DNA of 64,000 bases. Origin: a virus. The translations under genes were made by a program, and so were the position numbers. Numbering within the stretch: the first letter of the stretch is position 1; the number at the start of each line of letters is the position of its first letter. The DNA lies in IMG/VR virus record IMGVR_UViG_3300035698_018317, positions 62,001-126,000 of that record, one strand, 5' to 3'. Below the pieces are notes generated by a model. That model did not search any database. It was not told where the DNA came from and worked only from the letters and a program-made list of their open reading frames with translations. This document shows, piece after piece, positions 1 to 64,000 of the stretch.

Positions 1-2
1 TA

Positions 3-587
3 TTCAAAGCATTTAAGGATGATGATGATAATAAGGTTGAACCATTCCCCATTAATGAAGGTTTGGCATTAGTTTATTCTGAATTAAAGAAAAAAGCTTA
101 TACTGGATTGGGAATTAGTTTTGGAGCAGGAATGGTAAATGTTTGTTTTGCAAACAGTGGATTCCCTGTGTTTGAGTTTTCAATAGTAAACTCGGGTGAC
201 TGGATTGATAAGATGGCGGCAAAAGCCACTGGCGAAACATCAACTTTCATTAATAAAGAAAAAGAAAAGCTTGATTTGACGGTTGACTCAGATTCATTAG
301 TTCAACGGGCAATTAAGGCTCAATATGAAATTATGGTTCAAAAGACTGTAACAGAAATAAAAAGAGGATTAGAAGAATCAAATAACAAAGCTAGAAACCC
401 CGGACATCCTATTGATATAGTGATTTCTGGTGGAACTAGTTCCCCCAAGGGTTTTAAAGAATTATTTGCTGATATTGTGGAAAAATCACATCTCCCGATA
501 GACTTAGGAGATATTATCAGGCCAAAAGACCCTCTTTATTCTGTGGCTCGTGGATGTCTATTCGCCGCAGAAATGTCGATGCAATAA
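3..587 (+). CDS. Actin-like ATPase, C-terminal part (gene starts before the window)
   Basis: The reading frame is open to the left edge, so the start lies outside; a TTG at 63 is internal, because the protein-like sequence (EPFPINEGLALVYSEL) runs on upstream of it. A second phosphate-binding segment of the actin/Hsp70 fold (TGLGISFGAGMVNV) and an adenosine-binding loop (IDIVISGGTSSP) are visible, in the order seen in ParM/MreB/FtsA-type actins. Such filaments in phages or plasmids usually segregate or position DNA or virions. Which subfamily this is cannot be decided from the C-terminal half. It is followed by a + strand hypothetical gene that may be its partner. Confidence 0.7.
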   Translation, partial: FKAFKDDDDNKVEPFPINEGLALVYSELKKKAYTGLGISFGAGMVNVCFANSGFPVFEFSIVNSGDWIDKMAAKATGETSTFINKEKEKLDLTVDSDSLVQRAIKAQYEIMVQKTVTEIKRGLEESNNKARNPGHPIDIVISGGTSSPKGFKELFADIVEKSHLPIDLGDIIRPKDPLYSVARGCLFAAEMSMQ

Positions 588-590
588 ACC

Positions 591-607
591 AAAGAAAGAA
601 GGAAAGA
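591..607 (+). promoter_or_regulatory. Duplicated ribosome-binding leader, copy 1
   Basis: The 17-nt purine tract aaagaaagaaggaaaga sits directly before the ATG at 608 and recurs perfectly at 1226-1242 before the ATG at 1247. It contains the AAGGA Shine-Dalgarno core and fixes both starts. Confidence 0.65.
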
Positions 608-1207
608 ATGAATGAAATGAAAGAAAAGCTTCTAGACGAAATAAAAGAAGAGCTTAAAGGTACATTTAAACATCGTTTGTTTGATAAAAAAAATGATAGA
701 GATTTTGAAACAGCATATAAAAACATGTGCGTTGATATGTTAAAAGATATATTAGACAATAACTCTGTGAAAATAAGATGGACTAAAGATGAAAATCTTG
801 AAGAAAAGGAATTGAAAATGGATGAATATAAGCGAGGGTATATATATGACCCAATGAGTGAAGACAAAATATTGAGAGATGACATGCCAGCAAAACTAAC
901 CTATGAAGACGCCCGAGAAAAAGCCACAGTTGACATCAGAAGCGAACATAAAGTGTGCGGAAATAATGATGATGGCTTCTGCGTTGAATCAGTAAGATTA
1001 GCAGGAAACAAAAAACATAAAACTCAAAACTCGTATGTTGATAAAATACACGAACATGTAGAAATACTTAGAAAATTCACCTCTGGAGAAGAAATGTTAA
1101 AAGAGATGTCGTATGTAGTTCGTGGTAAAATGAGTTCAATCATGCAGGAAATGTGCGATAAGATTATAGTAGAAACTAAGAATTTCAAACATTCTTTAAA
1201 TAAGTAA
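608..1207 (+). CDS. Hypothetical charged helical protein
   Basis: I do not recognise the family. The 199-residue product is rich in Lys and Glu, with predicted helices at both ends and a Cys-containing central segment (VCGNNDDGFCVESVRLAG). I place the start at 608 rather than at an upstream in-frame ATG (554), because 608 is directly preceded by a purine-rich Shine-Dalgarno (aaagaaagaaggaaaga, 591-607) and does not overlap the actin-like gene. The same 17-nt leader precedes the next gene. The position behind the actin-like gene makes a filament adaptor possible, but nothing in the sequence proves this. Confidence 0.6.
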   Translation: MNEMKEKLLDEIKEELKGTFKHRLFDKKNDRDFETAYKNMCVDMLKDILDNNSVKIRWTKDENLEEKELKMDEYKRGYIYDPMSEDKILRDDMPAKLTYEDAREKATVDIRSEHKVCGNNDDGFCVESVRLAGNKKHKTQNSYVDKIHEHVEILRKFTSGEEMLKEMSYVVRGKMSSIMQEMCDKIIVETKNFKHSLNK

Positions 1208-1246
1208 AATTCGTAATTCTCAAACAAAGAAAGAAGGAAAGAAAGT

Positions 1247-1477
1247 ATGGAACCCGTAATTCAAAAAGAAGTGTGCGATTTAGGTGCTGGTGCTTATATG
1301 CTTATGCATGGGTACAAAGTAATAGGTCGCAGAGGTCGTTGTATCATTTTTGAAGTAGAGCAAAGTGCAGATGACGAGTTCGAACAGAAGCAACTTGAAT
1401 ATTTATCTAGTGAATTTCACAGATTTGATTCTTGTTTAATGTCGTTGAAGAAGATTAATGAGTACATGCCCAAATAA
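1247..1477 (+). CDS. Hypothetical small protein (76 aa)
   Basis: No family recognised. The product is short and of mixed alpha/beta character, with hydrophobic-basic segments (YMLMHGYKVIGRRGRC) followed by an acidic helix. The start is well defined by the duplicated AAGGA leader at 1226-1242. It lies on the + strand between two hypothetical genes, probably co-transcribed with the actin-like gene. Confidence 0.55.
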   Translation: MEPVIQKEVCDLGAGAYMLMHGYKVIGRRGRCIIFEVEQSADDEFEQKQLEYLSSEFHRFDSCLMSLKKINEYMPK

Positions 1478-1501
1478 TTATTATATGACTATATACCTAT
1501 A

Positions 1502-2485
1502 ATGATACAGCACAACACAATCATAGAAGCGGCAGACCCAGCATTTGAGCAATTAAAAAGCGATGTTGACCGAATTATATCTTCTTTTCAAGACAGACTT
1601 GTTCGTTCAGTAACAAATGTTGTTTCTAATGCGGTACAGTATGCTCGTCAGGAAGGCCCACAGGGACCACAGGGAGCCTCACAAGGGACTTCGCAAGGAG
1701 TATCACAGTCAGGGCATCCTAAATCTCTTCCTTGGTTTAAATATGGAGTACGTGGGTTTTTAAATAAACTCTGGCATGGAGATAGTTCAAGTAATCCAAA
1801 TTACCAAACCGAAGGTATGACGCTTGAATCATATATTCATCTAGAAGAAAAAGTAGATGAAGCCGTAGACATAATTATAGAAGAAATGCTATGCGAAGCA
1901 GGGGTTGCAACAGGTGACCTTCAATCTGGTTGGATGGATGTATTCAAAGATTTCAGAAATGAATTATTTGTAACAATACAAAAACATTTAGCTGGTAAAG
2001 GAACTGTTGCCGCCCCTGATGCTAAAGAGCCACAATCTGAGCCGGAAGTTGAGTCACAACCTGAAACTAACGAACCAGAGGTTGTAGACCCTAAAGACAT
2101 TCCTCCTTCGGATAACGTGCAAGCAGATTCAGTTCGTTGGTGGAACCATGCTGGTAAACAGCATTTTGACAATGAAGAAACGCCAAAAATAGTAAAATTT
2201 TTAGATAGGCATCGTAGACATGAAACCTATAGAAGAATTTTTGCAAAGAAAAGGGACAAAGCGGTGGAAATTATGAAAGAAGCAGGGTTAGACCCAAATA
2301 AACCAGAAGATATTAAATTAGTATGGCCATGGCATTTAGATGTTCCAATAAGAGGGGCGAAAGTTGTAAAAGGTGCCTCGGCTCTTGAATCAGAAGACCA
2401 TAAAACGGCTATGAGAATATTAGAAGGTGCAAAACCAAGTACAATGGCCACCTACTACAAAATGTTATTAGAGTCCAGACGATAA
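1502..2485 (+). CDS. Hypothetical protein with Gly/Gln/Ser collagen-like linker
   Basis: The 327-residue product has a helical N-terminus, a low-complexity linker at about residues 52-70 (repeats of QG, PQGPQG, SQGTSQG), a central helical domain, an acidic Pro/Glu-rich spacer near 175-200 and a basic C-terminal domain. No catalytic motif is visible. N-terminal IIE resembles the (I/L)-x-E cleavage motif of T4-type prohead proteases, so a virion role is possible. There is no Shine-Dalgarno; instead TATATA at 1490-1495 ends six bases before the ATG, one of the leaderless-type starts of this window. It converges with the next gene, overlapping by 18 bp. Confidence 0.55.
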   Translation: MIQHNTIIEAADPAFEQLKSDVDRIISSFQDRLVRSVTNVVSNAVQYARQEGPQGPQGASQGTSQGVSQSGHPKSLPWFKYGVRGFLNKLWHGDSSSNPNYQTEGMTLESYIHLEEKVDEAVDIIIEEMLCEAGVATGDLQSGWMDVFKDFRNELFVTIQKHLAGKGTVAAPDAKEPQSEPEVESQPETNEPEVVDPKDIPPSDNVQADSVRWWNHAGKQHFDNEETPKIVKFLDRHRRHETYRRIFAKKRDKAVEIMKEAGLDPNKPEDIKLVWPWHLDVPIRGAKVVKGASALESEDHKTAMRILEGAKPSTMATYYKMLLESRR

Positions 2486-2863
2486 ACCCTTAGATATATT
2501 ATCTAAATTTTCGACATCAACATATTGACCATCCTTTAAATTAGGGATGGTCTTTATTTTTTCTTTATATTCCGATTTGATACCTTCTATGACCTTGGCA
2601 TCTTCTTTATTTTCTGGGTCTAGTAATTCTTCTTGAGCCAACCCTACCGTATTAGACCACAAGAAAAAAGAAGGTAAACCTGTTGTGGGCTGTGTTGTAT
2701 ACACCCCGCCATCATCTATATCTTCTATGAGTCCAACGAAATACGTATACAAAGGCTTGGGATATGTTGTTGGATTTTCAGCCTTATAATCTCTGTTTAT
2801 AGGAGTTGTAAATATAGTGCATATTTTCCCGAGAAATATTTTTTTAAGTTTATTGATATCCAT
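2468..2863 (-). CDS. Hypothetical phage protein (131 aa)
   Basis: No family recognised. The sequence looks like a compact beta-rich domain (KICTIFTTPINRDY, YTYFVGLIEDID, PSFFLWSNTVGL) with a charged C-terminal helix; the middle resembles a small SH3-like fold, but this is only an impression. The start at 2863 has no Shine-Dalgarno: TATATT (2870-2875) lies exactly six bases upstream. It lies downstream of the primase on the same strand. Confidence 0.5.
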   Translation of the reverse strand: MDINKLKKIFLGKICTIFTTPINRDYKAENPTTYPKPLYTYFVGLIEDIDDGGVYTTQPTTGLPSFFLWSNTVGLAQEELLDPENKEDAKVIEGIKSEYKEKIKTIPNLKDGQYVDVENLDNISKGLSSGL

Positions 2864-2869
2864 AAAATT

Positions 2870-2875
2870 AATATA
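2870..2875 (-). promoter_or_regulatory. -10-like element of a leaderless-type start
   Basis: On the minus strand TATATT is followed by six bases and then the ATG at 2863. No Shine-Dalgarno is present in between, and no convincing -35 was found. Confidence 0.4.
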
Positions 2876-2899
2876 GTTCTAAATTTTTTATAAAGAAAT

Positions 2900-3928
2900 T
2901 CAAATTTCTTGAAGTTCTATTATTAAAGGGTCAAATTCCTCTTCGTATTCTTGAAGATAACGGTTGAGAACATTTGGTCCCAATTTAATCAACATTTCAT
3001 TCCAATCTTTATACTTTGTTGGTGGTTTTACATACTTTATTTTACCTTTGAAGCTCCCCATAGGTATTAAACCACCAATTTTTTTCATCGCATTTATACC
3101 GGCCTTATCGTTATCTAAGGCAATCACATGTTGATATTTTATCATAAAATATAATTGCGAATCATGAATTTCTTTTCCACCTAATGCGACCCCGTTTAAT
3201 CCTGCTGCACAGATAGCCAGTGCATCAAATTCACCTTCAGTAATGTAAATCTTGGCACCATCTTCAGGCCACCCTTTAGGCATATAAACTACGTCTTCTT
3301 TAGCTATCCCAGTTTTTTTATCCGGCCCCATATATTTCATGACATTCTTAGATTTTCCAAGGTATCTTCCATTGAAATATATTAATTTTCCATTTCTATC
3401 ATAATAAGGAATTATGATTCTATTTTTATAATCACCACCGACACATACATAAAACCCATCTATAGGAAGCTTTCTTTCTCTTAGGTGGATTTCTGCCGCA
3501 TTTCTAAAATAATCTCCCTCGGGTAAATCTTGAATGCGATAAGTCATCTCAGGAAAACTTATCTTATCTTCTTCTGGATTAGTTTCCACAATAACTTTGT
3601 GAGTCTTACTTTTACTTCGAGTCATTTCTTCGACTTGTTTTTCCATAGCAGCGAAAGTTAAGTCATATCCTTCCAAAATTTCTAATGCTTCATCAAAAGG
3701 ACAATTATCAACCTTCATAACAAGGGAAACTAGACTTCCTTTATTTCCCGTCTTCCAACAGTGATAAACACCATTGGCTCTCTCTTTCTTTCCGCCCTTA
3801 GTGTTACACCACATCTTGTGCTTATAATCTTCACAAAAAATAGAATTGACTTTGACTTCATCGCCCTTAAGGACAACATCGCCAAATCGACTCTCAACCC
3901 AACTAACAAATTTATCATGATTAATCAT
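2900..3928 (-). CDS. DNA primase, DnaG/TOPRIM type
   Basis: The protein synthesises RNA primers for lagging-strand replication. The N-terminus holds a Cys/His zinc-binding region (FCEDYKHKMWC and GVYHCW, residues about 31-58). The TOPRIM domain follows at about 220-310, with the conserved glutamate in ITEGEFDAL and the metal-binding ALDNDKAG. At 342 residues it is the size of a stand-alone phage primase without fused helicase. It is read from a canonical promoter (TTGGCA, 17 bp, TAGAAT) ending eight bases from the ATG, divergent from the nuclease gene. The helicase partner is not in the window. Confidence 0.88.
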   Translation of the reverse strand: MINHDKFVSWVESRFGDVVLKGDEVKVNSIFCEDYKHKMWCNTKGGKKERANGVYHCWKTGNKGSLVSLVMKVDNCPFDEALEILEGYDLTFAAMEKQVEEMTRSKSKTHKVIVETNPEEDKISFPEMTYRIQDLPEGDYFRNAAEIHLRERKLPIDGFYVCVGGDYKNRIIIPYYDRNGKLIYFNGRYLGKSKNVMKYMGPDKKTGIAKEDVVYMPKGWPEDGAKIYITEGEFDALAICAAGLNGVALGGKEIHDSQLYFMIKYQHVIALDNDKAGINAMKKIGGLIPMGSFKGKIKYVKPPTKYKDWNEMLIKLGPNVLNRYLQEYEEEFDPLIIELQEI

Positions 3929-3936
3929 TGGTAACT

Positions 3937-3965
3937 ATTCTATCATTTTTATTTGATATTGCCAA
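3937..3965 (-). promoter_or_regulatory. Sigma70-like promoter of the primase gene
   Basis: Minus-strand TTGGCA (3965-3960), 17 bp spacer, TAGAAT (3942-3937), then only eight bases to the ATG at 3928. There is no Shine-Dalgarno in the gap, so the transcript would have a 5' end within about two bases of the start codon. Confidence 0.6.
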
Positions 3966-3990
3966 TTATTTTAAAAAATTATTTTTAGTC

Positions 3991-4018
3991 TTGAAATAAA
4001 TGAAAAATATAGTAAAAT
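3991..4018 (+). promoter_or_regulatory. Sigma70-like promoter of the nuclease gene
   Basis: TTGAAA (3991-3996), 16 bp spacer and TAAAAT (4013-4018) are followed by six bases and the ATG at 4025. No Shine-Dalgarno lies between. It forms a divergent pair with the primase promoter. Confidence 0.6.
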
Positions 4019-4024
4019 AAAATA

Positions 4025-4801
4025 ATGAATATAACAGCTATAAGCGTTTCGAGAAAAAGTGTTTGGGACCAATGTACACAACTTTACAAGTATAAGTATC
4101 ATTTAAAAATTCCCCCACCGGGGCCAGAACCATTTTATTTTACATATGGTAAAATTGTTCATAAAATTGCAGAAGAATTTGTTTTAAGAAAAGGAAAAAC
4201 AGCCCTTGGAAAGGTTGCCTTAATGGTGCTTGAAGGAAAAATTCCTATGGACGCATATAATGGAGAATCTTTTTTTGCTCCACCTCTTCCTAAAGCATAC
4301 TCAAAAAGATTACCAGAACATATAGAGTCTATTGCTAAAATAACAAAACAATTAGGGACAAGTGGTATAGTAGAATATGAATTCTTGTATGATTTAGACC
4401 CGCCAAATAAGAAGAATGTAAGAGGGTTTATTGACCGTATTATAAAGAAAGATGATAACTATTTCATATTAGACTATAAAACAAGTAAAAAAGGCATATA
4501 CAGAAAAACCAGAAGTAATATTACATCTGATTTACAATTGAGAGCATATGCCAGAGTCATACAAAGAGAAAAAGATGTGCCTGCAAAGAATATTCATGCT
4601 GGTTTATATTACTTAGAAGGTGCAGATTTAGTTGGAGCAACATTTTCTGATAAATCTCTTAGACAAGCTGAAGAATCTTTGTTGTATACATACAAACAAA
4701 TAGAAAATACCCCAGAAGACAAAGCATGGGGAAATGTTGGTCGTCATTGCAGACGATGTGACTACGTAAAAAGATGTCCTTTTTATAGAATAACTAGCTA
4801 A
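4025..4801 (+). CDS. PD-(D/E)XK nuclease with Cys cluster (Cas4/RecB-like)
   Basis: The 258-residue protein shows the RecB/Cas4 nuclease order: an early cysteine (WDQCTQLYKYKY, about residue 17), the motif GKIVHKIAEEF, the metal-binding core GFIDRI followed by ILDYKTSK (D-x-K), the LQLRAYARVI helix, and a C-terminal cluster HCRRCDYVKRC. One N-terminal plus three C-terminal cysteines match the iron-sulfur clamp of Cas4/AddB nucleases. It probably acts as a DNA exonuclease in recombination or replication. It is divergent from the primase gene and followed by a hypothetical gene on the same strand. Confidence 0.85.
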   Translation: MNITAISVSRKSVWDQCTQLYKYKYHLKIPPPGPEPFYFTYGKIVHKIAEEFVLRKGKTALGKVALMVLEGKIPMDAYNGESFFAPPLPKAYSKRLPEHIESIAKITKQLGTSGIVEYEFLYDLDPPNKKNVRGFIDRIIKKDDNYFILDYKTSKKGIYRKTRSNITSDLQLRAYARVIQREKDVPAKNIHAGLYYLEGADLVGATFSDKSLRQAEESLLYTYKQIENTPEDKAWGNVGRHCRRCDYVKRCPFYRITS

Positions 4802-4812
4802 TAGGTTAAAAT

Positions 4813-5298
4813 ATGCTTACAATAGCAATATCTCATAATATATTCCTTACTAAAGATGAACTTGCCACCCTTTCCATGGGAGAACCCGTAGAAACAATCG
4901 GTGTTAGCCTTCCTGTTTGGTTTTTTCAAGGCAATACGTCCGAACCCGCACACGAAGTGTTTTGCGAGTATAAATTAACAAACATAAAAGAAGATTATCC
5001 CGTTACCATTTTGGCAAAAGGATATAGAATAAATTTGCCTCAAGTTCCTGCTATGTTAAGTAAATTGAAAAAGCCTTCTAAAAGACAATGGGAAGAAATG
5101 ACTATCTCTGAGAAGGAAGATTGGAGGCAGGAAAACCCTGTATCTGTAACGGGGGAGGATTTACTGGACATAGATGAAGTAAATCCTTTTCACTTCAAGA
5201 AATACAATAAAATAAAAGAAGGCGACAGGCGAATGAATTGTATTCACGCTGTAGAAATCAGTACGTTTGAATTGTTGAATAAGTCTCTTACTTTTTAA
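4813..5298 (+). CDS. Hypothetical protein (161 aa)
   Basis: No family recognised. The product has a beta-rich N-terminal half (ETIGVSLPVWFF, EVFCEYKLTNI, YPVTILAKGY) and a helical charged C-terminal half containing a Trp/Glu-rich segment (RQWEEMTISEKEDW). It begins 11 bases after the nuclease gene with a weak AGG ahead of the ATG, so the two are probably one transcript. It converges with a virion-type gene and overlaps its end by four bases. Confidence 0.5.
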   Translation: MLTIAISHNIFLTKDELATLSMGEPVETIGVSLPVWFFQGNTSEPAHEVFCEYKLTNIKEDYPVTILAKGYRINLPQVPAMLSKLKKPSKRQWEEMTISEKEDWRQENPVSVTGEDLLDIDEVNPFHFKKYNKIKEGDRRMNCIHAVEISTFELLNKSLTF

Positions 5299-5813
5299 GG
5301 GATATCAGTTAAAGAAAGGCCCATTTCAAGAAGTATTTGTTCGCCGTCATTTAATGTCACGGTGGAACCTAAAGCCACAGAAGAAATGAGACTGCCTGAA
5401 TCATTTCCTGCGTCGGTAAGGAATAGATTTTTTACTGGTCCCCATGCTCCACCTATCGCAGAAAAGGCAACCACTGGGCTGTCTGCACGATAGTGACCTG
5501 AATTTAAGGCGACAGAAAACTGACTTAATGATGACACATCTTGCCGAACATAACCGTTTGCTGATGGCTCATTTAGCAAATTGCTCATAGTATCACTAAC
5601 GGCTATAGGGTCTCGTGCATCTAAACCAAAATAATAGAAATCTGGGATGTAAATACTATCTTGCCCACCAGCAAACACAGCGTTTAAAATAAACTGTTCT
5701 CCTTCCGCATGAAGGGTGTTATATAGATTAGAACTCTCCCAAAGAACTTCGCCTGTCTTTGACAAATGTTGTATTTTTTTAATTTTAATTAAGCCATGCC
5801 AGTCTTTTTGCAT
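5295..5813 (-). CDS. Putative virion protein of beta-sandwich type
   Basis: The 172-residue sequence has the Gly/Ser/Asn-rich, alternating-strand character of small tail or fibre proteins (FYYFGLDARDP, ALNSGHYRADSPVVAFSAI, ALGSTVTLNDGEQI). The pattern of a conserved aqueous core followed by a short C-terminal strand is common in phage adhesin or baseplate-associated proteins. AGAGGAA precedes the ATG at 5813, and a TATATA (5832-5837) lies further upstream. No catalytic motif is seen. The exact virion location is unknown. Confidence 0.5.
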   Translation of the reverse strand: MQKDWHGLIKIKKIQHLSKTGEVLWESSNLYNTLHAEGEQFILNAVFAGGQDSIYIPDFYYFGLDARDPIAVSDTMSNLLNEPSANGYVRQDVSSLSQFSVALNSGHYRADSPVVAFSAIGGAWGPVKNLFLTDAGNDSGSLISSVALGSTVTLNDGEQILLEMGLSLTDIP

Positions 5814-5844
5814 AATTGATTCCTCTACCAGTATATATCATAGT

Positions 5845-6018
5845 ATGATATCTTTTAGAAAATGGTTAGAATTAGTTGATTCAGGTCCGTTCGAACCCGA
5901 GAACATCGTAGTCACCGCTATGAATGTTGCATCGGGTCCGGGTTCTTCTGAAATTCCTCCTACAAGAAAAAATAAACATTGTATGAAAAAGAAGATGAAG
6001 AAAAAGCAGAAAAAGTAA
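5845..6018 (+). CDS. Small protein with capsid-targeting-like N-terminus (57 aa)
   Basis: The protein begins MISFRKWLELVD, the shared N-terminal motif of this window, and ends in a very basic Lys-rich tail (KKKMKKKQKK). The motif is like the T4 capsid-targeting sequence, and a basic tail would suit a DNA-binding internal head protein; that role is inferred. An in-frame ATG far upstream lies inside the opposite gene and is not used. There is no Shine-Dalgarno; TATATA (5832-5837) ends seven bases before the ATG. Confidence 0.55.
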   Translation: MISFRKWLELVDSGPFEPENIVVTAMNVASGPGSSEIPPTRKNKHCMKKKMKKKQKK

Positions 6019-6243
6019 TTACCACTTATTGTTCTTTTTCTCGTCATCGTCATCATTGTAGATTTCTTCTTCTTCTATTTCATCATCATCACTATACGGC
6101 CATTCTCCATCTCCATTAGGGTAAAATACCCATTTTTCTTCTTCGTTATCTTCAGATTCATTTTCCCAATCATCGTCTAATAATTCATCATCATCGTCCT
6201 GCCACTTTTTATTCTTTTTTAATCGTGGGTCTTCTTGCGTCAT
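6019..6243 (-). CDS. Very acidic small protein (74 aa)
   Basis: About half of the residues are Asp or Glu, in runs such as DDDDELLDDDW and DDDDE, with aromatic residues between (WVFYPNGDGEWPY). No family recognised. Such acidic proteins in phages can be DNA mimics or inhibitors of nucleic-acid-binding host proteins, but nothing here proves it. AAGGAAA precedes the ATG. It lies directly downstream of the metallopeptidase gene (nine bases apart) and probably shares its transcript. Confidence 0.55.
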   Translation of the reverse strand: MTQEDPRLKKNKKWQDDDDELLDDDWENESEDNEEEKWVFYPNGDGEWPYSDDDEIEEEEIYNDDDDEKKNNKW

Positions 6244-6252
6244 ATATTTTCC

Positions 6253-7653
6253 TTAATCAATAAAATTTCTTAATAATTTTCCATTTTTAACTGCCCACAT
6301 TTCTCTACTGCCTACTTTTTTATTTTCCTGTTGTATGCTTATTGCAGAGTCAATGGCAGATTGAATTACTTCTTGTTCATCTACATGTGTTTCTTCAACA
6401 ACTTTCCCTTCTGAGTCAAATTCATATCCTGTATCTATAGGAACTTCAATTTGTGCGTTCAGGAACGGGTTGTCTGAGTTTAATGCGGTTATTGCATAGT
6501 CTGATGGTTTGATTGTTCTTTTGTTGTTTATTCGTAAAAAGCATCTTGGTTTATCTTCAAAAATATCATCTTCTTTTTTGAGACACATCTTTACATCATC
6601 AATAGACTTAGATGAAGATAATCCTATAATGTTTTCACTAAGTATTTTTCGTTCTATAAAAACATCTTTTATTATTTTATCATATCCTTTATCATCTAAT
6701 TTAGAAGCATAAATCATATTTTCTGCAATTGATTTTGTAAATCTTACAGTTTTTGGTGCTTGAGCTACAGCTTTCAATAAATATCGGCAAGTAATATCTT
6801 TTGCTTTATGGAGTATAAGTGCTTTATTTTTTTTATTTTTTGTTTTCATGTCTTCAAAAATACGAACCATAATTTCATACCAAGCACCTGCAAATACTCT
6901 ACCAAAACTATGACACTCATTGGCTAATATTGCGTAAGGAGCTTTTCGAGGTAGCGTTTTAGGTTTAGCATATCCGAAAACATTTGTAACATCACGAAGG
7001 GAATCTAAATTTCCTTTTTGTTTATTAGTGATATTGAATGCTATAGCACCAATTTGTTCTGCGAGTTTAGAAATGACATTACTTTTCATCATATTGCCAT
7101 TAGTTTCTGAAAGGGCTTTGGCAATTACTTCTTCATGTTGCATAATAGAAAGTATTGCAGTGATATCGGCAAATGCTTCGTGAAAAGACCGAATTTCCAT
7201 CGCTGCTTGGTTCCATAAATCAGGTCTTAATAAATCGAGAATAGCATGGCCTAATTCATGAGCCACTATGTCTGCTGAGTCTGATGTATATACTGTTTCT
7301 TTCGTTTCAGGATTCTTTGCATAAAAGAAACGAAGTGCTTTTCTGTTGTAATTTGCATTTAATTGCTGGCCAGCCATAGGATAAATTTTTAAACAGTTGG
7401 TGGCAGACCACTTTTCAAATGGTTTTATATTCACTAACATTTTGTTAAAATAATTCATACAATTCACTAGCGTGATATAACAACTAGAATTATGAAACTC
7501 AGAAGAAGCCATCTTCGTTGGTTTATAATCATACCGTATGTTTAGACACAAATAACTTGGTGAAGTAGGAATTGTTATTTTCTTTAACAAAGATTTATCA
7601 CTCGGGTCATTTAAAAAATAATATGTTTTTTCTTCACTCATAATCTTACTCAT
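6253..7653 (-). CDS. Zinc metallopeptidase with HELGH motif (gluzincin type)
   Basis: The 466-residue protein contains AHELGH at about residues 131-136 and a third-ligand motif FHEAFAD at 157-163, the HExxH plus ExxxD arrangement of thermolysin-like (gluzincin) peptidases. No signal peptide or membrane segment is visible, so it acts in the infected cell or in the virion. The C-terminal 150 residues are of unknown type. It heads a short minus-strand unit with the acidic protein. The start at 7653 lacks an obvious Shine-Dalgarno; an in-frame ATG four codons later is the alternative. Confidence 0.75.
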   Translation of the reverse strand: MSKIMSEEKTYYFLNDPSDKSLLKKITIPTSPSYLCLNIRYDYKPTKMASSEFHNSSCYITLVNCMNYFNKMLVNIKPFEKWSATNCLKIYPMAGQQLNANYNRKALRFFYAKNPETKETVYTSDSADIVAHELGHAILDLLRPDLWNQAAMEIRSFHEAFADITAILSIMQHEEVIAKALSETNGNMMKSNVISKLAEQIGAIAFNITNKQKGNLDSLRDVTNVFGYAKPKTLPRKAPYAILANECHSFGRVFAGAWYEIMVRIFEDMKTKNKKNKALILHKAKDITCRYLLKAVAQAPKTVRFTKSIAENMIYASKLDDKGYDKIIKDVFIERKILSENIIGLSSSKSIDDVKMCLKKEDDIFEDKPRCFLRINNKRTIKPSDYAITALNSDNPFLNAQIEVPIDTGYEFDSEGKVVEETHVDEQEVIQSAIDSAISIQQENKKVGSREMWAVKNGKLLRNFID

Positions 7654-7698
7654 TTAACTTTAGGTATCATCGAGGATATATATTTTTAGTAATTTAAA

Positions 7699-8310
7699 AT
7701 GAACGAAAAAGAAGAGAGAATTAAAGAACAACGAACTTTAGAAGCAGCCCACAAAAATCTAAGTGGATTGGGAGGTAAGTTTGGCATAATCCTGCAAGGG
7801 CTAGGACAGCCTATCATTGCGCAAGGTGGTGGTAGTTTGTATGCGATGATTGAAGACCCTGATGAAATGCACGAAGAGAAAGAACTTGGTGGAACCCCGG
7901 AAGAAATGCAGGGGCAAATACCGTATTTTGACTCTCAAACCGGAGAAGAGCCTTTTGGAGGGGCGTGGAGAAACGATAGAGAATATGTAAAAGAGCCGTA
8001 CAGCGCACACAAGATAGGATATGTGTTTGATGGATTGAGCCGAGGAATTCATGTCGAAATTAAGTATGTGATTGACAACAACGAGCTAACAGTATATCAT
8101 AAGGGCTACTTAGTGTATAGAGAAGTAGCAGGTGACCTATTAGCCTTCGCTCCTAATGACGAATGGGAACAAAAGGTAGATAGATTATTTCAGTCAGCAA
8201 AAAAAACAAGCAATGAGAAAAGTAAGGAATCCCAGAAAGAAAAGGTTGCGAACGCTATGAGAAAAAAAGATAGTTGGTGGCAAACAGTAAAAACTAAATG
8301 GGGTTTATAA
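7699..8310 (+). CDS. Hypothetical virion-associated-type protein (203 aa)
   Basis: No family recognised. The N-terminal half is polar and Gly/Glu-rich; the middle has beta strands ending in a hydrophobic segment (YKGYLVYREVAGDLLAF); the C-terminus is basic and helical (KKTSNEKSKESQKEK). It ends in TAATGA, the last A being the first base of the next gene's ATG, so translation of the pair is coupled. The start has no clear Shine-Dalgarno. Confidence 0.5.
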   Translation: MNEKEERIKEQRTLEAAHKNLSGLGGKFGIILQGLGQPIIAQGGGSLYAMIEDPDEMHEEKELGGTPEEMQGQIPYFDSQTGEEPFGGAWRNDREYVKEPYSAHKIGYVFDGLSRGIHVEIKYVIDNNELTVYHKGYLVYREVAGDLLAFAPNDEWEQKVDRLFQSAKKTSNEKSKESQKEKVANAMRKKDSWWQTVKTKWGL

Positions 8311-8876
8311 TGACAGATGAAAAAAGAATCCAAAGAATAGAAGCATTAGTCGCACAATTCGCTAATCTAGAGGGCAACCCTTTAGATAATGCTCTTCGTT
8401 TAATTTCAACCTTACACACACCACCTCTTACTTATCGCTTTACGGAGAGACCGATGGGTTTTGGCATACAGTTTGATGCCAAGGTAGACGAGCTTTCAAT
8501 TGGTTATTCATATAATGAAGATGGAACAATCAATCAATGGACCAAAATTGAGAGATTTGGTGATACTCAGGAAGAAGCTAAAGCATCTTTAGATAATATG
8601 ATATCTAAACATTATTCTATAAAAAGAAAAATGGCCGCTGAAGGAGTATTAACCCCAATAGACCTAGAAGCATTTGATATTGAACATGGTTTAAAAGAAA
8701 AAATAACTTTTTCTGCTCAAGTATTATACAACGTAGGATTGGGTCCAGAATTCTTTGATATACCCAATATAGAAGCAATTAATGTTGATGATGCAAAAGT
8801 TGAAGCAAAAAAATTAGCAAATGAAAAATTTGGCGATGGCAATTGGATGGAAGTCAAAGTCAAACCTATTTCCTAA
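8310..8876 (+). CDS. Hypothetical protein (188 aa)
   Basis: No family recognised. It starts MTDEKRIQRIEAL, with ATG at 8310 overlapping the stop of the previous gene and a GGGG Shine-Dalgarno-like stretch inside that gene's end; an ATG at 8298 is less likely. The protein has an N-terminal helix, a beta-rich central domain (YRFTERPMGFGIQFDA, LSIGYSYNEDG) and an acidic, helical C-terminus. It converges with the LamG-containing gene and overlaps it by 11 bases. Confidence 0.5.
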   Translation: MTDEKRIQRIEALVAQFANLEGNPLDNALRLISTLHTPPLTYRFTERPMGFGIQFDAKVDELSIGYSYNEDGTINQWTKIERFGDTQEEAKASLDNMISKHYSIKRKMAAEGVLTPIDLEAFDIEHGLKEKITFSAQVLYNVGLGPEFFDIPNIEAINVDDAKVEAKKLANEKFGDGNWMEVKVKPIS

Positions 8877-10266
8877 TTTGATAATTTAATGGATTTGGAT
8901 GACTTCCATAGTGAGGAAGTCTCACAAATCGCAACCTATCAAGAGCAGTTATAGGCTTTTGTATTAGTTGGCCATATTTAGTTAGCATTAATGATTCTTC
9001 TATACCCGTCTTATCTCCGCCGCTAGGCTGGTTCCCAGTCAATATTCCGTTCAAAGTAAGACTTGATATTGTAGGAGTCTCAGACGTTACTGGAGGGGCA
9101 CCAGCATCATACAATGATTCTAATTGAGCAACAGACAATGGTGTATCCCAAATTGCCACTTCATCAATTACACCATTAAAGTAACCACGTTTAGTAGAAC
9201 CATTAGTCTGCATACTAGTAGCAAAAACTAATGGTTGACCAGAATACCAATCAGGGTCTTCCGTCATAGCCACAGAGCCATCCTCAACTGCATTAAGGTA
9301 TACCTTATGAGTAGAACCGTTGTAGATTATGGCAGCAAAATACCATGTGCCATTTTCAATAGTAGTAGCACCCGTAACAGGAACGTTCACACCATCCGAC
9401 AACTTTTCTGTATCGCCAGCTAATTTAACCCCAGATACCGTGTTAATACCAAGCATATAGTTAGCATTGATTCCAGCAGGAGATTCTTGCTCGGCACAAC
9501 CTTTGGATACTATCGGCTCAAAACTAGCAATGCCGCCATTACCCGTTGTGTCACCATCACCAGTGCCCGTTCTGTTAAACCAACAAGTAACAGTATATTG
9601 CTGACATCCCATTGCGGTTGGACCAGTTCTTGGAACTACCGCCTCTGCATTTTCTAACTGTATATAACTAGAACTGCCATTAAAAGTAGCAGCGGTATCA
9701 GCATCTCCAGATATTCCGCCAGCCGTTCCGAATGTCGTGCTGACCACATCTACACTATCATTGTTGTTAGCCGTTTCATCTATAACTTGGCTAGAACCGA
9801 GAGGCTCCCCAAGTCGCCAATACCCTTTGAGGTTGGCACTTTCTATAGCTTCAAGTATTGTTTGGTAGTCAGAACCACCACCGCCACCAATTCCTCTATC
9901 CAAATTAGCTAGTATCTGATTATATCGTCCATCTTCAAGTGCCGATATATCTAAATCATTGGCACCATCAGATAACACGACAGTCACAAAATCTTTTGAA
10001 GTAGACCCATTATCACTACTATGGACATCTACTTCTATTGATTGCCCATCAGTAATAGATGTCGTGACTTCAATCGTGGACCAATCAACTTCCTCTCCAG
10101 CATCGGCCCAACTAGAGGTGTATATCCCAGTATCAAATCCGCCTTCTACCCATATTTCACTAACCTCAACTTCATGCTGCGTGGTATTTCCTAAGTCATA
10201 TGCGGCACCCACAGCAATAGTTGTCGAAGTTGTGCCAATGAACCGTTGCCGCAAATTGACTCGCAT
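8866..10266 (-). CDS. LamG-domain virion adhesin part (probably the frameshifted 3' half of the upstream gene)
   Basis: The frame has an N-terminal beta domain (about 1-125), a Gly-rich hinge (GGGGGSD, about 130) and a concanavalin/LamG-like module at about 140-380 (YWRLGE ... GVIDEVAIWD), followed by a 75-residue C-terminus. The LamG module closely repeats that of the upstream gene. The ATG at 10266 has no Shine-Dalgarno and lies inside the end of the upstream gene, in a frame shifted by one base. I think both belong to one receptor-binding or glycan-binding virion protein, with the frame broken near 10200-10270. Independent translation cannot be excluded. Confidence 0.6.
   Translation of the reverse strand: MRVNLRQRFIGTTSTTIAVGAAYDLGNTTQHEVEVSEIWVEGGFDTGIYTSSWADAGEEVDWSTIEVTTSITDGQSIEVDVHSSDNGSTSKDFVTVVLSDGANDLDISALEDGRYNQILANLDRGIGGGGGSDYQTILEAIESANLKGYWRLGEPLGSSQVIDETANNNDSVDVVSTTFGTAGGISGDADTAATFNGSSSYIQLENAEAVVPRTGPTAMGCQQYTVTCWFNRTGTGDGDTTGNGGIASFEPIVSKGCAEQESPAGINANYMLGINTVSGVKLAGDTEKLSDGVNVPVTGATTIENGTWYFAAIIYNGSTHKVYLNAVEDGSVAMTEDPDWYSGQPLVFATSMQTNGSTKRGYFNGVIDEVAIWDTPLSVAQLESLYDAGAPPVTSETPTISSLTLNGILTGNQPSGGDKTGIEESLMLTKYGQLIQKPITALDRLRFVRLPHYGSHPNPLNYQIRK
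9100..9840 (-). repeat. LamG module, copy 2 of a tandem duplication
   Basis: The encoded about 240-residue module (from YWRLGE to the GVIDEVAIWD segment and beyond) is matched by a very similar module at 10430-11170. Shared stretches include VIDETANNNDSV, GISGDADTAATFNGSSSY and GSTHKVYLN. Boundaries are approximate. Confidence 0.7.
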
Positions 10267-13165
10267 CAGAATATAATTCTACATTGGCGGGAGTGCTATC
10301 ATTTACAATGGCTTTGAAGTCTGGGCGGTCGCCAATAGAAAGCGTGGGTGTTCCAGTAACGGCAACACCAGCCCTAGTTCCGTCACAAAGACGCCATACG
10401 CCAGTTTTAGATATATTATTAGTGCCAACGTTATGCAGTTCTACGAGTTGAGTTGGCGTTAAAGCTTTATCCCAAATTGCAACTTCATCAATCACACCTT
10501 TGAAATAACCCTGCCTTGTGGTTCCATTAGTCCTAATGCAAGTACCAAAAGCTAATGGCTGACCAGAATAATAGTCAATGTCATTCGTAGCAGATATTGA
10601 CCCATCTTCTACGCCGTTTAAATAGACCTTATGAGTAGAACCGTCAAAGACAATAGCAGCAAAGTACCATGTGTCATCAACAATAGCGGTAGAACCTGTG
10701 ACTGGCTTATTTAAACCGCCAACCATTTCTTCTGTGTCACCAGCCAACAAAACCCCAGAACCCGTATTAAGTCCAAGCATGTAGTTGGCATTAACTCCAG
10801 CGGGAGATTCAGACTCGGCACAACCTTTAACCACCAAAGGTTCAAAACTGGCGATGCCACCACCGCCAGTTCCAGTACTAGTTCCACCGCCAACCGCCCT
10901 CTTGAACCAGCAAGTCACTGTATAATACTGAGCACCCATCGCAGTTGGTTCTGTTCTTGGTGCTGTTTCCGCATTTTCTATTTGAACGTAACTTGAACTT
11001 CCGTTAAATGTTGCAGCGGTATCAGCATCTCCAGATATTCCGCCAACCGTTCCGAATGTCATGTTAGCTAAAGCTACACTATCGTTATTATTAGCTGTTT
11101 CATCAATAACTTGACTAGCACCAGCACCCTCTCCAAGACGCCAATATCCTAATAAGTTGGCACTCTCAGTGTCGGTAACTGTCGTTTCATAATCGGGAGC
11201 ACCGCCTGAGCCTAGAAAATCTGAGCCTGCATATTCGTAGTGAGTTGTATCTTCATACCTATAAATAGCATTACGCATTCTAAATGCGTCATTACCTTCA
11301 GGGTCACCGCCAGCATCAACAAACGTGACTGTATAATCCGACAAGGCACTTTCTCCCGGTGGAAGATTCAACACAGCCAGTGCTTGGGCATAATCTACGC
11401 CTATTGGAGACTGCACCCACAAATAATCATTAGAGCCGGGAGTGTCAACAAAATTGATATCTCTCAAGCTCATTGTTCCGCCGTCGCCAGCAACCGCCCA
11501 AACAGCGGAATTATCTGACCATTTTAGATTCGCTAAGTCTTCATCGGTTACCGTTGAGAAATCTTGGTAATATCCGCAACCAACTACACCATCTTTAACG
11601 TACACTAGGTCACCAGAACCGTCTTCCCAATCAGTACCGCTAATCTCTCTAGAATATTCTGATAAGGTAGCTGTTTGGCTTGTTAATGATTGGAGTGTAC
11701 CGCCGCCTTGAAGTAGTTCAACTTCAAATTCATATTCAGGTTCAGTCAAGCCGCTAATAGCAGCCGGAATGTCTTGGTTGTCACCAGCAGTCTTCGCTTG
11801 ATAAGTTGTATACTGCCAAGCACCCGGAGAGGTATCACGATACCTAAATCTAACATCTCCAGCAGCTTGTAAGCTAACAGTAGAGTTGGCTGTAAATGAA
11901 GTAGATGTTGTATCTGTCGCCGCATCGGTTGCTAAAGCAACTAATTTTGAGGGGATGTCAGATGCAAAAATTTGTGTCGTTCCATCATTCTCTAAACACT
12001 GGTCGTGATAGCTAAGCCCATCAATTGTTAATATATCGCAATTTTGTCGCCCACTTGCTGATACTACATCATATCCATCGCCATCAATCCACCATTCGCC
12101 GATAGAGCCACCACTGAAAGTAGTATTACCCATCGGTCCATCGCCTAATTCTCTCAACCCTAAAGCATCTGTAGTAACATTACCAGCGCCAGAGGCGGTA
12201 GCCCAATCATCAATAGGCTGTCCTAATGTGGCGAAATGGTCATGCCCAGCATATGTGGATGATACACCATATTGCTGAAACAACGGACCCCATATGGTTC
12301 GAGCCTCAGAAGACCCAGATGCACCTAAACCATTTGACCCCGGCCATGCAGGATAGTGATAAGTTGCAATTATCCAGCGGAGAGTAGCATCTGTAGACGC
12401 TCTTATCAATGCATCTGTCAAGAACCCTAGCTGCCCATCCCAAGTAGTAGGATTTGTATAACTACCTTGGTCCCATTGCTCGATGTTACCACTATCTAGA
12501 CCAATGATTAAAACATCGCCAATTTGAACTTTCCAGTGGTATTGAGGCGTAAAGAAAGCATTAACATATTCTGGTGCGCTTCCCTCTAATTCATGGTTGC
12601 CTAAAATAGCCATAAGGGGAACTCTAAATCCAGTTGGAGTTACCCATTCGCCGCCTTGTCCGTCGCCCGATATGATGTCGAACATTTCTGTCCAGTGCGA
12701 AAGAGTGTTGCCATTATCGACCATATCACCACTATGGATGAGAACTAGTGGTTCCTTGGACATAGCCACAGTGGAAGTCAGACGGAAATCAGCCCTATAA
12801 GTAGCATTGAGGTTTATTTGAGCATCACTACCTTGAACAAATACCTTTTCACCCGCATAGCCAGCAGAGGGTGCAGTACGGAATTTTCTAACGGCACCAG
12901 CATCGCTTGATACTTTGAAGTAAAAGGTAGTATTTGCTGTCAGTCCAATTAATTTGGCGGTATGCACCCAACCACCTGCGAGGGCTTCAGAGGTACTATC
13001 AACATTAGAAGTTAGTGCGCCAGATGTAAGCCCATAGTCAACCTGAACAGGTTCAGCCTGCCCACTATCCCTCCACTTGACAATCATCTCAGTAGTAGGG
13101 TCAAAAGTAGCTGCCCCAGTCTGTGGCATCCACACCAACCATTGATATTCTAGAACTGAAGCCAT
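10196..13165 (-). CDS. Virion adhesin with purple-acid-phosphatase and LamG domains
   Basis: The 989-residue product begins with a fibronectin-III-like domain as in purple acid phosphatases (about 1-100). A calcineurin-like metallophosphoesterase domain follows (about 105-330), with HSGDMVDNG, LGNHE (about 188-192), ATYHYP and AGHDH in the right order; the first GDxG motif is degenerate (VQGSDAQ). After spacer beta domains comes a LamG module at about 660-900. LamG and fibronectin modules on a phage suggest a fibre or spike that binds glycan; the phosphatase may act on cell-surface phosphoesters. An AAAGG precedes the ATG. The last residues (YCCGCRI) look like out-of-frame translation. Confidence 0.7.
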   Translation of the reverse strand: MASVLEYQWLVWMPQTGAATFDPTTEMIVKWRDSGQAEPVQVDYGLTSGALTSNVDSTSEALAGGWVHTAKLIGLTANTTFYFKVSSDAGAVRKFRTAPSAGYAGEKVFVQGSDAQINLNATYRADFRLTSTVAMSKEPLVLIHSGDMVDNGNTLSHWTEMFDIISGDGQGGEWVTPTGFRVPLMAILGNHELEGSAPEYVNAFFTPQYHWKVQIGDVLIIGLDSGNIEQWDQGSYTNPTTWDGQLGFLTDALIRASTDATLRWIIATYHYPAWPGSNGLGASGSSEARTIWGPLFQQYGVSSTYAGHDHFATLGQPIDDWATASGAGNVTTDALGLRELGDGPMGNTTFSGGSIGEWWIDGDGYDVVSASGRQNCDILTIDGLSYHDQCLENDGTTQIFASDIPSKLVALATDAATDTTSTSFTANSTVSLQAAGDVRFRYRDTSPGAWQYTTYQAKTAGDNQDIPAAISGLTEPEYEFEVELLQGGGTLQSLTSQTATLSEYSREISGTDWEDGSGDLVYVKDGVVGCGYYQDFSTVTDEDLANLKWSDNSAVWAVAGDGGTMSLRDINFVDTPGSNDYLWVQSPIGVDYAQALAVLNLPPGESALSDYTVTFVDAGGDPEGNDAFRMRNAIYRYEDTTHYEYAGSDFLGSGGAPDYETTVTDTESANLLGYWRLGEGAGASQVIDETANNNDSVALANMTFGTVGGISGDADTAATFNGSSSYVQIENAETAPRTEPTAMGAQYYTVTCWFKRAVGGGTSTGTGGGGIASFEPLVVKGCAESESPAGVNANYMLGLNTGSGVLLAGDTEEMVGGLNKPVTGSTAIVDDTWYFAAIVFDGSTHKVYLNGVEDGSISATNDIDYYSGQPLAFGTCIRTNGTTRQGYFKGVIDEVAIWDKALTPTQLVELHNVGTNNISKTGVWRLCDGTRAGVAVTGTPTLSIGDRPDFKAIVNDSTPANVELYSDASQFAATVHWHNFDNYCCGCRI
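10430..11170 (-). repeat. LamG module, copy 1 of a tandem duplication
   Basis: Partner of the module at 9100-9840. The two copies are separated by about 590 bases that contain the suspected frameshift. The similarity points to an internal duplication within one long adhesin gene. Boundaries are approximate. Confidence 0.7.
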
Positions 13166-13218
13166 TTAACACCTTTTAATTCTTTTGTTAATTTATCTTT
13201 CAACTATTACAATCGACC

Positions 13219-14139
13219 TTAAGGCGTAACTAAATCGCCTGCTTCAAGAGTGTATGGTTCTTCCGTTGTTTGTGTCGGCTGAAGGTTGGTATCAGCATTT
13301 CCTGCATATACATACGTAATTTTTCTTCCTAAATCACCTACAACTGCACCTGCGGGAAATTCTACAATTTCTCCGATTCTTTCAATAGCTCCTGCTGTAT
13401 TTGATAAAGTTATACTTTGGAAATTAAAGATTCCAGAACGGCCCCTTAACAGTTCGTAATCATCTTGAATTACGGTTCCGTCAAAGTTTAAACTAACTCC
13501 TTTGAAGTTTACTGCATTATTAACAACATTCAAGTCAACTGTGTTTGCAACAGTATCTAAAGGAACTATCATTCCTGTAGAATCGGCGAAGTCATCCCAC
13601 TGGTTTACTTCATGTCTACTAAAATAAGTTGGTAATTCAGACACACCCGCACGCCCATTGAATTGGAGAGCTTCTTCTGCTCTTCCATTTACAATATAAA
13701 ATTTCATTCTTGTAGCATCGAAATTAGAGCGAATCATTACTACACGGGTGCCTTCAGGAATCGAGTTGTCACCCGTGTTGGTTTGAATAAGAGCCGTAAA
13801 CATTGCAGTAAAGGCTACATCCGAATTTAATGCGGCAACTACTTCATCTGAGGTAGTTGCGGCGGAAAGAAGAGTAGGTGCTGTACCTACGACATCCATC
13901 GTCGCATATTGTCGTATGTTTGTATTAAATGCTGTGCGTATTTGCAATGTATCTCTAGAATTACCATCTACATCATTACCAGCAAAATTATACACTGGCG
14001 TAGGGGGTTGCCAAGACACAACTAAAGTCTCGCCTCTTCCGGCATTTCTAGGACATTTAAATGTAAGGCTTTGCTGGCGGTCGCCTAGCACCCAATTGCC
14101 TTGATAATCTTCAAAAAATGGATTTTGGAACCAACTCAT
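13219..14139 (-). CDS. Putative virion structural protein (306 aa)
   Basis: No catalytic motif. The composition is that of a structural protein: few Lys and Cys, many Asn, Thr, Val and Gly, alternating short strands (TLVVSWQPPTPVYNFAG, VNFKGVSLNFDGTVI). A head-decoration or tail component is most likely. A strong Shine-Dalgarno (GAGAGG) precedes the ATG at 14139. The gene lies upstream of the adhesin on the same strand and directly downstream of two terminators, so it starts its own transcription unit. Confidence 0.55.
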   Translation of the reverse strand: MSWFQNPFFEDYQGNWVLGDRQQSLTFKCPRNAGRGETLVVSWQPPTPVYNFAGNDVDGNSRDTLQIRTAFNTNIRQYATMDVVGTAPTLLSAATTSDEVVAALNSDVAFTAMFTALIQTNTGDNSIPEGTRVVMIRSNFDATRMKFYIVNGRAEEALQFNGRAGVSELPTYFSRHEVNQWDDFADSTGMIVPLDTVANTVDLNVVNNAVNFKGVSLNFDGTVIQDDYELLRGRSGIFNFQSITLSNTAGAIERIGEIVEFPAGAVVGDLGRKITYVYAGNADTNLQPTQTTEEPYTLEAGDLVTP

Positions 14140-14169
14140 ATTGACCTCTCGTTTTATTCATTAAAAAAG

Positions 14170-14201
14170 GGTTACTTCAGTATCTATCTATTGAAGTAAC
14201 C
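14170..14201 (-). terminator. Intrinsic terminator 1 (stem GGTTACTTCA)
   Basis: GGTTACTTCA (14170-14179) pairs perfectly with TGAAGTAACC (14192-14201) around a 12-nt loop, and the minus-strand transcript continues into a T-run. It lies in tandem with the next hairpin, which has the same stem sequence. Confidence 0.7.
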
Positions 14202-14223
14202 TTATTTTATTTTATTATATGCA

Positions 14224-14256
14224 AAAAACGGTTACTTCAATGAAGTAACCGTTTTT
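14224..14256 (-). terminator. Intrinsic terminator 2 (same stem, bidirectional)
   Basis: A perfect palindrome: AAAAACGGTTACTTCA, one base, then its exact complement ending in TTTTT, on both strands. It closes the transcript that begins at the BCS1-like gene and would work in either direction. Confidence 0.85.
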
Positions 14257-14277
14257 AAGTTGAGAGTGTTTTTTACT

Positions 14278-14616
14278 TTATACTCCGTCCTGCACCAAAT
14301 TAACTAAATTAGCACGTCTAAGAGTCGTCTTACTGAGTTCATTAAGAGGAGTTTTAGTCCGAAGCGTTCTTCGGCGGTCAATTTGGTTAATTTTAGCAAT
14401 CTTATTCAGCCTGTATGTCTTAATTGGAGCCGCCTTATATGAGCGAGTACGTGAACCTTCTCGCAATTCATATCCACGAATATAACTTCGTGTGGACTCA
14501 ATCAGCAAAACAGTACGTCTTACAGGGTGAGTATGCTTGTTGCCTTGGTAGAAGAAACGAGCCACAGGCGTATTTCTCATTACCGGATAATTATTCTTTA
14601 CATTCTTTTCATTCAT
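14278..14616 (-). CDS. Hypothetical basic protein, WYL/SH3-like appearance (112 aa)
   Basis: The protein is strongly basic. Its central part (TVLLIESTRSYIRGYELREGSR) followed by a Lys-Ile-x-Thr-Tyr segment resembles the ligand-binding core of WYL-type or SH3-like domains, but the match is weak. A good AAGGAG precedes the ATG at 14616, and the gene overlaps the end of the CYTH gene by four bases, so the two are translationally coupled. It is the last gene of the unit ended by the twin terminators. Confidence 0.5.
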   Translation of the reverse strand: MNEKNVKNNYPVMRNTPVARFFYQGNKHTHPVRRTVLLIESTRSYIRGYELREGSRTRSYKAAPIKTYRLNKIAKINQIDRRRTLRTKTPLNELSKTTLRRANLVNLVQDGV

Positions 14617-15155
14617 GCTTTCTCCTTGTTAGTTAAAGTTAGTATATTATTAGCATGTTGTATGTCACAGAGGCGATAACTTCCATAATCTTCATTAAAA
14701 GGTTCTGCTTCATGTAACATATAATTTAATATTATATCAGGAATTGATTTAGGTTGCAATTGAAATTCTGGCATTTCGTGCTCTGCCATAACAAAATAAT
14801 TTTTTTTATCGTTTTTAAAGAAATCTACTTCCCACAGCCCATCTTTATGTTCGATATGGTATCGAGTTTTTATAAGTCGGGAATGAAAATTGGGTAAAAG
14901 GTCATTAAAATCTCTAGCGTCTATTTCTTTTTCTATTTCTACTAACCGATAAACACCATTTGATTTTACTTTGTGTTTAAAACAAAAAACATATTTTTCA
15001 GAATCTTTTATTTCTGTTTTTCTTATTCGGACAATATGACCATCCGCTTTAAGATATGCTTGCTGTATTTGCAAAACACAACTAGATTGAGCCAAAAACT
15101 CATTTTCTGGTGTATTTGGGCATAAGACTATTTTTTTCTCGTTCTCTGTCGGCAT
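14613..15155 (-). CDS. CYTH-domain protein (triphosphate tunnel family)
   Basis: The 180-residue sequence has the alternating charged strands of the CYTH tunnel fold: VRIRKTEI, YVFCFKHKV, YRLVEIEKEID, LIKTRYHIEH, LWEVDFF and VMAEHEMP. Family members hydrolyse or cyclise triphosphates (inorganic triphosphatase, thiamine triphosphatase, adenylate cyclase). The usual N-terminal ExExK is degenerate here (ENEFLAQS), so activity is uncertain. The first 56 bases overlap the end of the AAA ATPase gene in another frame, and the Shine-Dalgarno is weak, suggesting coupled translation. Confidence 0.65.
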   Translation of the reverse strand: MPTENEKKIVLCPNTPENEFLAQSSCVLQIQQAYLKADGHIVRIRKTEIKDSEKYVFCFKHKVKSNGVYRLVEIEKEIDARDFNDLLPNFHSRLIKTRYHIEHKDGLWEVDFFKNDKKNYFVMAEHEMPEFQLQPKSIPDIILNYMLHEAEPFNEDYGSYRLCDIQHANNILTLTNKEKA

Positions 15156-16488
15156 TCTTTTGAATCCAATATTTTTCTAGAGCTATCTGAGTGCATCTTT
15201 CTTGGAATTGGGCACCTGTATCACCCGCTCCATTTTTTGCTATTTCGGCTATATGTTCTGGATAATCTTTTAAGATTCTTCCAGCTATCTTCACACGGCA
15301 TTTTTCTGTAAGCTCTTTTAATTCTAGTGCTCTGTCTATTCTTCCGGGTCGAGTTGAAATCTTAGTGCCATTTACAGCTTTATCTTTTCTAGGAACACCG
15401 ATTGCTTCATCAACATCTTCTATTTTATTTGTTGTTACTATTAGCATTACGCCGTCACAATTTTCTATTCCACCAATGCAATTTAGCAAACAGTCAAATG
15501 TTAATCCCCCTCCATATTCTCCAAGTTTATTATTTCTTCCTTCGAACACAGCATCTATATCTTCCATAAGAGCAACACATGGAGTATGGGTTTTCATTAA
15601 TTTCCACTTTTCTACAAGTTCTTCATTAGACATAGTGGAAAGGTCGAATGAATAAATTGGTAAATCTAAATCATATGCAACCGCTCGTACAAGAGATGTT
15701 TTTCCCGTACCCGGAGGCCCATAGAGCAACCAACCTCTTCGCCATTGGATTTGTTTTTCCTTATACCATTTTTCGGATTGTTTCCATTTTTTAGCTTCAT
15801 CAACAAATTCTTCTACTTCTGGAGGGAAAGCAAGTATTTCAAAAGCAGATTCATCAGAAAACACTTCTTGACCTATTTCTTGGATTCCCCATTTAAGAAG
15901 CCTTCTATTTCCTAAAACAAAACTATCTGAATTAGCTTCTGATTTGTCGGCAGTTGCTACAGGGTAGCCTTGGTCACCGCCGCCATGTCTTCTTTTAATG
16001 ATGGACCCAGACCCCGCTAAACGTCTTATTCGGAATCTTTCTTTAACTCCTGTTTTTGTTTTTTCATTAGCAAAACGAATAGCTCTGATAATTAATTCAT
16101 CTATATTAAATGTGCCACGAATATAAGTGATATTAATTGCACCATAAGCATCGTTATCATTACCTTTAATAGGAGGTCCAACTAGAACAGGTCGCCAACC
16201 TTTCAGAAAAATAGAACTTCTTTTCGAAAGTTCTTCGTATCCGATTCTTTCTGTTCTTCTATTGGGTTTCACATATTCAAAATAAGAACCAAAAGTTTTG
16301 CCGCCCATAGGTAGACGACGAAGCTTCTCAGAGCAATACGAAATAACGGCATCCGGCATTTCGCCTTCTATCTTTACTGTAACAACAAACAAACTAAATA
16401 TTTTAGAGACAAAATGTTTTATATATCTCCAAAATCCAGCAATAATACCTATTGCTGCTCCGCCTGCAAGCATCATGGGAACTTCCAT
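15100..16488 (-). CDS. BCS1-like membrane-anchored AAA ATPase
   Basis: The 462-residue protein begins with a hydrophobic segment (MMLAGGAAIGIIAGFW), followed by a BCS1-type N-terminal domain (to about 235) and an AAA domain with Walker A GPPGTGKTS (about 256-264), Walker B VALMEDIDAVF, the sensor IVTTN and the SRH/arginine-finger region RPGRID. Mitochondrial BCS1 translocates folded iron-sulfur proteins; in phages the role of such homologues is unknown. An AGG lies upstream of the ATG. It heads the unit with the CYTH protein. No close bacterial function can be assigned. Confidence 0.82.
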   Translation of the reverse strand: MEVPMMLAGGAAIGIIAGFWRYIKHFVSKIFSLFVVTVKIEGEMPDAVISYCSEKLRRLPMGGKTFGSYFEYVKPNRRTERIGYEELSKRSSIFLKGWRPVLVGPPIKGNDNDAYGAINITYIRGTFNIDELIIRAIRFANEKTKTGVKERFRIRRLAGSGSIIKRRHGGGDQGYPVATADKSEANSDSFVLGNRRLLKWGIQEIGQEVFSDESAFEILAFPPEVEEFVDEAKKWKQSEKWYKEKQIQWRRGWLLYGPPGTGKTSLVRAVAYDLDLPIYSFDLSTMSNEELVEKWKLMKTHTPCVALMEDIDAVFEGRNNKLGEYGGGLTFDCLLNCIGGIENCDGVMLIVTTNKIEDVDEAIGVPRKDKAVNGTKISTRPGRIDRALELKELTEKCRVKIAGRILKDYPEHIAEIAKNGAGDTGAQFQERCTQIALEKYWIQKNADREREKNSLMPKYTRK

Positions 16489-16570
16489 AAAAAAAACCTT
16501 TCTTTAAGTAGGAAGTAAAATTATAACATAACTAAATTAAGGATGCCATAAGATTTTGTTAAAAACATGA

Positions 16571-16578
16571 TAAATAAT
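16571..16578 (+). promoter_or_regulatory. Possible T4-like late promoter core upstream of terL
   Basis: The sequence gataaataata upstream of the terminase gene contains ATAAATA, close to the T4 late-promoter core TATAAATA, about 20 bases from the ATG with a Shine-Dalgarno in between. In AT-rich DNA this may be chance. Confidence 0.35.
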
Positions 16579-16595
16579 AATATGGAGAGAAAAGA

Positions 16596-18461
16596 ATGGA
16601 CGATATAAGCCAATTAGACGGAATGAGTCACGCAAAGAAGAAAGATGTTGCATTACCCGAAGAGAAGTTCGATTTGTTTTACAAGAAATTTGACTTTGTT
16701 AAGGATATTGTAGAAACAGATGAATGGAAGAAAATATATTCTAATTATTATGACTTTGACAAATCTGAATTAACCATAAAGATAAATGAACCTGAACATG
16801 AAATTGATTCATATGACGGTGAGAAACAAATATTAGAGATTATAAAATGTGTCAATAGTTTTTCATATTTTTGTCACAAATATGTAAAAATCAACCACCC
16901 AATTTATGGTTTGATTCCTTTCAAATTATATTCTTATCAAAAAAGAGTATATCAAGAATACACACAAAATAGATTCAACATTCTTAGCAAATTCCGTCAG
17001 GGTGGGCTAACAACCATGTCTGTACTGTGGTCTATGTGGAGATGTTTGTTCAGCACTGACCAACAAATCATGGTTATGTCCAAAACTGACCGTGAAGCTA
17101 TTGCCGCAGGCGAAATTGTTAAAAGAGCATTGGAACATTTACCAGCTTGGCTTAAATGCAACATGGGCAAAAATAATGACCATGAAAAAGAATTTAAATC
17201 AACAGGCTCAAAACTATCGTTCTATACACCTGAAGCTGCTCGTGGTAAATCCTGTACTTTACTTATAATTGATGAAGCAGCATTTATTCCAGATATGGAG
17301 AAACACTGGAAGTCCATGTATCCGGTTCTTGCAACTGGTGGAGCTTGCTGTGTTGTTTCTACAGTAAATGGTCTTGGTAACTGGTATGAAGAAATATATC
17401 ACGAAGCAGAAAATCATAAAAATGCATTTAATGTAATTGACCTAGATTTCTGGGAGCATCCAGAGTATAATGACCCAGTATGGGTTAAAGATACTAAATC
17501 AAACTTAGGAGAAAAAGGTTGGCAACAGGAAGTACTTCGTTCATTCTTGGGGTCAGGCGAAACATATATTTCTCCTAATATCATAGCGCAATTAGATAAG
17601 GAAACGAGAGATAGAAAACCAGTAAGAGCATTATTTGAGAAATGGACATCTATTGGAAGAGATAAAGATGAAGCTCTTGGAGTGGGTGCTTTATGGATAT
17701 TCCAAGAACCAATTGAGGGACACGAATATATTATTGGTGTTGATTCTGCTGAAGGTGTCGGTGAAGATGGTGATAATAGCGTGTTCCAAGTTTTGGACCA
17801 AGCTACATTAGAACAGGTTGCAGAATTTTATAGCAACACAGTACCGCCTCATGAATTTTCTCAAATTTTAAATGAAATGGGATATTGTTACAATACAGCA
17901 ATAATTGTTGTAGAAAATTTGGGAATTGGTTCTGCAATAATTAACTCATTAATTCATGACCTGTCTTATGAAAATATATTTTATGGTGGAAATAGGGGCA
18001 AACAACAACAACCCGGAATCAAAACCAATAAAACTAACAGGCCAGTTATTTTAGAGACATTACAGAATAGGCTTATCAATAATGTATTAAAAATAAATAG
18101 TCACAGATTTGTGGATGAATTAAAAACCTTTATCTTTAATTCAACAAGAAAAGCCGCTGAAGCACAAAAAGGAAAGCACGATGATGCTATAATGGCATTA
18201 AGTTTTGCTATACACGTTAGAGATTTGCAAATGCGTGATATCCCAATCGGTGCCGAATTGCCACAAGAAATGACGAATATATTTAAAAGTGAAATATACG
18301 AACAAATAAGACAAGAGATTAAAAAAGGCGCACCAGAAGATTGGCTTGCAGACGACGACGATGACGAGCCAATGTTTATTCCCAACGATGATGTGTTACC
18401 TCCTGTTTTATTCGACATTAATAGACCCAAAGATAAATTATTGAAAGAATTCGGATGGTAA
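16596..18461 (+). CDS. terL: Terminase large subunit (DNA packaging ATPase-nuclease)
   Basis: The 621-residue protein pumps DNA into the prohead through the portal and cuts concatemers. The ATPase domain shows a Walker A-like KFRQGGLTT (about 132-140), Walker B LLIIDEAAF (about 222-230) and motif III VVSTVNG. The RNase H-like nuclease domain shows the catalytic aspartates in IIGVDSAEG and GKHDDAIMAL. Length and motif order fit T4 gp17. A GGAGAG Shine-Dalgarno and an upstream ATAAATA, similar to the T4 late-promoter core, precede the ATG. It opens the head module. Confidence 0.95.
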   Translation: MDDISQLDGMSHAKKKDVALPEEKFDLFYKKFDFVKDIVETDEWKKIYSNYYDFDKSELTIKINEPEHEIDSYDGEKQILEIIKCVNSFSYFCHKYVKINHPIYGLIPFKLYSYQKRVYQEYTQNRFNILSKFRQGGLTTMSVLWSMWRCLFSTDQQIMVMSKTDREAIAAGEIVKRALEHLPAWLKCNMGKNNDHEKEFKSTGSKLSFYTPEAARGKSCTLLIIDEAAFIPDMEKHWKSMYPVLATGGACCVVSTVNGLGNWYEEIYHEAENHKNAFNVIDLDFWEHPEYNDPVWVKDTKSNLGEKGWQQEVLRSFLGSGETYISPNIIAQLDKETRDRKPVRALFEKWTSIGRDKDEALGVGALWIFQEPIEGHEYIIGVDSAEGVGEDGDNSVFQVLDQATLEQVAEFYSNTVPPHEFSQILNEMGYCYNTAIIVVENLGIGSAIINSLIHDLSYENIFYGGNRGKQQQPGIKTNKTNRPVILETLQNRLINNVLKINSHRFVDELKTFIFNSTRKAAEAQKGKHDDAIMALSFAIHVRDLQMRDIPIGAELPQEMTNIFKSEIYEQIRQEIKKGAPEDWLADDDDDEPMFIPNDDVLPPVLFDINRPKDKLLKEFGW

Positions 18462-18838
18462 AAACATTTTCTAAATTCGTAGAAAGTCAAGGAATTAGAC
18501 TTTGGGTAGACGACCTACGTGACCCTAAAGAGAGCGATGCCAAGAGAAAAGGTGCGGCTGGAGATGAGGTGTGGGTTAAAACTCCCGAAGAAGCTATCAA
18601 AATTATATCTACAGGAAATGTTATAAGCATATCTTTAGATGGAGACTTGGGAGAAGATGAAAATGGCAAAGACTTATCTGGCACAGATATAAGTAAATTT
18701 ATTCAGGGATTGGCCTTGCATAATAAGATACCAAGATTAAAATGGGCCATTCATACAGATAATGGTGGTAAATTCAAATCTATGACAATGGATTTAACAA
18801 GAGCGGATGATTTTTGGAATAGACATGAGCAAGAATAG
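18455..18838 (+). CDS. Receiver-like (cREC-type) protein with capsid-targeting-like N-terminus
   Basis: After the shared N-terminal motif (VKTFSKFVES), the protein reads RLWVDDLRDP, then EEAIKII, ISLDGDLG and HTDNGGKFKSM, the order of the cREC family of receiver-like domains found in phages and bacteria. Family members usually have LDHDLG; here His is replaced by Gly. Its biochemical function is not known. The ATG overlaps the terminase stop by seven bases, so it is coupled to it. Packaging into the head is inferred from the N-terminal motif. Confidence 0.65.
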   Translation: MVKTFSKFVESQGIRLWVDDLRDPKESDAKRKGAAGDEVWVKTPEEAIKIISTGNVISISLDGDLGEDENGKDLSGTDISKFIQGLALHNKIPRLKWAIHTDNGGKFKSMTMDLTRADDFWNRHEQE

Positions 18839-19154
18839 TAGAAAAAATGAAGCAGTCGTGCTTTTGAATCGTGCTCTTGCATTATTACCTAATGAGAATG
18901 CAAAACGTCATGTGGGTAATGCATTGGCCGAGTTACACAAAAGTGATAAAAAGAAAAAGAAAAAAATGGAACAAGAAACTGCTGCGCAAAAATGGCAAGA
19001 AGACCTAAAAAATAATCTTGTAAATCCTTTAGATGGCAGAAGAACATTGGCTACCATAGAAGCTATGATAGAGACAGAAAAGGCTAGAGTAGCAGAAGTG
19101 AAGAGAGAGAAAAAAGAAAAATCTAACACAGATACATCAACTCTTTTTGATTAA
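18825..19154 (+). CDS. Hypothetical Lys/Glu-rich helical protein (109 aa)
   Basis: The start MSKNSRKNEA at 18825 overlaps the end of the preceding gene by 14 bases; a GGAA just upstream supports it over an ATG at 18807. The product is almost wholly helical, with a poly-Lys stretch (KSDKKKKKKMEQE) and a second charged helix. T4 has a small protein of unknown packaging role in this general region, but no similarity is recognisable. It ends four bases into the convergent sulfotransferase-like gene. Confidence 0.5.
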   Translation: MSKNSRKNEAVVLLNRALALLPNENAKRHVGNALAELHKSDKKKKKKMEQETAAQKWQEDLKNNLVNPLDGRRTLATIEAMIETEKARVAEVKREKKEKSNTDTSTLFD

Positions 19155-19729
19155 ACTCTAAGTAAGTCTAGCTTCTGAAATTGTTTTATATACCGTGAAT
19201 AACATAAATCAGAAGTTTCAGTAATCTCCAAAGGAACTTCTGCATTTGCTCTAGCAGGAAGAAAATTAATTTTTTTATTAAACAAATTATTGATTTCCAA
19301 ATAATCTCTCATTAATTTTACACCCTTTTCACTCGTTAGATTTTCACGGGTAAGGAAAAGTGAACCGGGAGCAGACTTAGCCATTTCTAAAATCCTCCCA
19401 AGACGGAAAGAGTAATATTTATAGGCATTTTGTGGTAACATTTCCATATCTTTTATTACATCACCATTTCTGATGATAAATATAAACTTACAAAATTTAT
19501 AAAATTCCTTACTCGAAAATTGGTGATTGAATAATAAGTGGGCACCACATATGTGTTTATTCTTTTTTCTTTCTTCCAACACATTCATTGGATTTTTATA
19601 ATTTGTTTTTTCAGTTTTGATATAGATATCTTTACGTTTGTTCATAATATCTATAATATGTTCCGAACCGGATTCCAAATGACTAACTATGAATACGAAC
19701 TTCGGTTGCTTTGCTTTAATAATTTTCAT
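19151..19729 (-). CDS. Sulfotransferase-like protein
   Basis: The sequence fits the PAPS-dependent sulfotransferase layout: an N-terminal strand and loop (KFVFIVSHLESGSEHI, in place of the usual phosphosulfate loop) and the core helix region IFIIRNGDVIKDMEM, equivalent to the 3'-phosphate motif RDPxDV. Key residues are altered, so activity is uncertain. If active, it would sulfate a glycan or lipid and belong with the glycan genes of this window. It is a single minus-strand gene inserted between two + strand head genes, as expected for an accessory gene acquired separately. Confidence 0.5.
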   Translation of the reverse strand: MKIIKAKQPKFVFIVSHLESGSEHIIDIMNKRKDIYIKTEKTNYKNPMNVLEERKKNKHICGAHLLFNHQFSSKEFYKFCKFIFIIRNGDVIKDMEMLPQNAYKYYSFRLGRILEMAKSAPGSLFLTRENLTSEKGVKLMRDYLEINNLFNKKINFLPARANAEVPLEITETSDLCYSRYIKQFQKLDLLRV

Positions 19730-19804
19730 TCACTCAAACCTAATAATTTTTATGATTAATTCACTACTCTAATATATAAAGAGAAAGATTACAGGAAAAT
19801 AGAT

Positions 19805-22306
19805 ATGCCTTTTTGGTCTGATTTATATAAATTATGGACGTATGCTTTTGAGAAAGACCCTCTTTCGAGAAGAACTGATGACTCTGGAATTTCTGGTGCT
19901 GGTGTTACACAGCCAGAAGCAATCCCAGACATTAGACAAGACGGAAGTTTTTGGGGTGGTGGTAAAGGTCTAGTACGTCTTCGAGATACGAACGATTTTA
20001 TTGACCTCTCTACCGTCTCAAACAGAAAGAGTAGATACAAAGAATACGAAAGATTAAGGAATGTTCCTGAAATAGAAACCGCCATGACTGTTTTTGCTGA
20101 CGAAGCATGTCTTGCGGGAGCAACAAAAATAGCTACAGTTGCCGAAGGCTTAGTTTCTATCCAGAAATTAGCTGAAACTAAAACAGAACCATTTTTGGTC
20201 TACTGCTGGGATTTTGAAAAAAATGATTACACAATAGGCTGGGCTTCTGACCCACGCTATGTGAAGACAGAGAAAACTATCAAAATCACATTAGATAATG
20301 GAAGATTTTTCAGATGTACCGTAGACCATCGTGTTTTGAGAAGAAACGGTAAATTTATAGAAGCAGGAAAAATAACAGAGGGTATGGAATTAATGCCTTT
20401 CTACAGAATCCCTGCTAATTATGAAAAAACTCAAATAAAAACAAAACAATTCCCAAGAATATTCACATTCACAGATGGCTGGAAGCACGAAAGACAATTT
20501 ATTGATGAATGGAGATTGGGACGTTCTATTGAAAAATATAAAGATGTAAATGCAGCTTGTCGGGCTTTAGCTGCTGGATTAACCACAAGACAAATAGCTA
20601 AAATAATGGGGCATCAATGGATTACCATAGATTCAAAGATAGCCAAAGAAGGATTTACCACTAGCGAAGTAAAATGGCTTGGTAAAAAAGAAGATGTAAG
20701 ACGTGTTATTGGTGTTCACAAAGACCGCACCGAAGACGTATACGATTTGTCAGTAGAAAAACATAAGAATTTCTGCGGCGACTCTTGTATTTTCCATAAT
20801 TGTCAAAGAGGCGATAATAATCACGTATTTGACATTATTTGTAAAGATAATGATGTCAAAAAAGAACTGGACTTTTTATTCTTCCATCGAAAAATGCTGA
20901 ACATGGATAGGAGAATTTGGAGTAGGTCAAAGAATCTCTTCATTATGGGAGATGAATTCTGGGAAATCGTTATTGACCCAGACAATCCAAAAGATGGTAT
21001 CTTAAAGATTCAAGAGTTACCTCCTGATAGTATGTTTAGAATTGAAACCACAAAAGGTAAACTTGTGGAATTCCAACAAGCTAAAGAAGGTCCAGATTAT
21101 CAGGCATTAACAAAAGCTCCGATACCTCAAGCTACAGAATCATCTATACAACAATCAAAAGCATTAAGGTTTACTCCAGACCAGATTGTTCATATGAAAA
21201 TTGGAGATGATAGAAAAACATTCTATCCATATGGTCAAAGTTTAGTAGAGCCAGCAAGAGGCCCAGCACACCAATTGCGTCTGATGGAGGATGCAATGGT
21301 CGTATACAGGCTCTCCCGTGCGCCTGAAAGAAGGGTGTTCTATATTGACGTTGGTAATCTTGCTCCCTATAAAGCAGAAGCTTTTATGGAAAGATTAAAA
21401 GACCAATTTAGAAAGAAAAAAGTTGCTGGTAGAACAGCAGGCACTTCAAGTGGTGCATCTGCTGTTGAAGAAAGATGGCACGCACGGGCGGCTGATGAAG
21501 ATTATTGGCTACCAATTCGTCCGAATGCCAATACCAGAATTGATACTCTCCCCGGAGCACAAAACTTGGGAGAGATTGATGATGCTGTATATTTTAGAAA
21601 TAAATTATTCACGGCTTTAAATTTCCCCAAAAATTACATGTCCAATGAAGATGTGCAAACAACAAGAATTGCTCTATCTGCACAGGATTGTAAGTTTGCA
21701 CGACTTGTTGAAAGATTACAAAGTCATATGGAAGATGGAATTTGGGCTGTTGCTGACCGTCATCTTAAACTACGTGGATTCCCAGAAGAAGCTTGGGAAG
21801 ACCTTATTATAAAATTAACTCCTCCTTCTGATTGGAGAGAGTTGAGTAGAGCAGAAGTTGTCTCGAATAGAATCAACAACGCAAATAGTTTAAAAGGTTC
21901 TATGCTGATGTCTGATTTTGATATCCTTACACAATGGATGAAATTAAATGAAGATGAAGCCCAAGATATGATGTCAAGGATGAAAGTTCAAAAACTTGAA
22001 GATATGAAACTTCAGGTGTTGGCACAGAATCCGCAGCTTCTAGGTGTGGGCGTTCCCGGCATAGGAGGACAAGAAGTTGGGGCTGAAGGGCCAAGTCAAA
22101 TGCCGCAACAACCACCTGAAGGTGCTGGCCCAGAAATGGGTGCGGAACCTCCGCAACAGCCCACTGAAGGTGGAGCACCAGCACCAGCTACATCAAGTGG
22201 AATCGCACTTCCAAAACCATCGACAGGTGACTTGAAGAAGTATGACCTACAAATTCAGACATATAGTAGCGAACAAGACCATGAAGACATAGATTTTAGT
22301 CTATAA
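19805..22306 (+). CDS. Portal protein containing a mini-intein
   Basis: The 833-residue precursor consists of a T4 gp20-like portal interrupted after residue 101 by a 231-residue intein (102-332). After splicing the portal would be about 602 residues. The portal forms the dodecameric ring through which DNA enters the head. Recognisable portal segments are TVFADEA-CQRGDNNHVFDI across the splice site, FIMGDEFWEI, QIVHMKIGDD and a conserved LFTALNFPKNYM. The C-terminus is a Pro/Gln/Gly-rich tail. An AGGAAAA Shine-Dalgarno and an upstream TATATA support the start. Its place after terL and before the protease is canonical. Confidence 0.92.
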   Translation: MPFWSDLYKLWTYAFEKDPLSRRTDDSGISGAGVTQPEAIPDIRQDGSFWGGGKGLVRLRDTNDFIDLSTVSNRKSRYKEYERLRNVPEIETAMTVFADEACLAGATKIATVAEGLVSIQKLAETKTEPFLVYCWDFEKNDYTIGWASDPRYVKTEKTIKITLDNGRFFRCTVDHRVLRRNGKFIEAGKITEGMELMPFYRIPANYEKTQIKTKQFPRIFTFTDGWKHERQFIDEWRLGRSIEKYKDVNAACRALAAGLTTRQIAKIMGHQWITIDSKIAKEGFTTSEVKWLGKKEDVRRVIGVHKDRTEDVYDLSVEKHKNFCGDSCIFHNCQRGDNNHVFDIICKDNDVKKELDFLFFHRKMLNMDRRIWSRSKNLFIMGDEFWEIVIDPDNPKDGILKIQELPPDSMFRIETTKGKLVEFQQAKEGPDYQALTKAPIPQATESSIQQSKALRFTPDQIVHMKIGDDRKTFYPYGQSLVEPARGPAHQLRLMEDAMVVYRLSRAPERRVFYIDVGNLAPYKAEAFMERLKDQFRKKKVAGRTAGTSSGASAVEERWHARAADEDYWLPIRPNANTRIDTLPGAQNLGEIDDAVYFRNKLFTALNFPKNYMSNEDVQTTRIALSAQDCKFARLVERLQSHMEDGIWAVADRHLKLRGFPEEAWEDLIIKLTPPSDWRELSRAEVVSNRINNANSLKGSMLMSDFDILTQWMKLNEDEAQDMMSRMKVQKLEDMKLQVLAQNPQLLGVGVPGIGGQEVGAEGPSQMPQQPPEGAGPEMGAEPPQQPTEGGAPAPATSSGIALPKPSTGDLKKYDLQIQTYSSEQDHEDIDFSL
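20108..20800 (+). other. Mini-intein inside the portal gene
   Basis: The intein starts with Cys102 (CLAGATKIAT, block A), has the block B motif TVDH in GRFFRCTVDHRVL, and ends with block F/G motifs VYDLSVEKHKNFC ... IFHN followed by Cys333 as the first C-extein residue. At 231 residues it is too short for a full LAGLIDADG domain. The central part carries a helix-turn-helix-like segment (LTTRQIAKIMGHQWIT), perhaps the DNA-binding remnant of a lost homing endonuclease. Cys1, the terminal HN and Cys+1 are all present, so splicing should work. Confidence 0.92.
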
Positions 22307-22334
22307 TAATACTTTTATCTCGTATAGATAAAAT

Positions 22335-23144
22335 ATGAAGATAAAAGAAGTATTTATTTTATTCTGTTTGTTCTTACCTGCTTGTACTACAAACAACACA
22401 TACAACTATAACAATAAATCTACATCTAATTTGTTTGCTTCAGCCATGTTGCCTACTGTAAAGGTGAACAACAATTCTGGCGCAGGAGTAGTAATAAAAA
22501 TTGTTAAAGGGGAATTAAAAGATAAAGTTTATATTCTTACTGCTGCTCATGTACTTACCCAACTAAAAACGGTAGAAGAAAGAATAGGTTTTCCACCTCC
22601 CAAAATGTTGCCCACGACTCAACCAGCTAAAACGTCAATAATGCCAAATGAACCACTTTCATTAGACGAAAAAGATTTTATAATACTTACAATTACTAAA
22701 AGAGTTGATTTGGATGAACCGAATGTAGAATTTTATGTTTATAATAATGAGAAAGTAATAGAAAAAGTAAGAGCTAAAGGAAAAGTTCTTAAAAGAAATA
22801 AAAAAATAGATTTAGCCTTAGTAGTTGTTGAAACAAGGCCAAATTTAGCAACGGTATCTCGTATAGCCAAAGTCCATCCAAAAATAGGGGACACATTATA
22901 CGCAGTAGGTGCAGGAGGGATATTAAAAGGAACTCCTGTTTTAACCAAAGGAAAACATGGCGGCTTCGCCGATGGCAAAAGCAAAGAAGTTACTGTGGGG
23001 ATATACACCGGAGGAACATTTTTTGGAGATTCCGGTGGCCCTGTCTATAATGATTCTTTCGAACTCGTCGGCATTATTCTAGCTGTACAAGCACCCGCAT
23101 GGCACACAGGGCTTTATTTGAACATAATAAATTTTAATTTTTAA
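22335..23144 (+). CDS. Trypsin-like serine protease lipoprotein
   Basis: An N-terminal signal peptide with lipobox LPAC (Cys17) predicts export and lipid attachment. The rest is a chymotrypsin-fold peptidase with ILTAAHV, DLALVVV and the nucleophile motif GDSGGP in the usual His-Asp-Ser order. A membrane-anchored protease made by a phage could act on periplasmic or surface proteins, for example in superinfection exclusion; this is inference. It sits inside the head module although it is not a head protein. There is no Shine-Dalgarno; TATAGA (22323-22328) ends six bases before the ATG. Confidence 0.85.
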   Translation: MKIKEVFILFCLFLPACTTNNTYNYNNKSTSNLFASAMLPTVKVNNNSGAGVVIKIVKGELKDKVYILTAAHVLTQLKTVEERIGFPPPKMLPTTQPAKTSIMPNEPLSLDEKDFIILTITKRVDLDEPNVEFYVYNNEKVIEKVRAKGKVLKRNKKIDLALVVVETRPNLATVSRIAKVHPKIGDTLYAVGAGGILKGTPVLTKGKHGGFADGKSKEVTVGIYTGGTFFGDSGGPVYNDSFELVGIILAVQAPAWHTGLYLNIINFNF

Positions 23145-23152
23145 ATTAAAAT

Positions 23153-23455
23153 TTATTCTTCATCACCATCTTCTAAGCCGGGACTGCCATCTGCGTCTGA
23201 TGGGACAACTTCATCTTTATTCACATCGTCCTCATGCGGAGATGTTGGGCCTTCATCAGCATTAACGTCATTTAACATCGACTTAATCTCTGGGTCCATA
23301 TCCGCTAATTGAGCAATAAATCGCTCTACGTGCTTGCGATGTTTTCTCCAAGCAACTTTACAAATTCTGAAAATAACATCTTCAGACAATTCCTTTATTT
23401 CAGGATTAACGCCTGATTCTTCTTGTTCGATGAAGTAGTCTGTAAATCTTTTCAT
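23153..23455 (-). CDS. Small acidic-tailed protein with capsid-targeting-like N-terminus (100 aa)
   Basis: It begins MKRFTDYFIEQEES, the shared motif, followed by a basic helical part (WRKHRKHVERF) and a strongly acidic C-terminus (Asp/Glu-rich last 35 residues). No family recognised. GAGGAAA precedes the ATG. It converges with the lipoprotein protease gene, leaving eight bases between. Inferred role: internal head protein. Confidence 0.55.
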   Translation of the reverse strand: MKRFTDYFIEQEESGVNPEIKELSEDVIFRICKVAWRKHRKHVERFIAQLADMDPEIKSMLNDVNADEGPTSPHEDDVNKDEVVPSDADGSPGLEDGDEE

Positions 23456-23570
23456 ATAAATTTCCTCAGTTTTGGCCGCTCGTGCATACTATATCTATAG
23501 TCGTGATACAGATATTGTCGAAAAAGTTTATGTAGAAAGGCGATACAAAAAAAAATAATTCTAAACAAGA

Positions 23571-23582
23571 AGCTTGCAAGCT
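23571..23582. repeat. Perfect 12-bp palindrome AGCTTGCAAGCT
   Basis: The palindrome lies in the leader upstream of the gene at 23600 and downstream of possible promoter sequences (tactatatctatagtc, 23487-23502). It could be a binding site or chance; the position before the head-core operon makes it worth noting. Confidence 0.35.
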
Positions 23583-23599
23583 ATTAGGAGTCACATATT

Positions 23600-25489
23600 A
23601 TGAAGAGAAAATTAATCAGCTATGATGTATTCGAGAGTATCAACCGTGATTCACTCTCTAACTCAGAGCAAGAATTGGCCGAGGCCGCACCCATTTTAGC
23701 GAGGGCATTACAAGTAGAGCAGCTAGAGTTGCTAAACTTTGGTCCCGATAACGTTCTTTTTGAAGCTATTGACGGAACTTATGTTCATGCTAGTTATGTA
23801 ATGAACAAAGACCAAATCAGTTTCGAAAATATCGAACAGCTAGCCATCGACGATGAGACAGAAAAAGAAGCTTCGAAAGACGCTGTTTCTTTAATGCTCG
23901 ACGCAATCATCGAAGGTAACACCGACAAAGCAAATGCACATTTCGATGAGTATGTTTCACTACCTAATACTCAGCGTGAAATGAAAGAAGGCTTTGCTAT
24001 CAAATCCCAAGTAACTACGGGTCGTGGTACTCATAGTAAGAAAAAGGGAAAGAAACGTGCAGGCGGAAACCGTGCAGCACGCATGGCTGGTAAAACCAGA
24101 AAACGTCGTGACCGTTCACTGACTCCGGGCTTGAGAAAACTCATGGACCGCAAAAGAGACATCGCAAGAAAGAAACTTGGTGGACGTGACGCAAAAACCG
24201 AGCGTGGACAAAGACAAGTAAGAGTTACGCTTCGTAGAGTAAAGCCATCCTCAATGAAGGAATGGAATAACATTTGCGAAAACGTTTTTGATTATATTGA
24301 TTACAAAACGTATGGACCCGTTCTTGATAAGGCAACAATTGGACATGATGACAGCGGCAACGTAGTCAACGTATCAATTCCAAAGATTAAGACCAGAAAT
24401 GAAGCAAAACTTCTTAGTTTCGACTGGAAGACAATGGCAACTGACGTGAAGGTTCTTCGTGGAACTGGTAAATGCCTTTGTGAAAGCACTGATTTCTGCA
24501 AATCAATCGCAGACCTGAAAAGACAAAATGCTGTTTCCGATAGTGCCGCTCTGGAAGAGTCGCTTGAAAATATCGTCGGTCAGTGGCCGAATGTTTTATA
24601 TCTGACGCAGGAAGAGCTAACTGGAACCATTAAGTGTGCATTAGAAACTGTTAATGCTAAAAATTATGATGACAGCACATGCGAATTTATGTCAGAAGGT
24701 ATTCTGAGAACAGCACATCACGCTTACGTAGACAGAGTAGAAAAAATTATGCAACTCTCTGGCTCAAAAGTAAACGAAGATGCAGAAGATGCATATTCCG
24801 AGTTTAAGACTACTGTAGATGCTTATTTCCCAACATTAGACGAATCAGCAATGTCGGAAATGCAAATATTCGCTGACCTTTATGAAGCGATTAGAAGCAT
24901 CCATGGATTAGCCGTAGAAGATGGTGATAAGGAACTTGCAACTGAGACTGGCGCACAACTCGAAGAGTTGATTCCTGTCTTGCAGCAAGAAGTAGCTCCT
25001 TCGCTTGAAATCGCCGCAGAAGCAGCCGCTTGGCTGACAAGTGTGGTTGAGACCAATTTGGAAACTACTCCTTGGGACGCATCAGGAATGAGTCCTAATA
25101 ATCAAGTATACATCACCAACCATGGCGAACATCCCAGAATGGCACAAAATGCTAAGAAGGGTTATTCACCAGCAGCCGATTTCTCTGGTAATTGGGGCGA
25201 CTCAGCACCAGTAAGTGATGGAAAAAGTTATACAGGCGGCGAAGCTGATGAGATGAGAAGCCGTGCTTGGGGTAATATCGGCGGTGGCGATACATATCCT
25301 TCATTACAAAACCCATACATTCCTTCCTCACAGGTTCCTACTATGATTCCGGCAACGGGCGTAGATAAGGAAGCTGGTAACGGTGTGAATGATGGTGGGA
25401 GTGACACATGGCCTGCATTGCAGAATCCATATATCCCACAGGCCGGTGATTATACAATCAAAGGCGAAACAGGCGTAGATAAACTTTAA
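23600..25489 (+). CDS. Prohead core-position protein with basic patch and C-terminal repeats
   Basis: The 629-residue protein occupies the place of T4 gp67/gp68 between portal and prohead protease, but no homology is recognisable. An acidic N-terminal region is followed by a very basic stretch at about 140-210 (GKTRKRRDRSLTPG, RKKLGGRDAKTERG), a helical middle and a Gly/Asn/Pro-rich tail. The tail holds two similar units, DTYPSLQNPYIP and DTWPALQNPYIP, each ending in GVDK. It is probably a major internal or structural head component. A TAGGAG Shine-Dalgarno precedes the ATG. Confidence 0.6.
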   Translation: MKRKLISYDVFESINRDSLSNSEQELAEAAPILARALQVEQLELLNFGPDNVLFEAIDGTYVHASYVMNKDQISFENIEQLAIDDETEKEASKDAVSLMLDAIIEGNTDKANAHFDEYVSLPNTQREMKEGFAIKSQVTTGRGTHSKKKGKKRAGGNRAARMAGKTRKRRDRSLTPGLRKLMDRKRDIARKKLGGRDAKTERGQRQVRVTLRRVKPSSMKEWNNICENVFDYIDYKTYGPVLDKATIGHDDSGNVVNVSIPKIKTRNEAKLLSFDWKTMATDVKVLRGTGKCLCESTDFCKSIADLKRQNAVSDSAALEESLENIVGQWPNVLYLTQEELTGTIKCALETVNAKNYDDSTCEFMSEGILRTAHHAYVDRVEKIMQLSGSKVNEDAEDAYSEFKTTVDAYFPTLDESAMSEMQIFADLYEAIRSIHGLAVEDGDKELATETGAQLEELIPVLQQEVAPSLEIAAEAAAWLTSVVETNLETTPWDASGMSPNNQVYITNHGEHPRMAQNAKKGYSPAADFSGNWGDSAPVSDGKSYTGGEADEMRSRAWGNIGGGDTYPSLQNPYIPSSQVPTMIPATGVDKEAGNGVNDGGSDTWPALQNPYIPQAGDYTIKGETGVDKL

Positions 25490-25507
25490 ATAAAGCGAGG
25501 TATGATA

Positions 25508-26230
25508 ATGGAATTACTTCTGGAACATGATGTAACTCCGGGAACGAGTTATGATGAATGCCTGCTATATGGCGGGGGTGGATTCGTTCTCAACGAGGCC
25601 GTAAACCTCAATGAAGCAGCAGATGCGAGTGTTAAGACCGTTAAGTTTCGTGGAAAATTTCAAGAAGCTGACGCAGTTAACAAAAACAAAAGGTCGTACC
25701 CGTATAAGGTGCTCAATACCAATTTAACGAGACTTGAAGAAATGATGAACAGCGGGGGTCTGTGTGGTGAGTTAGACCACCCCACAGATTCCATTGTTCA
25801 CTTTGCCAATGCATCTCATAAAATTGTTAAACTCTGGTGGGAAGATAATGTCATGATGGGTGAAGGATATATCCTTAACACACCACATGGAAAAATTCTT
25901 CGTTCGCTCATCAATGATGGCGTAAGAATCGGAATTAGCAGTAGAGGCGTAGGCAACGGACAAGTCGATGAAAATGGTATACTTGTCATTGGGGAAAGTT
26001 ATAAATTGATAACATTTGATGCTGTTGCAGACCCAAGTACGCACGCAGCATTTCAGAAAAAAGTAACAAGTAGTACTCATGAAAGTGTCATGCCTACTAC
26101 CGTAATTGATAATAATTCTCAGAAAAATGAAGCCAGCAGCATAGATACCGTCAGCAAAGAGGTTCTATTAGCTTGCATCACTGGAATTGCGAACAGAACC
26201 ACTAATAAAATTAAAGCGAGGTTGAGCTAA
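25508..26230 (+). CDS. Prohead maturation protease (T4 gp21-like, S80 family)
   Basis: The protein cleaves scaffold, capsid and internal proteins during head maturation. The catalytic signature is visible: His in GELDHPTDS, Ser in IGISSRGVG and Asp in FDAVADPST, in the order of the S80 prohead proteases. I choose the ATG at 25508, because GAGG at 25498-25501 is too close to the ATG at 25502. The stop overlaps the scaffold ATG (TAATG). A similar GCGAGG leader precedes the scaffold gene. It is likely to process the capsid-targeting-like peptides found elsewhere in the window. Confidence 0.88.
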   Translation: MELLLEHDVTPGTSYDECLLYGGGGFVLNEAVNLNEAADASVKTVKFRGKFQEADAVNKNKRSYPYKVLNTNLTRLEEMMNSGGLCGELDHPTDSIVHFANASHKIVKLWWEDNVMMGEGYILNTPHGKILRSLINDGVRIGISSRGVGNGQVDENGILVIGESYKLITFDAVADPSTHAAFQKKVTSSTHESVMPTTVIDNNSQKNEASSIDTVSKEVLLACITGIANRTTNKIKARLS

Positions 26231-27156
26231 TGGATAAAATCATGGAAGCATTAAGTAAACTTTTACCTGAAGACCAAGTAAAAGAAGTAGCCACGGCTGT
26301 TGAGGGAGTACTCAATGACTCAAAGGCTGAATTGGAAAAAGAATACAATGACCAACTAGAAAAAGCTTATGAAGGTCTTACCAGTGAGCTTAAGGTTGCT
26401 GAAGAAACCGGCGAACAAGGATACCATGAAGCTTTTGGTGTTATCCAAGACCTACGCAATCGTCTAGAAACTCAGAGAACTGAATTCGAGACTGCTCTCG
26501 AAGAAGGTTACGAAGAGGCATATCAGATGTTGGTCACCGAACGTGGCAAAAACGATAACATTTCTACTGACCTCTACGAAGAGTACGATAAGAAACTCAG
26601 CGAAATGAAAGAATTCTTGGTTGACAAGATTGATGAATTCCTTCAACAGAAAGGTTCAGAGCTTTATGAGCAAGCAAGACGTGATGTTCTTAATGACCCA
26701 CGCCTAGTTGAACATAAAGTTACACTTCAGAAAATAATTGAACAAGTTTCTGACTATATTACAGATGAAGATTATGCATTGGCAACAACTGCAAAATTGG
26801 AAGAGTCTGATAAGAAAATTGATGAGCTTAAAGGCCAGTACAGATTGCTTGAAGCTCGTAACATCAGAATGTCTACCGAAAACACAAAACTAACTGAACA
26901 AGTTCGTCAAGACAAAGAACTGATTCAGGAACATACAACGAATGACGCAGACGCACAAAAGAAAGAAAGAACTGAAAAGGCAAAGAATGTGACGGGGCGA
27001 GGAAGCAAAGAACTTGAAACTGTAGAAGTTATTGGTGAGCATCAAGAAGCTACAGTTCCAACCGAAGGTGGTGATAATACCATCTCCGAAAGTATGACAC
27101 CAGCAGCAATCCGTCAGATGAAGGTATTGTCTGGTCTCATTCGTGACGATGAATAA
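26230..27156 (+). CDS. Prohead scaffolding core protein (T4 gp22-like)
   Basis: The 308-residue product is acidic, nearly all helical and rich in coiled-coil heptads (KAELEKEYNDQLEKAYEGL, LYEEYDKKLSEMKEFL). Together with its place between protease and capsid gene this identifies the assembly core of the prohead, normally degraded by the protease during maturation. GCGAGG lies upstream and the start is coupled to the protease stop. The C-terminus (MTPAAIRQMKVLSGL) is a short conserved helix that may contact the capsid protein. Confidence 0.85.
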   Translation: MDKIMEALSKLLPEDQVKEVATAVEGVLNDSKAELEKEYNDQLEKAYEGLTSELKVAEETGEQGYHEAFGVIQDLRNRLETQRTEFETALEEGYEEAYQMLVTERGKNDNISTDLYEEYDKKLSEMKEFLVDKIDEFLQQKGSELYEQARRDVLNDPRLVEHKVTLQKIIEQVSDYITDEDYALATTAKLEESDKKIDELKGQYRLLEARNIRMSTENTKLTEQVRQDKELIQEHTTNDADAQKKERTEKAKNVTGRGSKELETVEVIGEHQEATVPTEGGDNTISESMTPAAIRQMKVLSGLIRDDE

Positions 27157-27182
27157 CAAACCAAACCTAAAGAGGATTTAAT

Positions 27183-28622
27183 ATGAATGCAAATGCAAGA
27201 TTTCTCAACGAAGCCCGTGAATTAGAGGGACGTTGGGGCCAAACTGGTTTGCTAGATGGCATCGAAGACCGATTTGTTCGCTCAACAACGGCAGTGCTTT
27301 TAGAAAACCAAAGACTGATGAATGAAGTTTCGACGGACACGAGTGATATCGCTCAGTTCAAAAGAATTTCTATTCCATTAGTAAGACGTATTTACCCCCA
27401 GTTGATTGCTAACAAAGTTGTATCCGTACAGCCTTTGCTTGGTCCTACTGGATTAGTTTACTACCTGAGATTCCGCTACAGCAGCAACAAGGGCACAATT
27501 CAGGGTGCAACAAACAATAGTGGTTTCCCGACTGATGACGCTAACAGTTTACAGCAACTCGCCTCGGGTGATGCAAACCTCAATATTTTCTACAGTAGCC
27601 AATTCGTAGAAAATGAGACAAGCAGCACTGATGATGGCGTTGATGTAACTTCAGTCTTCACCCCGTTGCAGCATACGCCGATTCTTGCTGGAACAATGAC
27701 TGGTACGATTTATGACGGTGCAACCGCCATTCAGACATACACAGTAAGTGAAGCTGGTGTTTTCACCTTTAGTAATATTGGTGCAGCAGCCGCAATCTTA
27801 GTAACCGCTGGAGCACTTGATGTTACCACTGGTGAATTAACCTTAACTTGGAGTGCTGCTCCGGGTGCAAACAATGTTATTACTAGTTATGAGTATAACA
27901 TGGAATGCAACCAAGACCTTCCAGAAATCAACTTGGTCATCGAGTCGGAAGAAATCGTTGCCAAAACGAGAAAACTGAAAGCAGTCTGGAGTTACGAGGC
28001 ACAGCAAGACCTGCGTTCGCAACACAACCTCGATGCAGAGGCCGAGTTGACCGCAGTTCTGGCACAAGAAATTAACTTGGAAATTGACCGTGAAGTTCTG
28101 ACTGACCTTCGCAACAATGCAGGTACAGTTTCCTCATGGGACTTCAACACCGCACTTGGCGATACGATTAAAGAGAAGTATGAATCTCTCTACGTCAAGG
28201 TCGTAGAAGTTTCGAACGTCGTTCACCGTAAGACCCTGAGAGGCGGGGCAAACTGGATTGTGACTTCACCAGAAGTAGCATCCATCTTTGAAACCGCCAC
28301 CGCTGGTTTCGCACCAGCTTCCTCAGAGACTTTCACCAGCAGCCTCGGCATCCAGTATGTTGGTACAGTTAACAACCGCTGGAGAATGTACAAAGACCCG
28401 CTGTTCCCGACTGGTCAGATTTTGATGGGTTATAAGGGCGACAGCTACATGGATAGTGGTTATTTCTACTGCCCATACGTACCGCTGACACAGACCCCAG
28501 TTGTTCTTGACCCAGAGAGCTTCTGCCCACGTAAGGGTATCTTAACACGCTACGGAAAAAAACTTTTGAGGGAAGGTGCAAAATTCTATGCCCGACTTTC
28601 GATTGCGAACTTCGTTATCTAA
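27183..28622 (+). CDS. Major capsid protein (T4 gp23-like)
   Basis: The 479-residue HK97-fold protein shows the gp23 hallmarks VRRIYPQLIANKVVSVQPL, GLVYYLRFRYS, TRKLKAVWSYEAQQDL, AELTAVLAQEINLEIDREVL and the C-terminal YVPLTQTPVVLDPESF with TRYGKKL. A beta-rich insertion at about 165-240 (MTGTIYDGATAIQTY ... GELTLTWSAAPG) looks like an extra surface domain. The N-terminus probably is removed by the prohead protease. An AGAGGA Shine-Dalgarno lies upstream. Codon choice looks more G/C-rich than in neighbours, as for a highly expressed gene. A strong terminator follows. Confidence 0.95.
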   Translation: MNANARFLNEARELEGRWGQTGLLDGIEDRFVRSTTAVLLENQRLMNEVSTDTSDIAQFKRISIPLVRRIYPQLIANKVVSVQPLLGPTGLVYYLRFRYSSNKGTIQGATNNSGFPTDDANSLQQLASGDANLNIFYSSQFVENETSSTDDGVDVTSVFTPLQHTPILAGTMTGTIYDGATAIQTYTVSEAGVFTFSNIGAAAAILVTAGALDVTTGELTLTWSAAPGANNVITSYEYNMECNQDLPEINLVIESEEIVAKTRKLKAVWSYEAQQDLRSQHNLDAEAELTAVLAQEINLEIDREVLTDLRNNAGTVSSWDFNTALGDTIKEKYESLYVKVVEVSNVVHRKTLRGGANWIVTSPEVASIFETATAGFAPASSETFTSSLGIQYVGTVNNRWRMYKDPLFPTGQILMGYKGDSYMDSGYFYCPYVPLTQTPVVLDPESFCPRKGILTRYGKKLLREGAKFYARLSIANFVI

Positions 28623-28643
28623 AGGATAGTAAAGCAAATAAAG

Positions 28644-28676
28644 AAGCCCCGTCAGTAATGGCGGGGCTTTTTTTAT
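28644..28676 (+). terminator. Intrinsic terminator after the capsid gene
   Basis: AAGCCCCG pairs with CGGGGCTT around a short loop, followed by TTTTTTT. It ends the head operon. Confidence 0.88.
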
Positions 28677-28679
28677 TCT

Positions 28680-29201
28680 CTACCATGCACTATAAATTAG
28701 ATAATCATTCTCCCAATCAAACGTTCGGTAAATATATACTAAATTAAAAATTGCGTATTCATGTTTCCAAGAACATGCCATTTCTCCGTCTGGATTCTCT
28801 TGGTCCAACACATAAGGTTTATAGTCAAACTTACTTTCCCATTCCATATGCATCTGTTGTGCATGAATTTTCAATTCTTCAAATGTAGCTGTAGTCAATT
28901 TTTTATAGGATTCCTCTACCCAACTGGCGAATAATTGAATCAGCTTTTTCAAACCTTCTTTAGTGAGAATGCTAAATTGTGACTCATACTCACTCATAAT
29001 ATCGAAGTTATAGAAGTCTGACAACTCTTCTGTCTCAAACAAAAGGTACTTACCTATCTCATACAATTGCGTGTGTCCGGGTGGGCGGTAGGGGGAATAA
29101 TGAGACCTATCCATCATAGCGTCTACTTCGTCACTTGTTTTATCTGCATACTTTGCTCTTGCATCTTTACTAATCTTACCTAATCTATAACGATAACCCA
29201 T
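28680..29201 (-). CDS. Hypothetical protein (173 aa)
   Basis: No family recognised. The product is mostly helical with many aromatic residues (YYFETEELSDFYNF, KFDYKPYVLDQ, YIYRTFDWENDYLIY). An AAGGAA Shine-Dalgarno precedes the ATG. It is the last gene of a minus-strand group and meets the capsid operon terminator, which separates the two. Confidence 0.5.
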   Translation of the reverse strand: MGYRYRLGKISKDARAKYADKTSDEVDAMMDRSHYSPYRPPGHTQLYEIGKYLLFETEELSDFYNFDIMSEYESQFSILTKEGLKKLIQLFASWVEESYKKLTTATFEELKIHAQQMHMEWESKFDYKPYVLDQENPDGEMACSWKHEYAIFNLVYIYRTFDWENDYLIYSAW

Positions 29202-29205
29202 AATA

Positions 29206-29556
29206 TTAATTCCTTTTTTCCCATTTACATCCTAATATAATTCTCATCATCCAACGATGAAAAAAGTTTGGAACTCCTCCCAAACCCGGAGTCAAAGTCA
29301 TACCATTGCTTCCATTAGAACCAAATAAGTGGCAACACCATTCATCTTGTCCTTGGTTTGGAGCTTGGATATTAAATTGTTCTTGGGGGATTACATCAAT
29401 TTCATATTCTGGTTCTTGGTAAGGAACTACATCATCACTTTCCCATGCTTGGGTATTAAATTGTTCTTGGGGGATTACATCAATTTCATATTCTGGTTCT
29501 TGGCAAGGAACTACACCATCACTTTCCCATCCAAGATTGAGTTTTTTCGATTTCAT
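29206..29556 (-). CDS. Hypothetical protein with 28-residue tandem repeat
   Basis: It begins MKSKKLNLGWESD, related to MKTRKVNLGWGNQ of the protein starting at 31354. Two nearly identical 28-residue units follow (PEYEIDVIPQEQFN in each), encoded by an 84-bp DNA repeat, then a Gly/Asn-rich segment and a basic aromatic C-terminus. No function recognised. The start at 29556 follows TTGAAA, 17 bp, TATAAT and exactly six bases, with no Shine-Dalgarno, the best example of the leaderless-type promoter. An in-frame ATG 54 bases upstream is ignored because it lies before this promoter. Confidence 0.6.
   Translation of the reverse strand: MKSKKLNLGWESDGVVPCQEPEYEIDVIPQEQFNTQAWESDDVVPYQEPEYEIDVIPQEQFNIQAPNQGQDEWCCHLFGSNGSNGMTLTPGLGGVPNFFHRWMMRIILGCKWEKRN
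29370..29535. repeat. 84-bp direct repeat, two copies
   Basis: Units 29370-29453 and 29454-29535 are nearly identical, differing at a few bases. They are coding (28 codons each) and recent, judging by DNA identity. Confidence 0.85.
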
Positions 29557-29562
29557 AAATTT

Positions 29563-29591
29563 ATTATACATAAAAACAATAAATTTTTCAA
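29563..29591 (-). promoter_or_regulatory. Sigma70-like promoter, start codon at +1
   Basis: Minus-strand TTGAAA (29591-29586), 17-bp spacer, TATAAT (29568-29563), then aaattt and the ATG at 29556. The hexamers are nearly consensus; the predicted transcript would begin at or next to the start codon. Confidence 0.75.
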
Positions 29592-29592
29592 T

Positions 29593-29619
29593 AAAAAAAG
29601 ACCCGCTCAATGGCGGGTC
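29593..29619 (-). terminator. Intrinsic terminator
   Basis: On the minus strand GACCCGC, a short loop, GCGGGTC and TTTTTTT. It closes the small gene ending at 29670 and overlaps the -35 region of the next gene, packing both signals tightly. Confidence 0.85.
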
Positions 29620-29669
29620 TATCTCCTTCGGCTCTTACATTGTTTCCAATGGCCGATAAGTTTTTTAAT

Positions 29670-30059
29670 TTAAGCCGGGTCTGACGTTACTCCTTTTTTG
29701 ATGATACTCCAGACATACCATGCTGATGCTGCTACCGGAGAGGTATCCTTGTCGCCAGCAGTCTTGGTTGCCACAGTAAAACCATTAAAATTGCCATCGC
29801 CATCTGAACTCAAGGAGTCAATTCCCGCTGAAAAGTTAACACTCTCTGCGGTAACATGAGCAACAAAAGTGCCATTATACCCTCCATCTAGTGGGGCAAA
29901 ACTAATTGTATCCAAACCAGTAGCAAAATTAGTTACGCCTCGGCCCGCAAGCACTACTTCTGTCGTAACTTTTGGTTTGTAAATTTCTCTATTATTACCC
30001 GGACCTTTAGTTTGTACTGCCGCCCCGTGTCCTTGTCCTTCACTACTTGTGGAACCCAT
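29670..30059 (-). CDS. Small virion-type protein, MG...GHG family (129 aa)
   Basis: The N-terminus (MGSTSSEGQGHGAAV ... KGPGNNREIYKP) matches that of the 110-residue protein at 42230 (MGATTGNQGAGHGSAM ... KGPGNGRNIFVP). The rest is beta-rich and Gly/Thr-rich. A strong TAGGAG Shine-Dalgarno and its own terminator suggest high expression, as for a head-decoration or other virion protein. Function not established. Confidence 0.6.
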   Translation of the reverse strand: MGSTSSEGQGHGAAVQTKGPGNNREIYKPKVTTEVVLAGRGVTNFATGLDTISFAPLDGGYNGTFVAHVTAESVNFSAGIDSLSSDGDGNFNGFTVATKTAGDKDTSPVAASAWYVWSIIKKGVTSDPA

Positions 30060-30075
30060 AATTATCTCCTATTTG

Positions 30076-30213
30076 TTAATTAAATCCAAATGATGCATCG
30101 CCCATAGTAGAGGGGTTTGCAGCATATTTTGTTTGTTTTTTAACAAAGTGCTTCTTCTCTTTTTTCTTTTTCTTCTTTTTATCTTCGAGTTGTAGCCATT
30201 GTTTAAATTTCAT
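30076..30213 (-). CDS. Tiny basic protein with capsid-targeting-like N-terminus (45 aa)
   Basis: Reading the minus strand from the ATG at 30213 gives MKFKQWLQLED, then a poly-Lys stretch and a C-terminus ending GDASFGFN before TAA at 30076. The start fits the shared motif, and the Lys run suits a DNA-binding internal head protein (inference). TATATA (30221-30226) ends seven bases upstream and is shared with the divergent gene at 30239. Confidence 0.55.
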   Translation of the reverse strand: MKFKQWLQLEDKKKKKKKEKKHFVKKQTKYAANPSTMGDASFGFN

Positions 30214-30220
30214 ACTATCT

Positions 30221-30226
30221 TATATA
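30221..30226. promoter_or_regulatory. TATATA element between divergent genes
   Basis: The palindromic hexamer lies seven bases from the minus-strand ATG (30213) and 12 bases before the + strand ATG (30239), where AAAGG provides a Shine-Dalgarno. It could serve both directions. Confidence 0.4.
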
Positions 30227-30238
30227 GAAAGGCTTAAA

Positions 30239-30448
30239 ATGAAAATCATAAATATTAACGAAAAATTTGCAATAGTCGGTGATAATGCTGTGAAGAATCT
30301 TTATTACACAGGAGGTGGCTTGGTTAAGGGTGAAGCTAGAAGATGGAGTTTTGAAATCAATAAATCCAAACAGTATAATTCCATTAAAAATGCAGAATAC
30401 ATTCTTGATATAATAACAGGTCTAAAAAATGACGATAATAAAGCATAA
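30239..30448 (+). CDS. Hypothetical small protein, tandem pair member 1 (69 aa)
   Basis: The pattern (KFAIVGDN ... YYTGGGLV ... W-x3-I-x-KSKQYNSIKNAEYI) is repeated in the next gene (KFVITRES ... YYVEGGLE ... KANQYGTIQDAELI), so they are tandem duplicates. Fold and role unknown. AAAGG precedes the ATG. It overlaps the next gene by 20 bases. Confidence 0.55.
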   Translation: MKIININEKFAIVGDNAVKNLYYTGGGLVKGEARRWSFEINKSKQYNSIKNAEYILDIITGLKNDDNKA

Positions 30449-30632
30449 AGAAAAATTTGTAATAACTCGTGAGTCTAGAATCATGCATACGCCTGTTTAT
30501 TACGTTGAGGGCGGATTGGAAAGAATTAAATATGTAGCGAGTGTTCCACGTTGGAATAGCGATATAGATAAAGCTAACCAATACGGCACCATTCAGGATG
30601 CAGAATTAATTATTGAAGCATTGAGAAACTAA
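30429..30632 (+). CDS. Hypothetical small protein, tandem pair member 2 (67 aa)
   Basis: Paralogue of the preceding gene, with the same spacing of the YY-x-GGL and QY-x-x-I-x-x-AE motifs. The start MTIIKHKEKF overlaps the end of the first copy. Only a weak CAGG lies upstream; translation is probably coupled. Confidence 0.55.
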   Translation: MTIIKHKEKFVITRESRIMHTPVYYVEGGLERIKYVASVPRWNSDIDKANQYGTIQDAELIIEALRN

Positions 30633-30633
30633 C

Positions 30634-30933
30634 ATGAAAAAAGAAATAAAATTTACCGATATTTTGGGTCCAGAAGACCGAAATATACTTCTCATTAATA
30701 CTCATTTCACAAATGCGATAATAGGTGTATGCATAGTGCCGGGGAACCCTCCTGTAGCCGCATATGATTATGATAAATGCGTAGCAATTATCAAGAAAAG
30801 TGAAAAGACGCAACAAAAAGCAATTGAATTTATGGAAACAAAAATTATTGCGGTAACCGAAGAAAAAAGGAAAAAGAATCCTGAAGGAAAATTTCCTGTT
30901 TTCATAAAGAAACTTAAAATTCAGAAAGGTTAA
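30634..30933 (+). CDS. Hypothetical small protein (99 aa)
   Basis: No family recognised. Starts MKKEIKFTDILG one base after the previous stop; a hydrophobic strand region (TNAIIGVCIVPGNPPVAAYDYDK, read as several short segments) is followed by a Lys-rich helix. No Shine-Dalgarno is obvious, so re-initiation is likely. Confidence 0.45.
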   Translation: MKKEIKFTDILGPEDRNILLINTHFTNAIIGVCIVPGNPPVAAYDYDKCVAIIKKSEKTQQKAIEFMETKIIAVTEEKRKKNPEGKFPVFIKKLKIQKG

Positions 30934-30934
30934 T

Positions 30935-31156
30935 ATGGATTATAAGATTAAAACAAAGGTTGAAGATATTGTTAAGCGTTGGGAAGAAAGCTATGGGGTT
31001 TACGCTAATTTAAATGAAGAATCACGTAAAATGCTTATTAGAGAAATCGCTTCAGAAATGGAGCGTTATTGGGTAAAAGGTTTAAACGAAGGACGACAAG
31101 AAAAAGAAAAATGGGGCTTTCCAGATACGCCTAAAAGAATATTTAATGGTGGTTAG
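30935..31156 (+). CDS. Hypothetical small protein (73 aa)
   Basis: A helical, charged protein (VEDIVKRWEESYGV, REIASEMERYW). AAAGG at the end of the preceding gene serves as Shine-Dalgarno. It is the fourth member of a + strand cluster of small genes. Confidence 0.5.
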   Translation: MDYKIKTKVEDIVKRWEESYGVYANLNEESRKMLIREIASEMERYWVKGLNEGRQEKEKWGFPDTPKRIFNGG

Positions 31157-31165
31157 AAAAAGCTT

Positions 31166-31354
31166 TTATGTAGGTTTTTTGTATTTATAATTTAAATAAT
31201 AAATTAACCCAACAGGTTTTAATGAGGGTAAATTATTGAAATCAACAGGTGTTTTATCACCGTGATATTCATATCGTTGTCCAAACGAACAGGAGAGTGT
31301 TTTATCACCGTGATATTGGTTTCCCCATCCAAGATTAACTTTTCTTGTTTTCAT
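31166..31354 (-). CDS. Hypothetical small protein with YHGDKT repeat (62 aa)
   Basis: It begins MKTRKVNLGWGNQ, like the protein starting at 29556, and contains the unit QYHGDKTLSCS / EYHGDKTPVD twice. No function recognised. The start follows TTGAAA, 16 bp, TAAAAT and six bases, without Shine-Dalgarno. Confidence 0.5.
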   Translation of the reverse strand: MKTRKVNLGWGNQYHGDKTLSCSFGQRYEYHGDKTPVDFNNLPSLKPVGLIYYLNYKYKKPT

Positions 31355-31360
31355 AATATC

Positions 31361-31388
31361 ATTTTAACAAATTATAAAAATTTTTCAA
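31361..31388 (-). promoter_or_regulatory. Sigma70-like promoter, start codon at +1
   Basis: Minus-strand TTGAAA, 16-bp spacer and TAAAAT, then gatatt and the ATG at 31354. Same architecture as upstream of 29556, and both genes share their N-terminal coding motif. Confidence 0.6.
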
Positions 31389-31741
31389 CTTAACTTTTTA
31401 AAAGTTCTTAGTTTTTCTACGAGAGGATGTATGTGGTCATACAAAACTTTTCTTCTTTCAATGAAATCATCATCATTTGGCCTTCCAGATATTTTGTCTA
31501 ATTCATCTTCTAGACCTTCTACTGTGTGTATTGAACAACAGGGTATAGATATTGGCATTCCATCAGTCACCATTGGCGGGAACTTATTTTCACACACAGG
31601 CTGATAATTTTTTATCAACTCATCCCAAAGCATTGGCTCTCCCGTAGTAGGTATCGCATACATTATATCATTTTGTATGGTAACGTAATGTATATTTAAT
31701 CGTTCACCTTCTGCGTTTTTATATTCGTAGTAATTTGACAT
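31385..31741 (-). CDS. Hypothetical protein (118 aa)
   Basis: No family recognised. Beta-rich N-terminal half (YYEYKNAEGERLNIHYVTI) and helical C-terminal half ending in a basic tail. AAGGAG precedes the ATG at 31741. It is divergent from the GT54-like gene. Confidence 0.5.
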   Translation of the reverse strand: MSNYYEYKNAEGERLNIHYVTIQNDIMYAIPTTGEPMLWDELIKNYQPVCENKFPPMVTDGMPISIPCCSIHTVEGLEDELDKISGRPNDDDFIERRKVLYDHIHPLVEKLRTFKKLS

Positions 31742-31754
31742 ATTTCTCCTTAAA

Positions 31755-31786
31755 TTGACATATTAATGTAGTGTCTTTTCTATAAT
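31755..31786 (+). promoter_or_regulatory. Promoter of the GT54-like gene
   Basis: TTGACA (31755-31760) and TATAAT (31781-31786) are separated by 20 bp, longer than optimal; six bases later comes the ATG at 31793. No Shine-Dalgarno is present. Confidence 0.5.
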
Positions 31787-31792
31787 AATATC

Positions 31793-32509
31793 ATGAAAGA
31801 CTTAGTGATAGGACTCTGTACCGTAAGTAATAGAAAAACAAGTTATCTTCAGGCAACACTGGATAGTTTGATAAATAATGCCAATAATAAAAACGGCATG
31901 GTAATAAGATTGCATCATTGTGATTTAAAAGGACAAGACGAACTTTGTGTTGGGTCCAATCAAGTTAAAATAGAAGATTTGTATGAAGATGAAATCAATT
32001 CAGGATTTTTGCAAATTATTCGAATAGACAACCACCCTGTGTTTGAAAACCTACCAAATAATTTTGGAGATAATGACACCAGAGTGTCTTGGAGAACAAA
32101 ACAGTGTTATGACTATAGTGAAGCATTTCGATTGAGTCATAATATCGGTAAGCATTACATGCATATTGAAGATGACTTAATTGCTTGCAAGGGTTACGAT
32201 TCGTACATCAGGAGCGAAATAGAAAAAGCAAATAATAATTGGGCGACTATATGGATGGCTCAAGGTGGGTTTATTGGCTGGTTATTCAGAAATAAAGACT
32301 TACCTAAAATGTCTAGCATGTTAAATGTTTTTAAGGAAGAAATGCCGTGTGATTGGATTGCTGAGTATTTTGCTATAATTATGCAGAGAACTGGATTACA
32401 AAATATCCATACAAACTACAGTATTTTTCAACATGTTGGAAGAGACAGAACATTACGAGATGGAAAAGATGATATTCAACCTGTAACTTTCACAAATTTT
32501 GTCGATTAA
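31793..32509 (+). CDS. GT54 (MGAT4)-like glycosyltransferase
   Basis: The 238-residue sequence follows the N-acetylglucosaminyltransferase IV pattern known mainly from animals: an N-terminal GLCTVSNRKTSYLQATLDSL, the metal-binding MHIEDDL, then GGFIGWLFRNKDLP, EMPCDWIAEYF and the C-terminal SIFQHVGRD. MGAT4 enzymes add GlcNAc to mannose of N-glycans; the phage acceptor is unknown. No signal peptide or membrane anchor is present, so it acts in the cytoplasm. It is far from the main sugar island and has its own leaderless-type promoter. Confidence 0.75.
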   Translation: MKDLVIGLCTVSNRKTSYLQATLDSLINNANNKNGMVIRLHHCDLKGQDELCVGSNQVKIEDLYEDEINSGFLQIIRIDNHPVFENLPNNFGDNDTRVSWRTKQCYDYSEAFRLSHNIGKHYMHIEDDLIACKGYDSYIRSEIEKANNNWATIWMAQGGFIGWLFRNKDLPKMSSMLNVFKEEMPCDWIAEYFAIIMQRTGLQNIHTNYSIFQHVGRDRTLRDGKDDIQPVTFTNFVD

Positions 32510-32547
32510 CTATAATATCTTGTGTTACAATAACAAAAGGAAAACAT

Positions 32548-32829
32548 ATGAGCGTACAAATTTTAAAATTAGTCACAGGTGAAGATGTCATTGCAAGAGT
32601 AGATGTTGCAGAAGATGCATATACAATAACAAAAGGTTTCAGATTGGCAGTTACACAGGAAGGATTAATGATGGCCCCCTTGTGTCCTTTCTCAAAAGAT
32701 GATATACTTACTATCGAGAAAGACAGGATAGTATTTATGACTGACCCGGATTCGGAAATAGAAACTGAGTACATGAATCAAACGAGTAACATTATAACGG
32801 CCTCTGGCCCTACTATTGCAGGAGTTTAA
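32548..32829 (+). CDS. Sm-like (LSm/Hfq-fold) small protein
   Basis: The start MSVQILKLVTGEDVIARVDV, a later GFRLAV segment and the IEKDRIVFMTD strand resemble the Sm-like proteins common in marine T4-like phages. Sm folds bind RNA as rings, but the role in phages is unknown. AAAGGA precedes the ATG. The last codons (GGA GTT TAA) contain the AGGAG that serves the next small gene. Confidence 0.6.
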   Translation: MSVQILKLVTGEDVIARVDVAEDAYTITKGFRLAVTQEGLMMAPLCPFSKDDILTIEKDRIVFMTDPDSEIETEYMNQTSNIITASGPTIAGV

Positions 32830-32833
32830 AAAA

Positions 32834-32935
32834 ATGAGTAAACTAATTAAAGTATATTTCGCTATCGTTATTTATGCGTTAGTTTTTTCTTTGTGTTTTC
32901 CAAAGCTGCCTTCCGGCATTGAAGATGCAGAATAA
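32834..32935 (+). CDS. Small membrane protein (33 aa)
   Basis: From ATG 32834 the frame reads MSKLIKVYFAIVIYALVF and on to a short polar tail before TAA at 32935. A single membrane-spanning helix (about residues 7-23) is clear. The AGGAG inside the end of the preceding gene is a good Shine-Dalgarno nine bases away, which supports translation. A terminator follows directly. Role unknown. Confidence 0.6.
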   Translation: MSKLIKVYFAIVIYALVFSLCFPKLPSGIEDAE

Positions 32936-32939
32936 AAAA

Positions 32940-32980
32940 AATACTCCCCATTGCTTGATGCAATGGGGAGTATTTTTTTT
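32940..32980. terminator. Strong bidirectional terminator
   Basis: ATACTCCCCATTGC (32941-32954) pairs perfectly with GCAATGGGGAGTAT (32960-32973) around TTGAT; T-runs lie on both sides. It separates converging genes. Confidence 0.92.
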
Positions 32981-32989
32981 TATCTAAAT

Positions 32990-33046
32990 TCATTCTTTGA
33001 CAATGCGTTTCCAAACAACTGTATCACCGCACTTCGTAGGGTTCAT
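32990..33046 (-). CDS. Possible micro-ORF (18 aa)
   Basis: The minus-strand ATG at 33046 overlaps the stop of the preceding gene (ATGA) and encodes MNPTKCGDTVVWKRIVKE before TGA. Its position between a gene end and a terminator, in a coupled arrangement, argues for translation; its length argues against certainty. Confidence 0.3.
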   Translation of the reverse strand: MNPTKCGDTVVWKRIVKE

Positions 33047-33708
33047 GTTAGACATTTTTTTTTTGCTATTTCTAAGAACTTGTTTTTGAAACTTTCCAAT
33101 ACATCTAATGAAGCTTTTGGGTCTCTCATCAAATGAGGTTCAAGTTCTTCATATCGCTCTGCGATTTCTTCTTTTGTATATAATTCTTTGGCGTCTTCTA
33201 GTAAAGCTAATGTTTGGCCAAATTGGAATGCTAGTATTTTAGAAACATTTTCATTACTTTCGATGTCAGATAGGTTGATTTTTTCTAAAGCTTTTATTTT
33301 TTCTTTAAAATCACCTATTAAAGCCTTTTTAATTATATCTCTATACTTATCATCCCTTATAAAGCTTAAAGCTATCCTAGCGGCTTCCAGTAGCTTTAAA
33401 TAGGGTTCTCGTGGCACTTTAGTCTTAAGAGTAAGACCATGCCATTGTTTATGCAAGGAATATGTGCTTATTATGGAGTTATTGACTTCATCCGGCGTCC
33501 CTGTGAACACACTTGTGATTACGCCGTCTTTAATTACTCCCAAATTAACTTTAACAGGTTTTTCGGGAAGCATTTTTTGAAGGCTTTCTTCTAATTCACA
33601 ACACCATTCATGGCATGTATAAATTTCAGGCATATGCCCTACAATAACAAGGATATTATAATCAATGCTAGTAGGTGAGCCAAATACAAAAAAGGTTTGT
33701 TCTATCAT
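33043..33708 (-). CDS. Conserved large-phage protein of unknown function (221 aa)
   Basis: The N-terminus (FFVFGSPTSIDYNILVIV) has a Gly-Ser ... Asp pattern reminiscent of nucleotidyltransferase folds, but the second acidic residue is not clear. A central TGTPDEVNNSIISTY and a helical C-terminus with many Lys and Glu follow. I believe similar proteins occur in other very large phages, but cannot name a function. The ATG has a distant AGGGA. Confidence 0.5.
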   Translation of the reverse strand: MIEQTFFVFGSPTSIDYNILVIVGHMPEIYTCHEWCCELEESLQKMLPEKPVKVNLGVIKDGVITSVFTGTPDEVNNSIISTYSLHKQWHGLTLKTKVPREPYLKLLEAARIALSFIRDDKYRDIIKKALIGDFKEKIKALEKINLSDIESNENVSKILAFQFGQTLALLEDAKELYTKEEIAERYEELEPHLMRDPKASLDVLESFKNKFLEIAKKKCLT

Positions 33709-33729
33709 AATTTATTAATTCCCTAATAT

Positions 33730-34233
33730 TTATTTATTAGATTTAGGTTGTAAGGCGTAGTACATGCCACCTTTGGCATTACGGTCGGTTTTTAGAAGAC
33801 GATTGAGTTGGAGGGGGATTTTTAAAAATCTTCCTCTTTTATCTCTTTTCATATGCTTCGCCTCTTGTCTCATCACTTCTTTTGCAGACTCAGCCCACGG
33901 TGTTGATGACACAAACTTTTTTGGAAGAACATGATTTTGAGATGGGCATAATGATAAATCATTTTCCCTTACGTACATAGCCTTATTCATTAACCCACGT
34001 CTTACAAGCCATACTCCGATTGTCTTGTCTTGGCAGAAATACTTATATCCATCATCATTAACTGTATTTCCTGTATAACAATATTTATACCCAACAATTT
34101 GTCCTATGTAAGATTCGAAATCTTCCTCGCTGGAAGCTCTTACCATCTTTCGTTTTTGACTGATATATACGAAATCTACAACATTTCGTACTTCAACCCA
34201 GTCGCCAACTGTATATTTGTATTTCTTGGCCAT
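33730..34233 (-). CDS. Hypothetical protein (167 aa)
   Basis: Begins MAKKYKYTVGDWVEVR; the N-terminal half looks like a small beta barrel with a conserved VGYKYCYTG segment, the C-terminal 60 residues are basic and helical. The ATG shares its A with the stop of the ClpP-like gene (TAATG), so it is the third gene of a coupled unit. An upstream ATG at 34275 lies inside the ClpP-like gene and is less likely. Confidence 0.5.
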   Translation of the reverse strand: MAKKYKYTVGDWVEVRNVVDFVYISQKRKMVRASSEEDFESYIGQIVGYKYCYTGNTVNDDGYKYFCQDKTIGVWLVRRGLMNKAMYVRENDLSLCPSQNHVLPKKFVSSTPWAESAKEVMRQEAKHMKRDKRGRFLKIPLQLNRLLKTDRNAKGGMYYALQPKSNK

Positions 34234-34790
34234 TATTTCTTTTTCTTCAACGTAAGCTGTTTTATTGTATCGCAAAATCCATACTTCTTTGCTTCAGCAG
34301 CAGTCAACCACTCATCAGACGGGCCTAATAATTTTCCTATTTGTTTATCTGACATTTTAGTACACATTTTGTAGTGATTGTACATACGTTCTTCTATGAG
34401 GTCTTGTTCTTTTCTGGCAGCAATCAACTCATGTTGTTTGCCAGAAGCACCCCACGAATATTGGTGACTAAGTATTGATGTGTTCGGCGTAAGTACTCTA
34501 TGCTTTCCTGTCATAAAGATTAACAATCCTGCCGATGCTATTATTCCTATCCCTGATGTGACAACAGGAATGTTTGACCCAAGCATAATATCTGTCAGGG
34601 CAAACGCAGCCGTCACACTTCCTCCCGACGAATTTATTATAAGTTTAATTTCTTTTAATCTGGTTTTAGTAAAATCAAGATTCTTTTCGAGAATAAATGA
34701 TATAATATCTTTGCAAGAAGAGTCTGTTATATCCTCCATTAAAATATGAATCCCAACATCTCCTAAACGACTTGATGATTCTTTAGTCAT
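34233..34790 (-). CDS. ClpP-like serine protease
   Basis: The 185-residue protein keeps the ClpP core: INSSGGSVTAAFAL, nucleophile Ser86 in IIASAGLL, His109 in SILSHQY and Asp159 in PSDEW, followed by TAAEAKKYGFCD. No Clp ATPase is seen in the window, so it may work with a host ATPase or process phage proteins alone. The start is coupled to the upstream gene (ATGA). The C-terminus is a short Lys run. Confidence 0.85.
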   Translation of the reverse strand: MTKESSSRLGDVGIHILMEDITDSSCKDIISFILEKNLDFTKTRLKEIKLIINSSGGSVTAAFALTDIMLGSNIPVVTSGIGIIASAGLLIFMTGKHRVLTPNTSILSHQYSWGASGKQHELIAARKEQDLIEERMYNHYKMCTKMSDKQIGKLLGPSDEWLTAAEAKKYGFCDTIKQLTLKKKK

Positions 34791-35611
34791 GCTTTCTTTA
34801 CCTTTGAAGTAGCGTATTTATTGTAGAGCTTTTTGCTGTACTTCCCAGATGATAGCATATCGGCAATGTATTTGTCAAATAAATCTGCAATGGGGATTTC
34901 TCCAGCACCAGCGGACTCGATACGTCCTATGGTGTTTTGGGCAGAAAAGGCTGTTAAATTTTTAAGTAAAACACAGCTTCTCTTATCATATCTTGAAGGA
35001 TTCATTAAGAATTTTTTCAATTGGAAAATATGAGCCAGAGATACACGAATAGATGATACTGGTCTTTCAGAATAAGCTGCATTAAGACTCAAATAATGGT
35101 GACCTGAATTATTAATGCATATGGAGCTTGCCGCTACAATAGCGGCATGTATATCCATTCCTTCGTCAACAAAGTGAGAAGTGATACGGACAAAATCTGG
35201 TTCTTCTTCTACGTCCCTTAAAGTACAAAGATAAACATATAACAAACTTGGAGCGATATTACATCGCAATAGGAATGTTTTCTTCAGATGCTCAAATTCT
35301 ACATAAGGAGGAAGTAATCTTCCGGCTTTAGCAATTTCTATCCAGTGTTTAACATCTTTGGACTTAATCACCTTGTTAACTCGTGGTTTATAACAAAGTC
35401 GATTTAGTTTCTTTTTATCTGCCTTGAATGCTCCCATTAACCCAGAGAAACAAACATTCTTAAGAGTAACTAGTCCTTTTTTCTTTTTGACATCATCAGG
35501 GATAGTCAAACCCCCAAGAGACCTGTTTCGTTCACGAAACAAGTGATATTCGACTTTGTAGTTAGAGGATTTGTGCTTACGTTTAAATACTGCTGCATTA
35601 TTCTTTAACAT
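34787..35611 (-). CDS. Hypothetical protein, first gene of the ClpP-like unit (274 aa)
   Basis: No family recognised. A basic N-terminus (VFKRKHKSSNYKVEYHLFRERNR in short blocks) is followed by helical segments, a Cys/His stretch (SSICINNSGHHYLS) and a hydrophobic region. The ATG at 35611 is preceded by GAGUGGA in the RNA, ten bases away, within a leader that can fold into alternative hairpins. The stop overlaps the ClpP-like start. Confidence 0.5.
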   Translation of the reverse strand: MLKNNAAVFKRKHKSSNYKVEYHLFRERNRSLGGLTIPDDVKKKKGLVTLKNVCFSGLMGAFKADKKKLNRLCYKPRVNKVIKSKDVKHWIEIAKAGRLLPPYVEFEHLKKTFLLRCNIAPSLLYVYLCTLRDVEEEPDFVRITSHFVDEGMDIHAAIVAASSICINNSGHHYLSLNAAYSERPVSSIRVSLAHIFQLKKFLMNPSRYDKRSCVLLKNLTAFSAQNTIGRIESAGAGEIPIADLFDKYIADMLSSGKYSKKLYNKYATSKVKKA

Positions 35612-35813
35612 AGGTTATTTCCACTCTCAAAAGTTCATTGAGTGGGCATTATATGCTGTAACACAGTTTAAAACAAGAAGACTGGGCGGCGTAGAAGAAT
35701 TTTTTCTCCAGAATGCTGCACTTGTTTGCTTATTTTTGCAGAAACAAGTTTGTGAAATACTGCCCACGACATCTTTTTTTCCCCGGCATTTTGCACTTGT
35801 TTACCCACTCTAA
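35612..35813 (-). promoter_or_regulatory. 202-base gene-free leader with alternative hairpin arms and an imperfect repeat
   Basis: Read on the minus strand the leader contains GAGUGGG (35810-35804), CCCACUC (35646-35640) and GAGUGG (35626-35621). The middle arm can pair with either outer arm, and the third arm overlaps the ribosome-binding site of the gene at 35611. Inside lies an imperfect direct repeat (35770-35804 and 35696-35729) sharing AAACAAGTGCA and a GG-x-G plus A-run. This has the shape of a translational switch; no known riboswitch class is recognised. Confidence 0.4.
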
Positions 35814-36047
35814 TTATTTCCACCAATCTCCCCCAAGTCCAAATTCTGTTGTTTCGTCTGTTTCATTTTCGCCTTCATCTACCAAAAATTCCTCATTATC
35901 ATACCCTAACGGATAAGCTTCATCTACTAGTGCATTTCCATTGTTGTTTTTGTTAAGATTTTCAACTATTTCTTTATCTAGCTTTTTTAACTTCCCCAAA
36001 AGAACTTGTCTTTGGGATATCAATTCGAATATTTTTTCATGATTCAT
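35814..36047 (-). CDS. Hypothetical small acidic protein (77 aa)
   Basis: An N-terminal coiled-coil-like helix (ISQRQVLLGKLKKLDKEIVENL) read as heptads is followed by an acidic tail ending GLGGDWWK. No family recognised. GAAAGAAGA lies before the ATG, and a TATAAT stands about 25 bases upstream. The 230 bases beyond the start (36048-36278) hold no gene that I can support. Confidence 0.5.
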   Translation of the reverse strand: MNHEKIFELISQRQVLLGKLKKLDKEIVENLNKNNNGNALVDEAYPLGYDNEEFLVDEGENETDETTEFGLGGDWWK

Positions 36048-36278
36048 ATTATTCTTCTTTCAAAGGTCTATTATAATGAAAAAATATATTAATTCAACTG
36101 TCTTTTACGCACTTTTTATACAATATCTTGACCGTAATAGATGAAAAACCATATTTACTGCAATCGGTAAGACGTAAAAGATTTTCAAGCAAAAATTTGA
36201 AGCGATACTAAATTGACTTGCGAAAAAATGGTCAGTTTGGTAAATTCCTCATGTCGCATGTTTTGAGAGACTTTACGA

Positions 36279-36545
36279 ATGAATTATACATTATTAAGAG
36301 ATGAGTGGATAGGACCGGATGATGAGATTCTCGTCTCTTTCAACGTATATGATGAAGATTATGGGCTATTAGCATGGAGTAGCGATTATGTTGATATGAG
36401 CGAGGCTATTAGCGAATTTGATTTGAATGAAATCAGAAAAGAAATCATAGAACAGTGTAAGACGTTTAAACTTACTGTAGATTTATCCGCAAAGGCACCC
36501 ACAGAGTGGGGCGAAGAATGGGAAGAAGAAAGAGTGTTAACATGA
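36279..36545 (+). CDS. Hypothetical small acidic protein (88 aa)
   Basis: No family recognised. Acidic beta-alpha protein (EILVSFNVYDEDYGLLAW, EAISEFDLNEI). GAGAG precedes the ATG. Its TGA overlaps the ATG of the amidotransferase-like gene, so the two form a coupled pair. Confidence 0.5.
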   Translation: MNYTLLRDEWIGPDDEILVSFNVYDEDYGLLAWSSDYVDMSEAISEFDLNEIRKEIIEQCKTFKLTVDLSAKAPTEWGEEWEEERVLT

Positions 36546-37192
36546 AAAAAGTTTTAGTTGTAAGTGAACATGGGTATAGACAGTCCTCGTATTACAAACC
36601 TTTTGAAGAGTTTGGGGAATGCGAAATGGACGCATCAGTATTGACCACCAATCCAGATTCAGTTTGTCTAGCAGTCTTCGAGGGTGGAAGTGATGTTTCG
36701 CCTCATCTATATAATGAAGAAAAACATCATACAACATCTAACGACCCCCAACGTGACGTGTTTGAAAAAGCTGTTTTTCAGAGATTGCTTAAATTAGGAA
36801 TCCCTATGGCTGGGATATGTCGTGGGTCACAATTGCTATGCGTTTTGTCCGGTGGAAGATTAGTTCAAAATATTAATGGCCATCTAGGAAATCACAGAGT
36901 ACAAACCAGTGACGGTAGAACAATAATTGTTAGTTCAACTCACCACCAAATGCAACTGCCTCCTGTTGACGCAGAACCTCTTGCATGGGCCGAACCTAGA
37001 TTGTCTGATATGTATGAAGGATGGACTCCAACGGATGGTATATTCACGCCTGAGCGTGAATTTGATTGCGTGTATTATCCGAAAACTAATTGTCTTGGAA
37101 TGCAATATCACCCAGAATATATGTCTCGTGATTCAGAAGGATTCCAATATTGTGTTGAACTTACAAAGAAATACTTGTTTAAACAGAGTTAG
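36542..37192 (+). CDS. Class I glutamine amidotransferase-like protein (peptidase C26 type)
   Basis: The 216-residue protein shows the catalytic nucleophile elbow AGICRGSQ and the His-Glu pair QYHPE, plus the oxyanion segment FEGGSDVSP. This is the gamma-glutamyl hydrolase/C26-like form, which cleaves gamma-glutamyl amides rather than serving a synthetase. In large phages it commonly accompanies COOH-NH2 ligases, one of which lies at 60053. I chose ATG 36542 (coupled ATGA, with a purine-rich tract upstream) over an in-frame ATG at 36506. Confidence 0.82.
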   Translation: MKKVLVVSEHGYRQSSYYKPFEEFGECEMDASVLTTNPDSVCLAVFEGGSDVSPHLYNEEKHHTTSNDPQRDVFEKAVFQRLLKLGIPMAGICRGSQLLCVLSGGRLVQNINGHLGNHRVQTSDGRTIIVSSTHHQMQLPPVDAEPLAWAEPRLSDMYEGWTPTDGIFTPEREFDCVYYPKTNCLGMQYHPEYMSRDSEGFQYCVELTKKYLFKQS

Positions 37193-37430
37193 CTTGACGT
37201 TCCCGTTCCCTATTTGCCATGTCGTTCATGGTGCCGATGGCGTCTGCTCGTTCTTCAGGACCGTCACCGCCAGCATGATATGATTTGTCATCATTAAGTA
37301 CGCCGTTTTCTATCCATTGAACAATGTATTCATTCCATTCAGTGTCTTTTTTAATTTTGAGTAAAACATCGCCAATAACAATGCCTCCTCCAGCGACTTC
37401 CTCAATAACCCATTCCGAAAAACTTTTCAT
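37179..37430 (-). CDS. Small protein with capsid-targeting-like N-terminus (83 aa)
   Basis: MKSFSEWVIEEVAGGG fits the shared motif and contains I-E-E, an (I/L)-x-E site like that cut by T4-type prohead proteases. The mature part is mixed alpha/beta with a conserved-looking YHAGGDGPEERADAI segment. AGG precedes the ATG. It converges with the amidotransferase-like gene, overlapping by 14 bases. Inferred internal head protein. Confidence 0.6.
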   Translation of the reverse strand: MKSFSEWVIEEVAGGGIVIGDVLLKIKKDTEWNEYIVQWIENGVLNDDKSYHAGGDGPEERADAIGTMNDMANRERERQANSV

Positions 37431-37508
37431 ATGTGACCTTTATTATGCAATCTAGAACGCCAAACAACACGCTATCACAAATATATATGTTTCTGAAGTC
37501 GATATTCA

Positions 37509-37537
37509 TTGACCCCCTTTTCCAACGGCGGTATAAT
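37509..37537 (+). promoter_or_regulatory. Sigma70-like promoter, start codon at +1
   Basis: TTGACC (37509-37514), 17-bp spacer, TATAAT (37532-37537), then ccagtt and the ATG at 37544. No Shine-Dalgarno. It also decides the start of the gene. Confidence 0.75.
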
Positions 37538-37543
37538 CCAGTT

Positions 37544-38482
37544 ATGAGTAAATCACAAGACACCGAAAAACCATATTTTCTACCCAAGATAAAGGTTGCC
37601 CGACCTAATAACGGGTTATCAGATGGTAGTTTCGCATCAGTGACCAGTAAGGGTTCTGGCACTATAAACTACAATGATTTCATTCATTGTCGTGAAACTT
37701 TCCAAGGTCGCTCTATGGACAAAATGTTGTTTTCTCACTCTGACAAAGTAAGTAGCGAAACAATAGCTGAGTTTATACATCTTGTTGAACAGAGACTTAA
37801 TCACAAGAATATTACTCATATTGCACCAACAAACATAAATAAAATCACCTATATTGAGCCAGCCCAATTCTGGTTGTTCAAGCCGATGAGACAATCCTTG
37901 TTCACGGCATTGTTAAGAGCGGCTTGTAATTACACGGGAAACTTCGATAAGGCGTTGTATAGCATTAATTATCTCAATGGAACCAAAAAAGCTGTAAGTC
38001 ATTTCCTAGATGGAAATACTTGGTACAAAGGAAATTCAAGCGGTTGGTTCAACGCATTCCGAAATCAAAAGGACTTGACAACTGTGTTGGGCAAGAAGCC
38101 AATTCCGAAAGCAAAGTTTACAGAATTTGTCTTTAGTCTACTTGGCAAAGAGCCAGAAGCTATTAAGAAAAGTTTGGAAAAGAAGCCTATCACACAAGAA
38201 GACTTATTAGACCACGCATTAAGTTTGCTTAAAATGAAGCCTGATTCACTGACCACTGCATTGAAAAAAGCAAGAACTTCGGATGCAGTTATAGAAAGAG
38301 AAGCGCTTAAGGAATTAGGTAAAAATAAAAATGAGATAGAAAAAGATTATAGACGGCGTAACTTTACTCATTCTGCCAAGGCTCATGACGCAAAGAATAA
38401 AGAAAAAGCAAAGACAGAAGATAAAAAGAAGAAGCCCGCTAATCCAGAACGAAGAAGGCGAAGGACTTTAAGAACCAAATGA
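37544..38482 (+). CDS. Hypothetical protein with basic C-terminus (312 aa)
   Basis: No family recognised. The start MSKSQDTEKPYFLPKI is set by the promoter just upstream; a GTG at 37433 would lie before it. The central part is helical with conserved-looking NTWYKGNSSGWFNAFRNQ; the last 50 residues are Lys/Arg-rich (NPERRRRRTLRTK). The stop overlaps the ATG of the DHQ-synthase-like gene, making an operon. Confidence 0.55.
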   Translation: MSKSQDTEKPYFLPKIKVARPNNGLSDGSFASVTSKGSGTINYNDFIHCRETFQGRSMDKMLFSHSDKVSSETIAEFIHLVEQRLNHKNITHIAPTNINKITYIEPAQFWLFKPMRQSLFTALLRAACNYTGNFDKALYSINYLNGTKKAVSHFLDGNTWYKGNSSGWFNAFRNQKDLTTVLGKKPIPKAKFTEFVFSLLGKEPEAIKKSLEKKPITQEDLLDHALSLLKMKPDSLTTALKKARTSDAVIEREALKELGKNKNEIEKDYRRRNFTHSAKAHDAKNKEKAKTEDKKKKPANPERRRRRTLRTK

Positions 38483-39564
38483 GAACTTTAGCAATAAAAA
38501 ATTCCAAACAGGGTAATGATTTTAATGTAGTTATATCTGATTCGGCTCTAGCTGAAATGGAAGAATACGTTAAAGTTAACCACCCAAAAACGACTGTCTA
38601 CATCATATATGACCAAATCTTAGGAGATAAGATAGACCTACTTCGGAAAGATACAGTTTTCATTCCTTACCCCAAGACAAGAAGCTACAGAGAATCGGCA
38701 GAAGAAATAAAAAATTGGAAAACAGCAACTCAATTGGTAAAGAATTTGTTTGAATATGGTATGAAAAAAAATGATGTGGTGATTGCTGTTGGTGGTGGGA
38801 CAGTTACCGACATGGCTGGATTTGTCTCTACGCTTGTTTATAGAGGGGTAAGTTGCATCTATTGTCCAACGACTATATCGTGCAGTATTGATGCGTGTAT
38901 CGGGGGAGAAACGGGAGTAAATTACGGCAAGAGAAAAAATGTTATTGGGACATTCCGAAATCCTAATGCTGTGTTCGTTGATTTAAATTTATTACAAAGT
39001 TTGTCCCATGAGGAAGTCCAAAGCGGACTTTGTACAAGCATAAAACATGCATTAATATGTGATGAAGGTTTTTTCCATTTTATACAAGAAAATTCCAATA
39101 ATATATATGAGAAAAACCACGAAACCTTAGAAGAATTGATTTATAAAAATCTGGAAATCAAAAGAACATTTGTCACATCAGATGGATTGTACAATAAAAA
39201 AATTGCTTTGGATTTAGGTCAACCTTTCTTTGATGCTTTGGTTAAACACTTTGAATATAATTATGAAGTCGCTTTAGCTATGGGATTAATAATAGTGTGT
39301 CGTGTTTCTAATAAACTCAATCTTCTTAGTGATGAAGATTTAGTTAAGATTGATGCATTACTATCATCTCATTTCAATCTTAGCATCGCAACTGGTAGAC
39401 CACCGAAAAGAGATGTAGATTACTTGATGAAATCAATACGTCGCCATAAAGAAGTAAATATAGTCCTTCCTGTTGCCATAGGTAACGTAGAGGTACATAC
39501 CGTTCCAATAAAATTATTGAACGAATCTTTAACTAGTGTATTCGTTGATGATGGCCGTTTCTAG
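38479..39564 (+). CDS. 3-dehydroquinate-synthase-like sugar phosphate cyclase lacking metal ligands
   Basis: The NAD-binding core GGGTVTDMAGF (105-115) and the segments CPTTISCSIDACIGGETGVN and KNVIGTFRNPNAVFVD are typical of the DHQ synthase superfamily, and the length is normal. The three zinc-binding positions are all changed: the Glu of AEVIK is Thr186, the His of FGHTFGH is Gln248, the His of HGEAV is Tyr262. So it either works without metal, uses other ligands, or is no longer an enzyme. It lies next to GDP-fucose genes, suggesting a sugar-modification role. Confidence 0.8.
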   Translation: MRTLAIKNSKQGNDFNVVISDSALAEMEEYVKVNHPKTTVYIIYDQILGDKIDLLRKDTVFIPYPKTRSYRESAEEIKNWKTATQLVKNLFEYGMKKNDVVIAVGGGTVTDMAGFVSTLVYRGVSCIYCPTTISCSIDACIGGETGVNYGKRKNVIGTFRNPNAVFVDLNLLQSLSHEEVQSGLCTSIKHALICDEGFFHFIQENSNNIYEKNHETLEELIYKNLEIKRTFVTSDGLYNKKIALDLGQPFFDALVKHFEYNYEVALAMGLIIVCRVSNKLNLLSDEDLVKIDALLSSHFNLSIATGRPPKRDVDYLMKSIRRHKEVNIVLPVAIGNVEVHTVPIKLLNESLTSVFVDDGRF

Positions 39565-40485
39565 TAGAATTTTATACCATTGATAAGTAGATTGAAGCCC
39601 TTCTTTAAATGGAATCTTTGCTTTCCAGCCTGCTTCTGTAATTTTTGTTACATCAAGAAGTTTTCTCATAGTCCCATCAGGTTTAGAAGTATCTGTCACA
39701 ATTTCTCCTTTAAAACCTACAACTTCTTTTATTGCTTCGGCAATTTCTAATATGGATAAATCTTCTCCGGTTCCTACATTGATAATATCAGGCGAATCAT
39801 AATTGTTCATCAAAAACAGACAGGCATAAGCCAAATCGTCTACATGAAGCATTTCTCTTCTTGGAGTTCCGGTTCCCCACATCACAACTTGTTTGTCTCC
39901 ATTCATTTTGGCTTCATGAAATTTCCTCATTAAAGCTGGTAGTAGGTGAGATGTTTCTAAGTCAAAATTGTCATTCGGGCCAAACAAGTTGGTTGGCATC
40001 AAGCAAATGCCATTGAACCCATATTGCTTGGCATAAGATTGTATCATTTGGATACCAGCTATTTTAGCAATTGCATACGCATTGTTTGTAGACTCAAGTG
40101 GTCCAGTCAGAAGATAGTCTTCCTTAATGGGTTGTGGGCATTCTTTTGGGTAAATACAAGATGAACCTAAAAACATGAGCTTTTTGACGCCATTACGATA
40201 TGCTGAATCAATAACGTTTGTTTGAATCATTAAATTATCGTATATGAAATCAGCAGGGCATGTAGAATTTGCAACAATTCCCCCTACCGTTGCTGCTGAC
40301 AAGAAAATATATTCCGGCTTACTTTCTTTAAACCATTTATCTACTTCATCACGGTTTCTCAAATCTACTTCTAATCTTGTTTTTACTTCGATGTTCGCAT
40401 ATCCATTCAGATATAGTTTTGTTACTATGGCTGACCCTACCAACCCCTTATGACCTAAAACAATTATTTTACTTTCTTTTTTCAT
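39529..40485 (-). CDS. fcl: GDP-L-fucose synthase
   Basis: The 318-residue short-chain dehydrogenase converts GDP-4-keto-6-deoxymannose to GDP-L-fucose. Visible are the NADP-binding GHKGLVGSA, the catalytic region GSSCIYP and YAIAK (Tyr-x3-Lys), and MPTNLFGPNDNFD, all typical of Fcl/WcaG. AGGATAAG precedes the ATG. It follows gmd with a one-base gap and converges on the DHQ-synthase-like gene, overlapping by 36 bases. Confidence 0.9.
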   Translation of the reverse strand: MKKESKIIVLGHKGLVGSAIVTKLYLNGYANIEVKTRLEVDLRNRDEVDKWFKESKPEYIFLSAATVGGIVANSTCPADFIYDNLMIQTNVIDSAYRNGVKKLMFLGSSCIYPKECPQPIKEDYLLTGPLESTNNAYAIAKIAGIQMIQSYAKQYGFNGICLMPTNLFGPNDNFDLETSHLLPALMRKFHEAKMNGDKQVVMWGTGTPRREMLHVDDLAYACLFLMNNYDSPDIINVGTGEDLSILEIAEAIKEVVGFKGEIVTDTSKPDGTMRKLLDVTKITEAGWKAKIPFKEGLQSTYQWYKILLETAIINEYTS

Positions 40486-40486
40486 T

Positions 40487-41557
40487 TTATCTTATCCTAT
40501 AATCTAAGTTTGGCCGACAATCATACTTCATCATATCATCAATAATCATGTCAAAATCAAATTCGGGTTTCCAACCAATTTTTTTTATTTTAGAAGGATT
40601 TCCAAGAAGAACATCTACCTCTGACGGTCGGAAATACTTTTTATCTACTTTTACAACTACATTCCCAGCGTATACGCCTACTTCATCTATACCAGAACCA
40701 CTCCATTCTAAGGGCATTCCCATCCAGTCAAAACATTTTTTTACGAATTCTCTTACAGTATGTGTTTCTCCTGTGGCTACAACATAATCATCTGGTTCAT
40801 CTTGTTGTAAAATAAGCCATTGTGATTTAACATAATCCCTAGCATGTCCCCAATCTCTATAGGCATCCATATTCCCCAGTCTAAGAGGTTCTACAAACTG
40901 AAACTTTCTTTCTTTAAGTAATGATAAATTTTCGCCACACCATCTTGTTATTTTTTTTGTTACAAAAGTTTCTCCTCTGCGAGAGGATTCATGGTTGAAT
41001 AAGATTCCATTGCAAGCAAAAGAACCATAAGCTTCACGATAGTTCTTTGTAATCCAATATGCGTATAACTTAGCAGCCCCATACGGAGAACGAGGATGGA
41101 AATCATTATTTTCATCATATCCATTTTCAGGCATTTCGCTACGCCGTCCCCCAAACATCTCTGATGTAGATGCTTGGTAGAATTTAGAATTAGGGCAATT
41201 CTGGTACATAGCATCTAACAATCTAAGACATCCAATAGCGTCTACATCGGCTGTATATTCTGGAACTTCAAAAGATACCTTTACATGACTTTGAGCGGCC
41301 AGATTATAGATTTCTTTTGGCTTGATTTTAGAAATTAAAGCTGTGAGATTACTAGAATCTGTCATGTCCCCATGATGAATAAATAATTTTTTTCCATATA
41401 TCTTGTCATCTGACATGAGATGTTCTATCCGTTCCGTAGTAAAAACAGAACTTCTACGCATGATTCCATGCACTTCATATCCTTTATCTAACAAGAATTC
41501 TGCTAGATAGCTTCCATCTTGACCTGTAATGCCAGTAATAATAGCTTTCTTATTCAT
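40487..41557 (-). CDS. gmd: GDP-mannose 4,6-dehydratase
   Basis: The 356-residue SDR enzyme makes GDP-4-keto-6-deoxy-D-mannose, the substrate of the next gene product. The N-terminal [14 protein letters not shown], the GIMRRSS loop, the catalytic QASTSEMFG and [10 protein letters not shown] segments and the C-terminal [15 protein letters not shown] are those of Gmd. The ATG lies within the last codons of the upstream homing endonuclease gene. Together gmd and fcl supply GDP-fucose, or a derivative, to the phage glycosyltransferases. Confidence 0.93.
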
Positions 41558-42200
41558 ACTTTACATGAGTATAGGGTGATATTATTTTGAAAAATACTTG
41601 GGATGAATCAGGATTAATCATAATTCTAAAACGACCTCTATCTGTCGTAATTCTTGTGGAAAAATTAAGACCTATTCGGAAGAATTTTTCTATTGTGTTG
41701 GTTCCTTTTTCTCCCCATACGTGCGTGTTTAGAATAATTTCTTTGTTATGATAACGACCCGAATCCATATACCATATTGCCATAGATAAATCATACATTG
41801 TATCTAATATGGTAGATTTAATATGTCTCACACCGTCTTTGTAAAACATCTTCCTATATTCATCAAAAATTGGATAACAAAGAGAGTGCCATCTGTTGGT
41901 GTTCTTTGATGATGTAAATGGATTGTCAGAAGATAAAACATTAAGTTCAGATGCCTTATGTTCAATCCATTTTATATTGTTACTTCGCATTGTTAAATAA
42001 CAATTTCTTCCTTTAGGAGGCTTTACAATAGAAGAACCTCCTAAAATAGTCCCTATTATTATCCTATTTTGTCTTTTTGATATTGTTGGGTTTATCGTGT
42101 GCATCGTTTTATATACGCAATTGGTATAATTTTCTACCAGTTGCATGTTAAAATTAATTTGATAAAAATAGATAAGGTTGAAGTACAATTTAGTACACAA
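41550..42200 (-). CDS. LAGLIDADG-type homing endonuclease, free-standing
   Basis: Two degenerate dodecapeptides are visible: [15 protein letters not shown] and [13 protein letters not shown], with a conserved NTHVWGEK stretch later, as in the LAGLIDADG DNA-endonuclease group. Such genes spread by cutting intron- or intein-less, or vacant, alleles. It is not inside an intron; its stop overlaps the gmd start by eight bases. The start is uncertain: ATG at 42146 or 42104 is as likely as 42200, since the domain begins only at about residue 45. A shared history with the portal intein cannot be shown. Confidence 0.72.
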
Positions 42201-42229
42201 ACTTAATTAAAAATTAAAAGGAGAAAATT

Positions 42230-42562
42230 ATGGGAGCAACAACTGGTAATCAAGGAGCTGGACATGGTTCGGCAATGGGCGCAGGCGTTAAAGGTCCGGG
42301 TAATGGAAGAAATATTTTTGTTCCGTTGGTAGCACCGCATATCGTAGCCGCTGGCGTAGTAGCCCTAGTTGGTGGAACTATAAACGTTTCGTTGGCTGGT
42401 TTGACGGGTGGAGCAGAGCTTTATTCGGTACAGGCACAGGGACCAAATGCTGTAACAGTTACAGTAAAGACAGAAACGGATGACGTTCTGACTTCAATTA
42501 CACTGGTAGGAACTGGTACTGACAGCGTAGACTACGTTGTAACAACCGTAGGCATTCAGTAA
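42230..42562 (+). CDS. Small virion-type protein, MG...GHG family (110 aa)
   Basis: A Gly/Ala/Val-rich beta protein whose N-terminus (MGATTGNQGAGHGSAM, KGPGNGRNIFVP) matches that of the 129-residue protein at 29670-30059. AAGGAG precedes the ATG and a terminator follows, as for a single strongly expressed virion gene. A head-decoration role is a guess. Confidence 0.6.
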   Translation: MGATTGNQGAGHGSAMGAGVKGPGNGRNIFVPLVAPHIVAAGVVALVGGTINVSLAGLTGGAELYSVQAQGPNAVTVTVKTETDDVLTSITLVGTGTDSVDYVVTTVGIQ

Positions 42563-42586
42563 TCTCGACGGATTAATACTAGCAAG

Positions 42587-42620
42587 AACCCTCCGCAATT
42601 TATTTTGCGGGGGGTTTTTT
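42587..42620 (+). terminator. Intrinsic terminator
   Basis: AACCCTCCGCAA pairs with TTGCGGGGGGTT (one mismatch), followed by TTTT. Confidence 0.85.
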
Positions 42621-42622
42621 AT

Positions 42623-43141
42623 TTAAAGAATAATTTTATTATCCCTCATTGTATCTGTTAATTTAAGTAGATGTTTACACATCCCCGGCATTTCTTGTGG
42701 GTTCGCAGTTCCGGGCCTCATTAAAGCCTCATACGCAGCCCTTTTACGGCCATATAATGAATTATCTACATGGTCATAGTAATTGAATCTCCAATAAAAA
42801 TCTTTACAGTTGCATCTTAAAATAACATCAGTATCCATAGACAGTGGCTCAAAGAAATGTTCACTGCCATCTTCAGTTATTTTGATTAAATTGGGTTCTT
42901 CATTTTCATGGTATTGAACATTTTTGAAAACGATTATTGGAGAATATTCTTTTCCTTCATTCTGGGCGAGTCCCTTAACAAATAATGTTCTCATCCCAAG
43001 AAATGGCCTCCATGTTATATTAGCTATATTTATAGTATCTGTAGCGTACTGTCTCTTTGTGGTATTTGGAAAGGCATCCACCGTACTTTGAAACAGTTCA
43101 GAAAGAGAAGACTCTGTAATTATCCAACTTTTAAAGTCCAT
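42623..43141 (-). CDS. SWIM-type zinc-finger protein with capsid-targeting-like N-terminus
   Basis: After MDFKSWIITESS (shared motif; I-T-E is a possible cleavage site) comes a beta-rich domain and then the SWIM signature C-x-C ... C-x-H, seen as LRCNCKDFYWRF and GMCKHLLKL. SWIM domains bind DNA or protein. A packaged DNA-binding protein injected with the genome would fit, but this is inference. It is the last gene of a minus-strand group of targeting-motif genes. Confidence 0.65.
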   Translation of the reverse strand: MDFKSWIITESSLSELFQSTVDAFPNTTKRQYATDTINIANITWRPFLGMRTLFVKGLAQNEGKEYSPIIVFKNVQYHENEEPNLIKITEDGSEHFFEPLSMDTDVILRCNCKDFYWRFNYYDHVDNSLYGRKRAAYEALMRPGTANPQEMPGMCKHLLKLTDTMRDNKIIL

Positions 43142-43169
43142 ACAATAATATCAATCATATTTAATAGTT

Positions 43170-43580
<411 letters not shown>

Positions 43581-43611
43581 TATTTCAATCCTAAAAAATT
43601 ATCCACTTTCA

Positions 43612-43735
43612 CTACTGTTGTTGGGGTTGCTGCCCCTGCTGTTGAGGCTGCTGTCCCTGCTGTTGGGGTTGCTGTCCCTGCTGTTGGGGTTGCTGCCCCT
43701 GCTGTTGAGGCTGCTGCTGTTGTGGTTGTTGTGCC
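43612..43735. repeat. 21-bp minisatellite (QQQGQQP units)
   Basis: About five copies of a 21-base unit encode seven-residue Gln/Gly/Pro repeats. Units differ at third positions only. Confidence 0.75.
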
Positions 43736-43912
43736 ATCAAAGAGAATTTTTGATTAAGAGCGTCTATTTCAGGCTTAAATACGTTCGTCAATCCTAATTT
43801 CATTCCTGAATGATTGTAATGTTTTGGCTACATTGGCCTGCATATTTCCCTTATCAACATCCGTGTTAAGAGCTTGGCGATTTTCTTCTAAATATTTATG
43901 AAATGTTTTCAT
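43612..43912 (-). pseudogene. Frameshifted Q-rich protein with capsid-targeting-like N-terminus
   Basis: The frame from ATG 43912 gives MKTFHKYLEENRQAL ... TLQSFRNE and then stops at 43775. A second frame beginning near 43803 (MKLGLTNVFKPEIDALNQKF, then a QQGQQPQ-repeat) continues what the paralogue at 43931-44542 has in one frame (SFKDNLQKAGLTDMFKDEFDSM). So a single base change at about 43800-43805 split one gene. Programmed frameshifting or a sequencing error are alternatives. The tail is a 21-bp minisatellite. Confidence 0.7.
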
Positions 43913-43930
43913 TATCTTATCCTTTATTAT

Positions 43931-44542
43931 CTATTGCCCTGAAGCTCCGCCGGGATTCATTGGTGCTGCCTGTGCCTGCGGTTGTGCCTGCGGTGCTTGC
44001 GATTGCTGTTGCTGTTGCTGTTGCCCCATTTGTACTAATTTTTTTTGCATAGAATCAAATTCATCCTTGAACATATCAGTTAATCCTGCTTTTTGTAAAT
44101 TATCCTTAAATGACATTAATACTTGAACTATTTGATTAGCTTGGGGGTTATTCCCTTGAGCATCTTGACCCTGTTGAGGTTGCTGACCTTGTTGTTGTTG
44201 TTGCTGCTGTTGAGGCTGTTGACCTTGTGGGGGTACTGGCTGACCTTGTTGATTTTGGTAATCAGTCCTAGTTTGTTGATACCCCTTCCCCATATCAGAG
44301 AACGAATTTCTTATTTTACCTGCTATGTTTCCTATAGCGGAGCCAATTCCTTCAATAATTTCTTGTTCAATGAGTGCAACTTTTATCTTATCTTCTCTAT
44401 CATCTAATTTGGATATAATGTTTTCCGACATTTCTCCAATGATATCAAGTGGGTTTATACCTAATTCAGCTATGTTATAAGCTAACTGTTCTAATTGGGC
44501 ATTAGCATTATTGTTCTCGTTATATTCTAAAAATGTTCTCAT
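43931..44542 (-). CDS. Q-rich protein with capsid-targeting-like N-terminus (203 aa)
   Basis: MRTFLEYNENNN starts the protein; a helical domain (about 15-95) is followed by Gln-rich linkers flanking a second helical segment (QVLMSFKDNLQKAGLTDMF). It is the intact paralogue of the two preceding Q-rich genes. Low-complexity Gln tails suggest a flexible internal head protein. Function not known. Confidence 0.6.
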   Translation of the reverse strand: MRTFLEYNENNNANAQLEQLAYNIAELGINPLDIIGEMSENIISKLDDREDKIKVALIEQEIIEGIGSAIGNIAGKIRNSFSDMGKGYQQTRTDYQNQQGQPVPPQGQQPQQQQQQQQGQQPQQGQDAQGNNPQANQIVQVLMSFKDNLQKAGLTDMFKDEFDSMQKKLVQMGQQQQQQQSQAPQAQPQAQAAPMNPGGASGQ

Positions 44543-44549
44543 TTTTCCT

Positions 44550-44810
44550 TTAAAATGTAGGCACTAATTCTGGCAATGTTACGCTTAAAACATTGACATT
44601 AGCATCGCCAATTCTATCGTCTGTATTAGCCTGTATAGCTAAACAAGTTTCTCTGGTGACGGTATCAAAACTAAGAATCACCCAATCATCATCGTCCATG
44701 TCTGTAAAGAACTCTCTTGTTGTGCTTCCTACTGGCAACATAGCCATAAAGGTAGCTTTAGAAATAGTTCCTGTATTAGCACATCCTCTTTTTTTTAATT
44801 GTCGAACCAT
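44550..44810 (-). CDS. Hypothetical small protein (86 aa)
   Basis: A beta-rich, Cys-containing protein (ISKATFMAMLPVGSTTREFF, DDDDWVILSFDTVTRETCLA in short blocks). No family recognised. No Shine-Dalgarno; TATATA ends seven bases before the ATG. It heads the Q-rich group. Confidence 0.5.
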   Translation of the reverse strand: MVRQLKKRGCANTGTISKATFMAMLPVGSTTREFFTDMDDDDWVILSFDTVTRETCLAIQANTDDRIGDANVNVLSVTLPELVPTF

Positions 44811-44855
44811 TTACTATTATATAGACGAAAAGGATTAATTCCAAAAGGAGAAATC

Positions 44856-45053
44856 TTGATAAATGAAGATTGTTACTGGTTTTTAGATAAAGCTGAAAGC
44901 ATAATGAAGGCACTATGCGTGGAGTGCCAACAAATAGAGAAAACTGGCTGGTTTTGGAAAGGCAGCGAGTTTGGTTATGGTGATTACCACTTAGAATGTT
45001 CTAAGTGTGGAAAGATTCTACATGAAAGTAAAAAAAATGAGACCTCCGTTTAA
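44856..45053 (+). CDS. Zinc-ribbon small protein (65 aa)
   Basis: Start TTG at 44856 is supported by AAAGGAG five bases upstream. Two CxxC pairs (CVECQQ and ECSKCGK) about 30 residues apart make a zinc ribbon. It overlaps the Dam gene by 32 bases and is probably co-expressed. Role unknown; many such ribbons act in nucleic-acid binding. Confidence 0.6.
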   Translation: MINEDCYWFLDKAESIMKALCVECQQIEKTGWFWKGSEFGYGDYHLECSKCGKILHESKKNETSV

Positions 45054-45831
45054 AACACATGGTGGAAAGTTCTATCTTGCCTCTTGGATTATAGAGAACT
45101 TCCCAGAAAATCATGAACAATATGATTATATCGAACCTTTCATGGGCGGTGGAAGCGTATTCTTAAATAAAACTCCCTCTATAGGATTGAAAGTCATAAA
45201 TGACATTGATTTGGGAACAATTCAAGTATTCAGAGCATTAAGAGATGAACCTAAAACGTTCATTGCAAAATTGAAAAGAAAAAAATACTCTGAAAATGTA
45301 TTCAAAAGGGAATTAAAAAAGACGGAATTTAAAGATTATTTAGACCATGCAATAAACGAATTTGTATTAAGAAGAATGAGTCGTGGTGGTCTTAAAACAG
45401 CCTTCGCTTGGTCGGAAAGACTACGAGGTGGTGAGCCGGGAGATTTACATGCTTGGAAAACTATTGTTAAGCAATTACCTGAAATAGCCAAGAAGATAAA
45501 AAACATATACATATTTAATAAAGATGCTTGTAAGATTATAGAAGCGTTTAATTCTAAGAATGCCTTAGTTTATTGTGACCCTCCTTATGTTCCAGAAACA
45601 AGAGTAAGCCCTTCTGCATATGGAGCAAACGAAATGAGCACAGATGACCATATTAAACTTTCTCAAAAACTGATGAGGTTTGAAGGCAAAGTGGTTATAA
45701 GTGGATATTCGGGTATTTTGTATAATAGACTTTATGAAGAATGGAGACGAATTGAAAAAGAAGTGCCGAATCATTCTTCTCAACAAAAGACCAAACCACG
45801 TAAAATAGAAGTTTGTTGGATGAACTACTAA
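45022..45831 (+). CDS. DNA adenine methyltransferase (Dam/D12 class)
   Basis: The 269-residue N6-adenine methyltransferase has the start motif PFKTHGGKFYLA, the SAM-binding EPFMGGGSVF (about 38-47) and the catalytic CDPPYVP (about 185-191), in the order of the Dam family. It would protect the phage genome from restriction, or mark it for packaging or transcription. ATG 45022 with GGAAAG upstream is preferred over 45007. No cognate restriction gene is seen. Confidence 0.9.
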   Translation: MKVKKMRPPFKTHGGKFYLASWIIENFPENHEQYDYIEPFMGGGSVFLNKTPSIGLKVINDIDLGTIQVFRALRDEPKTFIAKLKRKKYSENVFKRELKKTEFKDYLDHAINEFVLRRMSRGGLKTAFAWSERLRGGEPGDLHAWKTIVKQLPEIAKKIKNIYIFNKDACKIIEAFNSKNALVYCDPPYVPETRVSPSAYGANEMSTDDHIKLSQKLMRFEGKVVISGYSGILYNRLYEEWRRIEKEVPNHSSQQKTKPRKIEVCWMNY

Positions 45832-45850
45832 CCAACAAACTATATATTAT

Positions 45851-46039
45851 GTGAAAAGTTTTAAAAAATGGCTAGAAGATACAGGTCAAGCATGGCCTGC
45901 AACAAATGATGAACCATATGCTATGGCTGGTGTTCAGAGCAGGATTGTGAGTAACGATGCTGTAAAGGCAAAGCCTCAAGGGTTAGCTGCTAAGCTATTT
46001 GGTAAAAAGAAGAAGAGAAAAAAACATGAGAACATTTAG
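45851..46039 (+). CDS. Small basic-tailed protein with capsid-targeting-like N-terminus (62 aa)
   Basis: Begins at GTG (MKSFKKWLEDTG) and ends in a Lys-rich tail (FGKKKKRKKHENI). TATATA lies four bases before the GTG and there is no Shine-Dalgarno. The TAG stop overlaps the next gene by 14 bases, which carries the same N-terminal motif. Inferred internal head protein. Confidence 0.55.
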   Translation: MKSFKKWLEDTGQAWPATNDEPYAMAGVQSRIVSNDAVKAKPQGLAAKLFGKKKKRKKHENI

Positions 46040-46370
46040 CGAATACATGGATACCGCAAAAAGTCTTTTCGGGGATAATAAAGACACACAAGCAAAAGCC
46101 GTCATACGTTCAGGTATCAATTTAAGACCTGATTTTTGGGACGATTTTATGAGTATTACAAATGATTCAGAAGGTGTTTCTCAATTATTAGATGTTCCAA
46201 AAGAAAAAGTTTCTAATTGGGCTTCTCTCGTAAAAGATGCATTGGAAGATGTACAAGCAACAGATAATGAAGAAAAAGGTGGACGTTCAGAAATCTTGGG
46301 GACTGGCGAAGATATTGAAGACCCCAAAGGACACCCGGACCACATGGATGATTTGAGACCTACACCTTAA
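46026..46370 (+). CDS. Protein with capsid-targeting-like N-terminus (114 aa)
   Basis: MRTFSEYMDTAK starts the product; the rest is a helical domain (PDFWDDFMSITNDSEGVSQLL, DVPKEKVSNWASLVKDAL in blocks) with an acidic Gly/Asp/Pro tail. GAAGAAGAGAAA serves as ribosome-binding site. Second of a tandem pair of targeting-motif genes. Confidence 0.55.
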   Translation: MRTFSEYMDTAKSLFGDNKDTQAKAVIRSGINLRPDFWDDFMSITNDSEGVSQLLDVPKEKVSNWASLVKDALEDVQATDNEEKGGRSEILGTGEDIEDPKGHPDHMDDLRPTP

Positions 46371-47068
46371 TCCCAGCCCAAAATTTTACGTAAAACATCA
46401 TCCGGTTGAAACACGGGATTTTTATACTTTTCAATATATTTCAATTGTGCATCAACATTGTGCCCACTCTTTATTACCTTCTGCTTATACCCTTCTTTAT
46501 TTGTTATTTTAGTTGGCATACTTGGGTGATAACCCTCTCTATAGCCATCCCTGAAGAACGTTATACCTGTAACAAATAGTTCGGTAATCTTAAAAGTCAT
46601 TAAATAATCAATTGCTAACACACCAGTGTTGGCCGTACTACCACCTATGCTGTGTGTTATTTGTTTATGAATGTTTAAAGGAATATAAACTACTTCAAAT
46701 TCAGTATTAATTTCCTCTAGTGCCTTAACACGTTTTTGAACAGCCCCCGTACTTGCGGGATGCCATGTAATCAAATATTTAAGCCCTAATTCCTTAGCTG
46801 GTATCCAAATAGTATCATAAACTTCTTTTAATCTGTCTGTATATCCTTTTTGTTTAGAATGTTTATTTAAATAATCTTCAGCCAACCCTGTTACTAATGC
46901 GTCGGTGTGATGTCCAACATCTTCATAATTATCTTCACTTATTGGCAATGCGCTATTCATACGAATAACTTTATCATAATTATCTATAAGTTGTCCCGAA
47001 CCCTTCAGCGAAGGGGAGGGGCCAACCAACACAACACGTTTATCATATAAATCTTTAACTATACTCAT
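46367..47068 (-). CDS. GT29 (sialyltransferase)-like glycosyltransferase
   Basis: The 233-residue protein begins MSIVKDLYDKR and has the start RVVLVGPSPSLKGSG with YDKVIRMNSA, and later SIGGSTANTGVLAIDYL, a layout like the sialyl motifs L and S of GT29. GT29 enzymes transfer sialic acid from CMP-sialate; no sialate-synthesis gene is in the window, so the sugar is uncertain. ATG 47068 overlaps the stop of the methyltransferase gene (ATGA); an upstream ATG at 47170 lies inside that gene and is rejected. Confidence 0.7.
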   Translation of the reverse strand: MSIVKDLYDKRVVLVGPSPSLKGSGQLIDNYDKVIRMNSALPISEDNYEDVGHHTDALVTGLAEDYLNKHSKQKGYTDRLKEVYDTIWIPAKELGLKYLITWHPASTGAVQKRVKALEEINTEFEVVYIPLNIHKQITHSIGGSTANTGVLAIDYLMTFKITELFVTGITFFRDGYREGYHPSMPTKITNKEGYKQKVIKSGHNVDAQLKYIEKYKNPVFQPDDVLRKILGWD

Positions 47069-47598
47069 TTCCAAACCCCAATGTATAAAGCATGGTCTCC
47101 TTGACTTCCTTCTGAATAGATATGGACATCGGTTAATTCTGCGTATTCTTCCAGCTTTTTTTTCCACCATGGTTGATTATGTGCTGAAGGATGTAATGTC
47201 TCATCATCAACTCTATAACAAGTCTCCTTTTTGAAACAAACTGTAACAAAAAGCCTACAACTTACACGTTTCATTTCTATTAGAGATGCATCAACTAAAT
47301 GTGCATCTAAGTGTTCTAAACAATCAAAAGAAGTTAATACGTCAAACTCTTTCTCATCAAATGGTAAATTATCAGCGGAAGCTTTAACATCAGCCGATGG
47401 ACATGCTATATCAACACCTATTCTTTTTGAAACGTCTAAACCTTTAATAAATTCGTTATGGCCACATCCAATGTCAACTACAGATGAAGCATCTAACTCT
47501 TTGAATAAACACATATGGTCTCGGCTATGATTGTCATGCCCATACTGTCCATACTTGTTTTGATTATTGTAAATGTATTCGTAATGTTCTTTGGTCAT
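47065..47598 (-). CDS. Class I SAM-dependent methyltransferase
   Basis: The SAM-binding motif VVDIGCGHNEF and the later GVDIACPSADV and FDVLTSFDCLEHL are those of small Rossmann-fold methyltransferases of the Methyltransf_11 type. In a glycosyltransferase cluster it probably methylates a sugar. CAGGAG, lying in the last codons of the upstream gene, serves as ribosome-binding site. The stop overlaps the GT29-like start. Confidence 0.75.
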   Translation of the reverse strand: MTKEHYEYIYNNQNKYGQYGHDNHSRDHMCLFKELDASSVVDIGCGHNEFIKGLDVSKRIGVDIACPSADVKASADNLPFDEKEFDVLTSFDCLEHLDAHLVDASLIEMKRVSCRLFVTVCFKKETCYRVDDETLHPSAHNQPWWKKKLEEYAELTDVHIYSEGSQGDHALYIGVWK

Positions 47599-47601
47599 TT
47601 T

Positions 47602-48284
47602 TTAAACTCCTGTAGCAATAATTACATATCCTTCTTTATCGTCTTTTCCATATGATAAAAGACCTTTTCCAACCGAATCTGTAAAGTTAAGGCCCATTTG
47701 AGCTGCTAATATACCTATTACTGATTGGTCATGACGGTGCCCAAGTACTCTTGAATCCTTACTGCACGAGCCTTTATCATTCTTCCAAGGGCCACTAAAA
47801 ACTTCTTTGTTTTTACTATAATCTAACCATTTATCAAAACATTCGGTGCAAATAGGATTAGTAAAATCAAAGCCCATTACATTAGCCATGGCATGAGGCA
47901 TTTTAAATGCCTCTTCTCTACTTACTCCCATGATTTCTAAACATCTATCAGTAGTCCAATCACCACTTGTCCATCCATTCAATTGTATATAATATCCCTG
48001 TTTTTCTATTATATCCCAATGTGCGTCTAAACTCTTCTTGACATAACATCCGGCATCAATCCACAACACTTGGTCATAACCCTGCTTACGGGCTAAATCA
48101 ATGACATATGGTTTAAATGCATAATTTATTTCTTGGTGTGTTGGACATCCATCTGGGTATTTAGTATAAAATTTAACATCACCATTGTAATGGTCTAATA
48201 CACTCTTTTTTAATTTTTTTGAAGCATTTAGATATCTTTTGCTATTAGAATTATTATCAAACTAACTACTATTCTTTTTTTCAT
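47602..48284 (-). pseudogene. Frameshifted glycosyltransferase-like gene
   Basis: A good start (AGGAGAG then ATG 48284) encodes MKKRIVVS and then runs into a stop after 18 codons. One base off, the sequence continues in the frame of 47602-48258 as DNNSNSKRYLNAS ... DQVLWIDAGCYV and is similar to the intact neighbour at 48294 (ADSPRYYRCLERQ ... EKLLYIDSSLWA). A missing T in a T-run near 48260 explains it. If a sequencing error, the gene is intact (about 226 aa); otherwise only a truncated 155-aa frame is left. Confidence 0.75.
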
Positions 48285-48293
48285 AGTTCTCTC

Positions 48294-49037
48294 CTAACCG
48301 CCATTAGCTAAAAATATAATATCTTTGTATTCTGTGTCCATGCCGGGACGCCAATACAAAACATCACATATCTCGTTTTCTTTTCTTTTCCCTTTTAATC
48401 CTGTATTGACATGTCTCCAATTGGTTGCTCCTAATTGATGAGCAATTAAAGATACAGGTGCTTGCTGTCTATGCCCCAGTACTCTCTTGTCGCTACTTGC
48501 CTCACAGTTATTATTATGTCTTATTCTGTTATCTCCATCTCCTGATGCTTCTGGGCACTGCCATGTGTACCTCCAATCCCAAATTCTATCAAATAAATCA
48601 ATACCAATTTGAGAAGTTAAATCTAAACCAAAGCATCCGCCTGAAATACTGGGTATATCGAACAAAGAGTTACGGTCCTCTATACCCATTATTTCTAAAG
48701 CCTTATCCGATGTCCATTGACCCACATTCCAATCGTCATTATCTATAAAATAATATCCTTGTTTGTCTATAATATCAAATATAGGTCGGACATTGTTTAT
48801 GGCCCATAGAGACGAGTCGATATACAATAATTTCTCATATCCTTTGTCTAATAATTCTTTGAAAATATATATCTTAAAACCTAAGTGAAGTTCGTTATGT
48901 GTTGGGCCACCATAAGTCTCAGGAGTTACTGGCTGATAATCACCGTCCCAATACTTTTTGATGCTTTCTTTTTGTCGTTCTAAACATCTGTAATATCTTG
49001 GACTATCTGCATAACTAAATATTATTTCTTTACTCAT
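48294..49037 (-). CDS. GT-A-fold glycosyltransferase-like protein (247 aa)
   Basis: Paralogue of the frameshifted neighbour. The N-terminal IIFSYADSPRYYRCL, the acidic-x-acidic-like YEKLLYIDSSLW, QGYYFIDNDDWNVGQWTSD and the C-terminal KRVLGHRQQAPVSLIAHQLG are shared by both; the fold looks like a nucleotide-sugar transferase of the GT-A class. The exact family is not recognised. Its ATG overlaps the FkbM gene stop (ATGA). Confidence 0.6.
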   Translation of the reverse strand: MSKEIIFSYADSPRYYRCLERQKESIKKYWDGDYQPVTPETYGGPTHNELHLGFKIYIFKELLDKGYEKLLYIDSSLWAINNVRPIFDIIDKQGYYFIDNDDWNVGQWTSDKALEIMGIEDRNSLFDIPSISGGCFGLDLTSQIGIDLFDRIWDWRYTWQCPEASGDGDNRIRHNNNCEASSDKRVLGHRQQAPVSLIAHQLGATNWRHVNTGLKGKRKENEICDVLYWRPGMDTEYKDIIFLANGG

Positions 49038-49624
49038 CGTGTTAATATAATATTTTCAGCACTTTGATATACATTCTTATATCCAAGAGGTTCTAGCCTC
49101 TTCTCTATATCTTTAGCTCTATTATCATGTTCTACAATTATTAGAGAACACTTATCCAACTTATCCCAAGGGAACATACAAAACAATTCGTAGCTATACC
49201 CCTCTACATCAACATCAATGAAATCAAAATCATTCCCATATGTTTCTAATAATTGATTTACTGTTATTGAAGGAATGGAAATTTTTTGCCAATCGACACC
49301 ACCTGCCATCGTAGACCATTTATCTCGATGTGCCGTATCACTAGTTGAGATGGCATCTCCCTGTGAATCATAAAAATCAAGAATACCGCCTTCAGGTGTT
49401 ATGGCTGCACATAATAAATCAACATTAGGCTTCCTAACATTTTTCATCAAATTAACAAAGTTAATAGGACTGGCTTCTATTTCTAACCCAGACCATCCTA
49501 GCTCAACTAATGCAAAAGTATTTGAGAAGGTCTTTCCATCATAGGCACCTATGTCTAAAAACTTCCCTTTACGATTTTTAAAATGTTCTAATATAAATTT
49601 TTCTTCATTGTTTTGCGAATACAT
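49034..49624 (-). CDS. FkbM-type methyltransferase
   Basis: The 196-residue protein has the FkbM marks: SQNNEEKFILEHF, GKFLDIGAYDGKTFSNT, GLEIEASPINF, the central VNQLLETYGNDFDFIDVDVEGYSYEL and a final VEHDN. FkbM enzymes O-methylate sugars or polyketides. Here it would cap or decorate the glycan. AAAGGCG precedes the ATG. It overlaps the next glycosyltransferase-like gene by four bases. Confidence 0.85.
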   Translation of the reverse strand: MYSQNNEEKFILEHFKNRKGKFLDIGAYDGKTFSNTFALVELGWSGLEIEASPINFVNLMKNVRKPNVDLLCAAITPEGGILDFYDSQGDAISTSDTAHRDKWSTMAGGVDWQKISIPSITVNQLLETYGNDFDFIDVDVEGYSYELFCMFPWDKLDKCSLIIVEHDNRAKDIEKRLEPLGYKNVYQSAENIILTR

Positions 49625-49674
49625 TTAACGCCTTTCTATATGGTTTTCCAATTATTCATTGGGGGTATTTTTTA

Positions 49675-50871
49675 TTATTTTAAAACTTCCGAAAATATTA
49701 TTGCTATTCCTTTTTCTTCCAAATCTTTTGCTAGTTCAAATGTCCACTGTGTGTTACAAACCGATTTGTACACTAAGGGGCATAATTCCTTGGAAAATAA
49801 AACATTTTTGTAACTTAAAGTATTTTTTACTTCATAGGAGGAAAATACTTCAAAAGAAGATTGTCCATCATCTGCACCTGTTACTACCGATGTTGGGAAC
49901 AGTTTATGCAAATCTAATAAAATTTGAAACCAATTTTCTTTACTTTCTTGCACATCTTGCAACCACACGATTAAATCGCAACTTTCTGAAAGTAAATCAA
50001 TGGCTTTTTTAAATATTATATTTGGATTTTCTTCTTGTATTATATGAGTTTCTATTTCGGAAAATTGATGTGCATATTTTTCTGTCGTTACCACAACATC
50101 TACTGGCGGTGGGGAGACTACTTTAGACATACAAATTAACCCTATTTTATCAATATTTTTTTTGACTTTATCGGTCGAATAATAATTTTTTAGTTTAGGG
50201 TTAATTCGGGGGAATCCCTGTTTCCTTCTTGCGTTGTAATTTATGTTATCCTGATTAAAAAATGTATCATTTCTTTTAAGTAGTTTATCAGCACCCCCTA
50301 TGACATCAATCCATTTATGGACAATTATGATTTCATCAATATATTTAACAGTTCCCATTATCCTTGTGATATCTGTATATTCGTTATCACACCATAACGA
50401 AATATAAGAAGGGTGATAAATATATCCGAAATAATCATACATTTTTTTGTTCATTATTGACAACGTATTTAACGCATTGCCCACCCGCCCATCATTATAA
50501 TGTAATGCCCCAAATTGGTCATATCCAAAATGTTTTTCCATATCTCTTATTACAATTTTGTCATAATCTCGTTTTGCCGGAATCATATCATCAGATATTA
50601 GGAATAAAATTTTGAATTCTTGGCCGGACAAATTAGAATTAACAGCAGATATTTTAGTTTGAATTGGGGGGTTAAAGTGCAACTCGGTATTTGGGATATC
50701 TTTTATTTTTTTTATCATAGCCGGATTATTCATGGACTCATCATCAGCGTCGCAAGAAATTAAGAATTTATAACTATAATCTCCCGATAAAAAATCACAA
50801 TAAATCCCCAGTGTTTTTAAGAACAGTTCGGGTCTCGACCTTGTTGGATATTTAAAAAGTATATCAACCAT
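49675..50871 (-). CDS. Two-part glycosyltransferase (398 aa)
   Basis: The N-terminal 250 residues (ILFKYPTRSRPELFLKTL, SCDADDESM, FLISDDMIPA) are GT-A-like with a DxD-type metal site. The C-terminal 140 residues (LHKLFPTSVVTGADDG, TQWTFELAKDLEEKGIAI) match the C-terminal half of the GT2 protein at 52378, so this is a fusion of two transferase parts. AGG lies ahead of the ATG. Substrate unknown. Confidence 0.7.
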   Translation of the reverse strand: MVDILFKYPTRSRPELFLKTLGIYCDFLSGDYSYKFLISCDADDESMNNPAMIKKIKDIPNTELHFNPPIQTKISAVNSNLSGQEFKILFLISDDMIPAKRDYDKIVIRDMEKHFGYDQFGALHYNDGRVGNALNTLSIMNKKMYDYFGYIYHPSYISLWCDNEYTDITRIMGTVKYIDEIIIVHKWIDVIGGADKLLKRNDTFFNQDNINYNARRKQGFPRINPKLKNYYSTDKVKKNIDKIGLICMSKVVSPPPVDVVVTTEKYAHQFSEIETHIIQEENPNIIFKKAIDLLSESCDLIVWLQDVQESKENWFQILLDLHKLFPTSVVTGADDGQSSFEVFSSYEVKNTLSYKNVLFSKELCPLVYKSVCNTQWTFELAKDLEEKGIAIIFSEVLK

Positions 50872-50877
50872 AGTAAC

Positions 50878-51411
50878 CTATTTTCTATATATATAGTAGT
50901 AAATAGGCTCTGTTATAAATTCTTCTTTTTTCAACAAAGGATAAACGCCATCAGAAAAATCACGGTCTTCGCCATGATTTTTCTTCGGAAAGCCAACTTT
51001 TAACGCCAATTCTCTTTTAATCGGGTTTAAGTGATTGGGGCTTCTATAAAAGATTCCATTCTTTTCAAACCAGCCTTTATATTCAATAGAGTGTATGAAA
51101 GTTCGAGGGGATTCTCCATTGGTGGTCATGACTCCATTTATACCCACGCAATCTGGCCCAGATTTTATAGCATTTAATATGTTCGATATATAATTTGGTG
51201 ATACCAAATCATCATCATCTACAAAAGAAACATAATCACCAATAGCTTGTCTAAGAAGTTCGTTTCTTTTTGTGCCTATATCTTTTTCCCCATTATCTAT
51301 ATTGAACAATATTTCTATATCGGGCTGTCTTTGTTGTTCCAGAACGTCTAAAAGTCTATCGGCTACCTGCCACCTATTCTCCAAAGACACAATTAAAATT
51401 GATAATTTCAA
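50878..51411 (-). CDS. GT2-family glycosyltransferase (177 aa)
   Basis: A short GT2 domain: LSILIVSLENRWQVADRL, ILFNIDNGEKDIG, GDYVSFVDDDDLVSPNYI (catalytic DxD region) and a C-terminal EDRDFSDG. It starts with TTG at 51411, with TAGGAG upstream. The gene is smaller than usual GT2 enzymes but has the whole catalytic core. Confidence 0.82.
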   Translation of the reverse strand: MKLSILIVSLENRWQVADRLLDVLEQQRQPDIEILFNIDNGEKDIGTKRNELLRQAIGDYVSFVDDDDLVSPNYISNILNAIKSGPDCVGINGVMTTNGESPRTFIHSIEYKGWFEKNGIFYRSPNHLNPIKRELALKVGFPKKNHGEDRDFSDGVYPLLKKEEFITEPIYYYIYRK

Positions 51412-51420
51412 GGATAACTC

Positions 51421-52347
51421 CTATTCGGCCCAATCATCTCTGACTTTAGTAATATGTTTTTTTCCACTAAGAGTAAGGAATTGCAGCCATGTGGAAAACG
51501 AATTATTCACGGTGTATATATTTTGTGCTTTTTCAGCGACTTTACTCCAATCAAGAATGGTAAAATTAGAAATTTTTTCCATATAAATAGTTTTAATATT
51601 CTTTTCAAACTCTAGAGCGGTCTTGTCAAAACCATAATGGTAATACTCATTCACTAGATTAAATTTTTCATCTTCTTCTAAGCCAAGGATATTAGTAAAC
51701 AATTTGGATTCAGATTCTTTATCTCTTATCCAAGTAGAATTTTTATAAGTGGATGGAGGCATATTCCACAACTTATAAATGCTTTCTAGATAATCTAATT
51801 CTCCTTCAATGATGGAGGGTGCGTGTTGAATTGGAATTTCTAGTATGCCTTTTTTATTAACAAAGTTTTTACTGTCATCAGTTTTCAAATAATCAGTATT
51901 GATAAAAGTAATATAATCGGAGTGCTTATTTAAATCTGTTAAGTTATATGAAACTGGCCATATAATCTTATAACCAAGTTCTTTATAATATCTGGCTATT
52001 GGTTCTGAGAACAATATAGTTCTTAAACTTTTTGTGCAATTAAAAATGCATAGTCTGCCGGTGTTTAATTTCTCTACGTCCATTCTTGCAACTACATCTG
52101 TCTCAGAGTAAATGTTATGAATTTCTTTTAGGATTACGACTGGCGTTGGGGGAGTTGCCTGATTTCTTTTTTTTACTTTTGCTTTTGCCGTTCTTACCAT
52201 GGGTTCTCTAACCTTAACCTTCCTGTTATTTTGCTTTTTGCCAAATATCTTTTTTAGCTTGTCCGATGATATCCCTCTTTGTCCAGCGAAGACATTTCGA
52301 TTGGCGTTTATTCTTGTTGCTTTTTGATTTCTCGTATTTCTTGCCAT
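51421..52347 (-). CDS. Basic-N-terminus transferase-like protein, paralogue 1 (308 aa)
   Basis: The first 40 residues (MARNTRNQKATR, GISSDKLKKIFG) are very basic and nearly the same in the paralogue at 53675. The body has FSEPIARYYKELGYKIIWP and SDYITFIN, like the N-terminal fold of GT-B transferases, and a conserved KISNFTILDWSKV near the end. I cannot name the family. No Shine-Dalgarno; TAGAAT lies six bases before the ATG. Confidence 0.55.
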   Translation of the reverse strand: MARNTRNQKATRINANRNVFAGQRGISSDKLKKIFGKKQNNRKVKVREPMVRTAKAKVKKRNQATPPTPVVILKEIHNIYSETDVVARMDVEKLNTGRLCIFNCTKSLRTILFSEPIARYYKELGYKIIWPVSYNLTDLNKHSDYITFINTDYLKTDDSKNFVNKKGILEIPIQHAPSIIEGELDYLESIYKLWNMPPSTYKNSTWIRDKESESKLFTNILGLEEDEKFNLVNEYYHYGFDKTALEFEKNIKTIYMEKISNFTILDWSKVAEKAQNIYTVNNSFSTWLQFLTLSGKKHITKVRDDWAE

Positions 52348-52377
52348 AATATAATTCTATTCACTAATTTATCTAGT

Positions 52378-53016
52378 TTAAACATTAACCCACATGTCGC
52401 TTGTGTCAACATTGTTATGGCCCATAGAACTATCTTCTCCTATATGGGCAATCACGGATGGGGAAGAAGCAATCATCAATATTTTATCATTTGCTAACTT
52501 TTTAGAAACATCCCAATCCCATTGGCTATTATTTACTTGGGGTCGTAATTTAGGCCAAAGGTCTTTGTTAAACATTAAGTTGATTCCACCAATACTTCTT
52601 TTGGTATAATATGTTTCAAAGATTCCAGTGAATCTATGAGCAGCAGTGTTAAACCCAGTAACAACAGACCGAGGGAAGCAAGAATGTAGCTCAAACAATA
52701 TAGTAAGCCAATAAGGTTTCACTAAGGCATCCGGGTCTAGATTAATAAGAATATCAAAATCGTTTTCATAAAGATAATCAAACCCCTTCTTTATATTATA
52801 AGCTATTCCTCTATTTTTTTCATTTTCCAGCCTTACAATTGGAACATTCTCTATTTCGAAACTGTTGAATATGTTTAGAGTATCCTTATTTGTGCTGCAA
52901 TCATCCAAAAGAACAATGGTTAAATCATCTGGCAAGTAGCTATTTTTGATGCTATCAAGCGTCTTTTGAAGATACTCTGGTCTGTCAAATAAAGTTATTA
53001 ATAATCCTGTTTTCAT
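52378..53016 (-). CDS. GT2-family glycosyltransferase (212 aa)
   Basis: The GT2 core is complete: LLITLFDRPEYLQKTLDSI, VLLDDCSTNKDTL, ENEKNRGIAYNIKKGFDYL and the DxD-like NLDPDALVKPYW. The C-terminal half also occurs as the second domain of the protein at 49675. TAGGAT precedes the ATG; the stop region of the upstream gene overlaps by four bases. Confidence 0.85.
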   Translation of the reverse strand: MKTGLLITLFDRPEYLQKTLDSIKNSYLPDDLTIVLLDDCSTNKDTLNIFNSFEIENVPIVRLENEKNRGIAYNIKKGFDYLYENDFDILINLDPDALVKPYWLTILFELHSCFPRSVVTGFNTAAHRFTGIFETYYTKRSIGGINLMFNKDLWPKLRPQVNNSQWDWDVSKKLANDKILMIASSPSVIAHIGEDSSMGHNNVDTSDMWVNV

Positions 53017-53675
53017 TTTATCCTACTTTTATACAAAGAGAAATCCATTTGTCCGAATGTGGCTTCTAAACTAATGTCTCTCATTGCAATTCTTTTTCCA
53101 GTTAAATACATATCATTTAAATAATCAGTCCCAAGCCCTTCTTCATCAAGTATAGGTATGATTTTAGGGGTTTCTGAACAAACAATTTCACAATCAGGCA
53201 TATCGTTTTTCACACAATCTTCTAATTCTTCAAAAGAGGAAAAATCAGATAGAAGAATAGTTCTTCCTATTTCTTTTGTCTTAAATACTTGGCCATTTAA
53301 TTCTATAGGGTATCGCCAATTTCCTTTTTGTTTTTTTATTCTTATCGAAAGATAAGTATTATCTTCCAAGTCTTCTAAGCTAAAAGAGCTTCTAAACAGA
53401 TAAATATCGTGTAAAAAAATGGAGTAAGCAGAAGATGGGTTAATTACATCAAGAAGCTGTTCTTTTAAATTAGCTTTTCTTTTTTGTATTAAAATATTTG
53501 GATATAGGGACGATAAGATTTTAAACGAGTTATCAAATCTATTATTTGTCGCCTCATACAGAACAGTTATGGAATGAGATTTGTAATTGTAAAAATATTT
53601 TTCAATGCTCCTGAGAAGCAAATCAACTTGGCACGCCCTGTCTTTGGAAAGTATGATTAAGTTGAATTTTTTCAT
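53013..53675 (-). CDS. Glycosyltransferase-like protein (220 aa)
   Basis: The N-terminal NLIILSKDRACQVDLLLRSI and VLYEATNNRFDNSF fit the GT-A start, and IFLHDIYLF may be a metal site. No subfamily recognised. Translation is coupled to the upstream gene (TAATG). Part of the sugar operon. Confidence 0.6.
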   Translation of the reverse strand: MKKFNLIILSKDRACQVDLLLRSIEKYFYNYKSHSITVLYEATNNRFDNSFKILSSLYPNILIQKRKANLKEQLLDVINPSSAYSIFLHDIYLFRSSFSLEDLEDNTYLSIRIKKQKGNWRYPIELNGQVFKTKEIGRTILLSDFSSFEELEDCVKNDMPDCEIVCSETPKIIPILDEEGLGTDYLNDMYLTGKRIAMRDISLEATFGQMDFSLYKSRIK

Positions 53676-54700
53676 TATACATTATGGATTTTATATTTGC
53701 TTTTAAAAGGAACTTCTCCAAATGCATCTTCATTAGATTTAAGATGTAAATGAAGCTCCTTGTTCTTTAGGTTCAAGAGTTCAATCCAATACATAATAGC
53801 ACTAGGTGCTACATGTATTGTTGTGGCATTTTCTATTACTTTGCTCCAATCTAAAAGCGTAAAATTTGATATTTTTTCTACGTATACGTTTTTGAGGTCA
53901 TTGCCTGTTTCTATATCAATTCGCTTACTGAAATCTCTATTTAAAAACTCACTAACCAAATTGTATTTATCTCCGTCTTTAAGTCTAAGGATGCTAGAGA
54001 AAAGCTTGTCTTCTGCCTTTTCATCTCTTTTCCAACTGGATTCTTGCCATTTATTTATAGACATATTCCACAAATCATATTTACTTTTCATCTTGTGGTC
54101 TTCTGAAACCGCCTTTAGCTCATTAGAATATATTAAAGGAACAATTAGGGCATCTTGTATATTGAAAAAATCTTTATGCCCATAATTAAATTTCATAAGT
54201 TTTTTATCTATAAACGTAATATAATCAGAGTGTTTGTTCATTCCAGAATATACAGAATCTAATGGCCATATTACTTTATAACCAAGTTCGTGATAATATC
54301 GAGCTATTGGTTCTGAAAAAAGTATTTCCTTAATAGAAACTGGTTGATTAATATAGCAGATTCTATTGTGGTTTAAAGCTTCAATTCTCATTCGTTCTTC
54401 GACATCTGCCTTATCGTACACATGTAAAGGCTGAGCGGTTTCAAGTGCTTTGATTGTAGGTGTTGGTGTTTTTCTTTTTCTTGTATGACGAACCATTTCT
54501 TTATTCACTCCCTTTTTCAGGTGCTTTTTTTGTATTCTTTCCATCCTGTCAGCAGTGGATGTGGATGGGGTTCGGGCAGCATTTGGTTTAGAACCAAATA
54601 TCTTTCTTAATTTGTCCGATGATATTCCTTTTTGGCCTACGAAGACTTTTCTGTTGACATGTGCTCTGGTTGCTTTTTGATTTCTTGTATTTCTTGCCAT
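53675..54700 (-). CDS. Basic-N-terminus transferase-like protein, paralogue 2 (341 aa)
   Basis: Paralogue of the protein at 51421, with the same start (MARNTRNQKATR) and the same core (FSEPIARYYHELGYKVIWP, SDYITFID, KISNFTLLDWSKV). The basic region is longer here (RIQKKHLKKGVNKEMVRHTRKRK in blocks). The two genes lie around the GT2 gene, so the arrangement resulted from duplication of a module. TAGAAT ends seven bases before the ATG, and there is no Shine-Dalgarno. Confidence 0.55.
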   Translation of the reverse strand: MARNTRNQKATRAHVNRKVFVGQKGISSDKLRKIFGSKPNAARTPSTSTADRMERIQKKHLKKGVNKEMVRHTRKRKTPTPTIKALETAQPLHVYDKADVEERMRIEALNHNRICYINQPVSIKEILFSEPIARYYHELGYKVIWPLDSVYSGMNKHSDYITFIDKKLMKFNYGHKDFFNIQDALIVPLIYSNELKAVSEDHKMKSKYDLWNMSINKWQESSWKRDEKAEDKLFSSILRLKDGDKYNLVSEFLNRDFSKRIDIETGNDLKNVYVEKISNFTLLDWSKVIENATTIHVAPSAIMYWIELLNLKNKELHLHLKSNEDAFGEVPFKSKYKIHNV

Positions 54701-54710
54701 GACATTTATT

Positions 54711-55049
54711 CTATGCGGTTATACAATTTATTAACTTATTTTTATCTGCTGCTACGTTTTCCCAGTAATTTATAGCTAACTCTACAGCTTCGTCGTGCCA
54801 TATTAATTCGTTTTCAAGCCAAATGCCGTTAAACGTATCTTGATAATTGAGTATTGTATTGTTAGGATTTGGGTCAACTAAATTAATTTTCTTTATAGTA
54901 ACTTTTTCCAAATCTCCTCTTAATGCTCTCCCCAAAACATATGGTGAAGAGCCTACTGCAAAAGTACAAGAGTAATTTTGTATTAATTCTATCGTGTTAA
55001 CACAACCAAGTATTAATACCCCACCCGAGGCTGTATATGTAAAATTCAT
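54711..55049 (-). CDS. Hypothetical small protein (112 aa)
   Basis: No family recognised. Beta-rich N-terminus (FTYTASGGVLILGCVNTI) and a helical C-terminus. The start overlaps the stop of the gene at 55046 (ATGA). Possibly virion associated. Confidence 0.45.
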   Translation of the reverse strand: MNFTYTASGGVLILGCVNTIELIQNYSCTFAVGSSPYVLGRALRGDLEKVTIKKINLVDPNPNNTILNYQDTFNGIWLENELIWHDEAVELAINYWENVAADKNKLINCITA

Positions 55050-55267
55050 TGTAAATCCTCCAACCTATTTATTTTGCCTTGAATAACCACAAGCTCTTCT
55101 TCTATGGCGGCTGAAGAATAAACAGTTTCAACCACTAAAACACCACTATCCCCGTCTGCGACTGGTGTAAGAGAACTTAATCTATTCACTCTGCTTGTGG
55201 CTTCATTGATATCTAGTATTAATTCATCCACATTATATTCTGTTTTTACTTGTTTGATGCAGCCCAT
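55046..55267 (-). CDS. Hypothetical small protein (73 aa)
   Basis: A short protein starting MGCIKQVKTEY with a helical end (EEELVVIQGKINRLEDL). No family recognised. GGAGAG precedes the ATG. First gene of the minus-strand run that goes into the sugar island. Confidence 0.45.
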   Translation of the reverse strand: MGCIKQVKTEYNVDELILDINEATSRVNRLSSLTPVADGDSGVLVVETVYSSAAIEEELVVIQGKINRLEDLQ

Positions 55268-55322
55268 TTTATTCTCTCCATCTTATTTAGGTTAACAACA
55301 ATAAATAAGTTAGGAGCTTATT

Positions 55323-56267
55323 ATGAAAAACAAACAGAAGTGTTATCTTCCGCCTTATGTGGTTGACCCTATAATTTCTTTACTATCTGCTCAACAAAAA
55401 ATAGGTTGGAATATTACTGCTTTTAATCTTCCCAGTGCTTGGAAAGAAACAAGTGGAGAAGGAGTAAAAGTAGCTATAATTGATTCTGGTTGTGATTTAA
55501 ACCATCCAGATTTAAAAAGTAATTTATTAAAGGGCAAAAATTTTATCAACCCATCTCAACCGCCCAAAGATATGTGTGGACATGGTACTCATGTCGCTGG
55601 GACTATAGCGGCAGAGAACAACGAAATTGGCATGGTTGGAGTAGCGCCTAAATGTAAAATAATTCCCATAAAGGTTTTGGACGCTAATGGAAACGGCAAA
55701 ATGGAACATGTAGCCAAAGCCATACGTTGGGCAACAAATAATGGGGCAGATATCATTTCATTATCTTTAGGAGCGCCATCTAAATTACAACAAGTAAGAA
55801 AGGCTATTCAATATGCTGCACAGAAGGGAATACCTACTTTTTGTGCAGCGGGTAATGCAGGAAAAACGAAAGAGGTTTTTTATCCTGCGGCGTATCCAGA
55901 AACTATAGCAATTGGAAGTATTGATGAAAACTTCCAAAGGTCGTCTTTTTCAAATACAGGAAAAAATTTAGATTTCATGGCCCCCGGAGGTCAGATATTT
56001 TCTACATACCCACCCAATTGGTATTCAATATTATCTGGAACTTCTATGGCATGTCCTTTTGTTGTGGGTGTAGCTGCTTTATTGCTATCTTTCACAAGAA
56101 AAAATAATGTGTCTATATCATTAAAAACAGTTGAAGATTACAGAAAAATATTTAGACAGAATACTATTCCAGTGTCGAATAAAGAATATGCTGGAAATAA
56201 GTTCTTTCAAGGATTCGGCATCATAGACCCAAGAAAATTTGTAGAGTGGTGCAAAGATAACGCATAA
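55323..56267 (+). CDS. Intracellular-subtilisin-like serine protease (S8)
   Basis: The catalytic triad is clear: Asp54 in AIIDSGCD, His87 in GHGTHVAG and Ser in SGTSMACP, with the oxyanion Asn in AAGNAG. There is no signal peptide; instead the N-terminus has YLPPYVV, similar to the LIPY inhibitory propeptide of Bacillus intracellular subtilisins, which self-cleave. So it is probably a regulated cytoplasmic protease. TAGGAG precedes the ATG, with AATAAATA upstream. It stands alone on the + strand. Confidence 0.9.
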   Translation: MKNKQKCYLPPYVVDPIISLLSAQQKIGWNITAFNLPSAWKETSGEGVKVAIIDSGCDLNHPDLKSNLLKGKNFINPSQPPKDMCGHGTHVAGTIAAENNEIGMVGVAPKCKIIPIKVLDANGNGKMEHVAKAIRWATNNGADIISLSLGAPSKLQQVRKAIQYAAQKGIPTFCAAGNAGKTKEVFYPAAYPETIAIGSIDENFQRSSFSNTGKNLDFMAPGGQIFSTYPPNWYSILSGTSMACPFVVGVAALLLSFTRKNNVSISLKTVEDYRKIFRQNTIPVSNKEYAGNKFFQGFGIIDPRKFVEWCKDNA

Positions 56268-56270
56268 ATA

Positions 56271-56891
56271 TTAATTGTCATTTATTAAATTTGTAATAAG
56301 GATGTCAATATTTTTAGATATTTCTTCTGCGGTTTCGAGGTGGTCGTGTGTTACGGCTATCTCAAGCTGATGCTCTAATTCTCTTTTTTTTGTTTCAGCT
56401 TCAGTTATTTTTTCTATTTTGATTTTCAACAAACTGGCTGTCTCGTAATCTTCTTTTTGTAAAGCATTTTGCAGTTCATATTGTATTTCATCTTTATATT
56501 CTTCAATGCTTTTTTTGTAAGGTTTTTTTTCTGATTTTTGAAGATTACCAAAAAATTCAAAACACTTTATGCATCCAACACCTTCGTTTGAAATTTCATC
56601 TAGCGTAGTTTGACAATTAGGGCACGCATTTTTGTTGTGACTTTTCTTTTGGGGTTCAGGTTCTTTTTCCAAAACATCCTTAAACAATTCAGAAAGCTTT
56701 AAAAATATGTCTTTAATAGAAGATGGAATATCATGTTGAGCTTCTATTTCTCCCATTTCTTCATCAACAAAGAAGGAGCCTGCACATTCTTCACAAAGAA
56801 AAAAAGATTGAGTTTCGCCATCAATTATTTCAGTTATATGATGACGTTTAGGCTTCCTGCATGGCTTTCCTGATAACGGGCATACTTCCAT
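56271..56891 (-). CDS. McsA-like zinc-binding protein with UVR motif
   Basis: Two zinc sites (CPLSGKPC with LCEECA, and CPNCQTT with GCIKCFEFF) are followed by helices and a UVR motif (LQNALQKEDYETASLLKIKI), the layout of McsA, the activator of protein-arginine kinase in Firmicutes; the N-terminal part also resembles other zinc-UVR proteins. No McsB kinase is in the window. GAGAAGGAAA supports ATG 56891. A link to the phage ClpP is possible but not shown. Confidence 0.7.
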   Translation of the reverse strand: MEVCPLSGKPCRKPKRHHITEIIDGETQSFFLCEECAGSFFVDEEMGEIEAQHDIPSSIKDIFLKLSELFKDVLEKEPEPQKKSHNKNACPNCQTTLDEISNEGVGCIKCFEFFGNLQKSEKKPYKKSIEEYKDEIQYELQNALQKEDYETASLLKIKIEKITEAETKKRELEHQLEIAVTHDHLETAEEISKNIDILITNLINDN

Positions 56892-56938
56892 TCTATTTCC
56901 TTCTCTCAAACTATAATAGTTATCTTTAATAGAATATC

Positions 56939-57952
56939 TTAATATGTCTTAAACTCGCTTAAATCAACCACAGTTAAGATGTGTGTGCTGCCTAAAGAAA
57001 CCATAGCTGCACTAATCTCCGTCAACAACGTGTGAACAGCGGGTGCCCAAGATGTGCCATGAATTGTAGCCATCAATATAGCCTCATTATTGATAATCAT
57101 AAATTGAGGGTCGCTACTGTCACCACCAATAGTTTCCTCATAATACAACAAACGCTGAGCACCATTGGTTTGAGATATAGATGGGGCATTCCACCACACG
57201 TTTAAACCAGTAACGTTTCCATTAAACCTAAATATATTTCGTACAGTTACATGGTCCTCTTGGTCAAGACTCACCATAGGAGCACCATAATATTCATATG
57301 TATATTCAGGCTCAGTATAATTTTCAAAGTTAGCTGGTAAAACTTTAGCCGGGGTAACTGATGATGGTAAATCTGAATCCAATCGGCCCAAATATAAATC
57401 TGTGTTGGCAACTTGCAAACGGGCAGTCATTGTGCGAGTATGGATGCTACCGTCAGACCCAACAAAACGGAATGTATCGCCAACTTCATTCCACCAATCG
57501 CTGTGTAAATTTGCCATAAATATATCAGGTGTAATTGCTGTGGCACATCGCTGGCCCGGAACACCTCTACTTTGCCAAACACAATGAGATGTAAAATTAA
57601 CATCATCAAGCCAACATTCAGGACTCCTTACATAATTTGGAGTATTATTGTCAAGTACACTCCATAATGGTTTTTCGGCTTCAGGGTCGAGTCCTAATCG
57701 GTCATCGACCTGACTATGCATGTGGCTAAGCAAATCAAGAACGGGTTCTGGCTCTGGAATGATGTCAGGAACAGGTGCAGCGACAGGTGGAATTGGTTGA
57801 GACTCATTTCTATAAGTTGGAATTATCACAAGAAGTTTCGGCTGTTGACATATTGTAACAGCAGGCACCATTGCACCTTTAGTTAGTCCGGCATAAATTT
57901 CGGTAAATTGTGAATCTCCATCAGCATCTACATATTGACATGTTATACTCAT
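56939..57952 (-). CDS. Virion-type protein with trypsin-fold protease signature (337 aa)
   Basis: After a Pro-rich linker (about 55-75), the sequence has CVWQSRGVPGQRC, IFMANLHSDWW (His?), TDLYLGRLDSDLP (Asp?) and TIGGDSSDPQFMI (Ser in GDSxxP), the order of the chymotrypsin triad. Size and neighbours suggest a virion structural protein with a protease-like domain, active or not. GGGGAT precedes the ATG. It follows the 275-residue virion-type gene on the same strand. Confidence 0.5.
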   Translation of the reverse strand: MSITCQYVDADGDSQFTEIYAGLTKGAMVPAVTICQQPKLLVIIPTYRNESQPIPPVAAPVPDIIPEPEPVLDLLSHMHSQVDDRLGLDPEAEKPLWSVLDNNTPNYVRSPECWLDDVNFTSHCVWQSRGVPGQRCATAITPDIFMANLHSDWWNEVGDTFRFVGSDGSIHTRTMTARLQVANTDLYLGRLDSDLPSSVTPAKVLPANFENYTEPEYTYEYYGAPMVSLDQEDHVTVRNIFRFNGNVTGLNVWWNAPSISQTNGAQRLLYYEETIGGDSSDPQFMIINNEAILMATIHGTSWAPAVHTLLTEISAAMVSLGSTHILTVVDLSEFKTY

Positions 57953-57956
57953 AAAT

Positions 57957-58784
57957 TTAATCCCCGGTTAATCTCATAGTAAATCCATCATCCGTTACAG
58001 GTGTAGTCCCTTTAGTTACAACTCTTTTAAACCACACTGGAAAGCCGTCATCAGGAGATAATCTTCCAATAGGTACTATCTCGTCAATTGAGGTGGTAAA
58101 TTGAACGCCACTTGGTGCTGATTCCATAGATGGAACTAGTGGTGCAATGGCATTCATAGGTGAACCATTTTGTTTTTTTCTCATTGTTATCACAGGACTG
58201 TCACCAATCAGATTGTTTTCCTGTATATCAATTAAATCATAAAATCTATTGTCACCATCTACTACAAAACTAATTATAAAGACATAAGAAGTAGATGTAG
58301 AGGTTCCCGTTACTGTGATGTCACTATATCCATAAGTTGTACAACTTCGTAATGCGGCTTGGAAATTAGAAGCCCATATGTTGATATTAGCATTATATTG
58401 AACATTTTTAATTTGGTATAATGGACCTGAAACATGAGTCCCCGGACATAAAGTTGTAAAACTTCCCCCAGTTACCTCCCCTCTAATTATCATTTCTTGT
58501 ATGTCTGTAGCGTAATCTACGCCAAGATTAACAATGGCACCAGCAGGCTCTTTTGCAACTATTTGGAGTTTAGCATTTGTTAAATTATCAATGCCCTCAT
58601 TAAAAATGTAAATACATCTATAATCTGTATATCCTAAATCAACGTCATCTTGAGATACGTTGGAAAAAAGAGTTTCAGAATTAATTGGTTGAGAAGAAGG
58701 TTCCCCACCAAGAGACTCATCTGAATCTATATTAGATGAACCACCAGACAAAAACATATTAATGTCATTTGAAGTGACGGCCAT
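57957..58784 (-). CDS. Putative virion structural protein (275 aa)
   Basis: The start MAVTSNDINMFLSGGSSN and the segment DSDESLGGEPSSQ recall a family of structural proteins in large phages with SGG-x-SN ... SLGG near the N-terminus. Beta-rich throughout, with a C-terminal WFKRVVTKGTTPVTDDGF. AGGAA precedes the ATG. Likely a tail or baseplate-side component. Confidence 0.6.
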   Translation of the reverse strand: MAVTSNDINMFLSGGSSNIDSDESLGGEPSSQPINSETLFSNVSQDDVDLGYTDYRCIYIFNEGIDNLTNAKLQIVAKEPAGAIVNLGVDYATDIQEMIIRGEVTGGSFTTLCPGTHVSGPLYQIKNVQYNANINIWASNFQAALRSCTTYGYSDITVTGTSTSTSYVFIISFVVDGDNRFYDLIDIQENNLIGDSPVITMRKKQNGSPMNAIAPLVPSMESAPSGVQFTTSIDEIVPIGRLSPDDGFPVWFKRVVTKGTTPVTDDGFTMRLTGD

Positions 58785-59075
58785 TTATCTTTTGTTCCTA
58801 AGTATTTTTCTAATGTTTCTTTCCGTATAACCAGTTAATTGAGCAACTTGGTGTACAGGCAATCCAGAATCAACAAACATCAAAACGTTATGGTGGTTGG
58901 TGATTTGGCGATTAGGTGTTCGTCCTTCACGCTGCACAATACGATAAATATCTCCTACAGATTTTCTGGTTTTTTCAGAAATTTCCCTTATCGTCATTTC
59001 AGGATGAGAGAAGTATAGATTGATAATATCTCTAGGTCCGTATTCGCTATTTAAAAATTCTTTAAAGTCCATCAT
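58785..59075 (-). CDS. Helix-turn-helix protein with capsid-targeting-like N-terminus
   Basis: Starting at 59075 (or 59072) the protein reads MMDFKEFLNSEYG, similar to the shared motif, followed by two helix-turn-helix units: MTIREISEKTRKSVGDIYRIV and GLPVHQVAQLTGYTERNIRKIL in order. It may bind DNA as a small regulator or an injected protein. TATAGT ends seven bases before the ATG; no Shine-Dalgarno. Confidence 0.55.
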   Translation of the reverse strand: MMDFKEFLNSEYGPRDIINLYFSHPEMTIREISEKTRKSVGDIYRIVQREGRTPNRQITNHHNVLMFVDSGLPVHQVAQLTGYTERNIRKILRNKR

Positions 59076-59143
59076 GATATTTACTATACCTGATTGTTTT
59101 TTAGCCAGCATTTGTTAAAATGCTCGTGTTGAAGGAGTTATTT

Positions 59144-59989
59144 ATGAGCAAGAAGCTTAAGAAATCGGATGATAAAGCGGCTATAACATGGGTAAAGAAG
59201 CCGAAATACGGCCCTTTATCACAATCGTTTAGTCGAGGATTAGAGTTCTGTTTGGTTTCGGATAAAAACCATCAGTGTTCTCCGTTCATGTACTGTAAAG
59301 ACTACATACAGGATGCTTTGCACGGGGCTGTAAACTCGATGGACCGCAAAATTTATGGTTTTTCATATAGGGCCAAACAAAAATATCAGCCATCAATTAA
59401 AAAAGCCAAATTCTTGGTGGCAAATTCTGATGACGATTCTATGAAGGATAAAGTCCCCTGTTGTTTGGATTTCATCCATCAAATAGAAGAGCATCTAGGG
59501 ATAGATGAAAAAACAGAAATTTTGGAAGCCCTAGAGGTAACCGATAAAACTCCTGCTTGGTTGAAAAAATATTACAAGTGTGGCGTGTGGTCGGTAGAAG
59601 GAAATAGTCGTTGGATTATCAGCCCAGTAATGATTTCTCTTTATACCTTGTTGATTCGAGTCGGGTTTGCTCATAAGATTGGGAAAACGTTTCAAGACAC
59701 AATAAAAGATGTGATGACCGGAACGACACCACCTTATACAAATTGCGATAAGGGGCGACTAAAAAGTGCTGAGAAGGGTCTAGCAAAGATACTGAAGCGA
59801 GGGGATGGAAAAATATTTTTCAAAACCATGAAGGCAAATTATCCTAAAGATTTAACAATGGATGATGTACACAATCGTGGCGGCATATGCTCTTTCTCGA
59901 ATAAAACTACAGGGTCAGAGCCGCATGGAAAATTGATGAACACTTGGTTAAAAAGAGCAGGAAAAGCTGTTTTGAGTTTACAGGGATAG
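59144..59989 (+). CDS. Conserved hypothetical protein before the ligase gene (281 aa)
   Basis: No family recognised. Contains Cys/His-rich bits (KNHQCSPFMYCKDY) and the segments GVWSVEGNSRWIISPVM and GGICSFSNKTTGSEPHG. It is placed directly upstream of the COOH-NH2 ligase gene, so a role in the same pathway is possible. AAGGAG precedes the ATG at 59144; an ATG at 59120 has no ribosome-binding site. Confidence 0.55.
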   Translation: MSKKLKKSDDKAAITWVKKPKYGPLSQSFSRGLEFCLVSDKNHQCSPFMYCKDYIQDALHGAVNSMDRKIYGFSYRAKQKYQPSIKKAKFLVANSDDDSMKDKVPCCLDFIHQIEEHLGIDEKTEILEALEVTDKTPAWLKKYYKCGVWSVEGNSRWIISPVMISLYTLLIRVGFAHKIGKTFQDTIKDVMTGTTPPYTNCDKGRLKSAEKGLAKILKRGDGKIFFKTMKANYPKDLTMDDVHNRGGICSFSNKTTGSEPHGKLMNTWLKRAGKAVLSLQG

Positions 59990-60052
59990 AAAAAACTCCT
60001 ATAATAGAAAAGATGAGATGTCAGGAAAATTATTTTAAGAAGGAGTCTCAAA

Positions 60053-61006
60053 TTGGCTAAATTTACGTTCGGTTCAGACCCAGAGTTTATGTTGGTGGAT
60101 AAAAACGGTGTATTTCGTAGCGCCATAGGTATCGTTCCCGGCACCAAATACAAAAGACACCGTATAGGTGGTGACCACTTCTATTATGATAACGTAATGG
60201 CAGAATGCACCATTGAGCCAGCAGCATCTAAGAAAGAAGCTTTAGCTAATTTCAGAAAAGCATTTGGCTCATTCGCAAAATTGGTAAAGCCCAATATCCT
60301 TGTAGCAAGAGCATCGCAAGAATATTCACGAGAAGAGTTGGCCCATCCAGATGCGTTGGAAATAGGATGTGACAGAGAATATTGCTGTTATGCTTTGAGG
60401 GATGTTGAACCGCCCGAAGAAGATTTCCAATCAGGGCAGTTGAGGTCCGCTGGAGGCCACCTTCATATAGGAAGCGAATTTGCCAAAGACCCTAAAGGGT
60501 GTCTTGCAACGATTCGTATGATGGACTTGTTCCTTGGCACAATGTCAATTTATCTTGATAAAGATGAAACAACCGCACGCCGAAAAGAGCTATATGGTAA
60601 AGCTGGAAGATTCAGAACTCCACCGCACGGTGCTGAATATAGGTCTTTGGGGAATTTCTGGTTATCTAGTCCAAAATTGGTTGGGTTTGTTTATGATATG
60701 ACCGCATTTATCATGCAGTTTGTTGAAGATAGAAGGCATGACGAATTCTGGTTCATTGATGAAGAAAGACTGGATAGTGATGACGCATGGAACGAAGAAG
60801 GATTTGACCCCGCAAGTTGTCATATTTGCAAGGGTTACGATTTGGACGCTCTTCGTTATGCCATCGACACGGTAGATGCCAAACAAGGTCGGGATTTTCT
60901 GTCTTTCATTGAAGGACAAATGCCTGCACGTTTGTTTAATAAATTTCGGGAATTGGCTGATGTCAAAGAACCATATGACTTCAATAAAGAATGGAGTTTG
61001 GCATAA
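60053..61006 (+). CDS. COOH-NH2 ligase type 2 (phage glutamine-synthetase-like ligase)
   Basis: The start MAKFTFGSDPEFMLVD, the central SAGGHLHIGSEF and the conserved RTPPHGAEYRSLGNFW are those of the COOH.NH2 ligase type 2 family found in many phages, related to glutamine synthetase and predicted to form peptide or isopeptide bonds. The TTG start at 60053 follows AAGGAG. Its stop overlaps the next start (TAATG). The C26-type amidotransferase at 36542 may reverse or complement its reaction (inference). Confidence 0.85.
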   Translation: MAKFTFGSDPEFMLVDKNGVFRSAIGIVPGTKYKRHRIGGDHFYYDNVMAECTIEPAASKKEALANFRKAFGSFAKLVKPNILVARASQEYSREELAHPDALEIGCDREYCCYALRDVEPPEEDFQSGQLRSAGGHLHIGSEFAKDPKGCLATIRMMDLFLGTMSIYLDKDETTARRKELYGKAGRFRTPPHGAEYRSLGNFWLSSPKLVGFVYDMTAFIMQFVEDRRHDEFWFIDEERLDSDDAWNEEGFDPASCHICKGYDLDALRYAIDTVDAKQGRDFLSFIEGQMPARLFNKFRELADVKEPYDFNKEWSLA

Positions 61007-61641
61007 TGTCAAAAGAAATTTATTTAAAATGGTGCGTATACAAGAACGACCCTGAACCCACATCTTGTATTCTAGCGTTGCCGGGAAGAGGTCAAAGCGG
61101 GTCTCATATGGCTTCGACTTACTTCAGCATAATGAGTCACCCTAAAACGATGATTATTGGGGTGACTCCAATGGGTCATGAATGGTATCCTTGTCCCAAA
61201 GGACCATATGACCAAAATGAAGCACTAAGCGGCTTGGATGCTGCAATAGAAACAGTTGATGATGTGGTAAATTGCATAATTGAAAGATATAATATCCCAG
61301 CAGAAAATATTTCCATAGTTGGATATTCCGCTGGTGGAGTTATGGCAGTGCAGGCAGCGTCACATTTGCCTCATCATAACTTTGCCTCTATTGCTTGTCA
61401 TGCTGGGGCAGTCTTAGACCCAAATGAATTGCCTGATTGTGTAAATGAAACTGAAATTTTGATTTGTCACAGTCAAGATGATTCTTGTTTTGATTGGTGG
61501 ACTAGATACATGCCCTCAAGAGAGGCATTAAGAAACAAAGGATATAACGTTCGATTTTCAGAACGTGCAAAGGGTGGGCATTCAATTTTCTATGGTGATT
61601 TGAAGAAGGCTGCTGACATCATGGAAAGTAAGTTTGGATAA
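61006..61641 (+). CDS. Alpha/beta hydrolase (esterase/phospholipase type)
   Basis: The nucleophile elbow GYSAGG, the acid region SQDDSCFDWW and the C-terminal His in KGGHS give a complete Ser-Asp-His triad of dienelactone-hydrolase or carboxylesterase type. Size 211 residues, no signal peptide. The start is coupled to the ligase gene, so it may act on the ligase product, for example as a deacylase. Followed by hairpins and a terminator. Confidence 0.8.
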   Translation: MSKEIYLKWCVYKNDPEPTSCILALPGRGQSGSHMASTYFSIMSHPKTMIIGVTPMGHEWYPCPKGPYDQNEALSGLDAAIETVDDVVNCIIERYNIPAENISIVGYSAGGVMAVQAASHLPHHNFASIACHAGAVLDPNELPDCVNETEILICHSQDDSCFDWWTRYMPSREALRNKGYNVRFSERAKGGHSIFYGDLKKAADIMESKFG

Positions 61642-61649
61642 TTTATTAT

Positions 61650-61698
61650 CTGCCCCTTAAAGGGCAGTAACTTAGGGCTTCGGGTTCTAGTTAGCCCT
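61650..61698 (+). other. Two small hairpins between the hydrolase gene and its terminator
   Basis: CTGCCC/GGGCAG (61650-61667) and AGGGCT/AGCCCT (61674-61698) can fold in the 3' untranslated RNA. They lack a T-run, so they more likely protect the RNA end or are part of a small RNA. Confidence 0.4.
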
Positions 61699-61729
61699 TT
61701 ATTTATGAGTAGGTGAAGCTCATTATATA

Positions 61730-61762
61730 AAAAAGGGAGATGATTCAATCATCTCCCTTTTT
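61730..61762. terminator. Bidirectional terminator between convergent genes
   Basis: AAAAAGGGAGATGATT, one base, then its exact complement ending in TTTTT. Confidence 0.92.
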
Positions 61763-61785
61763 CTATGCTCTCTTTTTATATAAAA

Positions 61786-62580
61786 TTATGAACCAATTCT
61801 GGCTTGTGGTGCATAACCTATTTCTCCGGGTCCGGGTTGTTCGGCACCGACACTCACACTATTGTCAGGTTCGATTCTTTTGGTTAGTTCCATATCTTCT
61901 ACGGCCACACCATCCCAGTTGCCTTGGTCAGAGAAGTCGGTCATCATGTCATTCAGGCTGTTAAGGAATCCATCATCATCTTCAACGGTTTCTTTTTTCA
62001 TCTTGCCTTTTTTCATGTCTTTGTCAACCTTGTCCATCTTATCCATCTTATCTTCTTTAGAATCGGCCTTCTTGTCGTCCTTCTTATCGTCTTTTTTATC
62101 GTCTTTCTTGGCTTTACCCTTTTTAGCGGACTTGCCACCTTTTTTCATGCCTTTTTTCTGCATTTCTAGGGCATCGCCTGAATCGTCATCAGAATCAATT
62201 TCTGTTTCAGTTTCTTCTTCCTCGTCACCATCACCATCTTTTTTGATAACAGTTGTTTCTTCTTCTGAATCTTCCGAATCTTTTTCGGCATCTTCATCAG
62301 CGTCCGGGTCTGCGTCTTTTACGGCGGTGGGGTCAACGATTTCACCGTCATCTTCGCCATCTTCGCTTTCACCATCTTCTTTTGGGATATCGACATCGCC
62401 ATCCATCTTCTTTTTGAGTTTCTTTTTGGCTTCGTCTAATTTTGTTTTTAGCTTATCAAGCATTTCATCTTCGGTTGGCATATTGCTAACTAGCCCAATG
62501 TTTTGAGGATTAGAAATACCCAAAGCATGAGTGACACCAACAGATTCGTTCATCAACTTCCAATTTTTATAAGAAAGCAT
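61786..62580 (-). CDS. Low-complexity acidic/basic protein with targeting-like N-terminus (264 aa)
   Basis: MLSYKNWKLMNESVG resembles the shared motif. The body is low complexity: an acidic block (about 65-140, long Asp/Glu runs) and then a basic block of KKDDKKDDKKD type repeats and KGK motifs (about 145-200), and a normal C-terminal part (FLNSLNDMMTDFSDQGNW). Such charge-segregated proteins occur among phage internal or assembly-core proteins. Function not known. Confidence 0.6.
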   Translation of the reverse strand: MLSYKNWKLMNESVGVTHALGISNPQNIGLVSNMPTEDEMLDKLKTKLDEAKKKLKKKMDGDVDIPKEDGESEDGEDDGEIVDPTAVKDADPDADEDAEKDSEDSEEETTVIKKDGDGDEEEETETEIDSDDDSGDALEMQKKGMKKGGKSAKKGKAKKDDKKDDKKDDKKADSKEDKMDKMDKVDKDMKKGKMKKETVEDDDGFLNSLNDMMTDFSDQGNWDGVAVEDMELTKRIEPDNSVSVGAEQPGPGEIGYAPQARIGS

Positions 62581-62648
62581 TTTTATCTCCTATTTTTTTT
62601 AACGGTCCATAAAGGCCGACAACTTTTCTAACCTATATAGATTAGTTA

Positions 62649-62861
62649 TTATAATTTTCCGAATTTCTTAAGTATTTGTTCTCTTCTTTTACGTTCTACA
62701 TCTCTGCGTTTTCTATTTCGGCTTGAATTATTAATAGGAGTTGACCTGCTAGCACTTAAAATGGTATTACCTCTGCCTCTGCCGCTTCTGCCGCTACTAG
62801 CGCTTTTTACGCTTCCGATTCTTTTTCTGGCACCGCCGCCTTTATTACATCCGCAACCCAT
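62649..62861 (-). CDS. Small Arg-rich protein MGCGCNKGGG (70 aa)
   Basis: The N-terminal MGCGCNKGGG is a motif seen in several phage small proteins; the rest is Arg/Ser/Gly-rich (SGRSGRGRGN, RNRKRRDVERKRRE) and must bind nucleic acid or acidic protein. The strong GGAGG Shine-Dalgarno indicates good expression. Role unknown; DNA condensation in the head is a guess. Confidence 0.65.
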   Translation of the reverse strand: MGCGCNKGGGARKRIGSVKSASSGRSGRGRGNTILSASRSTPINNSSRNRKRRDVERKRREQILKKFGKL

Positions 62862-62941
62862 ATTTTCCTCCTACGATTTTTAGAAAGTCTAGTTCCAGTT
62901 CGTGACTTCCTTTTCTTTTTATTTTTTCTTCCACAGCACAT
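62807..62941 (-). CDS. Possible second small basic Cys protein MCCGRK (44 aa)
   Basis: From ATG 62941 the minus strand encodes MCCGRKNKKKRKSRTGTR, a sequence similar in character to the following MGCGCNK gene, which it overlaps by 55 bases in another frame. It has no Shine-Dalgarno. The similarity of the two starts argues for a real gene; a chance frame is possible. Confidence 0.4.
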   Translation of the reverse strand: MCCGRKNKKKRKSRTGTRLSKNRRRKIWVADVIKAAVPEKESEA

Positions 62942-62962
62942 AATATATGTAGTGATGTTAAA

Positions 62963-62991
62963 TAAAAAAAACGCCCTCAAAAGAGGGCGTT
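62963..62991 (-). terminator. Intrinsic terminator
   Basis: Minus-strand AACGCCCTC, TTTT loop, GAGGGCGTT, then a T-run. Ends the gene at 63017. Confidence 0.9.
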
Positions 62992-63016
62992 AGTTTGAAG
63001 GCACGACTACGACGAT

Positions 63017-63703
63017 TTAACGATACATATTGTCCGGTATAAATCCTCTACTATCATCGAATGTGAATTTCTTATTACTTTCATAGCCGCCACAATCTTT
63101 CAGTGTGGGGATAAGAAATCTCTTGTTGGTAGGTCTATATCGCTCTTGAGAGAACTTCTCAACGGCTGTTTCAAATTTATGGTAGAATTTTCCCATTTTA
63201 ATAGATGTAATGTGATGAGGAAGATTCAAACACAAAATCTGGTTCTGAATGGTTTTTAATACCTCAGACGCTCTAACCTTTTTACGCCCTTTACCAACTT
63301 TACTAAAGTCAATAAACCACAAGAAAGAATCAGGGTCATACGTAAAAACAGGATTTTGAATTCCTGCGTCCCAATGACTATCAATAATATCCGTTATTTC
63401 AGATAGCCAAAGATTACGTTTTACTACAGAAACGTATTTTGCGTAATAATAATAAGCAAAGACGCTTCTGAAACTCATAATCAAGATATGCTTGTTTGCT
63501 TTCGTGTGCATATTATGACGGAGACAGAATGGACAATAGAAACGTTGGCCTGATAAACGCTCACACCACTTCCTTATCATAGGCAGCATTCCTACTTGTT
63601 TGCCACAAAAGCAACAAGAGTAATGAATGTGTTCTGACAATTCATCGGACTCGTTTTCTATTTCTTGTAATTGTATATTTTGACGGTCTATGGTTGTGCT
63701 CAT
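63017..63703 (-). CDS. Conserved phage zinc-binding protein (228 aa)
   Basis: Two CxxC pairs (CCFCGKQ and YCPFCLRH) form a zinc-binding module near the N-terminus (about 30-65), followed by an aromatic-rich segment (SVFAYYYYAKYVSVV) and a mixed C-terminal domain (DPDSFLWFIDFSKVGKGRKKV). I do not recognise the family. The ATG has only a weak GGTG upstream. Its own terminator follows. Confidence 0.55.
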   Translation of the reverse strand: MSTTIDRQNIQLQEIENESDELSEHIHYSCCFCGKQVGMLPMIRKWCERLSGQRFYCPFCLRHNMHTKANKHILIMSFRSVFAYYYYAKYVSVVKRNLWLSEITDIIDSHWDAGIQNPVFTYDPDSFLWFIDFSKVGKGRKKVRASEVLKTIQNQILCLNLPHHITSIKMGKFYHKFETAVEKFSQERYRPTNKRFLIPTLKDCGGYESNKKFTFDDSRGFIPDNMYR

Positions 63704-63783
63704 TTTTTACACCAAAAAAAAATAAGTTTTTGTTCTACGCTCTCTATATAAGTTTGAACTATAGTTAGCAGTAGAGGATAATT

Positions 63784-64000
63784 ATGAAAACATTCTATCA
63801 ATGGGCTGAAGAAAATAAAATAGAGCTTCCCGTAATAACGACTGACGGTGAGGATGCCACGAGCGAAAACAGAGTCAGGACTGGTTATAGTGCAAACTAT
63901 CCACCTGCCTATGTTGCTGCTCAATATCCTCATCATTACTTCAATCCTGCCAAGGCCACAGCAGACCTTGATGCGGAACAAATGAAGAAAAAAGATAAGA
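63784..64000 (+). CDS. Protein with capsid-targeting-like N-terminus, 5' part only
   Basis: The frame starts MKTFYQWAEENKIELPV and is open to the right edge (at least 72 codons). AGAGGA precedes the ATG and a TATATA (63745-63750) lies further upstream. The mature part begins with Thr/Asp/Glu- and Tyr-rich segments (GYSANYPPAYVAAQYP). The rest lies outside the window. Confidence 0.6.
   Translation, partial: MKTFYQWAEENKIELPVITTDGEDATSENRVRTGYSANYPPAYVAAQYPHHYFNPAKATADLDAEQMKKKDK

What the first reader, a model, noticed from the sequence alone, without database searches (positions are those of the whole stretch)
5845..64000. A dispersed family of about fourteen proteins shares a T4-like capsid-targeting N-terminus
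Otherwise unrelated proteins start with M, a basic, acidic or polar residue, Phe/Tyr at position 3-5, an aromatic (W/Y/F) three residues on, and a Glu/Asn soon after: starts at 5845, 18455, 23455, 30213, 37430, 43141, 43580, 43912, 44542, 45851, 46026, 59075, 62580 and 63784. Several have an (I/L)-x-E site after it. In T4 such a sequence directs internal proteins into the prohead, where gp21 cuts it off. A gp21-like protease and gp22-like core are in this window. Cargo would include a SWIM zinc finger, a cREC domain, a helix-turn-helix protein, poly-Gln and poly-Lys proteins: a set delivered into the host with the DNA.
Basis: partly seen in the sequence, partly recalled or inferred. Interest (0 to 1): 0.85.

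Follow-up and report, generated by a model that had tools for sequence, protein, structure and literature searches.

The report
T4-style capsid-targeting tags, massively expanded
A lineage of huge uncultured phages appears to tag about forty otherwise unrelated proteins, including RNA-repair and probable counter-defence enzymes, with the short address label that phage T4 uses on only a few proteins, so that they are loaded into the virus head and probably carried into the next host with the DNA.

Summary
All 14 starts carry the motif. Over the 225-kb record, 38 of 309 called genes score as tagged by a profile trained on two other phages, against about 1 expected. Two relatives (LR756511, 595 kb; an IMG/VR record, 533 kb) have roughly 60 and 35. 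The consensus M-K-(T/S)-F-x-(E/Q)-W-L-x-E matches T4 MKTYQEFIAE, and the same profile puts T4 ipI, ipII and ipIII in the top five of 251 T4 starts. (L/I)-x-E and especially (L/I/F)-N-E sites are enriched just behind the motif; the capsid protein (FLNE/A) and protease (VLNE/A) carry the same site. The tag is absent or near-absent in five other T4-head phages. Not noticed before: about half of the tag genes sit 4-7 nt behind a T4-late-like TANATA box with no Shine-Dalgarno, so leaderless late messages are predicted. Cargo includes a CCA tRNA nucleotidyltransferase, an RNA-repair HAD phosphatase, cREC, a tRNA-ligase phosphodiesterase, an ADP-ribosyltransferase, SAM-lyase-like proteins and poly-Lys peptides. 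Capsid targeting is well supported by inference. Packaging, cleavage and injection are not shown; virion proteomics would decide.

The parts
5845..6018 (+). CTS gene, 57 aa, Lys-rich C-terminus (MISFRKWLELVD...KKKMKKKQKK); TATATA box 7 nt upstream
   Evidence: profile 16.2 bits; sequence
18455..18838 (+). CTS gene, cREC cyclic-phosphate processing receiver domain, 127 aa (MVKTFSKFVE)
   Evidence: 10.2 bits; Pfam PF20274 E 2e-13
23153..23455 (-). CTS gene, 100 aa (MKRFTDYFIEQEE)
   Evidence: 11.3 bits
30076..30213 (-). CTS gene, 45 aa poly-Lys peptide (MKFKQWLQLEDKKKKKKKEKK)
   Evidence: 14.4 bits, TATATA 7 nt upstream
37179..37430 (-). CTS gene, 83 aa (MKSFSEWVIEE)
   Evidence: 14.8 bits
42623..43141 (-). 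CTS gene, SWIM-type zinc-finger protein, 172 aa (MDFKSWIITE/SS); orthologues in 24 viral contigs
   Evidence: 10.8 bits; invariant E10, C110, C112, C155, H157; N-terminus disordered in the model
43170..43580 (-). CTS gene, poly-Gln protein, 136 aa (MKTFNEYMEER)
   Evidence: 17.6 bits
43775..43912 (-). CTS gene, 45 aa (MKTFHKYLEE/N)
   Evidence: 9.2 bits
43931..44542 (-). CTS gene, Gln-rich protein, 203 aa (MRTFLEYNEN)
   Evidence: 7.7 bits
45851..46039 (+). CTS gene, GTG start, 62 aa, Lys-rich tail (KSFKKWLED...GKKKKRKK); TATATA 4 nt upstream
   Evidence: 15.2 bits
46026..46370 (+). CTS gene, 114 aa (MRTFSEYMD)
   Evidence: 11.2 bits
58785..59072 (-). CTS gene, helix-turn-helix protein, 95 aa (MDFKEFLNSE); TAAATA 5 nt upstream of 59072
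   Evidence: 13.5 bits; HTH_24 E 7e-7; orthologue in LR756511 also tagged
61786..62580 (-). CTS gene, acidic/Lys low-complexity protein, 264 aa (MLSYKNWKLMNE/S); orthologue with KMLNE/S in the 533-kb relative
   Evidence: 13.1 bits
63784..64000 (+). CTS gene, 73 aa, runs past the window end (MKTFYQWAEEN)
   Evidence: 16.3 bits; orthologues in both relatives
31385..31741 (-). weak candidate (MSNYYEYKNAEGE), 118 aa; may be chance
   Evidence: 8.2 bits
25502..26230 (+). prohead protease, gp21/S77 type; own N-terminus has FVLNE/AVNLNE/A
   Evidence: PHROG 207 E 8e-47; 32% to T4 gp21; sequence
26230..27156 (+). putative scaffold/core protein (gp22 position), rich in [LIM]xE
   Evidence: 17 sites against 8.3 shuffled; no PHROG hit
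27183..28622 (+). major capsid protein, gp23 type; FLNE/A at residues 7-11 and LMNE/V at 45-49
   Evidence: PHROG 138 E 2e-81; N-termini of relatives
19805..22306 (+). portal protein (gp20 type)
   Evidence: PHROG 213 E 2e-75
16596..18461 (+). terminase large subunit
   Evidence: PHROG 2 E 1e-39

Best explanation
The shared N-terminus is a T4-type capsid-targeting sequence (CTS), expanded into a large regulon. Steps: (1) late in infection a gp55-like sigma factor transcribes many CTS genes, each from its own TANATA box that abuts the start codon, giving leaderless messages (inferred from sequence). (2) The CTS, M-K-(T/S)-F-x-(E/Q)-W-L-x-E, binds the scaffold core so that any protein carrying it is drawn into the prohead (inferred from T4). 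(3) The S77 protease cuts after (L/I/F)-x-E, often L-N-E, releasing the mature cargo, as it also cuts the capsid protein and itself (site conservation shown; cutting inferred). (4) DNA is packaged around the cargo; poly-Lys peptides may help neutralise it (inferred). (5) Cargo enters the next host with the DNA, where RNA-repair enzymes, an ADP-ribosyltransferase, SAM-lyase-like proteins, DNA-binding proteins and unknown proteins act before phage genes are expressed, probably against host defences (inferred; about 0.6 likely on its own).
For: Excess at starts far above internal-Met and shuffled controls. A profile trained on other phages recovers T4 ipI, ipII and ipIII in the top 5 of 251 starts. 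(L/I)xE and (L/I/F)NE enriched behind the motif while [LI]xK, [LI]xQ and polar-NE are not. The same LNE/A in capsid protein and protease. SWIM orthologues in 24 contigs keep M-x-F-x-x-W...E/S, with that Glu invariant in 23 aligned sequences; in L264 the SWIM domain is fused behind another protein, its own tag is gone, the fusion starts with a tag, and the E/S junction is kept. SWIM homologues in XacN1, Rhizobium TM30, IME392 and SNUABM_39 have no tag. Residues 1-8 are disordered in the model and the ordered part begins at about residue 10. Late-promoter link: LR756511 33/60 tagged against 44/997 other genes, P 4e-25; also significant in the other two genomes. 74/154 tag genes have the box at 4-7 nt, 1 of 74 with a Shine-Dalgarno. 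gp55-like sigma in all three genomes. Precedent: T4 internal proteins are diverse with only a common CTS, and the CTS packages foreign proteins (PMC3012670); Ip1-3 are injected inhibitors of type IV restriction enzymes (PMC12373910).
Against: No virion proteomics for this lineage. Half of the tagged proteins have no clear (L/I)xE within 28 residues. Some cargo (CCA nucleotidyltransferase, NUDIX) could be ordinary cytoplasmic enzymes. In T4 the ip genes have normal leaders, so the leaderless arrangement is a difference. The gp22-like scaffold is not shown by homology.
Confidence: 0.86

Rival explanations
1. The motif is an N-terminal localisation or stability tag for the infected cell (membrane or replication-compartment address, degron), not a capsid address.
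For: A short amphipathic N-terminus shared by unrelated proteins is also how such tags look; about half of the members show no clear cleavage site.
Against: Position-by-position match to the T4 CTS and recovery of T4 internal proteins; the site behind it is the one in capsid protein and protease; late-promoter link fits assembly rather than take-over.
Confidence: 0.07
2. Translation-start bias: AT-rich, Lys-first starts favour initiation, and with leaderless messages the first codons are constrained.
For: Half of the genes are predicted leaderless.
Against: Trp, Phe and Glu at fixed spacing are not explained; codons vary at K, T, F, L and R and mean nucleotide identity over codons 2-10 is 38%; the half with ordinary leaders has the same motif; RaK2 and CBB show no excess.
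Confidence: 0.02
3. A recently duplicated gene family whose bodies have diverged; the motif is only common ancestry.
For: Dispersed copies; one repeated architecture (start box plus tag).
Against: Bodies belong to unrelated known families; no similarity within the record; homologues in other phages lack the tag. Tag shuffling by recombination remains possible but is a question of origin, not of function.
Confidence: 0.02
4. The proteins are packaged, but mainly to shape or condense the DNA rather than to act in the host.
For: Poly-Lys tails and small size of several members; 27 of 70 in LR756511 have pI above 9.
Against: Catalytic cargo such as CCA nucleotidyltransferase, RNA-repair phosphatase, C39-like peptidase, NUDIX and CPDase domain has no obvious packing role.
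Confidence: 0.2

Closest known systems
Phage T4 internal proteins ipI, ipII, ipIII and their capsid-targeting sequence
   Same: N-terminal MKT(F/Y)xE(F/W)-(I/L)-x-E, unrelated bodies, gp21/S77 protease, gp23-type capsid
   Different: About 40 in 225 kb here against 3 in T4 (at least 10 kinds over the T-even relatives, PMC12373910); Trp favoured at the second aromatic; enzymes as cargo; leaderless late starts
T4 Alt ADP-ribosyltransferase (packaged, injected)
   Same: An ART domain protein (PF18760) with a tag is in the record at 198943-199296
   Different: Different ART family; T4 Alt starts MELITELFDED, not the ip-type CTS
phiKZ inner-body and SPN3US ejection proteins
   Same: Many proteins packaged in the head, cut by a head protease and partly injected (PMC13282480, PMC5694885)
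   Different: Not a T4-type head lineage; the short N-terminal tag studied here was not looked for in them

Membership tests
T4-type CTS internal proteins | N-terminal CTS motif at the start codon | tested here: met
   38/309 starts against about 1 expected; T4 ip genes recovered by the same profile
T4-type CTS internal proteins | Unrelated bodies behind a common tag | tested here: met
   No BLAST similarity within the record; different Pfam families
T4-type CTS internal proteins | (I/L)-x-E cleavage site after the tag | tested here: met
   Met for the set (75/154 against 43 shuffled; [LIF]NE 18 against 2.9); not present in every member
T4-type CTS internal proteins | gp21/S77 protease, T4-type capsid and core in the same genome | tested here: met
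   core protein by position and composition only
T4-type CTS internal proteins | Late expression | tested here: inconclusive
   Late-promoter-like TANATA boxes and gp55-like sigma; no transcription data
T4-type CTS internal proteins | Present inside the virion with the tag removed | not testable with these tools
   needs virion proteomics
T4-type CTS internal proteins | Injected with the DNA | not testable with these tools
   needs a delivery assay
phiKZ/SPN3US inner-body or ejection proteins | phiKZ-type head genes and protease | tested here: not met
   Capsid, portal and protease are T4 type

The most novel reading that the evidence does not exclude
A huge-phage lineage has turned the T4 internal-protein trick into a general loading system: a portable unit of leaderless late promoter plus CTS that can be put in front of any gene, used on 40 to 60 cargoes per phage. 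It pre-loads virions with an RNA-repair kit (CCA nucleotidyltransferase, SAK-type HAD phosphatase, cREC, tRNA-ligase phosphodiesterase) and anti-restriction enzymes, so that tRNA-cutting and restriction defences are countered before the first phage transcript.
Probability: 0.5. Interest if true: 0.88.

Novelty: new variant of a known kind. Interest (0 to 1): 0.78.

Why it matters
Most huge-phage genes have no known function. A tag readable from sequence would assign a place (inside the head) and a time (delivery with the DNA) to about a tenth of the genes in this record, name candidate counter-defence proteins against which hosts could be screened, and offer natural capsid-loading tags. It also predicts an unusual coupling of leaderless translation with late transcription that one RNA-seq experiment can test.

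Tried and rejected
The CBB virion proteome list (PMC5259590 Table 4) and RaK2 were fetched to look for tagged proteins among virion proteins, but those genomes have no tagged set, so they became negative controls. Single-sequence search with T4 gp55 found nothing; the PHROG 234 profile did. The 428-aa cargo at record 156035-157321 looked by eye like an HhH-GPD glycosylase (IPGVQSVKAGF...CIDTHN), but the model is poor (pLDDT 40) and profile searches are empty: not claimed. PDB fold search with the SWIM model gave nothing significant. A duplicated family and start-codon bias were rejected (see rivals). A few extra hits (record 220596 TnsA-like, 34797, 93385) are probably chance and not needed for 'about 40'. 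Related-locus scans with the CCA and 428-aa proteins found no further relatives.
Full report
CHECK OF THE OBSERVATION. The window is bases 62001-126000 of a 225,284-base IMG/VR virus record, which was fetched whole. All 14 starts exist and carry the motif. With a home-made gene caller, M-x(1,2)-[FY]-x-x-[WFY] occurs at 35 of 309 starts (11.3%) but at 14 of 1333 internal Met (1.05%) and 1.4% of all positions. A 10-column profile trained only on two other phages finds 38 starts at 7 bits or more, against 1.2 expected from internal Met and 0.9 (maximum 5 in 500 runs) from shuffled N-termini; in the window alone 12 called genes against 0.26. Fourteen orthologue families are shared between this record and the training phages, so the profile is not fully independent, but the untrained pattern gives the same answer.

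WHAT IT MATCHES. T4 ipIII and ipII start MKTYQEFIAEA and ipI MKTFKEFTSTT. The consensus here is M-K-(T/S)-F-(K/R)-(E/Q)-W-L-x-E. The huge-phage profile places gp61.1, ipI, ipIII and ipII in the top five of 251 T4 starts. The window holds TerL, a gp20-type portal, an S77 protease and a gp23-type capsid protein.

CLEAVAGE SITES. In the pooled set of 154 tagged proteins from three genomes, [LI]xE lies in residues 8-28 of 75 (shuffle mean 43, maximum 59; other genes 21%), and [LIF]NE in 18 (shuffle 2.9; other genes 1.3%). [LI]xK, [LI]xQ and polar-NE are not enriched. The capsid protein of the relatives keeps FLNE/A near residue 10 and, in nearly all of those examined, LMNE/V or a close variant near residue 48; the protease starts with FVLNE/AVNLNE/A. 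That the second capsid site corresponds to the T4 gp23 cut is my reading by eye, because the pairwise alignment starts only after it.

EVOLUTION OF ONE CARGO. Twenty-four viral contigs carry orthologues of the SWIM protein. Twenty-two have TANATA 4-5 nt before the ATG; most start M-x-F-x-x-W-(L/V)-x-(L/I)-x-E/S, and the Glu is invariant in all 23 aligned sequences. In L264 the SWIM domain is the C-terminal part of a longer protein: its own F..W tag is missing, the long protein itself starts MPDALSFRLWLQQQE behind CTACATATTTCC-ATG, and the junction AVAE/ST is kept. Two contigs (L274, L276) have lost the aromatic tag but keep LKE/SS. Homologues in XacN1, a Rhizobium phage, IME392 and an Erwinia phage have no tag. 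In an AlphaFold2 model residues 1-8 fall below pLDDT 50 and order begins at about residue 10. Tag and site behave as a detachable module.

LINEAGE LIMITS. LR756511.1 (595 kb, capsid protein 78% identical) has 60 pattern matches in 1057 genes and IMG/VR 3300049215_000771 (533 kb) 34 in 840, both about 3 times the internal-Met rate by pattern, and 48 against 2.8 and 31 against 1.1 expected by held-out profile at 7 bits. RaK2, CBB, XacN1, Mel-JY01 and LR756508, all with an S77 protease or T4-type portal, show 0 to 3 at 9 bits. The expansion is thus not a general trait of T4-head jumbo phages. Its exact phylogenetic boundary was not mapped.

LEADERLESS LATE STARTS (new). Tag genes are associated with TANATA ending 4-8 nt before the start: LR756511 33/60 against 44/997 other genes (Fisher P 4e-25), IMG/VR record P 9e-9, this record P 5e-5. 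Of 154 tag genes 74 have it at 4-7 nt, 47 matches being at exactly 5; only 1 of the 74 has a Shine-Dalgarno-like sequence. ATGs in general have the box at 5 nt in 0.2-0.4%, and the 533-kb record shows a genome-wide spike at 5 nt (0.21% against 0.02-0.08% at neighbouring gaps) that RaK2 and CBB lack. A gp55-like late sigma (PHROG 234) is present in all three. With the T4 late box ending near -6 (established knowledge), +1 would fall on the A of ATG. In T4 the ip genes have ordinary Shine-Dalgarno leaders.

CARGO. This record: HAD_SAK_1 RNA-repair phosphatase next to a CCA/poly(A) nucleotidyltransferase, cREC, ART-PolyVal, HTH, SWIM, poly-Gln and poly-Lys proteins. LR756511: related HAD_SAK_1 and CCA nucleotidyltransferase, again close together and both tagged, a C39-like peptidase and a tRNA-ligase phosphodiesterase domain. 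IMG/VR record: C39-like peptidase, NUDIX, HAD (NIF), DUF3293 and SAM-lyase-like proteins, the latter below or near curated cut-offs. Nineteen groups of related cargo keep the tag across genomes. The nucleotidyltransferase core begins at about residue 71, behind the tag. RNA repair recurs, but I did not test whether such functions are commoner among tagged than untagged genes.

MECHANISM AND LIMITS. T4 work shows that the CTS suffices to load foreign proteins and that internal proteins are injected counter-defence factors (PMC3012670; PMC12373910). By analogy the tagged set is loaded, cut and injected. Shown here: motif, excess, site, module behaviour, promoter link. Inferred: core binding, packaging, cutting, injection, action in the host. 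Late expression of counter-defence enzymes makes best sense if they are for the next infection.

NOVELTY. The open-access papers searched describe CTS proteins in T-even phages and large packaged sets in phiKZ relatives, but none that I found describes this expansion or leaderless CTS genes; subscription papers and preprints were not searchable. I rate it a new variant of a known kind.

Noticed in passing
T4 AF158101 18966-19130 (gene 61.1): T4 gp61.1 (MKTFKEFIKEDMVAG, 54 aa, unknown function, close to the anti-toxin genes) has the best CTS score in T4; it may be a further T4 internal protein.
   Followed up: partly
L264 22-1504 (IMGVR 3300047160_036266): SWIM cargo fused in frame behind another CTS protein, with tag only at the new N-terminus and a kept E/S junction: a candidate cleavable polyprotein.
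   Followed up: partly
LR756508.1 146009-149425 and 156507-158102: Portal and prohead-protease profile matches are split into pieces within single long frames (1387 and 576 aa), suggesting inteins or large insertions.
   Followed up: no
record 44251-45819, 135558-136442, 174350-175336 and others: Some untagged genes also have TANATA 4-8 nt before the start: leaderless late transcription is not limited to tag genes.
   Followed up: partly
record 19940-20365: NUDIX-looking protein with a degenerate tag (MLLEFKKYIN) and TACATA 4 nt upstream; a NUDIX protein in the 533-kb relative has a strong tag.
   Followed up: partly
LR756508.1 182802-183575 and 255042-255854: Two similar proteins starting MKFKELLKEQ / MRFKKLLEEK with Y-R-G-T ART-like motifs; possibly a tag variant with Leu as second hydrophobic.
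   Followed up: no

Follow-up and report, generated by a model that had tools for sequence, protein, structure and literature searches.

In a 64-kb stretch of DNA (hereafter, the window; bases 62001-126000 of a 225-kb virus record), a minus-strand open reading frame (ORF) of 989 aa encodes a fibronectin-III (FnIII)-like N-domain of the type found in purple acid phosphatases (PAPs), a metallophosphoesterase (MPE) domain, a beta-rich linker region and a LamG domain. An overlapping 466-aa ORF in the +1 frame encodes a second LamG domain and a C-terminal tail. Both lie in a variable cassette bordered by two conserved genes (Table 1).

Table 1. Positions of the 989-aa and 466-aa ORFs, their domains and their conserved flanks in the window
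Feature	Position	Strand	Basis or remark
Conserved 306-aa gene, 5′ of variable cassette	13219..14139	(-)	78% identical in L008; homologue in LR756511
989-aa ORF	10196..13165	(-)	
FnIII-like domain (Pur_ac_phosph_N), residues 23-97	12875..13099	(-)	Pfam E 2.3e-10
MPE core, D114 to H310	12236..12826	(-)	Pfam and alignment
Ligand codon D114	12824-12826	(-)	
Ligand codon D147	12725-12727	(-)	
Ligand codon N190	12596-12598	(-)	
Ligand codon H270	12356-12358	(-)	
Ligand codon H308	12242-12244	(-)	
Ligand codon H310	12236-12238	(-)	
LamG domain 1, residues 722-906	10448..11002	(-)	Pfam E 1.1e-18
Likeliest switch from 989-aa to 466-aa frame	10239-10245	(-)	Codon-usage likelihood
466-aa ORF, +1 frame	8866..10266	(-)	
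LamG domain 2, residues 197-381 of 466-aa ORF	9124..9678	(-)	Pfam E 1e-17
Convergent conserved gene, other border of cassette	8298..8876	(+)	L009 8997-9620, directly after 306-aa gene

The record contains T4-type portal, TerL, prohead protease and major capsid genes, and its TerL is 51% identical to the counterpart in LR756511, a 595-kb metagenomic phage. A baseplate module (gp25, gp6-like) is located at record 42-57 kb, and genes at record 145-148 kb encode T4-type tubes and a contractile sheath; hence, the phage is a myovirus. A run of PKD-domain fibre-type proteins 3′ of the baseplate genes (L046 10121-15309; record 52-57 kb) is likely the main fibre module. In the window, the T4-type portal gene (19805-22306, plus strand) is interrupted in frame by an intein (Intein_splicing, E 1.1e-10) that is also present in a relative, L008. 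A second relative, contig L009, has an intein-like insertion in an AAA ATPase gene (5136-7073) and a homing-endonuclease-like ORF beside TerL (2170-3078), both absent from those places in the window. A separate 466-aa protein (window 6253-7653, minus strand), with a HELGH-type zinc-protease motif and weak Peptidase_M4 similarity, is conserved in L009.

Domains and reading frame

The first-pass annotation had described window positions 12100-13165 (minus strand; residues 1-355 of the 989-aa ORF) as an FnIII/MPE pair fused to LamG modules. The pair is well founded: matches to Pur_ac_phosph_N (PF16656; 41.4 bits, cut-off 30) and Metallophos (PF00149; residues 136-310, E 4.3e-8) exceed the curated Pfam cut-offs, as does that to Laminin_G_3, and the motifs that had been quoted are located at residues 146 (GDMVDN), 189 (GNHE), 269 (YHYP) and 307 (GHDH). 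The fusion holds for one LamG domain, but the second sits in the next, overlapping, frame-shifted ORF. A phmmer search matched the protein to solved PAPs (6GIT, E 1.4e-4), and a family profile built with the window sequence among its members matched red kidney bean PAP (1KBP) at E 4e-40; judged by sequence comparison, the PAP-type profile match is far beyond chance. Single-sequence AlphaFold prediction of residues 1-365 gave a pLDDT of 37.9, too low for a usable fold. We found no named PHROGs family for the protein and no close homologue of the whole protein in phages, and no viral relative turned up when viral contigs were scanned with the PAP domain or with an alignment of bacterial PAPs. 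In an alignment of eight sequences, no stretch was sufficiently conserved for such a scan.

The 989-aa and 466-aa ORFs overlap by 71 nt, and the regions of LamG 1 and LamG 2 are 68% identical over 258 aa. Codon-usage likelihood places the switch between frames inside the overlap; placing it at the ATG costs 8.6 log units, and at the TGA 14.4. Thus, the two ORFs probably make up a single gene of about 1,430 codons, split by a one-base frameshift, and an arrangement of two separate genes is disfavoured by codon usage. Mutation, assembly error and recoding all fit the break. If the frameshift is real, the gene may be decaying, with only an N-terminal 989-aa fragment or nothing useful being made. 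A switch point away from start and stop codons is consistent with decay, as is deletion of the slot in L009; however, the halves are otherwise open, the domains are intact and the ligand positions are kept, and the same picture would result from recoding or from an assembly error of one base. We therefore regard decay as unlikely.

The metal site and its cellular relatives

The metal site was judged by alignment alone. Aligned to bacterial and phage homologues, the window protein keeps all six MPE ligand positions (D114, D147, N190, H270, H308 and H310), so the ligand loss that the first-pass annotation had named as evidence against its reading was not seen at the sequence level. With a further motif that had gone unlisted (GSDAQ, which holds D114), the protein has the five motifs and the D, D, N, H and H(x)H ligands of the calcineurin-like metallophosphoesterase superfamily. 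The presence of these domains and of the ligand set is near certain.

The label of purple acid phosphatase fits less completely. The N-terminal FnIII-like domain and the MPE ligands are those expected, but the residue aligned to the defining Fe(III)-ligand tyrosine of GDxxY is D150 (in GDMVDN). Plant PAP 1KBP, which by profile has the FnIII and MPE fold in common with the window protein, and with which six of seven PAP metal-ligand positions are conserved, has the Fe(III)-binding tyrosine in GDLSYAD, and homologues from Sphingomonas and Paraburkholderia retain it (GDLCY). Since this tyrosine is replaced, we describe the window protein as PAP-like rather than as a true purple acid phosphatase. 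Nor is it a PhoD-like phosphodiesterase: it has GNHE and no PhoD match.

The nearest relatives of the window domain are bacterial FN3-metallophosphoesterases (PAP-like), with 23-25% identity over about 320-360 aa. These are cellular genes, mostly with an export signal and often beside TonB receptors. Tail fibres often reuse enzyme folds for binding, and the MPE of a virion adhesin could likewise have ceased to be enzymatic and serve as a phosphate- or glycan-binding module. This is improbable, because the six ligands and the catalytic-type GNHE histidine are kept despite about 25% identity to the nearest homologues found, which points to selection for catalysis. A human-gut "phage" sequence, MT837099 (L011), was left out of the phage cases as apparent bacterial DNA, since it has a hydrophobic N-terminus and apparent cell-envelope neighbours. 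In Natronorubrum daqingense plasmid NZ_CP019329.1 (L024 23304-26147), two LamG genes come directly after an FN3-metallophosphoesterase gene that has no signal peptide. The long operon to which they belong encodes unknown proteins and resembles a virus tail module. We found no PHROGs structural match in this operon, which is possibly an archaeal virus or a surface array.

A variable slot and a candidate virion adhesin

Gene content between the 306-aa gene and the convergent genes differs among close relatives. The 306-aa protein, which borders this slot, is kept in three related phages, LR756511 among them; searches of Pfam, PHROGs, NCBIfam and PDB returned nothing for it. In L009 the flanks are the same, the adhesin-like gene is missing and a remnant of a 97-aa gene is left. 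L008 has the 97-aa gene, then the start of a different beta-rich gene (9250-9537) that reads ASFTSKATGLWDSEGQTTWNEAGHP... after a TTG start and ends at the contig edge; we found no PHROGs or phage matches for it. The slot is thus apparently exchangeable. GC content is 0.443 in the cassette and 0.463 in its PAP part, above the 0.369 of the window, and this compositional difference suggests that the phage acquired the adhesin-like gene.

The first-pass annotation had placed the phosphatase on a phage adhesin. A check of N-terminal hydrophobicity indicated no signal peptide in the window protein: the maximum 12-residue Kyte-Doolittle value at the N-terminus is 0.73, as against 1.9-2.8 for most bacterial secreted homologues, and values for four MPE proteins of other phages (phage G gp352, crAss002 gp19, DAC22 gp88 and P1312 ORF22) are 0.56-0.78. 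The LamG signature ANLxGYWRL..DETANNND recurs in tail regions of three metagenomic phage contigs, L004, L032 and L001, where the neighbours are tape-measure, tail-tip or tail-tubular-type genes, as assigned partly from reading of the sequence rather than from family searches. In L004, FnIII repeats and LamG follow a tape-measure-like gene, and in L032 the LamG gene lies between a tail-tip-like gene and an amidase. Prochlorococcus phage P-SSM4 has LamG in its gp7 baseplate wedge. Hence, the window protein has the tail-type carbohydrate-binding domains, the lack of a signal peptide and the variability among relatives expected of a tail adhesin. Its gene, however, lies outside the tail and baseplate modules, at record 70.9-75.2 kb on the opposite strand and away from the baseplate/fibre, sheath and tube genes, and we found no phage-specific attachment domain in the protein. 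We infer a virion location from the absence of a signal peptide, the recurrence of this LamG type at tail tips and the turnover of the slot, and conclude, with some reserve, that the protein is probably a virion adhesin.

Alternatively, the protein could be an auxiliary enzyme for phosphate acquisition, off the virion and either freed at lysis or active in the infected cell. Phosphate-stress genes are known from T4-like phages of waters poor in phosphate, and the bacterial relatives of the window MPE are secreted phosphatases. Nevertheless, the missing signal peptide, the fusion to two tail-tip-type LamG domains and the adhesin-like turnover of the slot make such a role quite unlikely.

We propose that the protein is an exchangeable virion adhesin whose LamG domains hold glycans while an active metallophosphatase works on the bound polymer, and we give this proposal as a whole an even chance; activity, substrate and virion location are its inferred parts. 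The two lectin-like LamG domains would bind host surface glycans, and the N-terminal FnIII and binuclear metallophosphatase would cleave phosphate esters of the polymer so held or of one nearby, such as phosphorylated LPS, capsule or another phosphoglycan. Phosphate removal might aid adsorption or access to the next receptor. The first-pass suggestion that a phosphatase on a virion adhesin removes surface phosphate is plausible in outline, also in view of the parallel fusions in phage G, crAss-like phages and P1312 described below, and for an active surface phosphatase carried on the virion we see the case as roughly balanced. Teichoic acid, one of the substrates suggested, is unlikely if the host is Gram-negative or cyanobacterial. 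The majority of the closest named TerL matches are from phages of such hosts, making phosphorylated LPS or capsule the better guess.

Parallels in other phages

Searches that started from the domain uncovered other phage proteins built on a similar plan, though none was closely homologous over the full length. Bacillus phage G gp352 (866 aa) combines Mtd_N, LTD, PAP_N and MPE domains and, like the window protein, pairs an FnIII-like PAP N-domain with an MPE. Mtd_N is a tail-fibre-type domain, and the next gene, gp353, begins like a fibre protein. In contrast to the window protein, gp352 has a C-terminal MPE with GNND in place of GNHE, includes an LTD and lacks LamG; similarity between the two MPEs is marginal (E 0.03).

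Two crAss-like phages also encode large LTD and MPE proteins, crAss002 gp19 and cr60_1 gp49; in the structural region of each, internalin-like genes come directly after the gene for this protein. DAC22 gp88, which also combines LTD and MPE, is related to them. Unlike the window MPE, those of the crAss-like phages and DAC22 have GNND and form a separate subgroup, and the crAss-like members are podoviruses. The cr60_1 gene (L036 6291-9671) is open only if TAG encodes glutamine, consistent with stop-codon recoding. The description of crAss002, in which tail components are still to be identified, mentions neither a phosphatase nor mass spectrometry (PMC8042965). The closest sequences to the window MPE are secreted enzymes of bacteria, and its similarity to the phage G and crAss-like group is marginal, so its recruitment looks independent.

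Thermobifida phage P1312 ORF22 (1,096 aa) has the same order as the window protein, an N-terminal FnIII-like domain and an MPE-superfamily domain followed by a carbohydrate-binding region, but it is a PhoD-family, PhoD-like phosphodiesterase (DDHD motif) with CBM_4_9 in place of LamG. Its gene lies directly after a tape-measure gene and a tail gene. Its authors proposed that secreted ORF22 prevents superinfection (PMC4569894), and the window protein could similarly act on the surface of the infected cell, or of neighbouring cells, to keep competing phages from adsorbing. We consider this very improbable: both proteins lack a signal peptide, and the core of ORF22, its C-terminal half, is common to minor tail proteins of Streptomyces phages. 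Rowlf gp26, also PhoD-like, is encoded between a major tail gene and a head-to-tail adaptor. PhoD genes of Streptomyces phages (Paradiddles) lie among tRNA genes, indicating that some phage MPEs of PhoD type are not tail-linked.

These parallels raise a broader hypothesis, to which we give somewhat less than even weight. Receptor-binding proteins may have gained PAP-like or PhoD-like metallophosphatases separately in three or more groups of phages: this T4-like lineage; phage G, crAss-like phages and DAC-type Bacteroides phages together; and P1312. These would then make up a general class of virion enzymes that take phosphate off surface polymers, altering them as the phage adsorbs. The enzymes known from phage receptor-binding proteins are chiefly glycan lyases, hydrolases and esterases. 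If the hypothesis is correct, dephosphorylating virion enzymes would stand alongside glycan depolymerases and deacetylases, a phosphatase would open the cell surface by a different chemistry, and surface phosphate (on lipid A, core, O-antigen or capsule) would become part of phage specificity. Because unrelated phages have the fusion, and phage G and crAss002 among them can be cultivated, the idea is directly testable without the uncultured phage of the window.

A phosphatase on a phage tail is not new in kind, since tail spike subunits of Crassvirales have already been annotated with phosphatase domains (review, PMC10136315) and a 2015 paper described P1312 ORF22 (PMC4569894). What is new here is an example from a T4-like phage, the fusion to LamG and the apparently independent origin.

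Follow-up and report, generated by a model that had tools for sequence, protein, structure and literature searches.

What would the enzymes of a gene block in a large T4-like phage make, and on which acceptor would their product be placed? The block occupies positions 46367-55267 of the window, by which we mean the whole 64,000-nucleotide stretch analysed, taken from a contig of 225 kb. Glycan islands are already known in phages, whereas most of their products and targets are not. The present island unites families with predictable chemistry, including GDP-fucose supply, GT29, GT54, FkbM and sulfotransferases. Judging by its genes, namely gmd and fcl, a series of glycosyltransferases (GTs) and two methyltransferases, the predicted product is a fucosylated, methylated oligosaccharide, and this part of the preliminary description is well supported.

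Gene content of the island

The island is a single dense block on the minus strand, ~18 kb from the capsid gene, and the coordinates in this section are all on that strand. Except for one frameshifted copy, its open reading frames (ORFs) are intact and closely packed or overlapping. Gene by gene, the reading of this region as a glycan island holds, with the corrections given below. Neither the island proteins nor the other glycan proteins of the contig contain a membrane-segment-like stretch, and the island enzymes are predicted on this basis to be soluble. The available CRISPR spacers (four complete ones from the first array and one from the second) yielded no credible hit, either in the window or in the other loci compared.

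The 5' end of the operon is formed by a small ORF recognized from the sequence (55049..55267) and a 112-aa protein at the edge of the variable region (54711..55049), which is 37-42% identical in relatives, where it adjoins a subtilase, and is kept in L018, L019 and L025. Both proposed GT2 enzymes match PF00535, one of 212 aa (52378..53016, E=5e-15) and one of 177 aa (50878..51411, E=2e-10; phrog_14775, E=1e-41). The nearest phage relatives of the latter are actinophage GTs that are ~38% identical and encoded beside major capsid or tail genes: LittleE gp15 lies directly 3' of the major capsid gene, inside a GT gene run, and the Sixama relative just upstream of the major tail protein. The 398-aa protein described as a fused GT (49675..50871) indeed has two domains, since residues 9-186 match the phrog_14945 glycosyltransferase family (E=3e-12) and residues 279-395 are 34% identical to the 212-aa GT2 enzyme; it has relatives among Streptomyces phage GTs. 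A 220-aa protein that overlaps its neighbours (53013..53675), not separately named in the preliminary description, is possibly GT-A-like; it belongs to no Pfam family and has one phage homologue, in the 735-kb uncultured phage LR756501 (25% over 90% of the length).

The two expected methyltransferases are likewise present. The first, a SAM-dependent Methyltransf_11 protein (47065..47598; PF08241, E=4e-7), has a homologue in the glycan cluster of cyanophage S-SM2 (E=5e-7), and its gene overlaps the start of the GT29 gene by 4 bases (ATGA). The second is of the FkbM type (49034..49624; PF05050, E=4e-12; TIGR01444 above the cut-off). Between them lie two genes previously described as paired and GT-A-like, one of them frameshifted. 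The pairing and the frameshift were both recovered: in a tblastn search the intact member, a 247-aa putative transferase (48294..49037), aligns with the other copy (47602..48284) over 214 aa at 33% identity, and the reading frame there is not that of the upstream ATG; the frameshift falls between ~48262 and ~48228. The label GT-A-like could not be confirmed for this pair, for which Pfam, PHROGs, PDB and phage proteins gave no match.

The duplicated proteins with basic N-termini (copy 1 at 53675..54700, N-terminal net charge +20; copy 2 at 51421..52347, +19) are 44% identical overall and share 29 of their first 36 residues, as the claim of a duplicated pair implies. Their homologues lie in the sugar clusters of cyanophages S-SM2, Sf-CH5 and Mel-JY01, and a GLGDILF motif is found among the cyanophage homologues; at the GxGD site these have GLGD or GVGD, and the window copies SIKE and SLRT. 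In hhalign comparisons the family has a weak similarity to GT9, confined to the C-terminal donor region (P=0.006 with the cyanophage homologues, 0.05 with all), so that both copies are possibly GT9/GT-B-like. The structure model from a two-sequence alignment was unusable (pLDDT 36). A basic N-terminal module shared with a 678-aa GT2-GT9 fusion in the related contig L021 was considered and rejected, as shuffled sequences scored as high in 15% and 27% of cases.

The GT29 enzyme and possible sialylation

The last gene of the operon (46367..47068, minus strand) encodes a GT29-family enzyme of the bacterial sialyl/ulosonyl transferase type, identified by PF00777 (E=8.6e-8; 32.3 bits against a curated cut-off of 23), sequence motifs and an AlphaFold model. 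Because of the overlap with the upstream gene, its start was placed at ~47068, and the protein has 233 aa, not the 267 aa of the mechanical ORF. Sialylmotif L (VGPSPSL..IDNYDKVIRMNSA...DVG), sialylmotif S (ANTGVLAIDY...ELFVTG), a motif-III-like aromatic region and the VS residue His203 align with bacterial members, and the VS motif has Gln in place of Glu (HxxxxQ versus HxxxxE). The model (pLDDT 79) adopts the GT-A variant 2 fold of solved sialyltransferases, and every one of the 29 PDB structures matched at E<=0.001 is a GT29 or GT42 sialyltransferase.

The preliminary description spoke of eukaryote-like transferases in this region, a term that fails for the GT29 enzyme. The eukaryotic-type N-terminal membrane anchor and motif L/S cysteines are absent, there is no hydrophobic segment, and the protein groups with bacterial GT29s, which lack both the anchor and the motif L/S disulfide cysteines (PMC5811610). 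Its closest full-length relatives found are from Salegentibacter and Neomarinimicrobiota; the Salegentibacter gene belongs to a cluster of the envelope or exopolysaccharide type, next to genes for a pyruvyl transferase and a cytidylyltransferase. No GT29 was detected in the terminase- or subtilase-anchored relatives, in a search that was positive in genomes known to hold the gene. Neither the GT29 nor the basic-N proteins, used singly, recovered relatives in scans of viral contigs; a motif scan and a three-sequence profile found L036/L043 and L164 only.

Of the suggestion that the product is sialylated, the GT29 enzyme itself proved genuine. With no CMP-sugar synthetase on the contig, sialylation is unproven and, from the gene set, only possible; the donor would therefore have to come from the host, as CMP-Kdo or CMP-sialic acid. 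A CMP-sugar synthetase does occur in the GT29 cluster of the viral contig L164.

Glycan genes outside the island

The remaining pathway genes named in the preliminary description, gmd, fcl, a DHQS-like gene and a GT54-like gene, are all confirmed by profile matches. GDP-mannose 4,6-dehydratase (gmd; 40487..41557, minus strand) matches TIGR01472 above the cut-off (E=1e-148), and GDP-L-fucose synthase (fcl; 39529..40485, minus strand) matches NF047922 with E=6e-141 and 469 bits, just under the 500-bit cut-off. The DHQS-like sugar-phosphate cyclase (38479..39564, plus strand; PF01761, E=7e-35) scores below the aroB equivalog cut-off.

The GT54/MGAT4-like enzyme (31793..32509, plus strand; 238 aa) matches PF04666 with E=1e-39 and 136.6 bits against a cut-off of 51.5, and retains the catalytic motifs described for the family (PMC12616123): IEDD (the DxD motif as EDD), GFIGWLF and HVG. 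It is for this gene that the term eukaryote-like is a fair one. Its gene lies ~3.2 kb downstream of a gp23-like capsid gene, and in the related contig L017 it is 89% identical, with gene order and position relative to the capsid gene kept. In keeping with that term, none of the 795 bacterial genomes sampled and none of 50,697 phage records gave a match, and an exact-motif scan of viral contigs recovered only the already known close relative. The gene is a rare, possibly unique, tailed-phage member of a family whose discussion otherwise centres on animals.

The in-window ORF proposed as sulfotransferase-like (19151-19729) has no family support; two true sulfotransferases are encoded elsewhere on the contig, and it is these that support a sulfated product. 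The contig also encodes GT9 heptosyltransferase-like proteins.

Glycosyltransferases of a T4-like phage might instead add sugars to hypermodified DNA bases, as in T4-type glucosylation, for escape from restriction. A thymidylate synthase (TS) homologue is indeed present at contig positions 222485-223429. In dCMP hydroxymethylases, Asp at the position of the TS active-site Asn is the specificity rule, whereas the alignment of this homologue places Asn there. Some viruses are known to encode GTs that act on DNA (Pyle et al. 2024, as cited in PMC12619734). However, GDP-fucose, two methyltransferases, sulfotransferases and GT29 suit protein or lipid glycans better, and we regard DNA modification as highly improbable.

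A hypervariable position among related phages

The right boundary of the island is an S8 subtilase-like protease (55323..56267, plus strand), 52-70% identical in eight related contigs that also have the genes beyond it in common. The left boundary gene (45999..46370, plus strand) is conserved beside the same position in L021. Among relatives that keep the subtilase flank, the adjoining contents comprise glycan genes in three lineages and none in four; GT9 heptosyltransferase-like genes occur in the slots of relatives, and one relative has a GT17/MGAT3-like enzyme. Because the flank is kept and the adjoining contents differ, the locus behaves as a hypervariable slot. This comparison is the check that the preliminary description had proposed, and it supports block-wise swapping of the island among relatives. 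Such a variable position suggests that the phage alters a sugar coat, either that of its virions or that of its host.

Variable contents, one frameshifted pair member and the loss from the basic-N pair of a GxGD motif that cyanophage homologues retain could also mark an assortment of acquired GT genes that is decaying and yields no single product, in which pairs and frameshift record gene gain and loss. Yet the remaining ORFs are intact, packed or overlapping, and the GT29 and GT54 catalytic motifs are kept; we consider this reading unlikely.

Proposed function

In the reading that we find most likely, with about an even chance of being correct, soluble enzymes build the fucosylated, methylated oligosaccharide on a virion protein. 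The island would serve a phage glycan pathway as its exchangeable set of transferases, and fixed genes nearby would supply GDP-fucose (gmd, fcl) and the GT54-like enzyme. Working in the host cytosol during infection, the products of the operon (55267-46367) would add sugars in sequence through the GT2, fused GT, GT29 and paralogous-pair enzymes, the FkbM and Methyltransf_11 enzymes would cap or tune the sugars by O-methylation, and the sulfotransferases outside the island may add sulfate. The likeliest acceptor would be a capsid, tail or fibre protein, giving a lineage-specific glycan coat, and replacement of the slot between relatives would be expected under selection for antigen- or receptor-type diversity.

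The main rival, somewhat doubtful in our view, is that during infection the island alters the surface of the host (its LPS core, O-antigen or capsule), blocking the attachment of competing phages or altering host recognition, as Iyer et al. 2021 (PMC7824862) proposed for cyanophage clusters. The cyanophage homologues of the basic-N pair, the GT9-like genes on the contig and in relatives' slots, and the neighbours of the Salegentibacter GT29 gene point in this direction. However, no flippase, polymerase or membrane-bound priming transferase was recognized, the glycan proteins are free of membrane segments, and the nearest GT2 relatives adjoin capsid and tail genes.

For the virion as target, the same GT2 relatives, the reported action of actinophage GTs on virion proteins, the lack of membrane segments and the proximity of the GT54-like gene to the capsid gene are favourable observations. 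Unfavourable ones are the basic-N homologues in clusters read as host polysaccharide systems, the envelope-type setting of the Salegentibacter relative, the lack of a CMP-sugar synthetase, and the gene set having no recognized enzyme for placing the first sugar on protein.

A more specific and rather improbable version of virion glycosylation would see here a cytosolic counterpart of the Golgi glycan-finishing toolkit, in which the slot swaps cassettes to create virion glycan serotypes. Such a toolkit would comprise GT54 branching, GT29 capping, fucosylation, methylation and sulfation, together with the relative's GT17/MGAT3-like enzyme. Since enzyme chemistry is predictable and the slot is variable, sugar coating of a T4-like virion and the effect of cassettes on recognition are directly testable.

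Comparison with known systems

Bacterial GT29 proteins (Petit et al. 2018, PMC5811610) resemble the present enzyme in their sialylmotifs and in lacking a transmembrane anchor and motif L/S cysteines; in contrast, the present one is phage-encoded, has HxxxxQ rather than HxxxxE as its VS motif, and has no linked CMP-sugar synthetase. Animal MGAT4/GT54 enzymes (PMC12616123) share PF04666 over 224 residues and the EDD, WR-x-KQ, GFIG.LF and HVG motifs, whereas the protein of this tailed phage is a soluble catalytic domain alone, ending at 238 aa after the catalytic region and lacking the C-terminal lectin domain (CBM94) and type II membrane anchor.

Actinophages reportedly use GTs of their own to glycosylate tail-tube and capsid proteins (PMC12363180; PMC11256854), and virion glycosylation in Che8, Corndog and Myrna (Freeman et al. 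2023) is reported in the same two sources. Phage-encoded GT2 enzymes are common to these systems and the island, through the LittleE and Sixama relatives, which are placed beside capsid or tail genes and are not the proven Che8 and Corndog GTs. In contrast to the actinophage systems, the island, in which virion glycosylation is a prediction, combines far more GT families and is distant from the capsid gene, and the hosts may be unrelated.

The cyanophage sugar clusters exemplified by S-SM2 (PMC7824862) also belong to T4-like phages and are dense multi-family GT clusters with epimerase/dehydratase and methyltransferase genes, polymorphic among relatives. The present locus differs by GT29, GT54 and FkbM, by its basic N-terminal extensions and by nucleotide-sugar genes that stand apart from the transferases, with no sugar kinase/nucleotidyltransferase set recognized within the island. 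The basic-N-pair family and one methyltransferase family are common to both, and the defining features of a cyanophage-type sugar cluster, namely several GT families, nucleotide-sugar enzymes and polymorphism among related phages, are all found here.

Gene content of the glycan island

The minus-strand block at 46367-55267 had been read as a glycan island that could make a fucosylated, methylated and perhaps sulfated or sialylated product for the virion or the host surface; our analysis confirms that observation and partly supports its interpretation. The island comprises 13 genes in a single run from 55267 to 46367 with short or overlapping junctions, including an ATGA at 47068-47065 common to the methyltransferase and GT29 genes. 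Pfam recognizes the two methyltransferases (one Methyltransf_11 protein, one FkbM) and both GT2 enzymes, and the 177-aa GT2 also has a PHROGs match of 1e-41. In the 398-aa protein (49675-50871) the N-terminal half is a phage glycosyltransferase domain (PHROGs), and the label "fused GT" is right because the C-terminal part matches the 212-aa GT2 (34% over 121 aa). The paired genes were also correctly described: the 247-aa protein is a paralogue of its neighbour (33% over 214 aa), whose frame breaks somewhere between about 48262 and 48228, the upstream ATG leading to a stop while homology goes on in another frame. Since neither matches any family searched, calling them GT-A-like stays a guess.

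The two proteins with basic N-termini (51421-52347 and 53675-54700) are 44% identical overall and share 29 of their 36 first residues, with a net charge of about +20 over the first 80-95 residues. Homologues of their conserved C-terminal part occur in sugar clusters of the Synechococcus phages S-SM2 and Sf-CH5 and of Microcystis phage Mel-JY01; those of S-SM2 and Mel-JY01 lack the basic extension. The cyanophage homologues retain a GLGDILF-like loop resembling that of GT9 heptosyltransferases, whereas the window copies have SIKE and SLRT there. Profile comparison of the family with GT9 aligned the C-terminal donor region only, with marginal P values (0.006 and 0.05) and controls clearly worse. 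The pair are possibly GT9/GT-B-like proteins, and perhaps degenerate.

The GT29 enzyme and its donor

The island had been described as having eukaryote-like transferases; for the GT29 enzyme the family assignment holds, but the eukaryotic likeness does not. The protein matches PF00777 above the Pfam cut-off (E=8.6e-8), its sialylmotifs L and S and VS histidine align, with the VS glutamate replaced by glutamine, and a structure model built from ten aligned sequences (mean pLDDT 79) gave 29 PDB matches at E<=0.001, all of them sialyltransferases of GT29 or GT42. It has neither membrane anchor nor motif cysteines, features likewise missing from bacterial GT29s, which branch basally to those of eukaryotes (PMC5811610). 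Scanning bacterial and archaeal genomes together with viral contigs by motif recovered bacterial GT29s, and the nearest full-length relatives found come from a Neomarinimicrobiota bin and, at 29% identity, from Salegentibacter salinarum. The family is rare: of the 396 genomes sampled from the Salegentibacter phylum, three match, the only one above the cut-off being the centre genome itself, and tblastn found none in 50,697 phage records. Further viral carriers are L043/L036 and L164; the L164 protein matches PF00777 weakly (E=0.004, under the cut-off) but aligns to the window protein at 29% identity.

The glycan cluster holding this gene in L164 also encodes a CMP-sugar-synthetase-type cytidylyltransferase, an HpcH/HpaI aldolase, and GT25 and GT4-type genes, and a cytidylyltransferase lies close to GT29 in Salegentibacter too; this company speaks for an activated ulosonic acid being the donor. 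A search positive in 14 of 14 control genomes found no CMP-sugar synthetase on the window's contig; the host would therefore have to supply the donor. For a complete viral ulosonic-acid pathway, the IMG/VR contig stretch L164:604-15114 is the better candidate.

Glycan genes outside the island

The gene best deserving the term eukaryote-like encodes a 238-aa GT54/MGAT4-like protein (31793-32509), scoring 136.6 bits with MGAT4_cons against a cut-off of 51.5. Its IEDD, WRTKQ, GFIGWLF and HVG are counterparts of motifs described for animal GT54 (PMC12616123). No matches occurred among 396 Salegentibacter-phylum genomes, 399 Hydrogenovibrio-phylum genomes or the annotated phage collection; the sole other match in viral contigs was the close relative L017/L180 (89% identity, with gene order preserved from the capsid gene on), whose detection shows that the search works.

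The gmd/fcl pair leads to GDP-fucose; a LAGLIDADG homing endonuclease (41550-42200, PF03161 E=8e-24) overlaps the gmd start. For sulfation, the candidate proposed in the window (19151-19729) has no family support, and sulfotransferases are instead present in a second glycan cluster (contig 183936-188146), where a GT9 and a Sulfotransfer_3 protein accompany a fusion of Gly_transf_sug and Sulfotransfer_2; PHROGs identifies the sulfotransferase half of the fusion as galactose-3-O-sulfotransferase.

A variable slot

Block-wise exchange among relatives had been proposed as a check, and the comparison was positive. Anchored on the subtilase at 55323-56267 (plus strand; 52-70% identity), eight related contigs hold several of the same genes (57957-61641) in the same order beyond it, at 28-49% identity, and vary in gene content on its opposite side. 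None of the island transferase genes has an orthologue in these eight slots. L025 carries a GT17 (MGAT3-family) enzyme and a GT9 together with methyltransferases, a sulfotransferase and a GmrSD-like gene; L021 has a single 678-aa GT2-GT9 fusion; and in the nearly identical L018 and L019 a GT9 and a sulfotransferase-like gene adjoin fibre-like genes. No glycosyltransferases were recognized in the slots of L020, L022, L023 and L024. A 112-aa gene (54711-55049) marks the slot edge in L018, L019 and L025, and the left flank (45007-46370) is also kept in L021, the only one of these distant relatives with both flanks. With this limit on the comparison, the island occupies a variable slot.

The GmrSD_N/HNH protein inside the L025 slot (L025:4376-5728) is related to PADLOC NsnA and to restriction enzymes that act on modified DNA. 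In L020, L022 and L024, homing endonuclease homologues adjoin the homologue of 42623-43141.

Phage background and other contig features

The record is 225,284 bases long, the window being positions 62001-126000. By reading of the sequence, the phage is T4-like in its order of terminase (16596-18461, T4-type large terminase by match), portal, protease/scaffold region and gp23-like capsid protein (27183-28622). The terminase shares 51% identity with that of a single 595-kb uncultured phage and roughly 30% with cyanophage and Flavobacterium phage terminases. The portal gene (19805-22306) reads as having an intein-like insert. In the viral contig L026, some 1.2 kb interrupts the portal match around residues 493-511, and ahead of the full-length terminase lies a second, partial copy (72% identical); L028 and L029 have ~1 kb more than the window between terminase and the homologue of 18455-18838.

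MKTFxEYxE-like N-termini occur in 18 of 270 predicted proteins (0.7 expected from shuffles; 2 of 1183 internal methionines), including 42623-43141, 43170-43580, 45999-46370, 18455-18838, 58785-59111 and many other contig genes, and relatives have similar ones. The pattern is similar to the sequence that targets T4 internal head proteins to the capsid (reviewed in PMC9026906), and suggests a large set packaged in the head and injected. Two glutamine-rich proteins (43170-43580 and 43931-44542) combine long poly-Q tracts with capsid-targeting-like N-termini. An MGxTTxxGxGxGSAxG-type N-terminal stretch, partly recovered by self-BLAST, is common to four proteins (window 42230-42562 and 29670-30059; contig 154329-155141 and 174350-175336), perhaps as an attachment or decoration module.

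Outside the window, the contig encodes the effector genes of a type I-E CRISPR-Cas system (cas3, cas8e, cas11e, cas7e, cas5e, cas6e; G000:C1:8322-16449, L007) with two repeat arrays of about 61-base period (8322-8913 and 13330-13740). No cas1 or cas2 was noticed among the ORFs nearby, and five of the spacers gave no credible match to the fetched loci. Five to six small tandem paralogues (G000:C1:22710-25078) with signal-peptide or lipobox-like N-termini are possible surface or superinfection-exclusion lipoproteins.

Acceptor of the glycan and comparison with known phage systems

Because no membrane-segment-like stretch was found in the glycan enzymes, they should act in the host cytosol, where gmd/fcl would supply GDP-fucose. 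The 177-aa GT2 is most similar to actinobacteriophage glycosyltransferases; such genes lie directly after the major capsid gene, inside a run of glycosyltransferase genes, in LittleE and just upstream of the major tail protein in Sixama, and there are reports of mycobacteriophages glycosylating their capsid and tail-tube proteins (PMC12363180, PMC11256854). This neighbourhood and precedent favour a virion protein as acceptor, a reading to which we give about an even chance and which we prefer to host-surface remodelling, the role proposed by Iyer et al. for cyanophage clusters (PMC7824862) and here the less probable of the two. Glycosylation of DNA by the island enzymes is less likely: the thymidylate-synthase homologue present retains the TS-type asparagine. 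In its general kind the island is a phage sugar cluster of a sort already known; what is new is that GT54 and GT29 join this combination and that the slot has been demonstrated.
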